NCBI GenBank assembly: GCA_002245135.1
Contig: NGBS01001185.1
Location: 62,001-126,000, forward strand
DNA: 64,000 nucleotides
Direction of reading: 5' to 3'
From: Proteromonas lacertae
Taxonomy: Eukaryota; Sar; Bigyra; Opalinata; Proteromonadidae
A program made the translations under genes and the position numbers. The notes under the pieces were generated by a model. The model saw only the letters and a program-made list of their open reading frames with translations, searched no databases and was not told the origin of the DNA. Positions 1 through 64,000 of this stretch are shown here, piece by piece; position 1 is the stretch's first letter, and the number at the start of each line of letters is the position of its first letter.

Positions 1-1442
1 AACCATCTGGCAATGAAGGATTGATTGAAAATTCACATCGATTTTCATCAAATGAAGGAATTATTGATATTTCTTCATGTAATCCTAATAAATATTCTGA
101 TTGAGGATATGAAAATGATGAGATTTCTTTTGTTTTTAATTCTTTCAATAATTCTTTATCTTTCATTATTATAATCATTTCTTCTTCTTCTTCGAAACTC
201 AGTTTATTCTCTTTTATATATTCTATTAATAATTCTTTAGATTTGGAATTTAGATAATTATCTTCATTCAATATTCTAAAAAGAATCTCTTTTCCACATA
301 CTTCTTCTATTATTGAAATATCCTTTTTATCATCAACAAACAAACATAAACATTTCATTGTTCGATTTCTTTTATTCTCATTATATTCTATACATAGTCT
401 TTCCAATAGATTTCTCTTTTCGATATTTGAGATATATTCTATTTAAATATATTTTTAGTATTTATACTTTCCATTTTTACATTTTTATATTTCATTATCA
501 TCAATACTATTTCCATCATTTTTATATTATTCATTTCTAATATACACATTATTTCATCATTCAATTCTTCTTCTTCCATTCTATCCAATATTCCTCTTTC
601 TTCTTCATTAAAATCTTCTTCTTTATTATCTTCATTGTAATTGTTGATTATTACATTTTGAATTCTCTCATCTTTTATACAATATATTTCTATATGATTC
701 TTACTTTCATTTTTCTTCAATTCTATTTTCATTTCTTTCAACATTTCTTTATTCTCTTTTTCTATCTCTTTCTCTTTTATCTTTTCACAATCGATATCTT
801 CTTCTATCAATTGTTTAAAATCTGCTTTAATATCTTTATTATCATATTCTCATTCTTTTGGAATTTATACCATTCAAATAAACGATTTAATAACCATAAC
901 TCATTCACGATTATCACATCTTTCATATTTAATATCTCACTCAAATTATTCATTTCTAATCTCAACAAATATTCATTCTTATATAAATATTTATATCCTC
1001 GCTTTTCTATTTCCATATTTTTCAAGTCTTCTATCTCTCTCAAACATCCACCAAATACATTACATATATGAATTAACTTCATTAACACATCTTCATCTAT
1101 ATTATTCTTCAAAAATTCATAACAATCATTTATTATCTCTTTTTCACAATAACATAAACAAAACATCAACACTTCACACACATTCTCTTTACAGATTATC
1201 AGTTCACCACCACTGTAGTATTTCTCCATCTCATAATAACCAATTTCTTCGATTTCTTCATATAACTCCAAAACTCCAACAAACTTACGATCTAACAACA
1301 GTTTCTTGACAGTTTCATTTCCATTCACTAAAATTGACTTGATTGACATTATTCGATTATCTCCAATCTTCACTTCTATATCACCAAAACCACTTTCAAC
1401 CAATTTTCGACATAATCTATCATAAAAATAAATATAAAACAT
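1..1442 (-). CDS. BTB/BACK-like protein, partial, one frame break
   Basis: The gene starts at the ATG ending at 1442 and runs off the left edge. The first 125 or so residues have the layout of a BTB domain: a short helix, then GFGDIEVKIGDNRI, a strand pair, and a helix rich in Cys ending near HICNVFGG. The following stretch (EIL-MKDVIIVNELWLLNRL) resembles a BACK-type helical repeat, and the part after the intron (EILFRILNEDNYL) looks like a second such unit. A 29-nt intron lies at 439-467 (GTATAA...AATAG) and restores a single frame. Near 841-856 the frame changes so that one base is missing (or two are extra); downstream the sequence is clearly still coding (KADFKQLIEEDIDCEK). BTB-BACK proteins are often Cullin-3 adaptors, but no partner domain is visible here. 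It may be a pseudogene or contain a sequencing error. Confidence 0.6.
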
Positions 1443-1743
1443 ACCCCTCTTCTCTTATGCTTTTATTCACTTTTATTATCATCTTTATGTAAATATATAA
1501 CAAAAATAACGAAATTTGATTTTTATCAAAATTTTGAATAACCCAAAACTTAAAATGTGATTTAATTTAATTGCAGAAGGTGTGATAAAGACAATACTGT
1601 CACTATATTTAAATTTAGTACAGACAATATGTTGTTTGATAGTATAGTAATGCAAAATATATATGTTAGTAATTATAGATATGGAAGAAACGCTAATAAC
1701 ATATATATATAAGAACAAACTATATTAAAGTATAATTAAAATA
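1443..1743. other. Intergenic gap between two minus-strand genes
   Basis: No convincing coding frame on either strand. It holds the 3' flank of the Hsp70-like gene and the upstream region of the BTB-like gene. AT-rich with short TA runs; no specific site recognised. Confidence 0.5.
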
Positions 1744-3016
1744 CTACTTCTTTACTTCATCATCCAAACATATTTCTTCCCCTCTATCAAAATATTTCCA
1801 TCCTTTCAATAATTTATTACCCAATATTGTCGCTCCCATCGCATTAGAGCCATCGATTGGAACTATTTCTTGATCTATAAATATACTAGTAGGAAGTAAT
1901 TCTTTTAAAGATTCTTTAATTTTTGGAATTCTACTGCTTCCTCCGACTAAACAAATACCATAAATTTCTTCATTGTTATTCTCATATATTAATTTTTGAA
2001 CAATTTCCATTGTTTGTTGAATTTTTGGCAAAATCAACAAATTCATCTCATCTCTTGACAATATTGGAGTTTGATTAAATCTTTTAAATAACGAACATGT
2101 TTGAAGTCTTGAATATTCAGAACTACTTAAGTCACACTTCAATCTTTCACAATCATAAATTAATTTATTAAATTCATGTTTTTTTTCAGCTTCACCTTCT
2201 TCTTCAATATCAGTGAAAGACACTGATCTGTACAAATCGCAAAAATATCCAATAATTATATCCGTTAAATCATTTCCACCAATTAAACTATTTCCACTAT
2301 GATTCAATACGGATCATTGTCTTATTAATTTCATTAACATTTACTATATATGCATCAAATGAACTACCACCAAAATCATAGATTAAGACGTTATGGTTCA
2401 TTATTTTTATACTCCTTTTTATTCTCTCAAATTCATATTTTGCTACTATACTTATACCATCACTAACAACTTGAACTATATCAATTCCTGCTTTATGAAT
2501 GGATTGATATAATGCTGTATACTGTTGAGGAGGATAAGAAGATCTAATTGTGATTATTCCTTTTGATCTTTTGCCAATTTGATTATGAATAAATCTATCA
2601 CCTAATTCTTTACATTGATGTATAATAATTGTTGCTAACTCATCAGGAGTGTAATAGATTGAAGTAATCTCACTTCTGTCTTTGGGATTAGAAAATAAGA
2701 ATCTGTATTTCCATTCACCATCCTTTTCCATTAATTTAAATAAATAATACTTCATACCTTCATTCTCAGAGACTTCTGGATCATATGGTAATCTACCAAC
2801 AAAACGTTTAACAGCATATGCAGTATATGATGGATGAGCTAATAGATTTCTTTTGGGTATATCTCCAACGATAGTCTTCTTAGTTTCAGGATCAAAAGAA
2901 ACATAGGAGTATAGAAAAGGTAAATTTGTGTCAGTAGGTACTAGCTCAACACTAAAACCTCTGTATGCTCCAATTTCACACTTCGTATAACCAAAATCAT
3001 AACCAATGATAGACAT
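1744..3016 (-). CDS. Hsp70-like nucleotide-binding domain only, one extra base
   Basis: Two overlapping frames together give an Hsp70 ATPase domain of about 423 residues. In order: a degenerate phosphate-1 loop (GYDFGYTKCEIG, normally GIDLGTT), AYAVKRFVGR, the IAG-like helix followed by SDGISIVAKYEF, phosphate-2 (IYDFGGSSFD), GGNDL, and the adenosine loop (VGGSSRIPKIKESL). The substrate-binding domain and lid of canonical Hsp70 (about 640 residues) are missing; the protein ends soon after NAMGATILGNKLL. The first frame stops with TAG at 2296-2298, and the second picks up one base later inside the same motif, so one extra base near 2294-2303 explains the break, and removing one gives 424 codons. 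The start at 3016 is an ATG with the usual short N-terminus. Divergent from the plus gene at 3395. Either a decaying paralogue or an assembly error; ATPase activity is doubtful given the altered loops. Confidence 0.7.
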
Positions 3017-3394
3017 ATTAAATTTATATTTTCTGAGGTGGAGTTATGATTAAAGTGCATTGAAAGTAGGTCATGAAAGTATATGTTAATGTAACTCATA
3101 CAACTGTTAGTTTATAAACACTAAAATTACAAATCACAGATTTGATTCATCTTAAAAAATAGTTTTTATGGTATAATTTAATAAAAGATCAGATTTTTAT
3201 TTCAAACTCTAATGAATCATTTTTGCTAGTCTTTTACATAGCATAATATAATGAAAAGCAATAAGAAAATTACCCCCTAACAGATATGATTTTTAAATAG
3301 AGTATTTCATACTTATTTGATGGGGTATAAAAATAAAAGTCTCTTAATAATCAATCTTTCTAGAAGCGTATAGTTATTTTGATCTTTTAAAGTA
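3017..3394. promoter_or_regulatory. Divergent upstream region
   Basis: Shared 5' region of the minus Hsp70-like gene and the plus EGF-type gene. A TATA-like string (tataaaaa) starts at 3326, about 70 bases before the ATG at 3395. No other site recognised. Confidence 0.3.
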
Positions 3395-4429
3395 ATGAAA
3401 TCTTCATTTCTAGTTATTCTTGGCCTGATATGCATAGCATATGGTGTAACACTTAATGAGGTATCCTGTCAATCAGCCACATCAACTGCTACCTATAATT
3501 TAAACCCTCTAAAATTGCCCTTAGGTCAATATTATATTGTAAATGATTGCAGACTTCTTGAACAGAAAAGAAATGCTACGTATTTATAAATAATAGATAT
3601 TAATTTACTATTATATCTTATAGTTTATACTTTAATTTCTGTGCTGATCTAGAACCACCACAAGTAACTTCAACTTCACATATTTGTAATATTACAGGGC
3701 CAGAAAACAAATATTCAGGACCTGCACAATCCTTTTTAGAAATACAATCAAGTGATGTATGTTATCGTGCTGCAGGTGCTGTTGATAAAGTTAAACCATC
3801 CAACTCAGTTGTTTTCGTTCCATTAGATTCAGCAAATCCAGCTACAGGTATTAAAGTGAGGTTAATAAACGGTGAAAAAGTCGGTGATTTTCTATATGAG
3901 ACTGATATATTGGTTAGTTGTGTAGCAGAAAGAATAGATGGTGACATTCCTAGAGTTGGTATTGTTTTAGTTAAAGAAGAATATACTGTTGAGTTGAATA
4001 TTGATTCACCTTATGGATGTCCAACTGAATGTGTAAATGGCGGTAGTTTATGTGGATTACATGGTGTTTGCAGTTTTGATAGAAATAGTAAAACTTCTCA
4101 TTGTTATTGTAATGATGGATATACTGGAAGTTATTGTACTACAAGTATGAATATATATATATATATATATATATATACATTAATTTATGAATTTATAATT
4201 ATTTTTAATAGAGAATGTATTTTCATGGTTTAATATGACTATTTTGTTCGTTGTTCTTGTTGTATTGCTTGCAGTTATTATTCTTGGATTTGCAATGTAT
4301 ATTTTTTATGATTATATTCTATTTAGCTTTGTTATGTATAACAAACTTCGAAGAATTGATGCTAGAATGAATATTGATGCTTTGAACTCACTTGAGAAAC
4401 AATTTAACCAATTGGGACAACTTGCTTAA
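3395..4429 (+). CDS. Secreted/type I membrane protein with an EGF-like domain
   Basis: Three exons (3395-3579, 3624-4144, 4212-4429) with GT-AG introns of 44 and 67 nt give 307 residues in one frame. The N-terminus is a signal peptide (MKSSFLVILGLICIAYG). A Cys-poor ectodomain of about 200 residues follows. An EGF-like module then shows the standard Cys spacing (CVNGG, LHGVC, HCYCNDGYTGSYC). One transmembrane helix (TILFVVLVVLLAVIILGFAM) and a 45-residue basic-then-acidic tail end the protein. The second intron contains a (TA)n tract and separates the EGF module from the membrane helix. Surface receptor or adhesion role is inferred from architecture only; I recognise no family for the ectodomain. 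Confidence 0.85.
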
Positions 4430-5134
4430 ATATTAATACATATTTTATTTCAATTTTATTATTATTGAATATTTTTTTTTTTGATTTTATAATTTTTGAA
4501 GATTAATAAACAAAACAGAAAAATAGAAATAGATCTATATATTTTTTTTTGATTTTTATTACATACCAATGGATTGTTACTCTATTTTCAAGCAGAAATA
4601 TATATGATAAGTAAAAGACAATCAATGAAAGAAGAATATTCAAATAAACGTTTTTCGTTCAAAAAGGGTGTTATATGTGATTTATTCATTTTATGCAAAT
4701 ATAACTACTTAACTTGCTAGTACAGATGAATTTAGTTTAGAATATGCAATAGTATTAAGATATAGGAAGAATGATATTAAAAAAACAGATCATTTTTACC
4801 TATTCTGAATATAAGTGGAAAATACACTGAAAAAACATATTCAATCAAAAGTGAGTAATATAGACGATTAATAAGCTGAATGAAACACAAATCAAAACCA
4901 TAAAAACATTTTTAATCTCATGAAAGGGAGTTACATACAATATCCATCATAAAATGCAATGTATCAATGAAAGTCAATATTACAGTTATATTGACTTTAG
5001 AATATTCGAAACGAAAGATCGAGAAATCACGTCGAATCCAGACTATAATATAATTGCATATAAAAATCCTATTTAATTTCAACCAATAAATTCTTTCGGG
5101 GCATTAACATTCATATTCTTTTGCTTGCATAATC
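4430..5134. other. Intergenic, 705 bp
   Basis: AT-rich spacer between two plus-strand genes. It contains poly-T tracts near 4473 and 4543 and no coding frame I can defend. It must hold the terminator of the EGF-type gene and the promoter of the carrier gene, but I see no clear site. Confidence 0.5.
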
Positions 5135-6229
5135 ATGGGTAAGAAAGACGCTCGTTTATCATTTTGGCAAAACTTTATCTCTGGTGGTTGCGCTGGTGTA
5201 GGTTCAAGATCTATTACATCACCACTTGATGTTGTAAAGATTATGTTTCAAGTAGGTACCTCAGAAACTCACCAAGGTTTCTTTGCTGCCTTCAAGAATG
5301 TATATATAATATTTGATTAATTATTTATTGAATAGATCTACGCTAAGGATGGTATTAAGGGTTTCTGGAAAGGTAATGGTGTTGCATGCTTAAGATTGTT
5401 CCCCTTCAATGCCCTTCAATTCTCTTTCTACAATTTATTCAAAGAATGGACAACTGATCCAGTAACTGGTAAGATGCCAAGCTGGGCCTCAGCTAGTTCA
5501 GGCGCTACAGCTGGTTGTATTGCAACAATTGCTGTATATCCATTGGATTTAATCAAAACAAGATTAACAATTCAATCAAGATCAGGAACTGAAAGAAAAT
5601 ACAACGGTATCTGGGATTGTTTCGTAAAGATCTACAAGCAAGAAGGATTCATGGCTTTATACAAGGGTGTATCTGCATCAATTGCTGGTGTTATTCCATT
5701 CCAAGGATTCACCTTCATGGCATACGAAATCTTATCCGTATTATGGGGAAAACCAAAGAACAAGTTATCAGGTTGGGAGAATTTCGTTAATGGTTGTTTA
5801 TCTGGTGCATTTGCCCAAACATTCTCATTCCCATTCGATACAGTCAGAAAGAAGATGCAAGCTCAATCATCAGCTGGTACAACCAAGACTGATGTACATT
5901 TCAATGGTTTAATTGACTGTTTCGTCCAAACTGTAAAACAGAAGGGTTTATTAGCTTTATGGAGTGGAACTATTGCTAACTTAGCTAAGGTTGCTCCATA
6001 TGCTGGTATTATGTTCTACATCTTCGAATACTGCAAGAGATTCTTCTTATATTCAAATGGTTACACAACAAAGATGTGGAAGGAAGAATTAAGACCAGAT
6101 GTCAACCAAGGATGGAGACCAGACCAAGTAAAAGAATACTTAAGAAACCTAGAAGAACAAAAGAAGACTGGCAAGCCATTAGAAGAATGTCAAAGAATTG
6201 CTGCATCAACCGTCATTGAAAGAGATTAA
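5135..6229 (+). CDS. Mitochondrial carrier family (SLC25) protein
   Basis: Two exons (5135-5299, 5336-6229) around a 36-nt intron give 352 residues. The three tandem carrier repeats each show the PxD/ExxK/R signature: PLDVVK near residue 30, PLDLIK near 123, PFDTVR near 221. Each is followed by the second half-repeat with its glycine-rich helix (LYKGVSASIAGVIPFQG in repeat 2). Members exchange nucleotides, cofactors or acids across the inner mitochondrial membrane. The motifs look closest to the CoA/adenine nucleotide or thiamine pyrophosphate branch (SLC25A16/A42/A19), but the substrate is uncertain. A C-terminal extension of about 45 polar residues is beyond the usual 300-residue core. Codon choice (many C-ending codons) differs from neighbours and suggests high expression. 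Confidence 0.92.
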
Positions 6230-6509
6230 ACATACAAAATGATATATTAATACATATATCAAGTAACTGAGTCTATTTACGTTATTTGTTGTTGTTTTGG
6301 GCTATTTGTTAATGATATATAAAGGTGGCAAATTTAATGTAAAAGAAATGTGGGGTTATTATTGTTGCGAAAAGGTTGTTTTGTGGGGTAATTTTTTCTC
6401 ATAGTTTTGAAACGTCACTCTCATTTTTATATGTCAATGCCTAATAGAATTAGTTCCAAAAGTATTAAGAATAAAGCATTTAAATCCACTTCTGAACATA
6501 GTTCGTATA

Positions 6510-6770
6510 ATGTTTAAATATATCGCTAATAGTGCTTTGAATCAACTGCTGAAAGAGGCACAAACATATGCAAGAGTGACTGGTCAAGAAGAGCTGTGCC
6601 CCGATGAAAAATTGAAAAAACTCTACAATAAGAGATCAGGAAGTGAAAAATCAAGTGGTAGGAAGGAATCAAATGCATCAGCAGAAGAAATAGTTGAAGA
6701 TGCGGATGGATTTCGATTTAAAGCCCCATCAATCGACTCTAACGACTGTGAAATTGATGAATTTTTCTAA
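6510..6770 (+). CDS. Small acidic-tailed protein, 86 residues
   Basis: A single ATG-started frame encodes a helical N-terminal half (YIANSALNQLLKEAQTYARV) followed by a Ser/Glu-rich linker and an acidic, aromatic end (CEIDEFF). No intron, signal peptide or membrane segment. The mixed codon use and helical periodicity argue for a real protein, but I recognise no family. It sits between the carrier gene and the convergent receptor-like gene. Confidence 0.55.
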   Translation: MFKYIANSALNQLLKEAQTYARVTGQEELCPDEKLKKLYNKRSGSEKSSGRKESNASAEEIVEDADGFRFKAPSIDSNDCEIDEFF

Positions 6771-6920
6771 TAGGATTCAATTTCGCATATTTAACTCATG
6801 TAAATATATGTGTTGCACGTGTACATACCTACTTTTTACTTCGTGATGCTTATTTATTTAATTATTTGTAATTTTATTCATTTTTCTCTTTAATTTTGCG
6901 TGTATAGGATATAAAACAGC

Positions 6921-6947
6921 ATATATATATATATATATATATATATA
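6921..6947. repeat. (TA)n microsatellite
   Basis: About 13 TA units in the short gap where the 86-residue gene and the receptor-like gene converge. Confidence 0.9.
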
Positions 6948-6958
6948 AGACATAATAC

Positions 6959-8096
6959 TTAATAATTAAACTCATCATCTCCTTCATCTTCCTCTTCATC
7001 GATTTTTTCCAAAGAATTCACAATTGGCTTCTTCTTGTGATGAGTAGTTGTTGCTTTATGAACATTTTCTTCATAATAAACACCTTCATTTTCTCTTTCA
7101 TTTTCGCCAACTTCTTTTTCTTCTTCTTCTTCTTCATAGTAATCTCCTTCTTCATATTCACCTTCTTCATCATCTTCATAATATTCATCATCATCATCAT
7201 CATCATAACCAACTTCAACTTGTTGTTTCAACCATGTATTCTTTGGGAATAAAGTTGATGGATTTACATTATTAACTGGGTTATTGATATTGTTACTTTG
7301 ATCTGGTGTAAATAGATTTGGTTGTTGTTGATGTGATTGTTGAATTTGTTGTGGATTGCTGATCTTCTTAGCTGTAGTAGTATTAAATTCAACTTTCTGA
7401 ATTTGACCGTCATTATGCTCTTTCCACTTCCTATCCATTTCTTCCACTTCACTTTTCCAATGAGAAATGTGTTTACGGTGAAACCAATACACTATACCAC
7501 AAGATAATAACAAAATTAAAATTGCACCACCAATCAAGCCGAATATCAAGCCTCCCCATTGACTAAGGAAAGACTCAATTTTACAATTATCATTTATATC
7601 ACTTTCACTCCAAGTACCATCAATATTACATAGACGTGTTGGATTACTTTTTGATGTATAATCACCAATACAATTTCCAGTGGAAATTTCACCAGGATTT
7701 GTTTCAGGATAACTAGAAGTGGTAGTTACTACAGCTGGACAAGCAACATCTATTATATAATATAAATTAATGAAAATATATACATATATTTAATTCATTC
7801 ACATTTTCATTATTAAATTTAATTAACAAAGTTGCCATCCTTAAGTTAGTATTTTGTGTAATTCTATTTTCTATCACTTGATTACCTATTTCACTACCAT
7901 TTTGACATATATAATTGAATTTATATATTAATGTTTCAACATCGTCTATCTTTATATACAATTCTAAAGGCAATTCAATTGGTTGATCATCACATGTTGA
8001 ATTTTGATATAATTTGATATATCCACTTACTGACAGTTCATTGTTGATACTTGTAAATTTTAATTTAGAAAGATCATATGCAATGCCAGTATAAGC

Positions 8097-8152
<56 letters not shown>

Positions 8153-10565
8153 TACTTGGTTTATAACATATTCCAGTATAATTTTCCCATTCTCCATATT
8201 CATTACATGCTGCAATTGGTTTTAATATATAATTATAATTATCCAAACATTTACCATCTACATACGTTATTACAGTTGAATCATTTTTATTGGTTATTGT
8301 AGGAGTAGAAATTGGTAAAATATATTTATTAATATTCATCATTGGACAACCAAGAACTATATATAAAGATAAATAAGTATATATACTCAATGAAGATGAA
8401 GTAACTCTAACTTTGTCAGAATGTTGTAATAAAAAGTGAATTTTACTATATTTTACTTCTTTCAAACACATATTATTCAAAGTATATGAATATACTAAGC
8501 CTTGTTTACATTGATATTGTGTTTGGGTTAAGAGATTCAATTCATCTTCATTATTTTCATAATAATAATATAAACTCAACATAGAATCAGTTGGTTGAAC
8601 ATCACTACATGTTGATTCATATAATAAATTTATATTTCCATTTAAACAGAAGTTACTATCATCTTTTAAACTTGTTTTAACATTTGTAGAATCAATTTCT
8701 ATATGATTTATATCATAATAACAAGGATTTGTTATTTCTAACTTATTATTCATTTTACAAATAGCTTTAGGGTATGGATTAGAAATAGATGTGGTTGTTG
8801 TTCCTTCTTTACATTCTCCAGTTATTTCATGAAGATATAAAGATGAACTTTTAAAATTTGAATTTAAAACATTCAATTGAGATGAACAACCAAGTGGTAT
8901 TGATAAATATCCAATAAATGAAGAATCAGATGATAATTTCATTGTTATCGAAATATGCTGGATTTCCAATGATTTAAAAGAGATTTTTGTAGTTGGTTCA
9001 ATTTGTAAGGTTTGTTCACAATTATAAGTTATTTCTTTAAACAATTTTTCTTCATTTTTATTATTATCATTTAAATTTATATAATTATAATAAAATGAAA
9101 TTTTATTACCTTTCACACATTTCTCTATATTTTTATTATTCAATTTTATATTATTGAAATAAAACATTTCATTTTCCATCGTTACACTATTCTCATTTAT
9201 TTCCATTATTAAATCTTTATAATCCTCTTTAATACATCGATAACTTGGAATTTTCCAGTTTCCATCTTCTCCACTACATTCTCTAATCGGTTTTCCACTA
9301 GGACTATTTGCTATGGAATTACTATTACATTTTCCACTAATTTCACCAACCAAACTTACATCCCAATTATCATTCATATCGTTTCTTATTTCATTACAAC
9401 CTAAAACAAATGATATATTTTGAATCACAACTGCATTATCACTTTTTAATAAGAAAAATCCTATATTGTCTGTAGATGGATCAAAACATTTTGATTGGTC
9501 GATTTTAAATTCAATTGTTTTTTGACATTTAAAATCAATATTATTGTCAATTTGAGTTTGAACATTTGATTTGGTTTGATAGTACAAACTCAATTTTCTT
9601 GCTTTTGTAGTTGTTTCATCACAATCATATGGGAAATTGTACAGCACAGCTCCATTAAAACATAATTGATTATTTTCAATAAATTTGTTTATTTTACTAT
9701 CATCATATTTCAATATATTTGTATCAATAGAATTGAAACAACCATTGATTATATTATTATCCCATTCACCATTAATTTTACACTTTCTATTAGGTTTTGA
9801 GGTTGATATTGTATCATTTAAACATATACCTATTCCAGTAGTGTCTTTTAATGTATATGTATTGAATGAAGTAAAATCGACAGTATCTGGTATACAACCA
9901 AATATTATTTGTATTCTGAATATTTCCATATCAGCACCTACTATTTCTAAATACATATCCATTTTGTTAGTTGATATATCTTTATCTTTTTCATCATCTC
10001 TGGCTGTAATTTCTATTGTATCACCGCATTTAAAAGATAGTTCTTTGAATGTGTAATTATGATTATCTGTGTAGTTGTATTTCAACATTACTTTTAATAT
10101 ATCGTTTGATAAGCCTTGACAATCACCATTAAACTGGATTTTTACATATTTATCGATTGTAAAACCATTTTCATTGGCACTACTTGCTTTTGTATAAGAT
10201 GTATCTATTTTAAAACTATCAGCAACTATTATTTATTAGAATAATTATGATAATGTATACTTCTGGGATAGCAAGGTGGAGAATTTTCAGCCCATGTTCC
10301 ATCTGCATTACACTTTCGTGTAGTTTTGCCACTGTTAGTACTGGTGTAATTTCCAGGACATACTTTTGTGTAAGGGCCAGCTGGACTAGCTGGCCAAAAT
10401 ATACCATTGTGTAACTGTTCAGGGCACACAACTGTATCAGCTGCTATTCTACTTTTAACATCTTCTCTAATGTGACGAGCTTTTACGAAATAAACTATTT
10501 AGCATTATAGAATGGATTTTTATACTACTAATGGACAATACTAAAAATAAATAAAAATATCCCAT
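6959..10565 (-). CDS. Receptor-like type I membrane protein with HRM-like and repeated Cys modules
   Basis: Six exons: 10526-10565, 10261-10494, 8387-10225, 8156-8356, 7784-8095, 6959-7749. Introns are 31, 35, 30, 60 and 34 nt. The product has 1138 residues. A signal peptide (MGYFYLFLVLSIS) is split by the first intron. Next comes a module with the hormone-receptor-motif pattern (CPEQLHNGIFWP, then VCPGNYT, then TRKCNADGTWAENSPPC). Five modules of about 150-200 residues follow. Each has a Cys-rich beta domain with a (V/I/P)xGC motif (FGC, VLGC, PLGC, ILGC, YVACP) and ends in a small sushi/HRM-like knot (KCKINGEW, CNEYGEWENY, LCNIDGTW). One transmembrane helix (LIFGLIGGAILILLLSCGIV) leads to a tail with Gln/Asn stretches and strongly acidic blocks. 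HRM domains are ligand-binding modules of adhesion and class B GPCRs, but this protein has only one membrane pass. Ligand unknown. Divergent from the gene at 10669. Confidence 0.82.
8096..8155 (-). repeat. (AAT)n microsatellite inside a 60-nt intron
   Basis: On the minus strand this stretch starts GTATATT, consists almost only of ATT units and ends ATATAG. Its length is a multiple of three and it lacks stops, so unspliced reading gives a false poly-leucine tract. Splicing it out gives a normal module boundary (ICYKP then YTGIAYD). Confidence 0.8.
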
Positions 10566-10668
10566 TCAACAAAAACTGAATAAATTCAAAAAAACAGAAA
10601 ATTTTTGTTTCAATAATTTGTTCGTTTTATTTAAATGTTTTTTGAATTTTAATTTATAGAAATATACA
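10566..10668. promoter_or_regulatory. Compact bidirectional promoter, 103 bp
   Basis: Only 103 bp separate the ATGs of two divergent multi-exon genes (10565 minus, 10669 plus). The region is AT-rich with poly-A and poly-T runs. No defined element is visible, but it must serve both directions. Confidence 0.45.
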
Positions 10669-12450
10669 ATGAGTAGAAGAGTATTTTGTTGTCATTTATA
10701 CTATATAGAATGATGTATATGAAAGATTATATGAAAATCCACCACGAAGACCCAAGATTACAAGGTTATGTGTTAGAACTCAACCAGTTGAAATAGATTA
10801 TGAGCCAGAAATAGTAAATACTGTATAAATACTAAAATGGTAATATCATATAGACAGTAATTGCAGATGAAGATGAATTAGAGATGTACAAAGAAGAAAA
10901 CCAAGTATTGAGAGGAGTTTACATTGATGCAGTGAATTATAGATATCAATACAATGAATTATTACAAAAATACAAATTAATTGAAGTATAATCTAATGTA
11001 CTAAATTTCAAATAGGAAGAAGTTCAAAAATACAAAGATTTAGTAAGAGAAGTATCATTGAATCAAGATTTAGACTATTTCAAGAAAGAATGTGATAATC
11101 AAAAAGATATAAATGAACAACAACAGCAAGAAATAGAATTCCTAAAAGAAAAGATTAAGAGAATCCAAAACCAAAACTCCAATGAATTTAAAGGGCTTGA
11201 GGAACAGCTTGAAAGATTTCAAACTCAACCAGAAATACTATTAGAAGAATGTGAAGGATGTAAAAATAGACAAAAAGATATAGACAAATTAGCCAATGAA
11301 ATTAGTCGATTAAAAGCATTTCAAAATTTTAATCCGTTACAAAATCAACAATTTCAATTTGAACTTTCACCACCACCACCACAACAACAACAACATTCTA
11401 TTCATAATAATAATAATAATAATTTACTTCAACAACCAAATCATCCTATTTCTTCTTCTTCTTCTTCTCAAATAAATGTAAATAATAATAATAATAATGA
11501 TTATGATAATGATTTCCCACTAAATGCAGAAGAAATGAGAAGAGTGGAAATGTATTTATCTAAAAATGGTGTAAAAGGAGTAAGTGTAGGTGAAGAAATT
11601 TTTACACCAAAAATGTATGAATTTATTATTTTTTAATATAATAGTAATCCATTCAGTAATATTGATTTAGAAAAGATAAACAATATTGAGAATATGAAAG
11701 AAAATTATAACCTATTAAAATCTGATTTTAATCATTTAAAAGAAAGATGTGAAAGAGCAGAAGAAGAATATAAAAAGAATAAATTGATTGCATTATTATA
11801 TTATCAAAAAGCAAGAAAAATGAATGTTAATAAAACAGCATTAACTGAGTATATATATATAATACATTTTTCTTGTATATTTTTGTATTTTTTTGTATTT
11901 TTTTGTATTTTTTTGTATTTTTTTGTATTTTTTTGTATTATTATTAAAATAGTAAAGAAATAATCGATATGCAAGAAAAGATCGATCAACAAGCCAAAGA
12001 AATCAGGCAATTACGTGATCAAGTGAAAGAATATCGAAAGAAATATAATATAAATGATAATAATGAAATAGATTCACTCGGTTCATCAATATCCATAGAT
12101 AATAATAAATATAATCAATTGATGTTAAAACCAACAGATATAAAGATATTGGATAATGAAATTGATTATAATAATATTAATGTTATATTTGATTGTAATC
12201 CTTTTGAAAATATTGCAGTTGTATATATATATTTTTTTCTTTTTTTCTTTCTTTTTTCTTTTTTTATTTTATTTAGAAAGCAATCTCCATACTTGATCAT
12301 AATTGTAATTATATGATTTGTACACTCAAAATGGATTTAATGGAAATAATCTGTGAAACAACCTTTCATATTGAAATATATGATAATAATAATGAAAAAA
12401 TAGCAAATAGTGAAGTTTTATTGAAAGAATTCTTAATGACAAATGTATAA

Positions 12451-12483
<33 letters not shown>

Positions 12484-15147
12484 TTAATAGAATAAATCAA
12501 AGGTAATTTCATTAGTTTATTCTGATAATAAAGACATAAGATTTGGCTATATCACCATCATGCCATCTATATCAATTAGAAATAATGAAGATTATGAACA
12601 TTATATTAATTATTTGAAATCTACAAATGAAGAGTTATTAAATCAACCAAGATGTCCATGTCAAATGATACTATATATAGAATCATGTAAATATCAACAT
12701 AAAACAAGTATATATATATATATTTAATTATTTATTTTATAGTTCATCCATTATCAACTTATTTAACAGTCGAATATAGAAATGAAATAAGACATTGTGA
12801 TGTGATACCAAACTCCAATGAACCACTGTTTAAGTATCATACCCAATACACACTTCAAATGAATGAAGCTGAATATTATAAACTAAAAGAAGAATCAATA
12901 ATAATTAGAATAATCAAATTCAAAACTGAAGAAAATTTCAATGATAACAATAATGATGATGTGTTTGGAATTGTTACAATTCCTATTAATAAAATCAATC
13001 AATTTATGATACAAGCATACACTGTATTTATTATTTTGTATTTATTTGTATTTTTGTTAAATAGATTTATGATGTTTATTCAAAGAAGATGATTGGTCAA
13101 TGTAGATTAAGTATCTCCTTCAATCCACGTTTAGAATCAATTATTTCATTAAATAACAATAGAAATAATCGAATATTAAATAATTTAAGATTATCAACAA
13201 ATGATATCAAATATATACATCATAAATTTCATATTCCAAATACAGAAGTTGCTTATTCAATTGATATATTATCATATTATCTCATTAACTCTGAAGATCA
13301 ACAGAATCAATTGATATTATTGAATAATATGAAACATATCGATTTTAAAAAGATTGAAGAATATATTCTAAGTGAAGTAAGTGATAGTAATAATTACTTA
13401 ATTCCAATGAATAAGATCAAGCTTATGTTTGAGACATTTCATATTCAATACAATGCTGATATAATTCAAACGATTTATTCTATTTGTGGTGATGAAAGTG
13501 ATATAGAGAACATAAAAGTGATAATATTTTTAGCTTTTATAACAAATATGAATGAAAATGAGAAATTAATTGATGTATATATATTATTCTTTTTTTTAAT
13601 AATCATTTATAGACTCTTATTCATGAAAGATTTAAAAGTATCAGAAGTGATCGAAATGGTATTGGAAGGTTAAAACAGTATTTCAACATTGATCAAAATC
13701 TAAAGTATTTGTTAAATTATAATGATTTAATTGGTGTATTCAACAAGTGTGGATTTGAAATATATGATGAAAATAGATTAGATGTTTATCAAATCGAATC
13801 TTTAATAGATGAACATTTTTCAGTAGATTTCTATTTTACACTAGTGGAAATTGAAGATATTATTTGGAATTATTTAACATCCCATAGCATGAGTTTAACT
13901 GCCTTAGAATCAATGTTTAAAAAACAAGATAATGCTTGTAACGGCTATATTTTAGATCATAATGTCAAGCTTATATTTGACAGCTTAAATCCTGCAGATA
14001 TAATCCCTATAATCAAGAAATTATGTTTTGAGAATGACAGTGAAATGAATTATCATAAAATGATTGATTTCTTGAGATATAAGAGTGAACCAACAGATTA
14101 TCAAAAATTACAAATCGCATTGCTTGTATATATATATATCCCAATATTGTAATATAAATAGAATGTAAGTGTTGAATATGATAAATTATTGGGAATATTT
14201 CAAGAATTAAGTCCATTAGACCCAATAATCACCGAGAAGGACTTTACAAGTGAAATAACTAAATATTTAAATGATAAAACATATAGTTCTGTGATACATC
14301 GAGTTTATAATCAATTTAATTGTGGCTATGGTATAAACTATGTAGAATTTGTTGAATCTTTGAGTATATATATCCTATATATAACATATTAATAGATAAT
14401 ACGATTAGATTTTTAAGAATAAAAATCCAAAACCATATCGAATTCTATTCTCACAATCATTCCGATAATTTTTTCAAATTTCTACATACTCTCAGTAACA
14501 ATGATTTTATTCCAATTTCATCACTTACTCAATACATATTCTTATCAAAATATGAGTGGGAAATATTTCAATTAATATATTGTAGTGAAAATAGACAAAT
14601 GATTGAGTATTTTTTTTTATTTTTATCATTTTGAATTAGTTATAATGTATTCTGTTCTCATTTCAATAAAAAAATTGAATATAATATTAATACAGATAGG
14701 AACTATATCAATAGTTTAAAAGATAAGTGTCAAAATACGTATATAAATATGGGTAAAGATTATATTCGAAATTCATTTGATCATTATAGTAAATCATTTC
14801 GTCCAATTCAATTCAATAAAAAATATTATATTACATCATTAATAAATGCATATTATACATTAAACTGTATATATATTGTTTATTTATATTTTATAGGTGA
14901 TGAAATATTAAGTATAGCAACTTATTTTGAAAGAAAAACATATGAAGAGTATATATATATAATTTATTGTTTCAAAATAGATTTTTACACTTTACTTCCT
15001 TTGTGAATAGTTCAATACAAGAAAATAGAGAAATTTTAGTGAAAGAATTATTGAAATTGATAAAGACAGATGATGATCAAGAAAGATTCAATTCATTTAA
15101 ACATATTTATGAAGAAATCAATAAAGAAATTGATTCTATCGCTCCAA

Positions 15148-15183
<36 letters not shown>

Positions 15184-17949
15184 CTTCTATTTCTATTTCT
15201 ATTATTATTATTTTTTGTTATAGGATTTTTATACATTTTTACATACAAAATTCCAATTGAGTGAAAAACAAATGATTTCAATTATTCGATATACATTCTC
15301 AGGTCAAATGACTTTAAATATTGAGTTATTATATGATAAAATCTTCCAGCCACAACTGATGAATAAAATAAAACAAACAAAAAAGAGAAAAGAAGAAGAA
15401 GAGAAAGAAGAAATGAATAAAAACAAATATAAAGATGCAGAATATTTTGAAAAGTTAATAATTGATATAAGATGTAAAATGATAGAGAAAGATGATGATT
15501 ATCGAGCTGGTTTTAATTCAATCATAAAATCAAAGTATATATTTTGATATTCTTTATTGTTTAATAGTGTTAATGTACCTCAACAATTTTACGTATCTCC
15601 ACGAATATTAAGTCGAAAATTGAATGATTTTTATGATATAAATATCAGTGAAGATCAATCATTGAAATTGATTCAATATATAAGAAGAAATGATAGAGAA
15701 AGAAATGAAGTATAAACATATATATTTTTATAATATTTTATTAGATTCATATTTTTCATTTTCTAAGTGTAGTTAGTCCATATTATAACAAACAGTTTGA
15801 CTTATTTCGTTATTATTTACTAAGAGACAAGCAAAGAGGAATTGCAGAAATATTCAAAGAGATGACAAATGGTAGAGATTATTTATTAATTGAAGATTTA
15901 ATGAGAAAATGTAATGAGATAAATGACAATTTGATTAAATATAATGAAATTTGGGATGAAATGAATATCTATAATGATGATGAAAAGAATAAGAACTTTT
16001 ATATTTTAAAGAATGTTGATAATAAAGAAGAATTTAAACATAAAATAACATATAATCAATTCATCCAATTTTTAATAGAACCATTTAATTATGAAGTGAA
16101 TAAAATATTCAAATTTTACATTTTACAAATTCCAGATTTGGTGTATATAAGATTTGAAAAAACGGTTAAACTCTGTTTTAGAGAGATGAAAAGTGAAAAT
16201 GAGTTGGGAGAAATGTTATTGTTGTTGGGAATAAAGATAAAAAGAGATTATTTACATACATTAATTAGAATATATTATACTGAAAGAATATTTATGTATA
16301 TATATATATGTATGTATAATGTAATATATATAAATAGAAAATCTGTTTTAGAGAATATGATAATAGAAAATCATAAAAAACAACCAACTGTTTTACCAGT
16401 TATTAATTTAATCAATAAATATAATATTTTACAGACTTTTAAAGATGGAGATTTTATAGATAAAGTTGAAGATGTGATAAGATTTGAAGATATTAGAAAA
16501 GAAATAATAAAAATCAATCCAACAATAAATACTGATGATTTCTTTGATTATATCAATATTCGTATAATTATTATTATAATAAATAGATAAATGTAATGCT
16601 ATTCTGTATAGAGAATTAGTTTTGTTATGTAGTTGTATTCCAGATGAAAACAATAAAGGAATTGAATTGATTGTATTTTGTGATAGGATAAGTAAAAGGA
16701 AGAATAAAGATTTATATATTACCACTACAGATGAAACGACGTTGAAAGAAATGGAAAAGGAAATAAAAGATAAAGAGAATGAGAAAAAGAAGAATAAAAC
16801 AAAACAAATAGATATTGATATGGAGAAAGAGAAAGAGAAAATGGAGAAAGAAAAAGAGGAAAAAGAGGAAATCGATAAGGAGAAAAGAGAAAAAGAGCAA
16901 AAAGAGAAAGAGAAAGAGAAAGAGAAAGAGAAAGAGAAAGAGAAAGAGAAAGAGAAAGAGAAAGAGAAAGAGAAAGAGAAAGAGAAAGAGAAAGAGAAAG
17001 AGAAAGAGAAAGAGAAAGAGAAAGAGAAAGAGAAAGAGAAAGAGAAAGAGAAAGAGAAAGAGAAAGAGAAAGAGAAAGAGAAAGAGAAAGAGGAAAGAGA
17101 GAAAATGGAAAAGGAGAAAGAGAAGAAAGATGATGATGATGATAAACAGTCAATGAAAGTTGATTCAATAGTGTTAGAAGAAACAAGTCATTCAAATCGT
17201 TTAGATCCAATTTCGCCACCACCAGTTACATTGGACAACATTGAATCAACTGAAAAAGAAAAAAAAGAAGAAGATAAAAAGAAGGATTTAAAATCTTCTT
17301 CATCTTCATCATCTGCTTCATCAATTTCAATCCCATCCTTTATAGATAATAAGAATGATAATAAAACTGAACAAACAAAAGAAAATCTATCCAAATCTGA
17401 ATCAAGTGAAAGTCAATTATTTACTCCTTACAGCTCATTAGATTCTTATTATACAATTGATTCAATTGAAGATTATGATGTATTTATTAATATTTATTAT
17501 ATATGTGTTTTATAGGTTGAATATTTGTATGTTAAATCATACAAATTTGATGATGAAAATGGAAAAGTATATATTTTATATTTGTAACTGTATATAATGT
17601 AGAAAAATTATTCAAATAAACACTACTTTATTGTTAAAGTATCATCATTTGATGGAGAAAAGAGAATGAAATTAAAATCATCTCAATTAAGACAAGTGAC
17701 TAATGAATATAAATTGAAATTCGATTTTCAATTTCGTATATTATTAATATGATTATGTTATTATTATTAGCATATAAAGTGTATAACAAATATAAAACGT
17801 TTGAAATTGAGTTATATGATCAAAATACGAATGAGTTGATAGATTCATTTGAAATGAATGTAAGTGATTCAATGAAATGTAATTCTGCAAACAAAACAAG
17901 AAAAGGTAATTTCATTTGTGTAATAGAAGGAAATGAGTTAATTATTTAA
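10669..17949 (+). CDS. RPGRIP1L-like ciliary transition-zone protein with EF-hand-like insert
   Basis: Twenty-four exons give 2120 residues in one uninterrupted frame. The 23 introns begin at 10681, 10823, 10986, 11615, 11849, 12221, 12445, 12708, 13024, 13575, 14126, 14364, 14607, 14867, 14949, 15150, 15535, 15710, 16296, 16562, 17480, 17567 and 17736; they total 918 nt and range from 25 to 104. Residues 60-420 are coiled coil with Gln/Asn/Ser runs. Two C2-like domains follow. The first (about 430-545) has TTFHIEIYDNN and FGYITIMPSI; the second (about 550-690) has HPLSTYLTVEY, CDVIPNSNEPLFKYH and FGIVTIPINKI. This C2-C2 pair matches my knowledge of RPGRIP1/RPGRIP1L (nephrocystin-8), a scaffold of the ciliary transition zone. 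From about 840 to 1700 lie repeated EF-hand-like helices (RSDRNGIGRLKQYF, KKQDNACNGYILDHN). A Lys-Glu tract follows, then a third C2-like domain at the C-terminus, where RPGRIP1 proteins carry the RPGR-interacting domain. The EF-hand-like block is unusual for the family. Confidence 0.75.
11849..11952 (+). repeat. 104-nt intron with tandem TTTTTTGTAT units
   Basis: The longest intron I placed in this window contains about six tandem copies of a 10-bp unit (GTATTTTTTT) between a GTATATAT donor and an AAATAG acceptor. The repeat lies entirely within the intron of the RPGRIP1L-like gene. Confidence 0.8.
16901..17092 (+). repeat. Coding (AAAGAG)n hexanucleotide array
   Basis: About 32 nearly perfect AAAGAG units encode an alternating Lys-Glu run of roughly 60 residues inside the RPGRIP1L-like protein. 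The opposite strand reads as poly Ser-Leu, which is a shadow. The run forms a long charged single helix and is likely length-polymorphic. Confidence 0.95.
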
Positions 17950-18035
17950 TGTTTTATACTTTTGTTTTGATATTCTTTTATTTGTAGATCTTTCATCATA
18001 TTTCAATGATTTTTGAATTGACTTTTATTAAAAAG

Positions 18036-19934
18036 CTATATAACTACTGAAAAATGTCTATTTGGATGATTTTGACTCATCCTTTCACAAAAGTTATCAT
18101 AATCTAATAGTTTGTTTTTTTCAATTGTTAATACTATCAATTCTTCGCATTTGTGTAGATTATTTATAAGTATATCACCACCAATATCAGTAATTGAATT
18201 AATCATTAATCCTAATGTTATTAACTTTGGTAGATCTTGTATTTTTTCACATAAATACTTTACTCCTTCATCACCTATTTTGTTGTCTATTTATAATAAT
18301 TACAATTATTGTTATTATATACTAGCTATGTCTAAATCTTCTAGGCTTGGAATATCTTGAAAATGTGAACTTAAGTATTTTATATCCTCATCTCCTAAGC
18401 AACAATCTATTTAATATTAATAGTTTATTATTACATACCCTCTAGATATAATATTTTCAATTTTTGAACATAATGTAGATTTTCAGAAAAGAATTTTAAT
18501 TGATCAGTAATAGGTTCACTTCCACTAAACCATCCTATAAAACTAGAAATCATTGATTTCCCACAGCTTCCAAATCCATTACCAATAAGACCTAATCCAT
18601 TTAAATTTGGAAAGAATCTTAAACGTTGTGAGAACATATTCAACCCTGTTAAAGATATATTATTATCTAATTGAGTAATAAATAATATAATAACATACTG
18701 CGCATATTAATTGTTATTGTATTATTCAATTCATTATTCATTCTATCCAATCTATAACACAAATATTTCACTCCTTCATCTCCCATTCCCCCTATATTAT
18801 AAAAACAGAATAATATTAATAAAAATACACCATTGGAAATACAATGTATTATTCTCATATATGCATCTATCAATTTCAAAGTCAATTCTATTTCCTAGAT
18901 GTAAATAAAAATGTAATTATTCATACTCCATCTACCAGATAAATTGATTTGATTTTCTTCGATAGGAATTAATGGAGTTTGTTCAACTGGAATATCAACT
19001 TTATTTTCTTCTTCTTCTTCTTTTTCGAGTGGAATTGGAAGCTCAGTATCTCTTTCAAAAGGTAATGTAGGAAGTTCTGGCTTATTCAGTTCTATTATAT
19101 CATTATAAATACAAAAAATTATACTTTTCAATTCAGAAATTAATTTATTCAATTTTAATCTATCTTTCTTCTCTTTACAGATTATCTTTTTCAACAATTT
19201 GTTTAATTCATTACTATATTCACCTTCTAATGATTTATAATTCACTTTTTCAATGTTTTTCATTGTTTCTAACATATTCTTACCAATAAAAGGATATTTA
19301 CCACTTTTTATATAATAAAATATTAATCCAAAATTCCAAATATCACTTGAAATATCTAATTCTTTTCCTAATAATTCATCAATACAAACAAAGCATATAT
19401 CTTCATTTTTACAAGATTGTCTTTCTCCTCCTTTATATAACAGATTATTACAATAATCACTCAAAATCACTTTATTTTCATCATTTAAAAAGATATTGGA
19501 TGGTTTTAAATCACTGTGAATTGTTTTATGTGAACGTAAACACTGTAATACATCAAGTATCTCATTTAATATTTCAAATATACCACTATCTTCAAAATGT
19601 TTCAAAGGATTTAATATATCTAGATGAGTTTTATAGTCTTTCATTGTTCGATACAACACATTATCACTAATATCAATTGTTTTGTATTTCATTACACCAG
19701 TTATATCCATATTATTTATTATCTTCATTGTATTAACTGTAGTATTAGCAGTTCTTTAATTTACTTCACTAATATCGGTCACCTTTATTAGTTCTTCTGA
19801 TCCATTCTTATTTCTTATTCTGGGTAATTTGCTATCATATATACTGTCTTTTAATAACTAATTAAAAAACAATCAATAAAATACTATTATACCTCATAAT
19901 CATGATTAGCCAGCCATATAGAAAGTGAATTCAT
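18036..19934 (-). CDS. Degenerate protein kinase fused to C-terminal leucine-rich repeats, in-frame TAA
   Basis: Seven exons: 19893-19934, 18927-19857, 18831-18887, 18699-18791, 18439-18666, 18323-18406, 18036-18286. They total 562 codons. The kinase domain has a catalytic loop (HSDLKPSNIFL) and an APE/F-helix region (SSDIWNFGLIFYYIKSGKYPF), but DFG is replaced by DYC and the N-lobe lacks a recognisable glycine loop. After a Pro/Glu linker come several ribonuclease-inhibitor-type LRRs (GGMGDEGVKYLC, NNKIGDEGVKYLC). An in-frame TAA at 19756-19758 lies where kinases have the alpha-C region, after VTDISEVN. Either the protein starts at the ATG at 19728, lacking most of the N-lobe, or the gene is nonsense-mutated. 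Converges with the RPGRIP1L-like gene, 86 bp apart. Confidence 0.7.
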
Positions 19935-20221
19935 TATTTATAAAGTAAAATTAGCAATCTATCAAAAGAAAACAAGAAAAATTATCATCAAATGTCTCGA
20001 GCTTTTTCAATTGGCTTGATATTTTTGAAACTCGATCTGTTCATGTCTCATTTTATTTTTTATGAAAATATAAAATATAAATAATTTATCAAGTAAAACA
20101 TTATATATATCCAGGAAAGTGTTATCTGTTAAAATTCTAGGAAAATTATCTATACAACAGGAATTTAACAAAAGTTAAAATATTGGGTCATCCAAAAATA
20201 GTTAACAAAACCCCATTTGTA

Positions 20222-22673
20222 ATGTCAGAATTATTGAATAAAGAGTGTAATATCTGTTGCCAGCGAATTGAGATATATTCAGTTGGTCAATGCAATCATA
20301 GAGCAGTGTGTTGCAACTGTTCAATAAAGTTAAGAAAGTTCTATCACAATTATTCTTGTCCTCTTTGCCGTGTATGATGCTGATAATATATTTTAGGAGG
20401 AATTGAGTAATGTAATAATAACCAAAGACAAAAAAAGTCCATTCAGTAGTTTTAAGTTGGAAGAAAGTCTAAAAATCGATAATGGGTTATATAGTGAAAA
20501 CAATGAAATAAAAGAGATGATAAACCATGACTTATTATCAATCAGATGTCCAGTATGTGTAAAAGGCTATCCTAAGTGGTATCATTTGCAATTTACTCCT
20601 CATTTAACTCCAAACCGTGTTTTTTCCAGCAATAGTGATTTACTAAATCATGTGAAGAAAGAACATCGTTTATGTTTATGTGAGATCTGTTTAAATAATC
20701 GAAAAATCTTTTCATTTGAGCAAATTCTATTTCTACCTAGGGTATATTTATATTATATTTAATTAATAATATTTATAGACATTATCAAATCATTTAGGAG
20801 ATATGAGAGAAACAACAGAAGAAAAAGAAGCAGGAATTCCAATTCATAAAAGATGTGAAATATGTAAAGAATGGTATTTCAGTGAAAATGATTATTATGA
20901 TCATGCAGATAATATACATATACCATGTTTCGTATAAATATATATAAAAGTGTAAATTATAATTAATTAATTATGTATAGTTATGTGGATGTAAAGGTAT
21001 TCATATATATTTTAATGATAATAGTGAATTAGATGATCATAATAAAGGGTATAAATATATATATTTATTTATATTATTAAACTAGTTGTCATTTTAAATG
21101 TGAATATATTGGTTGTATGGCTGTTTTTGATGATGAATATGAATTAAGAATTCACAAGAAAAGAGATCACAATGATAAGAATGCAACAATATTAAACCTC
21201 TCTGAGATAATGAAAGATAATAATAATACACAATCTCCTTCATCACCACCAACAACAACAACTACTTCACATTATAACAACAGCAGAAGAGGAGGAGGAA
21301 GAGGAGGAAGAAATAGAAATGACAGAGGTGGAAATAGAAGAAATAATAATAGTCATTCCATAACTCCAACTCCACCACCTGATATTTCACCTGTTAGTAA
21401 TGAAGTTTTTACAATTGAAAACTTTCCAAAATTAGGTGAAGAAAATGAAGAAAATGATGTTAGTGGTAATAAAGATTCAAATATAATGAATATGGCAGTT
21501 AATCCATCATTAAAGTTTACTAGTCATAAGAATGTATTTATAGTGGAAGATCCTAGTGGATGGAGTGAAGAAGAAATAAAGAGAAGAAATGATGAATTAA
21601 TGATTGAATTGCAAGTATCATTATATGGAAATAGAGAGAAATTTGAAAGGTTTAAAAATGAAAGTAGAAAATATTTAAACAATCATATAACAGCAGAAGG
21701 ATTTCATGATTTGTTTTTAGCTTTATTTGGCAAAGAAAATATTTATTTATTTGGAAAATTAATCAGTTTACTCCCTAATCCAAAGAAGAGAAAAGATTTA
21801 GAAGTTGTATATAGAAAAGCAGAAGGTAAACCATTAATAAGTCGAAGTGGAGAAAGTAAAGTTTACAGTCCAGTGGAAAGTGAATTAATAAATAAAAGAA
21901 ATGAAATGAAAGTAAATATTAATGATGAGAGTAATTTGTATTATTTATCACTACATGAATTTTCAACGCAATTATTATGTATTTTTGATGATTTATTATG
22001 TAATAATAAGAAAATATCTAATAAAAATATAAGATTAAGTATTGAGACAGAAGAGATTATTAATAAAATAAATACAATCGATATAATAACAAGAACTTTA
22101 GAATGTTTATTAAACAATGAAGGAGTGAATGAAGAAGTATATAATATATTATATGAAACAATTGTTAGTCATTATATAGTGTTAGATGGTAATATGATGA
22201 TTGATATAAAGTTATTAAATATTGAAGAAATAAGTAAAATAAAAGAAAAATTGAATAAATTGAAAGTGGATGATTTGTTGATTTGTAAATGTTATTATAA
22301 CACAATTTTGAATGAATTATATGATAGATGTATGAAATTGAGGTTTTTAGATCATATTATAGCTAGTAAAAGTAGTGAAATAAGTAGGAATAGTAAATGG
22401 AATGGAAATAATATAAGTATCAATGAGAAATTCCCTTTATTACCAACTAATGATAGTGCAATTCCAATAATTCCAAAAGTAACAAAAACAACCAATAATC
22501 CTTATTTAGATGGATTAATAAATAATAATAAATCAAAACCAAAGAAAGAGACATTAGATGATAAGATTGATAATGCAATGAAACTATTGAATGAAGAAAA
22601 GAATAATAGTGATGGAAATAATAAGAAAAATAAAAAGAAGAAAAGTAAAGGTATATTATTAACTTCTTATTAA
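20222..22673 (+). CDS. ZNF598: ZNF598/Hel2-type RING E3 ubiquitin ligase
   Basis: Five exons (20222-20371, 20397-20741, 20779-20931, 20981-21048, 21086-22673) with introns of 25, 37, 49 and 37 nt give 767 residues. The RING finger is at the N-terminus (ECNICCQRIEIYSVGQCNH, CCNCS, CPLCR). The family-specific run of C2H2-like fingers follows: LCLCEICL, then HKRCEICKEWYFSENDYYDH, then CFLCGCKGIHIYF, then CEYIGCMAVFDDEYELRIHKK. An Arg-Gly-rich stretch near residue 300 and a basic C-terminus complete the layout. In yeast and animals this ligase ubiquitinates 40S proteins at collided ribosomes to start ribosome-associated quality control. The start is the first ATG in frame, seven codons before the first RING cysteine. 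Acts in the cytosol; confidence in the family is high. Confidence 0.9.
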
Positions 22674-22817
22674 TTGCTTTGTAATTTTCGTTTTTTGTTT
22701 ATTTTACATTAAAAGAAAATATTTTTTATAAAACCATTCACAAATACTTACAAAATACAAATAATAATATCTTAGTCATTCTTTCACGAAATTTATAACG
22801 ATTTCACTTATTTACTA

Positions 22818-25800
22818 TTAATTTTCACTATCACTTCCACTACTACTACTTCCACTGTAACTTGAAGAATAACTTGAACCACTTCCACTTCTCTTTCGGT
22901 TAGTTTTACTTCCTGTTTTTCTTGGATGTGGTTTCACCTCTTTCTTTTCTTCTTCTTTTGGCTTTACTTCTTCTTTTGGTTTTTCTATTGTGGGTTTATC
23001 TTCCTCCTCCTTCTTCTCTTCTTCTTTCTTTTCATCGGCTGGTTTTTCTTCCGCTGTTGGTATAACTTCTTCTTCTTTCTTTTCTTCTTCTTTAGGATTT
23101 TCTTCGTTAACTTTCTTTACTTCTTCTGTTAGTTTTTCTTCAACTTTTGGTATATCTTCCTTCTTCCTTTCTTCTTCTTTCATAACCTCCACATCTTTCA
23201 ATTTTTCTTCTTCTTTAGACTTTTCCTCTTCCTTCTTAGCTTTCTTTTGTTTCTTTGTTTTCTTTTGCTTTACTTCTTCATGTTTCACTTCTTCTTTTGG
23301 CTTTATTTCTTCTTTCTTTTCTTCTACAACTGTAACTTTTGGCATTTCTATATTTGCTCCAATTTCGCTTTTACCACTTGGCTTTACTCCTTTCTCAACA
23401 ACTGGTTGAGTAGATATGGGATTTACATTTGGCTTTGGCTTGGATTTAGTTTTAGATGAGTGAGATTCAGATTTTCTTGATCTACATAATACTATTCCAA
23501 CAATTACTATCAATACAATAACTACTCCACCAGCTATTATTCCAATCAGTACTCCTGTTGATAAACCATCACTACTATCAGATTTACCAGCAGAATTAGT
23601 TGGATATATTGTTTTATCTACTACATTGGTTATTTCAATTTCAAATTCTTTAAATATTGAGTCTTCTGATGATGATTCAGCTTTTGATTTAATCTCTTCA
23701 CTTAATCTACTTGAATCTTCTTTCAATTCATTTGCAATTTCAAGAATTTCAGTTTTAGTTGATTCTTCTGGAATTGTTACTATTACTTCGATATTCATTT
23801 CATTTTCTAATCCTCTTAATAATACATTTCGATTGTTTACAACAACTTCGATATCTTCTCTTACTAATGTGACATTCTTTTCTTGATATACTTCGATTAT
23901 TGAATCTTTTATTATATTTTTATCATTTTCACTTAATTCAGATCCAGTCACATTTGAAACTTTTATTTCGATTGATATTCTTTCGATTGGTTTTGGTGTT
24001 GTTGGAATTGAAGTTGTTGGAACTGATGTTTCATCTGTTGATTCTACTGTTCCTGTTTCATATATAGTTGAATCAGTTGGTGAATCAGTTGTTGGTAATT
24101 CTGTAGTTGGTGATTGGGTTGTTAGTTCTGGTGTTGTTGGAGTTGGTGTAGATGGTTTAACAGTAGTTGGAGTTTGAGTAGTTGGAGTCTGAGTAGTAGG
24201 CTTAACTGTTGTAGGTTCTGATGTTGTAGGTTTAACAGCAGTTGGAGTCTGAGTTGTAGGCTTAACAGTAGTAGGTAATGGAGTTGTAGGTTTAACAGTA
24301 GTAGGTAATGGAGTTGTTGGTTCGATTGTTGTTGGCGTTTGAGTTGTTGGTTTAACAGTGGTTGGAGTCTGAGTTGTTGGTTCGATTGTTGTTGGCGTTT
24401 GAGTTGGAATTTGTGTTGTTGGAGTTGGTGTTTGAGTAGTTGGTTCTGATGTTGTTGGCTTAACTGTGGTTGGAGTTTGAGTAGTTGGTTTAACTGTAGT
24501 TGGAGTTTGAGTAGATGGATTAACAGTAGTTGGTGTTTCAGTAGTAGGCTTAACTGTAGTTGGTTCTTGTGTTGTTGGCTTAACTGTAGTTGGTTCTGGT
24601 GTGGATGGTGTTTGAGAGGTTGGATTAACAGTTGTTGTTGCTGGGGTGGTTGGTTGCTCAGTTATGACACTACACATTGAATCATCAATTACTTCATCCC
24701 ATAATCCATTTTCTAAACATTTTCTTATCTTAAAAGCTTTAGATCCATTTCCACAACTGGCTGTGCCATTTGTACCAGCAAAAGCTTTGTCAAATCCATC
24801 ATAAGCATAACAAACAGGAAGTGAAATTGAATTTAAAATAAATAATCGATATTGAATATAATGAGCAAATGGATTTACATCATAAGCAGCTATATCAACT
24901 ACTTCTAATCTATAACTTTCATAAGATTTTCTTACATTCAACAATGAAAATGTTTTAACTTCAGTGCAATGCTCAGTTCCATCACCACCTTTTAATCCTA
25001 AATCAGTATTTGAATATAGTTCTTCCCATTCTGGATGATCTTTATCTGTTGCTCCTAATATTTTTATATTCTTTGGACGATTATTCCAATTATTACTACA
25101 TCCACTTATCTTAAACTCATTGAAATAAAAAGCATTATATCCATTGAATTTGTAGGTTATATAGAATGGCATATAATTGGCTTTTTCTCCTTTTACTAAC
25201 GTAATTCCACAATAATCAGGATTATCATTTGTACTTTCACTTGCCATTGCAAATGTTTTATCTAAATTAGAATAATCAACTGGAGCATTTCCTTTTTCAG
25301 AGATTAAACCAATTTCATTCACATTTACTGTATCTAATGTTGTTACTGTATTAATTGTTAATTTCATATATTCTAATGAAATGATCAATGGATCAGAAAC
25401 AGAAGAATCGCTTTTATGAATTTCTATTCCAATTATATTTCTTCCATTTAATAAAACAGGTAAAGGAATTAAGATTGTTTCTTCAGTTGCTGTTTCAAAT
25501 GGAATTATTACATCTCCATTGAAATTTCTTCTGAATATTTCATTTCCATTTATATAAATCTTTAATCCATCTTTATATGTAATCTTTAGCTTGGGTGATC
25601 CACTTACTAATATATCATTGATTGTAAAATAATTTCGATAATATCTAATTGAAGATGTGAAATCAGGAAATGGTAAAGATATTTTCATCCATTCACTTTC
25701 TCCTTCTATATATTCATTATTCCAATGTGGTGATGATGGAGTAGAATCAGTATATTGCCATTCACTTTTGATTAAATCATTATTACATTCATGATCAACT

Positions 25801-27483
25801 TCAGTTTCAAAATTTCCATCATTTCCACATGTTACTTCTTTATATCCACTTCCACAATATGAAATTGAAGTCATTCCAATATTAGTTGACGGATAATTCT
25901 CATTAGCTTCACATATAGATAGTGGTTTTTCATCAAATACAAACAGTTTCATTTGTATATAATGTCCCCAATCTGTTGGACGTGTACCATATCCTCTGTT
26001 TGATATAACTTCAAATCTAAAAATCTCAAATGCTTTATTAATTGGATTTAAGGCAAATGTTGAAATACCACTACAATCTACTCCTGATAATCCCAAATCT
26101 GCATTTTCAAAAAGTAATATCCATTCTATATTCTCACTATCAACTGAACCATATATCTTTACATCCCTTGGATGAGTACCAGCATTGTTTGAAGCAACCA
26201 CTTATTCTAAATTGATTCACATATTTAGCTACATGATTTTTAAATGTAAAATTGAAATTTAATGGAAACCATTTATCTGCACCTTCTCTATCTAATACAA
26301 CTGAAATATATCCAGTATTAACATCATACATATTTCCCATATCTTTTATTTCTACAGGTATATTACCAGCTTGTGATCTTATTGTTATATCCACATTATC
26401 AGCTGATATTTGTGAGTATGTAATCCTCTAGCTACGAGTTTCTATTGTCGGCTGAAAATTCATCATTTTGAGACAATGGACTTGATTCACTTTTATGAAT
26501 TTCTATTCCAATGAAATTATCAAAACTATCTGATTATTGATTGAGGAATTGAGATTGTTGATTCAGTTAATGATTCAAATGATTTGGCTTGCTTTGATTT
26601 CTGAGTTTATTTCTCCTAATGGCATATTCTTTCTGAAGATTTCTATTCCATTTACATACACTATCAAACCATCACTATATTTCACTTTTAAGATTGGACC
26701 ATTGGTAGCTGCTATATCTGGAAGTGTAAATTTTGTTCGATAATAAGTAGTTACTGTTGTTTTCGCAGGAAATGAGGAAGGAGTATAAGTTATCCAATCA
26801 TTTACAATATTAGCTCCAAGAATTATCACTTTGTGGAGTAGCTGAATATCCCCATTCATTATATTCTGGCAATACATAATAAGATAACAATTGTCTTGCA
26901 TTAAAGTGATTTTGAATTTCTTTGTCTATCTTCACTTTCACACTTTTATTACTTTCCAATTCATTCATATTTATGGTTGATACTATTTTATCATTCATTT
27001 CTACTTTAACTATACCAAATTTCTCATTTGACTTTCTCTCTTCATTCTTTCTAATTTCATAAATACCTTCATTAAGACATAATGCAACAGATTGTGAACC
27101 ATTCACCACTCTTGATCTAAACAGCTCTGATAAGTCAATCCTCATTCTACCAATAAAAAAACTAAATGGTTCATAATTCATATCATTTCTGATTTTGTTG
27201 TCGATTTGTCCTGCATATGAACCAGCATGATAATACAGTTTCACTAAAATCGCTGATTTATCACAATTTACTGTCGTCTTTCCTGAATTGTCATTATTTA
27301 TGGTATCTACACTACCAACATGGGCTTTATCAACCAAATTTAGCCTCTGAATCTTTTGACAGTAAATCATTTCGAATTGTGTTTCTGTTGAGATTTTGCT
27401 TAGCTGAAGCAGAAATTCCTATTAGAATGATAAATGCACTTAAAAATACCCCAAAGCGCAATGAATAACAAGATATAACTCAT
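22818..27483 (-). pseudogene. Surface adhesin paralogue, 5' part broken by many insertions
   Basis: A minus-strand copy of the gene at 46052-57291. The start (ATG at 27483) encodes a signal peptide (MSYILLFIALWGISASA) split by a 31-nt intron at 27419-27449, at the same site as in the other copy. From about 27350 down to 26190 the frame changes about eight times. By direct comparison with the plus copy, at least seven are extra bases, near 26812, 26586, 26530, 26446, 26434, 26418 (two bases) and 26197. From 26201 to 22818 a single frame of 1127 codons is intact: discoidin-like domain, jelly-roll domain, second discoidin-like domain, Thr/Pro-rich stalk (TTVKPTTQTP repeats), a SEA-like region, a transmembrane helix (GVLIGIIAGGVVIVLIVIVG) and a Lys/Glu-rich tail with an SSYSGS end. 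The beta-helix block of the plus copy is absent. Confidence 0.8.
24671..25934 (-). repeat. Inverted-repeat arm A, 1264 bp, near identical to 47595-48858
   Basis: This stretch and 47595-48858 are inverted copies of equal length with only scattered substitutions (about five or six residues differ of 421). Flanking coding sequence is clearly more diverged on the upstream side and unrelated on the downstream side after TCAATGTGTA. Confidence 0.85.
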
Positions 27484-28054
27484 TGAATAATTGGAATGAA
27501 TTTTTTGTGTTTCAAGTATCATTTCACAAAGATACACTTACTCTTTTTTGTTACTATCAATTAAACCTAAAATTATGATGTTAAATAGCATAATTTATTA
27601 TGCTTGTATGGTTTTGAAAGCTTTTGAATAAAAATGAATATGAATCATTTGTATTCTCTGATGAAATCTTCTATACACTTCCAACACTATCATTCTCTGA
27701 TATAAGATACGTGTGTATTGCAGATATAAGAAGGATCAACTGATATTTCAAACTGCATATATTTAAAACCTCATCACATCAACCATTTATGTTAGACTAA
27801 CCCATACCTCATTTAAAACTTACATTTTCAGTTTAATATAATCTCATTTTATATTAAAAATATTATCACAGTGTTTTCTATTGTGTGACATATACATATC
27901 TCGAATATTTTTTTCAATTTCACTATATAAGACAAAGACAAAAAGATTTAAAATCATGGTGTATCAAAAATAAAATTGGGTAATGAAAAACCTCAAAAAA
28001 CAAAAATAAGCAAATAAAAGATGTAGTGAATTTAAAATTATTAATTTAAATAAA
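27484..28054. other. Intergenic, 571 bp
   Basis: Upstream region of the minus-strand adhesin copy and downstream region of the minus gene ending at 28055. AT-rich, no coding frame or repeat that I can support. Confidence 0.5.
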
Positions 28055-29787
28055 TTAAGGAGATTTCAGTCTACTAGCTTTACTTTGTTCAAAATATGAC
28101 CAATCTTCGATATCTTTCTCTAATGTCTTTGGAATTTGATACTTATTCTTCTTTAAGAAATTATAATATTCGATAATATTCAAATTCAACACCTCTTTTC
28201 TTACATATTCCATCAATCTTTCTAATTCAGTATCCTTATGATCATTATCATCTAAAATATCCAAATGTATCTTATAAAACAACTCTTTCGTGAATTCTTC
28301 TCCATTTTCTATAATCTCCTGAATGCTTACCAAAAATCTCTTTACACCGACACTTAGCGTCTGATTGAACTGTTGACTTTTATCTAACAACAATAAGAAC
28401 CAATCACAATTCCTTAATCTCCTCATTCTCAACTTTCAAGCTCTTTTCTTCAGCTTCGATTCTCATTCTTTTCATATCCACATCTAAAGTTCTATTTTTA
28501 TATTTGCCAAAGCATTCAAATTTATTCATTATCATCTCATGTCGATAAAATTCATATCTACTCAATTTATTCATTAAATTTTTCTTCACTTTCGATTTAC
28601 TGTTATTAATGACATTACAAACACTTTTTAATTCGAATAACGGATCTAATTCAGTATTATTGGATGGGAAATCAATTATGGATTTAACTGTATTTATATT
28701 AACATTATTATCTATCTATCTTCTTCTTTTTCTTCTTCTCCTTTATCATTATTTTTTATTTTATTATTTTCATTACAATTATTATTTACAGGTTGTGGTT
28801 CTAAATTGATATTTAATGAATTATTATTACTTTTTGGAATTGTTGATTTTAATACATAAGAAGGTAAATGTGGTCTTCTTGGCGAACAATATATATTATT
28901 ATTATTATTATATATAGTTGATTGTCGTGGACTTTGTCTTGGAGACTGTCGAGGAGATTGTACAGGTGATAATACAGATGATGAAGATTCAAAACTAAAT
29001 TGACTATTATTCATTCTTTCTATTTGCTGTTGTTGAAGTGATGATGTTCTTATTGGAAAAATACTTTTACGTGGTGTAAATGGTGGATAAATGATAGACA
29101 CACGATGATTCTTTAATGGTGATAAATTAGTAGAATTATTTGAGTTTGGAGGTTGAGGATTATATCTCTTATCAATTATTCTGAATTTTCTTTTCAATTT
29201 TTCAATATGATCTACTTCGTCATCATCTTCATTATTTCTGTGAGGGTTTGATTCCCGTTCAATTTGATTTCCTGCCCATTCCATCTTTTCTTCTACTGAT
29301 GTTGTTGTTAGGTAATTAAAATAAGATTTACCTGATCTTACATATTTCAAAACTGAATTTGATTCTGCCACTGTTTTGTTTATTTCATTATATCCTGTAT
29401 CTGTTATTTTTATTGGTCTTTTGGGTGATAAGGCTGTATCGTCTTCCAATGGAATGTATTTGGGTGTATCAACTGGTGGAGGGGTTGGTGGCTTTTGCCC
29501 TGGTATAATTTTATCAACTTTTAATGTGTATAGTGATTTTAAAGTGCCTAAAGGTCTGTATTCTTCATAATAAGGACAATTACAACCACACCCATTACGT
29601 AACATTTCTCTTTTCTTCAATATCAGTTGTTTTGACTCATTGGGTATAGATTTTCGAGTATCAGCTGTATTTCTCTGAGCTACCTATATTTTCTATAATG
29701 AAGTCACAATACCTTTTGTTTATCTAAGCATTCATATATGCCATAACAATCATCATCCAAAATTGTATTTTCAATTAGAAATGGCAT
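28055..29787 (-). CDS. Ser/Pro-rich protein with Cys-containing N-terminus and helical C-terminal domain
   Basis: The start at 29787 (MPFLIENTILDDDCYG) leads into a 29-nt intron at 29684-29712. The next exon has a Cys cluster (NGCGCNCPYYEEYRP) and a long Ser/Thr-Pro-rich middle with QSPR repeats typical of proline-directed phosphorylation. A further junction lies between about 28790 and 28700; the best candidate intron ends in GATAG just before NNVNINTVK. Its exact donor is uncertain. The C-terminal 150 residues are helical and charged (NKFECFGKYKNRTLDVD, LNIIEYYNFLKKNKY). Near 28405-28432 the frame shifts by one base, consistent with one extra base. I recognise no family. The gene lies head to head with the phosphate transporter gene, 60 bp away. 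Confidence 0.6.
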
Positions 29788-29847
29788 CTATATACTACGA
29801 TAGACTAAAAAACAGTTTTTATAAATCAAATAAACATTCAAACCTAT
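29788..29847. promoter_or_regulatory. Bidirectional promoter region of only 60 bp
   Basis: Sixty bases lie between the inferred ATGs at 29787 (minus) and 29848 (plus). Transcripts would have to start inside or overlap. If the plus gene starts at the second ATG (29878) the gap is 90 bp. Confidence 0.35.
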
Positions 29848-31490
29848 ATGGTAATATATATCCGTTTCATTATATTTATGGATGTTTATATCTATGTAGT
29901 TGGAATTATTTTTGCTTTTCTACTAAGTTTTGCTTGTGGTATATTTTGTGTATTTATTAATTTAGGAGGAAATAATATCTCAAATGCGTTATCACCAGTT
30001 ATTAATCTGAAATGGTTGAATCCTAAAGTGGTTATAGTTATAGGAGCTGTATGTGAATTTATTGGTGTGTTTACTAACTGGACAGATTGTCAAGGATTAG
30101 AATATTATGGTATATATCTACTAGTTTTATCAATATAATAACAATTAGATTTAATTAATTTCGATTTATTTAAAGAAAATCCACAACAACTAGGTAAATC
30201 AATGATGTGTGTATTTATCTCAACTTCAATAGTTATTCTCGTATTTTCAATCTGTAGATTCCCTTTGCCAGTAGAATATCTGATCAGTGCATCATTTATA
30301 ATGATATTTGTCAGTGAAAACGGTAAGAAAGGAGTAGATAGTAACTTAATTTTAAAGCATATTTTAGTCTGGTGTTTAAGTGCAGTAGCATCTTCATTCT
30401 TATCAGCTTATATCTATTCAATAGTGAAATTAATATTTATATCAGATAAAAGCCCTAAAAAGTCACTTACAAGATATTTCACTATTTTTTCATTTATTAC
30501 AATCTTTGGTTGTGTTATTTGTTTTTTAGAAGCTGGTTTATTTCGAATTCATGTAGATATTCCAGCATATATTTCTGCACTAATTGCACTGACAGTTGGA
30601 ATAATTGGTTCTATAATAATTAGAATATTTTATGTTCCAAGTCTAAGAATTCGATTGGATAAAGATATTAATGATATTATGTTAGTTCCAAATAAAAGAA
30701 GTGAAATACTACGAACACGTATAGTAATATATATAATAACTATACATTTCATATTTTTCTATAATAATCAAATATGTTATTTATTTGTATAGAATCCCAT
30801 CCAATAATCACTATACATGAATATTCTGATATTGAAGGTTCAACAATTGCTGGAGGTTCATCATCACTTTATAATACACTTCCAATAGGTAGAAGTTTAT
30901 CTCAATCTACTCCATCAGTATATGCATCATCAAGTACTCAACATAAATCAACTGGTAATTCGAACGGAAAGCTTGACAACAGGAGATATTAGAGGAAATA
31001 ATAATAATTATTTAGATACATTGAATGAATCTCCAGAATATATAGATAATGGTAATATTAATAATGGAACTCAAAGGATAAAAAGAGTGAAATTCAATGA
31101 CAAAGCTGAAGTTGTCTCATACAGTAACAAAATAAAACCAAAAAAATTATTAAAATATTTTGAAAAAGTAGTTGATTTTTCTTCAATAGAGATAGAATTG
31201 AAATGGTTTATTTTAATCATTTCAATAGTTTTATGTCTTGTCCAAGGAATGAATCAAATCGTTCCAATTGGATATATATTAGCTATTTTATATCAATGTT
31301 ATAATACTAAATCAAATACTGAAATAATAATTAAAGATGAGGAGTTTTGTCCTTTTTATTTGATAATTATTATGTGTTTAGGTTTTGGATTAGGAATTTT
31401 GATTTTAGGTAGTAGAGTGACGTATATGTTGAATAATAAATTAGGGAATATTACACCAACAATTGGATTCTCTATTTTACTAACAGTTTG

Positions 31491-31521
<31 letters not shown>

Positions 31522-31740
31522 ATTTTGATTAACTTTATAATAGTAATTGTTTCAACGATTGGATATGGTTTGAATTATTATATATCTTCTACTTATTCGT
31601 ATATATTTGCTCTTATTGGTATATGTACTGTGGAAGGGCTTGAAATTATCAAATGGCCACATTTAATTGTAGTTGGATCTATTAATATACTTGCTATTGG
31701 ATTAGTATGTGGTATTACTGCTCTTTTAAGTTTAATTTAA
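29848..31740 (+). CDS. PiT/SLC20-like phosphate permease, one extra base
   Basis: Exons 29848-30109, 30149-30718, 30793-31489 and 31544-31740; after removing one extra base this is 574 residues. The two half-domains of PiT transporters are visible. The N-terminal half has a degenerate GANDVANA motif (GGNNISNALSP) and a LPVSTTH-like site (PLPVEYLISASF). The C-terminal half has QGMNQIVPIGY, then GFGLGILILGSRVTYML, PTIGFSILLT and YYISSTYSYIFALIG. Family members import phosphate with sodium or protons; here several signature Asn/Asp/Thr positions differ, so transport activity is uncertain. A hydrophilic central loop carries a Ser/Asn-rich stretch, where the frame slips by one base near 30960. The last intron (54 nt, (TA)n) keeps frame if unspliced. 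Confidence 0.75.
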
Positions 31741-31825
31741 TTTAATGATTGTTATATTGATGTTTTGTGATGTGTTTTTCAAAATAGATTTGCAAACTGT
31801 AATTCAAGTTTTTTATTTTTTTCTC

Positions 31826-32586
31826 ATGTTGCGTTTGTCTCGTTTACCAGTTTTTAGGAGTTTTAAACCTAATTATTTGTATGTTGATTATATATTTATT
31901 TATTTAGAAGAAAAGGATTTTGTCAAACTGCTTTACAATCATCAGTATTGTTGTTTTCTTTATTTTAGGAAATAAAATTAACAGAAACAGAGATAAATAA
32001 TCTAGTTAAGAATGATAAACTAGATGAAGCATTTAATATATTAAACAAACTTGAAAATCAGCAATTAGCAACTCCAGTATTATATATGAATCTTTTTGAC
32101 CAAATTAAATCTCCTAATACATGTTGGAAAGTATAAATATATTATATAAAATGTAGTTATTTGAAAGAGTTCAAAGAAACAAAGTAATTCTTGATAAAAC
32201 TACTGTTCTAAGTATATTTTATTATTTGGTAATGATATATAGATTTATTAAATACATTTTCGCTTTATCCTGAATATTTTTTCCCATTTTTGAATTATTA
32301 TATAAAACATCACCATCCTAAAAATTTACCTATAAATTCAATTTTCTTTTATTTATACACATATTTAGAAGGCCATTCCTATATAGTAGAATGTTGTGAA
32401 ATATTCTGCGAATTGTATAAAAGAAAGTACCAAATACCATTTGCTGCATTTAAAAAGTGTGTTGTTGAATCATACAAATTGAATCATGATTTATCAAACA
32501 TGGGATTTGAAAAAGTGAAAGTAATAGAAGAATTACACACATATTTCATTAATAGTAGATATAAAACAGATATTATAAAAGAATAG
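31826..32586 (+). CDS. Mitochondrial PPR/TPR-like helical repeat protein
   Basis: Five exons (31826-31878, 31908-31944, 31969-32130, 32157-32211, 32243-32586) with introns of 29, 24, 26 and 31 nt give 216 residues. The N-terminus (MLRLSRLPVFRSFKPNYLRK) has the Arg-rich, acid-free character of a mitochondrial presequence. The rest is paired helices in about 35-residue steps (KNDKLDEAFNILNKLEN, NTCWKLFERVQRNKVILDK, VECCEIFCELYKRKYQIP), as in pentatricopeptide proteins that bind organelle RNA. PPR against TPR cannot be decided by eye. Ends with TAG, converging with the acidic nuclear protein gene. Confidence 0.65.
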
Positions 32587-32691
32587 ATTTTTTCCTATAC
32601 ATTCTTTTTTGCTCTTTGTTCTATTTATATATTACATACAACAAACAACAACAATTATTTAACGAAAATACTTTTTGAATTTAAGAAAAAT

Positions 32692-33021
32692 TTAATGTTT
32701 CTGTTTCTTGTTGAATGGAGTGTTATTGTTACTCTTATTATTGTTATTATATGGACGTTTCTGAGCACTGTTATTACCTGGAGTTTGTTGTTGTTTCTTA
32801 AATTGTTTATTTCCAGTTTGAGGTGTTTTTGGTTGTTGGTTTTGTTTACCTGGTGTTTGATTTGGTTTACCTGGAGTCTGTTGTTTTTGTTGATTTGGTT
32901 TACCTGGTGTTTGTTGTTTATTTCCAGTTTGTGGAGTTTTTTGTTGTTGTTTACCTGGAGTTTGTTGTTTTGCTGGAGTTTGTTGTTGTTTTGGCTTTTG
33001 TTGTTGTTTTGGTTTTTCTTC

Positions 33022-33057
<36 letters not shown>

Positions 33058-33062
33058 GTCAG

Positions 33063-33097
<35 letters not shown>

Positions 33098-33722
33098 GAA
33101 TCTTCTTCTTCTTTAGATTCTACAGCTTGTTGTTGTTTTGGTTTTTCTTCTTCTTCATCATCATCATCATCATCGTCGTCGTCGTCGTCTTCATCATCTT
33201 CTTCTTCTTCCATCTTTGCTACTGGCTTTTTACCTTCAGTTTTGTCATCATCTTTATCATCATCATCGTCATCTTCTTCTTCTTCTTCCCCTTCTTCTCC
33301 TTCACCGAAATCAAAATCGTCACCTGGTTGGAAATATCCAAATACATTTACTTTAGCTTTGTCATTTCCGACTCTCAATGTTACATCACTTTCACCAGCA
33401 ATTGGTATTTCAACTACTACTTGTGGTGTTTCTAAATATCATAATATATATGATTGATAATATACGTTTTGATAAATAAGCAATTGTCATTTCTGTTGGT
33501 TTTTCAGTTAATTGGTCATTAAATTTCATAATTACTGGAATTAATGCATCTCCTTTGATATTATCAACTGATGCTAATGTTAACTACAAAATAAAATAAT
33601 GAAATTAATAATACTTGAGTTATAGTGAATTCCATCATATCAACACTGACATCCTTTGGTTCTTTATCAATCTAGACAATAAAATATTTGATTAATACTG
33701 TAAGAAACAATGATTGTGGCAT
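32692..33722 (-). CDS. Nucleoplasmin-like acidic nuclear protein
   Basis: Four exons (33699-33722, 33615-33671, 33466-33583, 32692-33431), introns 27, 31 and 34 nt, 312 residues. The first 110 residues form a nucleoplasmin-like fold as in FKBP39/46 and plant HD2: EFTITQLTLASVDNI, then ESDVTLRVGNDKAKVNVFGYF. Long Asp/Glu blocks follow, interrupted by KPKQQQ, as in histone chaperones. The C-terminus has TPGK/TPQTGNKQ repeats and a basic end (FNKKQKH). No FKBP peptidyl-prolyl isomerase domain follows, so it is closer in layout to HD2-type or nucleoplasmin proteins. Likely role: histone chaperone or nucleolar factor in chromatin. The acidic blocks are encoded by (GAT)n tracts around 33020-33180. 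Confidence 0.8.
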
Positions 33723-34144
33723 GTTTTTTTCTAAAATGCAAAATATCAGCTTGAGGTTTGATAAACTTCATTTTCTTTTTTCTTCTTAATAATGTCATTA
33801 AAAATCAGTAAAAATACATTTTTCAAAGCTAAATATCTCTAATCTATAAAAAATGACATGTATAGACCAATGTTCAATAATTATAAACAAATGTCGAAAT
33901 ATGAATAAATCTTTCATTATTCTATTCGAATATTAAATAATAAAGAGAAAATAAATGTAAATCTATTCTTAATTTCAACTATTACACATTCATTTATTTC
34001 CTAACTTTCATCCGATAGTAAGCTCATCTTCAAGATGTTATACATTGAATAATCTGATATCTAGTTCATATTCAATTAAGTCGTTTTTGTAAGGTGTTGA
34101 AACGACTATATTTTATAAAAGATTTGTTCTTTATTCTTCTATTC
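33723..34144. other. Intergenic, 422 bp
   Basis: Divergent region between the nucleoplasmin-like gene (minus) and a small plus gene. AT-rich; no coding frame or defined site found. Confidence 0.45.
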
Positions 34145-34391
34145 ATGAACACATCATGTACCGGGTATGAGACGTGTTTTATAATTTTCTAGAAAGAGAA
34201 AGCTAGCGTATATGGAAAGATACGATCCTTCTTTTATTCAGAACCAATATTCCAAATACATTCGGACTACAGTCACAGAATCAACAGAAACAATAAAATT
34301 ATATATACCTGATCTTCAGTTTCCTAAATCATCGGAAGAACTCCCTGATGACGGATTATCTGCTCCAAAAACGACATCTCCATTGTGCTAA
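34145..34391 (+). CDS. Small protein, 72 residues, two exons
   Basis: Exons 34145-34164 and 34193-34391 around a 28-nt intron (GTATGAGACG...TTTTCTAG) give MNTSCTGKRKLAYMERYDP and onward to SAPKTTSPLC. Base composition of the second exon is less AT-rich than its surroundings and the intron fits the local consensus, which supports a real gene. No family recognised; no membrane or signal sequence. Confidence 0.5.
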
Positions 34392-34810
34392 CTAATATAT
34401 TATATATTTTAGTTAGATGTATGATTTTGTATATAATTAGTAACTATTCTATTCATTTAATATTTTCATTTATATATCATCGTTGTTTTTATGTATTTTG
34501 TAGGTATTGTATAGAACATATAGCAGAAAAAATCAACTCATTTTTTCTTATTGCTTGATTTTATTCTTTGTTATAACCTAATGAAAAGCATATAATATTA
34601 AATAGTGAATTATTTACTTAATCACAATATTTAGAATAGACAAAAATCATGAAATAATAACTTCCTATTTTAAATTCATAATTCTAAAAAAACTAATTCA
34701 TTCCTTCTTTACATGAACAAATACAATATGATCGAATTTCAATCATTGATATATTTGAAATTTCAGTTTCTTTCATCTTTTCTGGATATTTTCATCATTA
34801 ATAATATTCA
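34392..34810. other. Intergenic, 419 bp
   Basis: 3' flanks of two convergent genes. AT-rich with no supportable coding frame. Confidence 0.45.
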
Positions 34811-35711
34811 TTAATTCGGTTTATTATTGTAACTTTTTATTAATCGATCTTGAACATCTTCCCATTTATCACTTCTTAAATAATATTTTATTATAATATT
34901 AAATGGTAATATTTCTATATCATTATAGAACAACATTTCTTTTCTTTCATTTATCACTATTAAATCATTGTTTTTGTCTCTCAATATTTCACTTATTTTT
35001 ATCATATCTTTATTCAGCTCTTTTAAACTCAATCTGTCTTCACTTTTCACTTTCAAAATTCTTCTTATCAATTCTTTCATCACATCATCGCATTCTACAA
35101 TAAAACTGTATTTACATCTCACAATTTTGTCTTTGGTTTTGTTGATATTATTATCTTCATTAAATGGTAATTTCTTGTTTATCATTTCATATAATATACA
35201 ACCAATTGACCAAATCACACTTCTCTCATCAAATTCTAGTCCATTCAATTCATCTGGACTTTTGAAACACACATCATACAAATTTAAATCTTCTTCTTTT
35301 CTTATTTCATTCAAGAATAAATCACACAATTTTATTTTGTCATCATTCTCCATTACAATATTACTACTCTTCAAATTACTAACTTTCAAACCATATTCAC
35401 TTAATATCATCACAATTTTACATACAACACTTATCACATGATATATTTCATCTTTAGAAAATGTATTAGTTTCAATTATCTCTTCTAAATCTCTCAAGTA
35501 ATATTTTCTTTCCAATATCATATCATTATACCCAGTAAATTGACATTTTTAATGGATACACATACAACAAATAATTACTACACAATAATGATTGTTTTTC
35601 AAAGAATTTGAAAATAGTCTTTTCTTTTATTCCCCTAATATTCACATTCTTTATCATTTTATCATCTACTTTTCTATTAACTCTAACTCCTTTACTTTCA
35701 CTAATCACCAC
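34811..35711 (-). CDS. Pseudokinase, one extra base, 5' end uncertain
   Basis: The frame from 35711 (KMIKNVNIRGIKEKTIFKF) continues into the frame starting near 35521 (MILERKYYLRDLEEI) if one extra base near 35535-35550 is skipped; the sum is then 300 codons. A kinase fold is clear from the E-helix, GLKVSNLKSSNIVM, CDLF and SVIWSIGCILYEMINKKLPF. The catalytic HRD Asp is Asn (VSN) and DFG is DLF, so phosphotransfer is unlikely. The glycine loop is not visible. The true start was not found: 35711 is not an ATG, and an acceptor-like AATAG at 35724-35728 hints at an upstream exon. A paralogue, in degenerate form, of the kinase-LRR gene at 18036 is possible but not shown. Confidence 0.6.
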
Positions 35712-35991
35712 GTTTCTTTCTTTTATCTATTCATATAAATCACTACTTATACATTGGTAGAGTTATGCAAAAACAAAAATGATAGTCCATCAATGAAACA
35801 TCTTAAATAATTCATTTTTTAAAAATAATGTTTCAAAAATATTATCGTTTCATTATTTTTATTTTTCATTTTTCACATCCTTGGTGATTAGCTACTGAAT
35901 TATTGACTTTTAATTTAAATACCAAAAAAAGAGATAAACATATGTGAATATAGTTAATATAATAATATATCATTGTTGTAAAGATAAATTT

Positions 35992-38937
35992 TCAATTAGC
36001 TTCTTGCAATCTTTTATATTCTTTGTAGTTTGTAATTATTACTTCAAATTTGATGGTGATTGTTTTTGATTTATATTTTGCTAATGAAAAATAAACCAAA
36101 TTCACTATCCGATTATACTTTATATAATTGTAAATTGGATTGCTTTTATACTCTTCCATTTCTTGATGTGAATAATAAATCTATCATTTCTTTACATTTT
36201 TCATCATTATTTATTTTAAACAACTTTTCTTTGACCATTTCTTTTATTCTTTCTGATATAAATCTTAATGATTGGATTTTGTAATATCATCTTCAAATGT
36301 TTCATAGATTAATATATTGTCATAATCGCATTTCGCCATTGAAGATACATTAATTCCTCTCATTATATCATCTACTGCACCAATGACTTTTATTTTGTCA
36401 TCTATTTCTGTTTCACCATATACTCTATTTCCTATTATGCCACCATAGTATTCGTAGTTTTTCCTATAACAAGTTACATCACTATTATATAAATCTAACC
36501 AATCTTCATTCTGTATTTTCTGATTGAATGTATAAATCTATATAACTTTTATTCTTCTTTTTTGAATCTATTTCAAGAACTGCCATTTTTCTCACATGTA
36601 AATCTAAATCATATTTATTCATAAAATATTTAGGATAATTATCATATAATTTATATTTAGGATTTTCCAGAATTATCACTTTTTCAATTTCTTCTTTTGT
36701 AAATGGAGGTATATACATTACAAGTGGACATCTTTTACTTTGAAATGCATTATAGTTTTCATCAGTTGGATCAGCTATTAATATTATCATTTTAGCATCT
36801 GGATAATCATCTTCTCCAATTACTTCTTCATTTGAAATAACTATATATGGTTGTTTACTAGTGATATATTGATGTGGTTCATTACTTATAATTATTATAT
36901 CAATATCTGAATTGTGTTGTTGAATAAAATCTATTATTACATCTGATAATATTGATTTACCTATTCCACTATGACCAAATATTAAGTAGTTCTTTTGATA
37001 TGGATAATTTATATCAATAATATCTCCAGGACATATAATGTTAAATATCTTATAGTAACAATCTCGCATTAAATATACTGTACTTTTATTTCTTACATAT
37101 GCTTCTATTTTCACTCCTTCTGGTAGTTCATACAATGAAGGTGGAAGTTTATCATCATCATCATCTTCTTCTTCTTCATCATCATCATTTTTCATTTCTA
37201 CTACATCTACTTTTGATGTATCTTTTTCTGCACCTTCTAATCTTTTTATTAATACATCCTTATTTCCACCAACTTTTAATCCTTTACTATTCAATAACAT
37301 TTTTATCTCATCAACTGTCAACTTTGTGTAATCTACAACTATTTTATCAATATCTGGAGTAATATCTTGTTTTGCTTCATCTAATATACATAATCTATAA
37401 TTGTAATTATCTCCATTCTCACCATATTCCTATTATATAACATTATACATATATATAATTAATACTATCATGGATTCTAACATGCTCTTTTCATCTTCTT
37501 CAAATATCTCATCTCTACATATTATTCTATAAAATACTCCTTCTAGAATAAAGTCAAAATAATTATTTTCATCCAATATAAAATAAAGAAAATGTTTTGC
37601 ACCATCTGGATAATATATTGACTTTTCTTTCTTTGAATTATACTGGAATCAGCATCTTTCTTGTTTATATCAGTTTGCATAACTAATTCATATGATATAA
37701 TATGTTTTATTGCTGATCTCCTCATTTCATTATCATCATTCATAGATCTAAGTTTATTTATTAGTATACCATATTCAGTATTATTTCTAGGAGGATAGAA
37801 TTTGCATGAAACATAATTTTCAACATATTTTGATATAAATTTCAAATGCCGTTTTGGCTTATATATTCTTTCTTTTACAATCTTATCATCTACTTCTTCT
37901 AAATCATATTTTAATATGATATTTGATAATGCTGTTTCTATCAAATAATCTTTACTGTTATAATGCTCTAAAAATTCATTATAACCTTCTGTTCCTACCA
38001 CACTATCTATCAGTTGTTTATAATAACTCCAATAATCTCTTCCATAATTCATTTCATATAAATAACTGAAGTATATTAATCTGGGAATATTTCCATATCT
38101 TTCACAAACATCTTTAAATTCATTACTTCTAACATTAACACTACCCAAACCAACACAATTCTCAAACCATTTCTGAACTTCTTCAAATTCAAATGATTCA
38201 AAATATAATTTAACAGTATTTTTATACTCATCATTATTACTTTTCTCTGGAGAACTTATGGAGATAACTGTGTTATCTTTAAAATCGTTATTATAGGTAT
38301 CAACTATTACTATTGCTTTTCTAATATAAGAAGTACTAACATTTTCAATTTTTATAAGATTATAACCATTTCTATTTTTTTCTTTTTCTAATTTATATAT
38401 TTTTGTTCTTGATGGATCTCCATTTCTCTTGCCTTTATAAACATATACACCACCTGGGTATTTTGTTTCCCAATCATCACTATTCTTTAATTTGTATAGT
38501 AAATAATATATAAACGAAGTCTTACCAATACCTGGTTGACCTGTTATTACTATTTTCCTATTTTTTTTAATAAGTCCATGTATATATCCCCACATTATTC
38601 CATAACTCTCTCTGATGTAAATCTTCTTCAAGGGGAATTGGAATACATCAACATCAGTATTTCTAAAATCTAAATAATCAACATTTATATTACTTCCAGT
38701 AGTATAAATTACACTCATATTGTTGATGATCTTTACAAAACTGTCACCTTTCGCAACAACATAAAATTGAGAAACAATTACACATTCTCTATCATTTGTC
38801 TTTCTTCTTTTGGAAATATTATTACTATTATCACTTACTTTTCTCTTCTCTGTATAATTTCTTTCAACTCTACTTTCACATCTACCTCCACCTCTGCCAC
38901 TACCTTTAGCTTTACTAGTTTTTGATTTTTGAACCAT
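35992..38937 (-). CDS. Crinkler/RHS-type double P-loop ATPase with SAP motif, several frame breaks
   Basis: The ATG at 38937 starts a basic N-terminus with nuclear-localisation-like clusters (EKRKV, KRRK). The first ATPase domain has FQFPLKKIYIRESYG, Walker A GQPGIGKTSFIYYLL, a Walker-B-like IRKAIVIVDTYNN, ISSPEKS and YGNIPRLIYF; this order is typical of Crinkler (CRN) and trypanosome RHS proteins. A helical region follows, then a SAP-like motif (LTVDEIKMLLNSKGLKVGG), an acidic stretch and a second P-loop domain (FGHSGIGKSILSDVI, AKMIILIAD, CPLVMYIPPFTKEEIEKV). An intron is at 37430-37465. Frames change near 37640 (one base missing), 36515 (one extra), 36285 (one missing) and 36105 (one extra); translation stays sensible on both sides. 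Ends with TGA at 35992. Likely nuclear; molecular role unknown. Confidence 0.7.
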
Positions 38938-39187
38938 ATAATTGCTTAAAGACTATTAAGCGAGATATTAAAGAAAATAGAAAATCAATCAAATCAAATC
39001 AAGCCTATTTTAGCCAATCAAATGACAGAAGTAGAATAATTTTGATGTTTAGTTTTCTACTTATCTAAAAAGAGATAAAGTTTTATATAATTAGAACTAA
39101 CGTTTAATTTTTCATTTTTCAAAGATTATTTCTTATTTTCATAACACACACATTTACATACATACATATATATAATCATTGTTACAT

Positions 39188-42100
39188 TTATTCTACTTCC
39201 ATTAAATTCTCTTTCAACTTTTCTTCTTCATTCATCCTCTTCAGCTTCTCTTCTTCCAATCTCAATATATTTACTTCATCATATACACTAAATATTTCAT
39301 TTCTTTTACTTGGATCAGAATAATGACTCTGTAATAAATACATAAATCTCATAATTGAACTATTAAATTCATTTTCATTTTCAATTTCTTCCATTGAGTT
39401 ATTTTTCATAAATGAACTAGAGGAATAATTCAATTGATTATTCAGATTTAATCCACTACTACTACTACTATATAATATATAATAATAATAATAATAATAT
39501 ACAATTTGGCCATTTCTAGATTGATTTTCATATTATGTTCTTCTTCAATTTTACTTCGCCAAATTCCTTCGCAAATATCAACACTTGCTCTAGACCATTG
39601 TAATTCTGCTTCCTTTAAACCTTTCTCAGCTATTGCATAAACAGAATTTGGATCATCTTTATATCGAATATTATATAATTTAGAGTTATTAAATATTCGA
39701 TATAAATCATTTATAAAATCATTATAATTCAAATATTCTTTTTTATCAATCTTTTTACGAATATCAACTAAGCAAATTGGAATACCAACTACGGATAAAT
39801 AATCTACGTACTTTTTTAAATCAATTTCTTCTTGAAATATACCCCATCTTTGATCTTTAAATGCTTTATATACATTCTTTAAAATTGGATATTTCACTGT
39901 TGTTGCTTGATTTATTTCAATTTCTCTTCTTCGAAGTGATTCTATTGCTTTTTCAGTATCTTCAAAATAAACAATCTTCAATTCTTCAAAATATCGTTTT
40001 AAATGCATCATTTGCTGTTTTCTTTGTTTTGTTTTTTCTTCATTTGCTCCTTCAAAATTTTCAATATTCCAATCGAAGAATTCGATTATATCATTTAAGA
40101 ATGTGTTATAATCATTGTCATATTCTCCTTTGTCAAGTTTGTTACCTAATTCGTTGAAGTGTATTTCTTCATTTAGTCTTTTCTATACAATAAAAATAGA
40201 CAATAAAAATAAGCAATAAGCAATATATATATACACTTATATAAAGTGGTATTCCAAATCCTTTCATCTTTATATATTCATGATTATATATCTTATTATA
40301 ACATTCTTCACATATCTTTCGCTTTCTAATAATCTCCTTCTCTTTTTCACTTAATTTCCTCTTTGTAGTAGTAGTAGTTGTTGTTGTTGCTATAGATCCA
40401 GTACCAGTAGTTGATTTCTTATTATTACCTAATGAATGAATAATGTCTGGAATAGGCTTGCCTTCATATCGAGCAACTTCTGTTTCAAATTTGATTTTTA
40501 ATCGATTTGCTGCTTCTATTATATGTTTGTTATCTTTATCTTTATTGAATTTAAAGGCATTATTAAATACTAACCTTACATCATCTATAAATTCACGAAA
40601 TACCAAATACTGATGTCTGTTGTATTTTTCAATAATTGTCCCAAAATCCATAGGCTTGGAAATGACTCGAGTATATTCTTTCCAACTTGCTAAACTGTAA
40701 CTAAATGGTATATAATCTTTATATTCATATTTCAAAATTTTTATTTTTTCAATTATAAATTTTAAATCCGTTTCTTGAGGTTTTTCTGTTAAGTAATTTG
40801 GATGATGGTTGATATATTCTTCTTCTATTTTCTTAAATTCAGTTTTGAGTGTATTTGCTGCTCTTATTAAATTTTCTTTTTCTGGACTGTTCATTGCTGT
40901 TTGATAGGTAATTGCATTATCAGCGATTAAGTAAATATCTCTACTAAAATCACTAAAAGATTTGTAATTCTTTATGGATGTCTATATATATAATTAGATG
41001 GAAAAATAACAATATATATATAAATACAGTAATATTTGGAAAACTAATAGGTCTTTTCACATAATTTGTATATTGAGCATATGATTTCAATACCTTTATT
41101 GGAGTTTTAAAAGCATTATAAACAGATGCTTCATAAGTAGAAGTCTTTATTATATTTAATATTTTATCACATTCATCGTGAGGTAATTGTGAATCTCTAT
41201 AGTTTAAAATCGTCTTTCTTTTTTTATTCAAACTAAAAATATCACTACTTTCATCGAATTTAGGTGGAATTAATCGTTTATGACTTGAATTTTTAGATGC
41301 AACAGATAATGTTGAAGATGGCATAATATTCGATTTAATGACAGATGAAGCAGCAGTAACGGCTTTGTAGGTTGCGTTGGATAGTTTATATTTGTCTGGT
41401 TCACGGAAGTGAAGGTATAATTCATCAATTTCTTTTAATTGATCAGTTGCTCGTTGAATCCATATCTTTGATTCCAGTGTTTTTTTATCTTGTGAAAAAT
41501 ATTTGATACTGTTTTGAAACACTCTTTTATATTCAGCAATAAACTCATCGATTAGCTTGTATTTGTTGAATACTAATTTATACTATTTAAATAAATAAAG
41601 ACATAAATGAAAATGAATTAAAAAATTGAAAGAAAATGAAAAAAATAAAAATTAAAAAATGAATATCATATAATATACTGTTATTTCTTCAAATACAATT
41701 GGTCTTTTAATAACTTCTTTATAATTCGTCAATAGATCTAATCCCTGTTTATACATATAAGGATCTAACAATGATTTATTATCATATTTTTTATTATATA
41801 ATATTTCAATCCAATCAAAACACACGAATTTATCTTTGAAATATTCTGCTTTTAATACTTCAGAAGCTTCATCTTCAACTTTTTGTAAAAATGTAATAGC
41901 ATATCTTCTGAGCTTAGAAGTATCTGTAGATATAACTGTATTGAAGTATAAACAGTTGTAACAAATTAATCTCAAATCTTTTAAGAAACCATCTATCATT
42001 TCATACTCATTATAGTTTAATTTACACTATTTTTTATAATGATAATTAATATAATATACTGAGATGGAGTGTAAACTAACTGGATGTTTGACTTGCTTAT

Positions 42101-42740
42101 GATATGCTTCATTACTCTTAGGGACTATAAAACTGAAGTTTTTACTAAAATTTCTATCACTATAAAGCACTTGCATAATGGATAAACATTTTAATTTGTC
42201 TTCTAAAGGAATTGAAGGCTTCTAAAAGAATGAGTAACAATTAACAATTATACAAGTATGTTACTATGATATCCTATCTCCTTAAAACATTTTAAACAAT
42301 ATTTATCAAAGCTATCCAAGCAATTCATGAAATATGTCTTCATTGCTTCATTACGATCAGTAGACGAGTCAGAAAAAGACCTGATGCCAATTTTGTATAT
42401 TCTTCGGATTTTCATTATTAGTTCATCAATATTTCCGAAAAGACATTTGTCAAGTGAGTCTCCCAGCCTTATCTAGTCCATTTTATAATTCAATATAAAA
42501 TACTTTGATTTGTTCGTTGTTTAACATGTGATATCTCATCCTCCCACTATCAGTTTCTTCTTTTATTGCTCTCCATTGAAAGAATCTTTTCATTTCATCT
42601 GATTTCCAATCACATTGATCAAATATCTGCTTCATAATAGCATAATTTGATTCCTGCATTTGAAAAAGAAAAAAAATGAATGAAGACTCAAGCTTAACAG
42701 GATTTGGCTTGAAGTTTTTATAATAAACAACAATCAGCAT
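39188..42740 (-). CDS. Protein with five tandem bromodomains
   Basis: Eight exons (42504-42740, 42254-42472, 42060-42221, 41679-42026, 41028-41582, 40235-40981, 39503-40182, 39188-39467) with introns of 31-96 nt give 1075 residues in one frame. Five bromodomain-like bundles can be read: (1) NEAYHKQVKHPVSLHSI then DLRLICYNCLYFN; (2) NYKEVIKRPIVFEEIT; (3) YTNYVKRPISFPNIT then YLIADNAITYQ; (4) WKEYTRVISKPMDFGTI then VRLVFNNAFKFN; (5) VDYLSVVGIPICLVDI then DLYRIFNNSKLYN. The acetyl-lysine-anchoring Asn looks present in 1, 4 and perhaps 3 and 5. Bromodomains bind acetylated histones; five in tandem recall polybromo of SWI/SNF (RSC/PBAF) complexes, but no BAH or HMG domain is seen. The second M at 42659 is an alternative start. 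Confidence 0.8.
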
Positions 42741-42812
42741 ATATCCTTAAAAATGTATTAAACAACATAGATATCTTAATTAACTTATAATTATATATAA
42801 TTTTTTCACATT

Positions 42813-43880
42813 TTAGTACGATTCACTTTTCTTAATTTTCTGTCCAAACACATCAACAGATGTAGAATGTGATACTCCTTCCGCATTAGAATTCATCCTA
42901 GTAATCATCATCACATCATCAACATCCATCGACTTCATATTTCTCTCACTATACGCTGATTTATTCAAACATTTTGTAATACTTGAATTATACCTTGACA
43001 TAAAGGAAACAACAGCTATTTGATTTTCTTTACTTATATCATTCGTCAATGGCTCAAAATCATATTTATAAGGATGAGATTCTCCACCGAATATAATTTT
43101 ACAATATTCAATAAACGATGTCTTTGGAAACTTGCCATTATGGTTTTTTCTATATGTTTCTATCGTTGGTACCATTTGTGCCCTTGTTCTTATCACTTTC
43201 CAGTCATTTCTACTATAAACTGTGTTTAAAAACACATCTCTGAAATAAGTTATTGGTTGAAGAAAAGTTGCATTTTCTGAACAATACTGTAAGTATTCTT
43301 GTAATGTCCAATAGCCTTTGTGATTGGAATCATATACTTGAAAGAGTGTAAGTAACACTGAGGTAATATCATCGAAATGAAATAATCGAAGTAATTCTGT
43401 TACATTTTCTATTGTTATACGGTTTGTGTCTACGTCAGTGACAAGAATTAAAGCAACTATACATTAAGAAATTAAAGAAATTTATACATGTGTATAACAC
43501 TTCAGTGTCTACCTTTGAAAAAAATAAACACATCTGTAGGAATGAATTCCAATCAGTTTCTTTACCAAATATTCTATTTAACACCTGTGGGAAAGAAAAT
43601 GAACATAATGAACATTTCCACGCTCTTAATGTAATTTTGGATGTGCTATGTAAATATTACAGTTATTATAATAACTATTATACTGGTTTGACAAAACCAA
43701 AAAGGATTGTTGAAACTTTTTGATATCTTTCCTGTTTACTATTTTTATATCATTTATTTATATCATACAATATGATATTCTCACTAAATAAAGAGTATCT
43801 TCTAGAAGATGGAATTCCTTTTGTATGGCGTAAGCTCCACTACGTTTTTCTATATCAGCGTTATCAAAAGCGTCACTCAT
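42813..43880 (-). CDS. EF-hand protein
   Basis: Four exons (43769-43880, 43684-43738, 43488-43645, 42813-43456) with introns of 30, 38 and 31 nt give 322 residues. A canonical calcium loop (DSNHKGYWTLQE) follows a helix (ITSVLLTLFQVY), and a paired helix region precedes it (TDVDTNRITIENVTELL), so this is an EF-hand pair near the middle. The C-terminal part (KYDFEPLTNDISKENQ, SMDVDDVMMITRMN) is polar. No membrane segment or signal peptide. Calcium binding by at least one hand is likely; target unknown. Lies between the bromodomain gene and the small LIN37-like gene, all on the minus strand. Confidence 0.75.
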
Positions 43881-43994
43881 TATTTAAATTTACACCAGAT
43901 ATTGTGATTCAAATTTAAAACGAATAAAACTTGAAAAAAACTTGTGAAGAAAAATTCTTTTAATTTTAAAATTAAACAAATTAGATTAGAATTA

Positions 43995-44650
43995 TTAATT
44001 TGGTTCTGTCTTTACTATTTGTTGATTTTCCATTATTTGTTTCTGATGCTTTTGAATTATCTTTAATCTTTTGTATAATTCTCTATTTCTATATTTTTCT
44101 GCAATTTCTTTTGATAATTGTTCCTCATAACTATATTATAATAAACATATTTTTTGTATACTTTTTCTTTTGAGCTTTAGCCTTCATTACATGCGATTTT
44201 AATAGCAATTCTACAGGAACATCCTCCATAGAATTTATATAACACTTTGTAGAATCACAAAGTGACTGAGGTACAGTGTTTTGCATTTGATTATTATTCT
44301 GATATGTTTGGCTTTGTTTCTTATCTTCTGATTTTTCAGTATCTGACGTATTTGGAGATAAATCTTGAGAAATAACAGTAGAATGAGTGGTATAATTATT
44401 CATAGTCTATATATATAACAAGTATATTATACAGAATTAGGGTTATTAAAAACCCATGCTCTAGCCATAGAATAAATAGTAGGTGGAAAAGGCATATTAT
44501 CAAAATTTATTCTAATAATTGCTATAAATTATTGATTTTATACAATCTATCATAAACTTGAACAGTCTTTGAATAGTTTAAATTTACCGCTGGAGATTGT
44601 GGTTCTGATAATATATGACTATCTGTTGAACCATAATAACCTTTATTCAT
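43995..44650 (-). CDS. Small protein with a LIN37-like motif
   Basis: Four exons (44544-44650, 44433-44511, 44162-44406, 43995-44130), introns 32, 26 and 31 nt, 188 residues. The core, split by the second intron, is MPFPPTIYSMARAWVFNNP, which resembles the tyrosine-containing, Arg-Ala-Trp segment I associate with LIN37/LIN52-type subunits of the DREAM/MuvB cell-cycle repressor. Ser/Gln-rich sequence and a C-terminal charged helix (EEQLSKEIAEKYRNREL) follow. The start chosen is the first ATG in the first exon (MNKGYYGSTDSH); coding-like sequence continues upstream without an ATG. Family assignment is tentative. Confidence 0.5.
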
Positions 44651-44917
44651 TGCAAACAAACAAATTAAATATTTGAATTCTGGGTTATTTTTTGGATCAT
44701 TTTTCAATGAAATATAAAATGATAAATAAATCTCTTAAATGAGTGCTAGAGAGTTTAAATAAGTAATGAATCTAAATTTGACAAAGGGCAAAGAAACATT
44801 AACACTAAATTGAAAGGTGAAAATAATGACAATAATGATGTAAATTACACATTCTACTTTACACTTCTCACTTTATTGAGTATATTATTGAAATTGATAT
44901 ATTTTCTAAGATAAAGA

Positions 44918-45811
44918 ATGAATACAAACACAAATATAACAAATGAAATGGATTATGAAGCAGAAAACACAAAATCTGACAAACTAATCAATTTTACACA
45001 TAAAATACTTACTAAAAACGAAGAAAATCAAGATAATGTGCTAGTAAATAATGATAAAAATAGTAAAAATAATGTTTGTGATGACTTAATAGAAAATAAA
45101 TCAAATTTAAGCGAGATTAGCTATGTCAATTGTAATAAATTTTCTTTTTGTTGCGATGTAAACATTTCAAATAATTTGAAAATAGAAAATGACACTAGAA
45201 ATAACAGTATACTTGTTGAAATGTCAAATGTACCTTCTAAACTTACTAATTCCACTCCAACATCTATTAACATAGAAGGTGTAAAACGACACGTTTTAAA
45301 TAGTAAAAAAAGAAAGAAGAATGGTGAAGATAATCAAGATTCTAAGAAAAAGAGAAGAACTAAAGATATACAAATACCAGTTTCTGATGAACATTTAAGA
45401 GAATATTGTATAAATGCTGTAAAAGATTTTCCAAAGAATGGAATAATTAAAAAATGTAACATATGTAATAACGAATATGATATTAATGTTCTGTTTAAAG
45501 ACAATAGAATAATTGATGATAAATTGAAATATATATGCCTATATTGTTCTATTAGTGTAGATGTAAGTGAGATTAAAGATTGGAATGATGAGTATGATAA
45601 AAAACGTGTATGTAAGAGATGCAAAACTAGAAAAAGTGATAAAAAGTATAAGAAACCTAAAATAAAGTATTGTATGTATTGTTCTTTGAAGAAGAATAGA
45701 CATTATGGAAGGTATTTAATTGGTTTAGAAAAGATAAATAATAAAAATAAGAAAGTATACGATAATGATGAGCCACTCGATAAAGAATCTGTTAATAGTT
45801 GTTACGTTTAA
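44918..45811 (+). CDS. Cys-rich nuclear protein, 297 residues, no intron
   Basis: A single ATG-started frame. The N-terminal half is acidic and Asn-rich. A basic cluster near residues 125-150 (KKRKKNG, SKKKRRTKD) looks like a bipartite nuclear localisation signal. The C-terminal 120 residues hold CxxC pairs (KKCNICNNEYD, YICLYCS, RVCKRCKTRK, KYCMYCSLKK) spaced like two zinc-binding clusters of four cysteines. The spacing does not match a RING, PHD or GATA finger that I can name. Probably a DNA- or protein-binding nuclear factor. Being intronless is unusual among its neighbours. Confidence 0.7.
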   Translation: MNTNTNITNEMDYEAENTKSDKLINFTHKILTKNEENQDNVLVNNDKNSKNNVCDDLIENKSNLSEISYVNCNKFSFCCDVNISNNLKIENDTRNNSILVEMSNVPSKLTNSTPTSINIEGVKRHVLNSKKRKKNGEDNQDSKKKRRTKDIQIPVSDEHLREYCINAVKDFPKNGIIKKCNICNNEYDINVLFKDNRIIDDKLKYICLYCSISVDVSEIKDWNDEYDKKRVCKRCKTRKSDKKYKKPKIKYCMYCSLKKNRHYGRYLIGLEKINNKNKKVYDNDEPLDKESVNSCYV

Positions 45812-46051
45812 TATAGAATGTTTGTATTAACTAGTTTACTTGATTCTGTATTTTTCTAGAGTATAAATATATTGTGTTGCTAAATATATACTAAAAATTG
45901 TTTTAGATCGCTTAATCAACACTCTTTTCTTAATATTCTTTCATATAAACAATAAAGCTAAAATATTTTAATCATCTAAATTAGAAAACTCAACATTTAA
46001 ATACATTCATTTCAGGTTAGAAAACCGAAAAAATCATTCCCTAAAGATTTC

Positions 46052-49000
46052 ATGAATTTGTTTATCATATTCATTGTACTTTGTGGTATAAATTATAATT
46101 TATATTATTGTGTTAGGTATTTCTGCTTCAGCTGATCACCATATCAACAGCAACACTAATCTCATCAATTTAGTTCCAAAAGATGTAGAAGGACAAATGG
46201 TTGAAAACAAACCAGTTGGTAATATAGATTCGATTGATGGTGTTTATTCTCAAAATCAAAATGTAATTTGCAGTAATTTAGAAAAATCAGTTACACTTCA
46301 TTACGAGACTGCTACTACTGTAGGTAAATTAGCTATGAAATATAATGAAGGTGTAAAATTTGAACCATTTAGCTTATATGATGGTGAAAAGAAGATTGAC
46401 TTATCAGAACTGTTTCGATCAAAAGTAGTAAATGGTACACAAACTGTGACACTATGTCTTTCCGAAAGTATTTATGAAATTCGACGAAATGACGAGATAA
46501 AATCAAAAGTCGAATTTGGTATAGTTAAAGTAGAAATGAATGGTAAAATAGTATCAACCGTAAATATTAGTGAGTTAGGAAGTAACAAAGGTATAAAAGT
46601 AAGTATTAGCGAAGATCGAGAACTGAAGTCTTCTGTAAGAAAATTAGCAAATGTTATTGTATTACCAGAACAAAGCGTATGGGAATATTCAGCTACTCCA
46701 CAAAGTGATAATTCCTGGAGTAATATTGTAAATGATTGGAATAAATTTGTTCCACCTTCATTTCCTGTGAAAACAACAACTACTACATATTATCGATCAA
46801 AATTTACACTTCCAGATATAGCTGGTACAAATTCACCCATATTGAAAGTGAAATACAGAGATGGTTTGATAGTGTTTGTAAATGGAATAGAAATCTTCAG
46901 AAAGAATATGCCATTAGGAGAAATAAACTCAGAAATCAAAGCAAGCAAATCATTTGAATCATTAACTGAATCAACAATCTCAATTCCTCAATCAATAATC
47001 AATAGTTTTGATAATTTCATTGGAATAGAAATTCATAAAAGTAAATTAAGTCCATTGTCTCAAAATGATGAATTTTCAGCCACAATAGAAACTCGAGCTA
47101 GAGGATTATACTCACAAACAACAGCTGATAATGTGGATATAACTGTAATATCACAAGCTGGTATTGCACCTAATATAGGAAATGCTTTAACTAATATGTT
47201 TTCAATATCAACAACTCATTGTAGTGTAATATTAGGTAATAAGGATGATATAAAAGACGAATCAAAATGGTTTCCAATGAATTATGATTTTACATTTAGA
47301 AATCATGTAGCTAAATATATGAATCAATTTAGAATAAGTGGTTGTTCTAATAATTTCAAAAACCATCCAAGGGATGTAAAAATATATGGTTCAGTTGATA
47401 GTGACAATATAGAATGGATATTGCTTTATGAAAATACAAATTTGGGATTATCAGAAATGGAATGTAGTGATATTTCAACATATGCATTAAATCCAATTAA
47501 TAAAGCATTTGAAAGTTACAGATTAGAAGTAATATCTAATAATGATTATTTTTTAGATTGGGGACATTATATTTCATTCAAATTTTTTGTATTAGATGAA
47601 AAACCACTATCTATATGTGAAGCTAATGAGAATTATCCGTCAACTAATATTGGAATGACTTCAATTATTTATTGTGGAAGTGGATATAAAGAAGTGAGAT
47701 GTGGAAATGATGGAAATTTTGAAGCTGAAGTTGATCATGAATGTAATAATGATTTAATCAAAAGTGAATGGCAATATACTGATTCTACTCCATCATCACC
47801 ACATTGGAATAATGAATATATAGAAGGAGAAAGTGAATGGATGAAAATATCTTTACCATTTCCTGATTTCACATCTTCAATTAGATATTATCGAAATTAT
47901 TTTACAATCAATGATATATTAGTAAGTGGATCACCCAAGTTAAAGATTACATATAAAGATGGATTAAAGATTTATATAAATGGAAATGAAATATTCAGAA
48001 GAAATTTCAATGGAGATGTAATAATTCCATTTGAAACAGCAACTGAAGAAACAATCTTAATTCCTTTACCTGTTTTATTAAATGGAAGAAATATAATAGG
48101 AATAGAAATTCATAAAAGCGATTCTTCTGTTTCTGATCCATTGATCATTTCATTAGAATATATGAAATTAACAATTAATACAGTAACAACATTAGATACA
48201 GTAAATGTGAATGAAATTGGTTTAATCTCTGAAAAAGGAAATGCTCCAGTTGATTATACTAATTTAGATAAAACATTTGCAATGGCAAGTGAAAGTACAA
48301 ATGATAATCCTGATTATTGTGGAATTACGTTAGTAAAAGGAGAAAAAGCCAATTATATGCCATTTTATATAACCTACAAATTCAATGGATATAATGCTTT
48401 TTATTTTAATGAGTTTAAGATAAGTGGATGTAGTAATAATTGGAATAATCGTCCAAAGAATATAAAAATATTAGGAGCAACAGATAAAGATCATCCAGTA
48501 TGGGAAGAACTATATTCAAATACTGATTTAGGATTAAAAGGTGGTGATGGAACTGAGCATTGCACTGAAGTTAAAACATTTTCATTGTTGAATGTAAGAA
48601 AATCTTATGAAAGTTATAGATTAGAAGTAGTTGATATAGCTGCTTATGATGTAAATCCATTTGCTCATTATATTCAATATCGATTATTTATTTTAAATTC
48701 AATTTCACTTCCTGTTTGTTATGCTTATGATGGATTTGACAAAGCTTTTGCTGGTACAAATGGCACAGCCAGTTGTGGAAATGGATCTAAAGCTTTTAAG
48801 ATAAGAAAATGTTTAGAAAATGGATTATGGGATGAAGTAATTGATGATTCAATGTGTAATGCAAAATGTTCAGTTACAGTATATGATCAACTTGTAGTAG
48901 CAAATCCTGGTGAATATGGTGAATTAACCTGTCCAAACAATCAAAATAAGAAATGGAAAGCATATTGTCCTCTTAGTATTCCAGTATCATATATTGATAT

Positions 49001-52000
49001 TGTTGATGAATGTGTTAGTATTACTTATACAGAGAATTATATTACTAAAAGTGGTAAAGCTTTAAGTATAACTCCAACAATATCTGAAAATCCACCAACA
49101 TTAACATTTAGCAAAGAAACTGGTCCTGATTTTATAACAGTAGAATCATCTACAGGTGTTGTAAGTGGAACAATTCCATCAGATGTTTTAGAAGGAAAAG
49201 AATATGAATTAATAATTCGTGTTCAACCAGTTGATGAAAGATTCACAATAAAGATCGAAATAAAAGAAGAATCAAATAATGATGAATTTTATAGATTAAT
49301 AACAACGAATAGTGAAACAGCTGAAATAACTAAATCATATATAATTGATATGAGTAAATGGAAAGTTCCCGAATCTTTATCATTTAAGACATTAACAACA
49401 GTTGGTGATTATACAGTGAAAATGAAGCATTATATAAAAGAAAATGAAAATAATGTATTGAGTTTATTTGGTTCAATAGAAAATCAAATAATTGAACATT
49501 TACATTTGATAATAGAATCTCATAATGGAAATAATGTAAATCCTTCACTTAAAACCACAGAAAATGGAATATTTTCAAAGATATCAAACAGTTATTTATA
49601 TGATATAGAATTGAAAGTAAATTGCAATATTGAAATGAATCAAAATGAAGATAAAACCTTTGGTTTATTGAGTAACTCAATGGAGAATATGATAATGATT
49701 CATGTAGGAATATATTTTGAAGGAAAGATATCAATAAATACTTTCACATATTCATCAACATTTGGCTTGATAAGTGGATTTATTAAAAATGGTGATGGAA
49801 AAGAAGTAAGTGGAATATTTGTGAAAGGAAATGAATATAGTTATACTCGTGGTAATAGTGGTCATCAATATAATGGTTTGATGTTTGGCTCATCTGAAAA
49901 TCTGATTATTTCATACAGTTATAGTGATGTTAATACTTTCAAAATTAATTCAGAAAGAGGCTTAAGTAGTAGTTTGACAGTAGCTCATGCAACATCAGCA
50001 TCCTCTTATTTGAAATTCTTTAGATGTTTTGCAATAGTAAGAGTAGTAGCTGATATTGAAGGCAATTTTTGGGCATTCTTTGGTCCATTTTTATGTCGAG
50101 GCAATATAGTTGAAACAGTTGATGAATGTTGGAGTGATATAAAAGTTGGTGTTTTAATTGGAGCAAGTGAATTAGTTGGTTTTAGAGGAATGTATGAGAA
50201 TAATGAAGTTAATGCGAATGTGATCTTATCTAATAGTTATATTCACTATCATTTTACTAAAAGCATTACACATAACGATGCAAAGATTTTTATGATGGCA
50301 AAATATACAAAAACAGGAAGTTCGTTGAATAATGTTTATTCTTCAATAACTTATGATGATGGAGTTACATTTGCATGTCAAATAAGAGATATTCAGGATG
50401 ATGAAGGTACACAAAATCCAAGTACTATTCATAATACCATCATACAACAAAGAAGTGGAATAAAAATCATAAGATCATTTTATAGTAAACAAATTGGATT
50501 AGTTGATGAAACATCTGATATAAAAGAAAAGCCATATAAATATTTGAATGGATTCTTTACAAAAGATAGGAAAATATATTATTCCACAATGCCAAGATAT
50601 GATGAAAACAGTAAAAGAATAATAGATGAATATGGAATATTAGAAAATGTTGATATATCATTAGATGAAAATTCATATCCACATTATAATAAAGTAAAAT
50701 CTGTTTGGTATAGAAATGAGATAAGTTTAAATCCAATATATAAAGATGATTTGAGAGATAGTTATAAATTATATTTGTTGCTGAAAGATATAAAAGATGA
50801 ATCTAAGAATGTAATAATATCATCATCTAGTGATTGTATTAATTCAGAAAGTATAAGTGTGAAAAGTTGGTCAACAAGTGAATCTTCAATTAAATCAATA
50901 AGTGAAAAAATAAATAAAGAGAGTTGTAGTATGAATTCTTATAAGAAAATAAGTTATGAAATAAGTGGAATAAGTACAGGAGAATCTGAGATAGTGGAAT
51001 TAGTGAATAAAGAAGTAACTCCATCCTATACAGTTAGTTACAAAGATTATGTCGAAGAGAACAGTGAATTTAATATGATATTTAGTTTACCTTATCCATC
51101 TGAAATAGTAGTAAGTGGAAGTGAAATAATTGTAATGAAATCGTTAGAAAATGGTGAAATATTTACCTCATGAATATGAATCAAAATTAGTGTTAAATGT
51201 AGGAAATGTTGAAAATGAAGTGAATGAGAAAGTGAATATTTGTGTAAAATCTCCTTTTGCCTATGGTGAAGAAAGTGGAAAATGTTTTGATTTGACAGTG
51301 AAAATTCAGACTGGAGATCCTAGTAAACCAACCACTTCTCCACCAACCACAGTAAAGCCAACAACACAAACACCAACAACCATTAAACCCACAACTCAAA
51401 CACCAACCACAGTAAAGCCAACAACACAAACACCAACAACCATTAAACCAACCACTGTTAAACCTACTACATTACCACCAGGAAATAATTTTTATGAAAT
51501 TATTACTCAAGATAAAGATGAAATTGTTCTTGATAAATCATATATAGTTGAAATGAAAGATTGGATAATTCCACCAATTGAGAATATAAAATTCACAAAA
51601 TTAATAGGAAAAGGTGATGAAACCAAGATAATATTAAGATTTGATACAAAGGTTGATGAAGTTAAAAAAATTCAATTATTTAATGATTTAGATGGCAAAG
51701 TTTTAGAACATCTTCATTTCGTAATAGAATCTTCACCATCTGAAAATACATTAAAATTAAACCCAAATGGAATATTTTCAAAGATATCAAACAGTTATTT
51801 ATATGATATAGAATTGAAAATAGATTACAATATTGAAATGAATCAAAATGAAGATAAAACTTTTGGTTTATTGAGTAACTCAATGGAGAATATGATAATG
51901 ATTCATGTAGGAATATATTTTGAAGGAAAAATATCAATAAATACAAATGACAGAACAATATTAGTATTTGGCTTAATAAGTGGAAGTATATCAAATGGTG

Positions 52001-55000
52001 ATGGAAAAGAAGTAAGTGGAATATTTGTGAAAGGAAATGAATATGAATTTTTATCAACTGCATCTACTGATCATACTATATATGAAGGTTTATTATTTGG
52101 TAATGCCATAGATTTAATAATATCTTACAGTTATAGTGATGTAAATAAAGTGAATATTAATAGCAACAATGGTATTAGCCACAGTCTCACAATCGCTCAT
52201 TCTACTGCTGAATCTACTTTCGTAAGATTGTTTAGATGTTTTGCAATAGTTCGAGAAATGGCAAATGTTGAATCCCAAGATTGGACATTCTTTGGTCCAT
52301 TTATTAGTAGAAGTAAAAATCCAGTTTATGTAGATGAATGTTTTAATGATATAAAATTTGGTATAATAAGTGGAAAAATGGATGTAGTTGGATTTAGAGG
52401 TCATTATGAAGATAATGGTGATAATGCAAAAGTAGAAATATCAAATAGTTATAGTAATTGGTTATTTACTGAATCCACTAAAGAATTATATCATGATTCA
52501 ATTGTTATAAATTGTATATCCAAATTTGCACATAGTAGTTCAACAATAAAGAATGTATATGTTTCAATAACAGTTAGTTCTGATGAAGTAACATTGGGTA
52601 AAGTAGTAAAAGTAGGTGAAGGAAGTGATATTATGATGAACAAAGCTTACATTCAAAGACCAGATAGAATTAATGTTAATGGAATTGGTTCAGTAGAAAT
52701 ACTTGATGAAACATCTGATATAAAAGAAAAGCCATATAAATATTTGAATGGATTCTTTACAAAAGATAGGAAAATATATTATTCCACAATGCCAAGATAT
52801 GATGAAAACAGTAAAAGAATAATAGATGAATATGGAATATTAGAAAATGTTGATATATCATTAGATGAAAATTCATATCCACATTATAATAAAGTAAAAT
52901 CTGTTTGGTATAGAAATGAGATAAGTTTAAATCCAATATATAAAGATGATTTGAGAGATAGTTATAAATTATATTTGTTGCTGAAAGATATAAAAGATGA
53001 ATCTAAGAATGTAATAATATCATCATCTAGTGATTGTATTAATTCAGAAAGTATAAGTGTGAAAAGTTGGTCAACAAGTGAATCTTCAATTAAATCAATA
53101 AGTGAAAAAATAAATAAAGAGAGTTGTAGTATGAATTCTTATAAGAAAATAAGTTATGAAATAAGTGGAATAAGTACAGGAGAATCTGAGATAGTGGAAT
53201 TAGTGAATAAAGAAGTAACTCCATCCTATACAGTTAGTTACAAAGATTATGTCGAAGAGAACAGTGAATTTAATATGATATTTAGTTTACCTTATCCATC
53301 TGAAATAGTAGTAAGTGGAAGTGAAATAATTGTAATGAAATCGTTAGAAAATGTGAAATATTTACCTCATGAATATGAATCAAAATTAGTGTTAAATGTA
53401 GGAAATGTTGAAAATGAAGTGAATGAGAAAGTGAATATTTGTGTAAAATCTCCTTTTGCCTATGGTGAAGAAAGTGGAAAATGTTTTGATTTGACAGTGA
53501 AAATTCAGACTGGAGATCCTAGTAAACCAACCACTTCTCCACCAACCACAGTAAAGCCAACAACACAAACACCAACAACCATTAAACCCACAACTCAAAC
53601 ACCAACCACAGTAAAGCCAACAACACAAACACCAACAACCATTAAACCAACCACTGTTAAACCTACTACATTACCACCAGGAAATAATTTTTATGAAATT
53701 ATTACTCAAGATAAAGATGAAATTGTTCTTGATAAATCATATATAGTTGAAATGAAAGATTGGATAATTCCACCAATTGAGAATATAAAATTCACAAAAT
53801 TAATAGGAAAAGGTGATGAAACCAAGATAATATTAAGATTTGATACAAAGGTTGATGAAGTTAAAAAAATTCAATTATTTAATGATTTAGATGGCAAAGT
53901 TTTAGAACATCTTCATTTCGTAATAGAATCTTCACCATCTGAAAATACATTAAAATTAAACCCAAATGGAATATTTTCAAAGATATCAAACAGTTATTTA
54001 TATGATATAGAATTGAAAATAGATTACAATATTGAAATGAATCAAAATGAAGATAAAACTTTTGGTTTATTGAGTAACTCAATGGAGAATATGATAATGA
54101 TTCATGTAGGAATATATTTTGAAGGAAAAATATCAATAAATACAAATGACAGAACAATATTAGTATTTGGCTTAATAAGTGGAAGTATATCAAATGGTGA
54201 TGGAAAAGAAGTAAGTGGAATATTTGTGAAAGGAAATGAATATGAATTTTTATCAACTGCATCTACTGATCATACTATATATGAAGGTTTATTATTTGGT
54301 AATGCCATAGATTTAATAATATCTTACAGTTATAGTGATGTAAATAAAGTGAATATTAATAGCAACAATGGTATTAGCCACAGTCTCACAATCGCTCATT
54401 CTACTGCTGAATCTACTTTCGTAAGATTGTTTAGATGTTTTGCAATAGTTCGAGAAATGGCAAATGTTGAATCCCAAGATTGGACATTCTTTGGTCCATT
54501 TATTAGTAGAAGTAAAAATCCAGTTTATGTAGATGAATGTTTTAATGATATAAAATTTGGTATAATAAGTGGAAAAATGGATGTAGTTGGATTTAGAGGT
54601 CATTATGAAGATAATGGTGATAATGCAAAAGTAGAAATATCAAATAGTTATAGTAATTGGTTATTTACTGAATCCACTAAAGAATTATATCATGATTCAA
54701 TTGTTATAAATTGTATATCCAAATTTGCACATAGTAGTTCAACAATAAAGAATGTATATGTTTCAATAACAGTTAGTTCTGATGAAGTAACATTGGGTAA
54801 AGTAGTAAAAGTAGGTGAAGGAAGTGATATTATGATGAACAAAGCTTACATTCAAAGACCAGATAGAATTAATGTTAATGGAATTGGTTCAGTAGAAATA
54901 CTTGATGAAACATCTGATATAAAAGAAAAGCCATATAAATATTTGAATGGATTCTTTACAAAAGATAGGAAAATATATTATTCCACAATGCCAAGATATG

Positions 55001-57291
55001 ATGAAAACAGTAAAAGAATAATAGATGAATATGGAATATTAGAAAATGTTGATATATCATTAGATGAAAATTCATATCCACATTATAATAAAGTAAAATC
55101 TGTTTGGTATAGAAATGAGATAAGTTTAAATCCAATATATAAAGATGATTTGAGAGATAGTTATAAATTATATTTGTTGCTGAAAGATATAAAAGATGAA
55201 TCTAAGAATGTAATAATATCATCATCTAGTGATTGTATTAATTCAGAAAGTATAAGTGTGAAAAGTTGGTCAACAAGTGAATCTTCAATTAAATCAATAA
55301 GTGAAAAAATAAATAAAGAGAGTTGTAGTATGAATTCTTATAAGAAAATAAGTTATGAAATAAGTGGAATAAGTACAGGAGAATCTGAGATAGTGGAATT
55401 AGTGAATAAAGAAGTAACTCCATCCTATACAGTTAGTTACAAAGATTATGTCGAAGAGAACAGTGAATTTAATATGATATTTAGTTTACCTTATCCATCT
55501 GAAATAGTAGTAAGTGGAAGTGAAATAATTGTAATGAAATCGTTAGAAAATGTGAAATATTTACCTCATGAATATGAATCAAAATTAGTGTTAAATGTAG
55601 GAAATGTTGAAAATGAAGTGAATGATAAAGTGAATATTTGTGTAAAATCTCCATTTGCCTATGGTGAAGAAAGTGGAAAATGTTTTGATTTGACAGTGAA
55701 AATTCAGACTGGAGATCCTAGTAAACCAACCACTTCTCCACCAACCACTGTTAAACCAACAACACAAACACCAACCACAGTAAAGCCAACCACTCAAACA
55801 CCAACAACCATTAAACCCACAACTCAAACACCAACCACTGTTAAACCCACAACTCAAACACCAACCACTGTTAAACCCACAACACAAACACCAACAACTG
55901 TAAAACCAACCACTCAAACACCTACTACTGTAAAACCAACCACTCAAACACCTACTACTGTTAAACCAACAACAATGAAACCAACAACAAATCAGCCAAC
56001 AACTGTCATTCCAACTACTGAATCTCCATCTACTACAACAATATATGAAACTGGAACAATAGAAACATCAATTCCAACTACTTTAATACCAACAACTGTA
56101 ATTCCAACAACACCAAAACCGATTGAAAGAATATCAATTGAAATAAGACTTTCTAATATTGCAAATACAACCACAACACCTGAATTAAATGAAAATGATA
56201 AAAACATATTAAAAGACTCAATAATTGAAATCTATAAGAATGGTGGTATAACATTAAGAAAAGAAGATATTGAAATAATTGTGAATAATCGACGAATGTT
56301 ATTGCGAGGTTTAGAAAATGATATGAAAATCGAAGTAATAGTAACAGTTCCAGAAGAATCAACAAAAACTGTAATTCTTGAAATTGCAAACGGATTAATG
56401 AAAGACAATTCCAAAGAATTGAATGAAGAAATCAAAACCAAAGCTGAATCTGTAGAAGATTCAATATTCAAAGAAATTGAAGTTGAAGTAACAAAAGTAG
56501 AAGAAAAGAATTATCCAACAGCAAAACCTAGTATTGGAGGAGATGGAGATAAATCTGAAAGTGATGGATTACCGTTAGGTGCATTGATTGGAATAATCGC
56601 AGGTGGAGTAGTAGTATTGGTGTTATTAATAGTTGGATTTATGTTATGTCGAAGTCGAAAATCTGAATCTCATCCATCCAAATCTAAATCCAAACCAGCA
56701 GCAAAACCTAAAAAGCCAATAGCTGGAAAAGGAGTGAAAGCTAGTGGTAAATCTGATCCAGCTGGTGCAAATATAGAATTACCAAAAATAGTAGAAGAAA
56801 AGAAAGAAGAAATAAAGAAAGAAGAAGTAAAGAAAGAAGAAGAAAAGCCAAAAGAAGAAGAAAAACCAAAAGATGAAGAAAAACCAAAAGATGAAATAAA
56901 GCCAAAAGAAGAAAAGAAAGAAGAAGTAAAGAAAGAAGAAGTAAAACCAAAAGAAGAAGAAAAACCAAAAGAAGAAAAGAAAGAAGAAGAAATAAAGCCA
57001 AAAGATGAAAAGAAAGAAGAAGAAGTAAAACCAAAAGAAGAAGTAAAGAAAGAAGAAGAAAAACCAAAAGAAGAAATAAAGCCAAAAGAAGAAGAAAAGA
57101 AAGAAGTGAAACCACATCCAAGAAAAACAGGAAGTAAAGCTAATCGAAAGAGAAGTGGAAGTGGTTCAAGTTATTCTTCAAGTTACAGTGGAAGTTATTC
57201 ATCCAGTTATAGTGGAAGTGAAAGTGAAAGTGAAAAACCAAAAGAAGTGAAAACAACTCCACCTGCTATTCCCGAAAGAAAAGAAGCATAA
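46052..57291 (+). CDS. Giant type I surface protein with jelly-roll, discoidin-like and beta-helix blocks
   Basis: The ATG at 46052 (MNLFIIFIVLCGISASA, signal peptide) is followed by a 31-nt intron (46086-46116). One long frame runs to 51173 and another from 51151 to 57291; one extra G at about 51152 separates them, as the repeat copies at 53350 and 55549 show. Without it the protein has 3735 residues. In order: two jelly-roll domains (KVKYRDGLIVFVNGIEIFR; KITYKDGLKIYINGNEIFR), each followed by a discoidin-like domain and a Cys knot; a cadherin/Ig-like domain (STGVVSGTIPSDV); three long beta-helix-type blocks (FGLISGSISNGDG, ISYSYSDVN) separated by Thr/Pro stalks; a SEA-like region; a membrane helix near residue 3490 (LIGIIAGGVVVLVLLIVGFM); and a Lys/Glu-rich tail ending in Ser/Tyr/Gly repeats. 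Likely an adhesin; ligand unknown. Confidence 0.85.
47595..48858 (+). repeat. Inverted-repeat arm B, 1264 bp
   Basis: Partner of 24671-25934 in opposite orientation, equal in length and almost identical. It spans the end of the first Cys knot, the second jelly-roll, the second discoidin-like domain and the second Cys knot, and ends at TCAATGTGTA. Confidence 0.85.
50505..55740 (+). repeat. 2199-bp tandem duplication inside the surface gene
   Basis: The unit repeats at 2199 bp (733 codons) with no differences that I can see between the second and third copies; the first-to-second distance is 2200 because of one extra G near 51152. Each full unit is a Thr/Pro stalk plus one beta-helix block. 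The first block upstream (about 49270-50500) is a diverged older copy, which marks where the recent duplication began. Confidence 0.95.
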
Positions 57292-57370
57292 AATATATTA
57301 TCATACTTCACTCATGAATTTTTATTGTTTTATTGGTTTTGAACTAGAATATTTTAATTCTATATTATAT

Positions 57371-58377
57371 TCAGTGTTGTATTTTTCGGTCAAAAAATAT
57401 AGGTTTACCTATAGGTCAAAACCTATATCTTTAGCTTGACCTTTACCTTCCTTATACTAACTATTAGTTGACCTCCTATTGAGCATGAGTTAAGAAGCAT
57501 ATAATCTAACCATATATACAAAATTAATGTTTTATACATCATCTTTCAAATATCAAATTTGACAGTCGGTTGATTCACTTTTTATATTACTATTATTTTG
57601 ATCTATTTCTCAATGATGACTCACAATAACATATTATTAACATAATATTAAATTAATTATAGAATAAGAAAAAAGAAAAGAAAAAAACATCAAGCTTGAT
57701 GGTTTGACTAAGCAAATCTTTATTTTTTAAGATTTAGATCATTTAGATGTATAATTACTCAATATTTATAAGACTTTATAATATATGAAACTATAGGGAT
57801 ATCACATTACCTCCTATCGCATCAAAAGAGTTGTGCATTTATTCAATTGCTGTATGTTAGAGAAGTAACATTTTAACTACTCCAAAATGTTTTGGAAAAA
57901 CATGTTAAAAATCAAAGATACTGATTTATATTGCTCATTTATTATACATCTAAATATTTCATCAGAACATATGGAAGAGAAATCATTAATATCCAGAAAT
58001 AGAGATTTATTATTATAATTACATTAATATTTGTTTTTTAGAGATAGTAATCAATATAAATTAATCATCAAAATAACAAGTTGTTTATAAATATGTTAAA
58101 TATCACTATTGAGTAGTTTGTAGATGAATTTTAATATATCAGAATAGATATTTTTACAATTTCAACCAATCTTATTCTAACTATAGTAACTAAAGTAAAA
58201 CAAGAAGCAGGAATAATTTTTTATATAGTATGATAGTTTGTATTAAACAAATGTTACTCAGTAAGTAATTAAAATAGATTTTAACAAAATAATGCTCGAG
58301 GTTTGACTGACCAACGGTCAAAGCTAGATTATAGGTTTTACCTATAACCTATAGGTTACCTATTTATACAACCCTGA
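57371..58377. mobile_element. Probable non-autonomous DNA transposon, 1007 bp
   Basis: The ends are inverted: left starts TCAGTGTTGTAT, right ends ATACAACCCTGA (reverse complement TCAGGGTTGTAT). Similarity continues inward for about 60-70 bp with the palindrome-like CCTATAGG and a shared GCTT(T)GACC. The same six bases, TTATAT, flank both sides (57365-57370 and 58378-58383), as expected of a target-site duplication. The interior is AT-rich without a coding frame, so no transposase is encoded. The superfamily cannot be set from one copy. Confidence 0.7.
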
Positions 58378-58450
58378 TTATATTCATCAAAAAAAAAATA
58401 GTAAATAAAAACCCTAACAGAAATAGGTAATTTCCAGTTTAAACACATTA

Positions 58451-59760
58451 TCAAATGAATTTTCTACCTATCTTTTCAGTTATAAATAATTGCAGTATTG
58501 GATCACTACTGAAATCAATTGCTTCTCTTTTTTCTAATTCCTTCTAAAATCGAACATTAAACTTCTCCATTCCTTGAATCTTTGATAAACCAATTATTTC
58601 ATTCCAACTTTTATCACTTAACCATTTTGGTTCTTTTGTTACTGGATTGGATTCTTTTAATGTCAAAGCAGTATTACTTGTTAATAAATATTTAAAGGCA
58701 GCTGGATCTAATTCATTATTGATTAACAATATCTTTGTACATAATAAGAACGAGATTAATAACTTATCTTTTTCAAATAAAGATCGACATACATTCTCAT
58801 CTAATATATAAGTGAATGTATTATCCAAACTATTCAATCGATCTTTGATTTTATTAGTTCTTACAGCTTTATCAATTGATAATAAGAATAGATTAATATA
58901 CCAATCCAATGAATATTGATACATTGGCTCAATACCAGTTAAATCAGAAATACAGAAGATTAAAGCTTATGCTCTTTCTGCTACTGGAATATAACTTGTT
59001 CGAACATGGGATATTTGTTGTTGTGTTGCTTTGGCACTCTTTACATCTACCATAATCTCATTGGAGGTTTGTTTGGATTTGGCTAAAGTATCAATCAACT
59101 TTTCATCTTCTAATATATATAACCTTCAGATGAAGCTAATAAATGTAAAATTTGATCTTCAATATCTTTCAATGTCTTTTTATATTCGGCATCTTTCATT
59201 AACAATTCGACTCATCTTCCTTCTAATTCTCTTTGTTCTTTTCCTACTAATATACCTAATAATTGATCTTGTAAACCTTCTTGAGTTGTCATAAAGTTCA
59301 ATAAATTCACTTTTACACAAGTTTCAGGTGGATAATGTGGATTTTTAATCATATCATTATATATAATCGGAATTTTTCATCATAATTTACTATATTATCA
59401 TCTAACGATTAGCTTGTCCTTGAGGATCTATCATTAATGGCTATCTATCTGAATTTCTTAACATTATGCCATTCTCTTATGGCTATTGTATATCCTAATA
59501 TAATAACTAATGAATAACTTGTTAACTAGCTCAGTAATCAGTTCGTCGACTAGTTTTTCTAAATCTTCTTTCTTTTTTATTATGTTTTCTAATTCTTCTT
59601 ATAAGGGTTGTACTTGATCAACTAATTCTTTCAATTCACCTCGTTTAGTGGTTAATTGACCTTCGGCTTTCACTTTTGTAGTTTGAGCTTTTTCTAAGGT
59701 TTATCTCTTTGGTACTATTACTTCCTTAATATCATAATATCTCTTGTTATTATTATAAAT
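58451..59760 (-). pseudogene. Dynein heavy chain pseudogene fragment
   Basis: Minus-strand translation matches the dynein heavy chain from the second half of the stalk coiled coil into the AAA5/AAA6 region. Landmarks in order: VIVPKR, coiled coil (TLEKAQTTKVKAEGQL, KKKEDLEKLVDELIT), PLMIDPQGQANR, KNPHYPPETCVKVNLLNF, TTQEGLQDQLLG, EDEKLIDTLAKSK, SYIPVAERA, then MYQYSLDWYINLFLLSI, NVCRSLFEKDKLL and onward. In-frame stops interrupt it at several sites, including both Trp positions flanking PLMIDPQGQANR (TAG), and frames shift in the AAA5 start, where 80-90 family residues are missing. The longest open piece is 58544-58924. It is clearly dead. It ends about 70 bp from the transposon-like element. 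Confidence 0.85.
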
Positions 59761-59934
59761 AGTTATTTAAACAAATCATCTGATTATGAAACTATTTACA
59801 ATATCATAAATCCAATAATGTAACACATTGATTGACTAATTATTTCTTTAAAATTCTTTATATTTATAATACATAAACAAAATGAATGATTTTAAAGAGA
59901 TTTGATTGGATGGCTTGATTGATTCAAATTTATT

Positions 59935-62900
59935 ATGAATGAAAATCAGACAGCAAAGCTTAATAAAAAATACCATAGACCAAAGAATGAAGAGTTAAAA
60001 ATGGATGAGGGTGAAACAGTTGGTGAAAATCATCGTCAAGTTGAAAATAATCAACAGAATAAGATAGAAACTACGTAAACATAGATTATAATATTGTGAA
60101 TAGGTTAAATCCGAGTAAGAGAAAATTTGACGAGATAAATTCACCTCCTCTTGAAGGTGTTGGCACGAAGAGGAAGTAAATATAAAATATTATATAGTTT
60201 ATAGGGAAGAGGTAAAAAAGATAAAACTTTCTGTAATTGCTCCTAATGGTAGTGAAATTAATCCTAGTAACAAAACAAAGTAAGGCTAAAACATTTTATT
60301 ATTTATAGACAATTAGATCATGATGGTAATAATTACCCACAAACAAAAATAAAACATGGTGTAGAAATAATTAACGATAGTACATTAGAGGTAAATGCTG
60401 GTAGAAATAAAATAGGTGGTGATTTATTGTCAAACAATACAAGTGTTGGATTATTGTCAAACAATACAAGTGTTGGATTAATGTCAAACAATACAAGTGT
60501 TGGATTAATGTCAAACAATACAAGTGTTGGATTAATGTCAAGCAATACAAGTGTTGGATTAATGTCAAGCAATACAAATGGTGGATTAATGTCAAGCAAT
60601 ACAAATGGTGGATTAATGTCAAACAATACAAATATTGGATTAATGTCAAGCAATACAAATGGTGGATTAATGTCAAACAATACAAATATTGGATTAATGT
60701 CAAGCAATATAAATGGTGGATTAATGTCAAACAATACAAATGGTGGATTAATGTCAAACAATATAAATGGTGGATTAATGTCAAACAATACAAATGGTGG
60801 ATTAATGTCAAACAATACAAATGGTGGATCATTTTCGAGAAATACAAATATTCCAATTTCTTTTCCATTAGCTGGTGTTGATATAAATAAAGAAGATGCT
60901 TTCATCAGAATAGTAAATTCTTTAAAATTAAATGTAGATAATGGTATAGAGTTGTTAGAGTTTGATGAATCTGTAAATGTATTTCAATTCCCCAGAAAGA
61001 GAATTCTTATTAGAGAATGTTATAAACAAATGTTTAGACATATTTGTTTATTATTATCAAATATTCCTGAGCAGAATATAACAATAGAAGGACAACCAGG
61101 TATAGGAAAGACTTCCTTCATTTATGCATTATTATACTTTTTAAAAACAAATTTATGTAAAGAATATACTGAAGAGCAGAAGAATAACTTAAAGATTCAA
61201 GGATATACACATGAAATGTCTGTCATGGATGAAATAATAAGAAAATATGATAAAGAAAATGAACCAAGAATAAGAAAATTGAATGAAGAAATCGAAAATT
61301 TAACAAAAGAAAACAATAAAAAGAATATAAATGAAAATGATATTACAGAAGTAAACAATATTTGTGAAGATTTGAAAAGTATAACAGAAGATACATTTGG
61401 ATATGATAAATTCATTAATGAGAATAAAACTGAATGTGATAACATTATGAATAGTTTGAATAACGATAACAATAGAGTTATAAAACATTGTAATGGTAAG
61501 ATTATACAAAAATTGAACGAAATTATAGAATTATTATTACCATCAGGAAGACTTAGTAAATTCCTTTCTTCAAAAGATGTTACCATCGATGTAAAAAAAA
61601 TAGATGAATATTGTTGTTACATTATGAATAGAAATGATAGACTTAATACATTGAAAATAGAACAATACAAGGATATGACATTGGTTGGATATGCCTTGAT
61701 AAGTATAATATTAGATAAATTAAATGAGATTAATAAAATATTATTAGAAAAAGAAGTAAATCAATACAATGTTTATAAACTACGAAAAGAAATAATGATA
61801 ATTGATGAACTTAATAATACAAAGAATGACATGAAAAGAAAATTACAAAATAATCAAGACAGGATTAATGAAATAAAAAAGTCAAAGCATAATAAAAAAA
61901 TGAATATTATGGAAAGACTAGAATATATTATAAATAGGTATAGTAGATTAAGTGAAGAGCAAAAAGCAGAAGTAGATAAAGTAAAGTATGAATCACTTAT
62001 AAATATTGAAAGAAAGATTGGTGAATTAGAAACTAGTGAAATAGAATTGAAAATTGGATTTAATCATTACATATTTGAAGGTAGGTGGAGAAATAGACCA
62101 ATATATGTGATGAAAGGGAAAAAGAATGGATCTTATAAGGATGAAAGAATTTATGAATTTAAATATGATGAGAGTAAAAATGATTACATTCTAGTGAAAC
62201 GTGAAATGACAATTGAAGATATTGTAAATATAACAGAATCAATAATAATAGTTGATACAATTAATTATGAGCAAATTGGGATAAGAAATGCAATTATCTC
62301 AATTAGTTCACCAGATAGTGATAATAATGATTGTTATAATGGTAGTAAAGAATTATATTTTGATTCATTAGATAATGAAGAAATAGCAGAGTGGTTTAAA
62401 GAATGTACAGATGTTAATGTTGGTAATAATATTAGAATTGATGATTATGTTAAAAGTGAAGAATTTGAAAGTATTCGTGATAGATATGGTAGTATCCCCA
62501 GACAGATTTATTTTGATTATTTATATAAAGAAAATTATGATGGTAAAGATTATTAAAAATATTATCAACAATTAATGAATAGTGTAGTTGGTACAACAGG
62601 ATTTAATGAATTTCTGAATCTATATTCAAATAGAGAGAATTTAAAAAGTAAACCATTATCCAATATATTATTAAAATATGATATGAAATTAGAATGGGAT
62701 GATGATTTAAGAGATTATATATTAAAACCAAAAAAGAATTTAAAATTCATATCTGATGATATTGAAAAATATATTATTTCCAGATTATATCCACCAAATA
62801 ATGAGATAGAGTATAAGAGTATAAGAAATAGTTATACACCTCTAAATAAGAAACCTATCAATGAAAAAACTGAAAATGATAAAAATATGGAAAAGATATG

Positions 62901-64000
62901 TCTAAAACAAATAATATCATACAAATTGAGTAAAGGAGATATTCTATTAACTAAAGGAGATTCCAATTTCGAGTATGATACTGATAAACAATTACCAGGT
63001 CATTTTCCTGTTGATGGTTTACATTCTGTTTATCATATATTGGATGAAAATAATGTGTTTGATTTAATAATGAATGGAGTGTTTATAAAAATAGTATTAA
63101 ATGATGAGACATTAGATGATGAAACAAAAATTAAGCAATCAATATATATTTATAGTTTAATAGCAATACAGTTTAAAGAAAAGTGGTAGATTTCAATATG
63201 CTATAATAAGAAACGAAGACAGAATTGAATCTTATCATCATATTACTATTTCATCTCCAAAAGATCCACCACCACAACCATCACCAACAATAGAAGATTT
63301 AGAAGTTGATGATAATAGTAATTCTGAATTGGAAGAATTAATGAAAAGATATAATATAAATGTGGGAAATATAAAACTTCCATTTCCATTATTTCATATC
63401 AAAAAAGAAGATGAAAATGAAATAGAAATATTTGCAAATAATAATGAATTGTTTTTGATGAGAAAATGTTATAATGAGATGTTGAGAATAATTGATGAAG
63501 GTTTTAAGAACAATAAAAATAGATCAAAACCACATCAAAAGACATATTTAATGCTTGGCAATAAAGGAATTGGTAAAACAGTATTAGCAGATGTTATAAT
63601 TGAACATATTAAAAAGATTTATGAAGGAAGAATAAATATAATATATAAATATCAAAATAAAAATCAAACATATGAAAAATATGTTCATACAAGTGAATAT
63701 ACAAATGAATATATTGTTGTTGGTAATGGAGCAGTAATTGGTGAAGATGATTATCCTGATGCTAAAATGATAATATTATTAGCTAATGGATCTAAAAAGG
63801 AGTATAAAACATTTCAAAGTAAAAGATGTCCACTTGTGATGTATATACCTCCATTTTCAAAAGAAGAAATAGAAAAAGTAATCCTTATCCAACATCCAAA
63901 ATACTCTAAAAATTATGAACAACATTATCTGAAGTTGAAAAATCTTGCAAATGCAGAAGAAATAAAGAAATGTGATGTTGAAAGTTATGTCAATAATATA
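59935..64000 (+). CDS. Crinkler/RHS-type double P-loop ATPase with coiled-coil insert, partial
   Basis: The ATG at 59935 and three introns of exactly 29 nt (60075-60103, 60176-60204, 60280-60308) lead into basic, nuclear-localisation-like sequence (SKRKFDEIN, GTKRK), a 9-residue repeat array and the first ATPase domain: VFQFPRKRILIRECY, Walker A GQPGIGKTSFIYALL, then about 300 residues of coiled coil, then YVMKGKKNG, a Walker-B-like SIIIVDTINYE, ISSPDS and YGSIPRQIYF. It parallels the minus gene at 35992-38937 but has the extra coiled coil. A TAA at 62554-62556 falls exactly where the paralogue has Trp (GKDY-stop-KYYQQL against GRDYWSYYKQL). Near 63150-63190 the frame changes at the site where the paralogue has an intron. 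The second P-loop domain (LMLGNKGIGKTVLADVI, CPLVMYIPPFSKEEIEKV) runs off the right edge. Confidence 0.7.
60424..60828 (+). repeat. 27-bp coding minisatellite, 15 copies
   Basis: Fifteen in-frame 27-bp units encode LMSNNTSVG and variants (LMSSNTNGG, LMSNNTNIG, LMSNNINGG). Variants are arranged in blocks, with the SVG form at the start and NGG/NIG forms later, which suggests stepwise expansion. The array sits between the basic N-terminus and the first P-loop domain. Confidence 0.95.

Follow-up and report, generated by a model that had tools for sequence, protein, structure and literature searches.

A pair of broken genes in Proteromonas lacertae and a possible CR-like NTPase-nuclease family with a doubled NTPase

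Introduction

CR-type NTPase-nucleases are known chiefly from plant pathogens, which use them as effectors, and from trypanosomes, where they form the puzzling RHS arrays. A 64,000-nt stretch of the Proteromonas lacertae genome (contig NGBS01001185.1, forward-strand positions 62,001 to 126,000; this whole stretch is the window, numbered from its first letter) holds two genes, one on each strand, in which one P-loop domain follows another. An earlier note, made from the sequence without database searches, had presented them as a family of two members with Crinkler/RHS signatures and a second P-loop domain different from the first. What are these genes, how do their two NTPase halves relate to each other, and what might such proteins do? 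The setting is eukaryotic in character, with 22-33% GC, short introns, and bromodomain and kinase frames. An eEF1A from the genome (L060) gives a good alignment with PDB eEF1As but, by eye, seems to be without the insertion typical of opisthokonts. The bromodomain matches (Pfam) fall one in each of two minus-strand frames at 40169-41582, perhaps parts of one polybromo-like gene.

Two Broken Copies in the Window

The minus-strand gene extends from 38937 to about 36170, with two P-loop domains in the order given in the earlier note. Its exon 1 (37466-38937) encodes a basic N-terminus with a KRRK stretch (by eye), NTPase 1 with the P-loop GQPGIGKT, and a following segment; the P-loop and the VVGTEGYNEFL part of that segment lie in the minus-strand ORF 37543-38952. 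Exon 2 opens with a minus-strand ORF at 36506-37429, which contains a SAP motif, an acidic linker and NTPase 2 (GHSGIGKS, GEDDY, MYIPPFTKEEIEKV), and its remainder, from the YGGIIG segment onward, was traced with tblastn through two further frames at 36170-36537. What separates the two halves at 37430-37465 is no lesion: 36 nt long and bounded by GT...AG (by eye), it is an intron at the position where paralogues have introns of 33-38 nt. When open paralogue exons are used as tblastn queries, three frame changes appear in this copy, at about 37650-37672, 36512-36522 and 36268-36280.

NTPase 1 of the minus copy scores 25.0 bits with Pfam NTPase_1, above the cut-off of 23.9, and 26.2 bits with nSTAND3, just below the cut-off of 27.2. 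The SAP-like motif proposed earlier between the halves of this copy is borne out by Pfam PF02037 (E 9.5e-10, 38.3 bits against a cut-off of 23.9) and by a whole-genome SAP search, both placing it at 37226-37333 on the minus strand (C405:99226-99333).

The plus-strand gene starts at about 60607, runs past 64000, and presents its two P-loop domains in the same order, spread over the plus-strand frames 60271-62556, 62557-63189 and 63164-64000. Exon 1 (60607-63150, located by tblastn with a paralogue exon) encodes NTPase 1, again with GQPGIGKT and with a long insert ahead of the Walker B strand, and the following segment; exon 2 (63164-64000), with NTPase 2, continues past the window end, and its frame closes about 355 nt farther on (L059) without a nuclease-like domain. 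A 5S rRNA gene lies just downstream, some 630 nt beyond the end of the window (L059 832-950, minus strand; Rfam RF00001, 92.7 bits). A TAA stands in frame at 62554-62556, inside a conserved domain, the expected 5' splice site near 63150 has no GT (by eye), and the 5' part at 59935-60270 contains several stops. The two P-loops and their order are thus common to both copies, as claimed before; the basic N-terminus is not, its place in the plus copy being taken by a 27-nt tandem repeat of 15.3 copies at 60417-60829 on the plus strand.

Neither gene is a single open frame, and, judged from the genomic sequence, both look like pseudogenes, decayed members of their family, a state that the earlier note had not recorded. 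Local assembly error may account for the breaks, yet frames of 1687 and 2046 codons close by stay open. These two frames, very long and overlapping, span 46092-57291 on the plus strand; they contain 300-nt stretches that recur three times at 2.2-kb spacing, 92-100% identical, together with threonine/proline-rich repeats, resemble by eye the minus-strand frame 22818-26201, and look like a repetitive surface glycoprotein.

A Large Family With a Conserved Layout

The family is far larger than two. In the 50.2 Mb assembly (1181 contigs), at least 132 matches to the second half and at least 103 to the first merge into at least 128 second-domain places, on 104 contigs, and at least 91 first-domain places; these counts are lower bounds because only the best candidates were scored, and they carry an opposite bias in that some of the near-identical places probably represent alleles (e.g., L036 and L037, 99.8% identical over 2.9 kb). 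Among the matches listed, a second-domain place lies 117-1400 bp downstream on the same strand for 89 of the 91 first-domain places; such a place lies upstream on that strand for three of them, and nearby on the other strand for none. Same-strand pairing of the two domains exceeds chance, and the tandem layout predicted for many paralogues is the rule among these places.

The two halves are best read from genomic sequence as parts of one protein because three observations converge. Both P-loops share a single frame of 1196-1767 codons in 4 of the 20 paralogous regions examined. An external protein, P0001 (1041 residues, 32% identity), has both as well. Finally, at 16 of 30 distinct sites found by script, a GT...TAG intron of 33-38 nt separates an ESIK-like exon end from the next exon; six of the other sites show the intron past a wrong anchor, seven are continuous without an intron, and one lacks the TAG. 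The same observations rule out, at the level of sequence, that the halves are separate genes; they appear instead as exons of one gene. P0001 was the sole match among 7990 scored candidates of a protein search, and further protein searches gave 0/7997 and 0/4557. Searches of PDB sequences with family members returned nothing convincing, and NCBIfam and PADLOC returned weak P-loop matches only.

The copies are mosaics, with similarity breaks inside genes (blastn, 37 of 59 family loci). Omega is 0.45-0.70 in 11 of 12 informative pairs and 0.98 in one, a thirteenth pair being almost identical and uninformative; the pairs are partly non-independent and one includes a dead window copy. The values suggest weak purifying selection with fast protein change. 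Such a family, scattered with its at least 128 second-domain places over 104 contigs and littered with dead copies, could consist of the ATPase-nuclease genes of a present or past transposon, its copies spread by transposition, and the ancestry of CR NTPase-REase proteins is itself linked with transposable elements in PMC5289972. Still, close copies remain alike to the ends of the compared stretches (up to 6.5 kb) with no sharp shared element ends, and the intragenic breaks, the conserved intron and the omega range of 11 of the 12 pairs also argue against a mobile element, which we regard as improbable.

The Two NTPases as Duplicates

NTPase 1 and NTPase 2 are, on profile evidence, homologous, products of an internal duplication of one module, so that the second domain is a duplicate and not a different domain, as the earlier note had it. 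When 17 first domains were compared with 12 second ones by hhalign, the two profiles aligned at 97.1% probability and E 5.2e-11; the 244 aligned columns begin ahead of Walker A and reach into the segment that follows the NTPase. Likeness through the common Walker A alone is ruled out by a comparison from which everything up to Walker A was cut away (80.3%, E 1.4e-5) and by the controls: the reversed second domain reaches 0.5%, the first domain against the nuclease-like domain 1.6%, the post-Walker A first domain against the N-terminal part 0.2%, and column shuffles at most 1.0% in 20 of 20 runs. The A3-A11 and A8-A9 comparisons are not counted as controls, their alignments overlapping in sequence.

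The halves are conserved to different degrees. The 17 first domains keep Walker A and the IIVDT Walker B with little or no variation, and the first domain of the minus copy is an NTPase by Pfam, as the earlier note expected of both halves. For the second domain, no P-loop family rises above its Pfam cut-off in either window copy, and weak models point to a P-loop-type fold for its core. Of the two outcomes named in the earlier note as refutations, a second region lacking an NTPase fold and halves on separate transcripts, neither turned up in these models or in the genomic sequence. Its Walker B-equivalent aspartate is missing in 5 of 12 sequences (E in one of them), and Walker A lacks the final S/T in L057 (K) and P0001 (Y), all by eye. 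NTPase 2 could accordingly be pictured as a degenerate pseudo-ATPase scaffold; the unit would then be a CR-like protein with one ATPase, and the duplicate would be inert. An inert copy, however, would have no need of the GED motif or of the first and last glycines and the lysine of Walker A, which are constant in 12 of 12; the scaffold reading seems rather unlikely.

The Nuclease-Like End, SAP Motifs and N-Termini

Seven paralogues align past NTPase 2 into a further domain, overlooked in the earlier note, with the motifs LYE, FPDxD and QxT in the pattern LYE..FPDxD..QxT. A genome search with this domain gave 182 matches. Among those listed, 69 reach the core; 62 of these sit 145-637 nt downstream of NTPase 2, none sits upstream of it, and seven are without a listed NTPase 2. 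At least 62 of the 128 second-domain places thus carry the domain, which by its motifs is PD-(D/E)XK-like at many loci; it had no Pfam match, no PDB sequence match and no match to a known REase family.

SAP motifs have a narrower distribution. The genome gave 30 matches, 14 of them at nine family loci, five of which have two SAPs (by eye), and SAP looks like the trait of one clade.

The N-termini vary. Eight longer paralogues share a conserved region (YHFYYEI..GIRFGY..VYEVIYDM, alignment A11) that may look SPRY-like by eye. Known CR headers include Ubl with LXLFLAK; the eight N-termini matched no convincing Pfam family, no known CR header family and no PDB entry.

Relation to CR, RHS and nSTAND3 Proteins

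In PMC5289972, CR proteins are described as a header followed by a P-loop NTPase, a helix-turn-helix and an REase. Slightly over one in four CR C-termini combine NTPase with REase, according to that review, which takes the NTPase to be a likely regulator of the nuclease, derives the NTPase-REase proteins from prokaryotic, transposable element-linked proteins, and classes the RHS proteins of T. cruzi with the Crinklers. The T. cruzi RHS proteins are nuclear, mosaic and mostly pseudogenes (PMC7563717). The Proteromonas family resembles the CR NTPase-REase proteins so described (PMC5289972) in its variable N-terminus, P-loop NTPase and nuclease-like end, and in being a large, fast-changing multigene family; its NTPase is evidenced by the NTPase_1 score of the minus copy and by nSTAND3 matches in most first domains. 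It differs in having the NTPase module doubled within the chain and SAP in one clade, and the Crinkler profile gave no match in the scans made. To the trypanosome RHS proteins (PMC7563717) it is likened by its large mosaic membership with dead copies and by one weak RHSP match (PF07999), whereas it has two NTPases and introns. That match, in 1 of 34 distinct first domains at E <= 0.01 (E 5.4e-4), reaches 19.9 bits against a curated cut-off of 25, and six-frame translation of the genome, searched without a positive control, gave no RHSP match. The CRN/RHS signature of the earlier note survives only as this distant resemblance in one paralogue, and the family is called CR-like, with weak membership, because RHSP matched 1 of 34 first domains and that below cut-off. 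The VIA lists include no CR structure, an absence that carries no weight. A literature search, outside which the CR survey of Zhang et al. (2016) lay, returned no description of a tandem-NTPase CR family.

The most frequent first-domain profile is nSTAND3 (PF20720), which was reached at E <= 0.01 by 16 of 17 sequences in one scan and by 14 of 18 in another; the best E is 7.5e-9, in one member of alignment A12. The term nSTAND3 is reportedly used in a paper on Avs5. The family is akin to nSTAND3/STAND-AAA proteins in this profile and in the general fold class of the second-domain core, and is set apart from them by the tandem pair in one chain and by having no repeat sensor in the scans made.

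Could the proteins then be immune or cell-death STAND receptors, in which the N-terminus senses, the nSTAND3-like pair switches and the nuclease-like end kills its own cell, on the sensor-switch-executioner scheme of Avs-type proteins or NLRs? The prevalence of nSTAND3 and the variable N-termini agree with this, as do the VIA rows for NTPase 2, which include NLR chains and one Avs5 chain, and the weak matches of 5 of 6 proteins to PADLOC mad8. Against it, Pfam scans of nine long frames and eight N-termini revealed no LRR, WD40 or TPR sensor, the listed nSTAND3 scores lie below the curated cut-off with one exception (L016, 28.0 against 27.2; nine others of that scan below), and two NTPases per chain are atypical of STANDs. 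The receptor reading is unlikely, though not far-fetched.

A Possible Role in Genetic Conflict

There is about an even chance, in our judgement, that the window holds two decayed members of a large CR-like NTPase-nuclease family with a doubled NTPase that serves genetic conflict. An intact protein would run from a variable N-terminus through NTPase 1 and a helical/wing-like segment to NTPase 2 with such a segment of its own; one clade would add one or two SAP motifs between the NTPases, and the PD-(D/E)XK-like domain would come last at the at least 62 of 128 places that carry it. We infer by analogy that the family works like Crinkler-RHS NTPase-nuclease proteins, and infer likewise the function, ATP use, localisation and cutting of its products. 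On DNA, the paired NTPases may work as a switch or clamp driven by ATP. NTPase 1, with canonical Walker A and B, would turn over ATP; NTPase 2, in which the Walker B aspartate is not constant and GED is, would more likely be regulatory; SAP would add grip on DNA, and cutting would fall to the C-terminal domain. The family might act against foreign or selfish DNA, or its proteins might be released as effectors. Many copies, mosaic ends, dead members and rapid protein change are all in keeping with this conflict reading. More tentatively, and with the balance tilted against it, the family could be an undescribed eukaryotic DNA-acting one, in which a CR/STAND-type module was doubled into a built-in, nuclease-coupled ATPase pair, its second member marked by a non-canonical Walker B and the constant GED motif, and diversified into a conflict arsenal of about a hundred loci.

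If the NTPase is indeed doubled in one chain, the module can evolve into an intramolecular ATPase pair, and the family would offer a natural system for asking what the NTPase does toward the nuclease.
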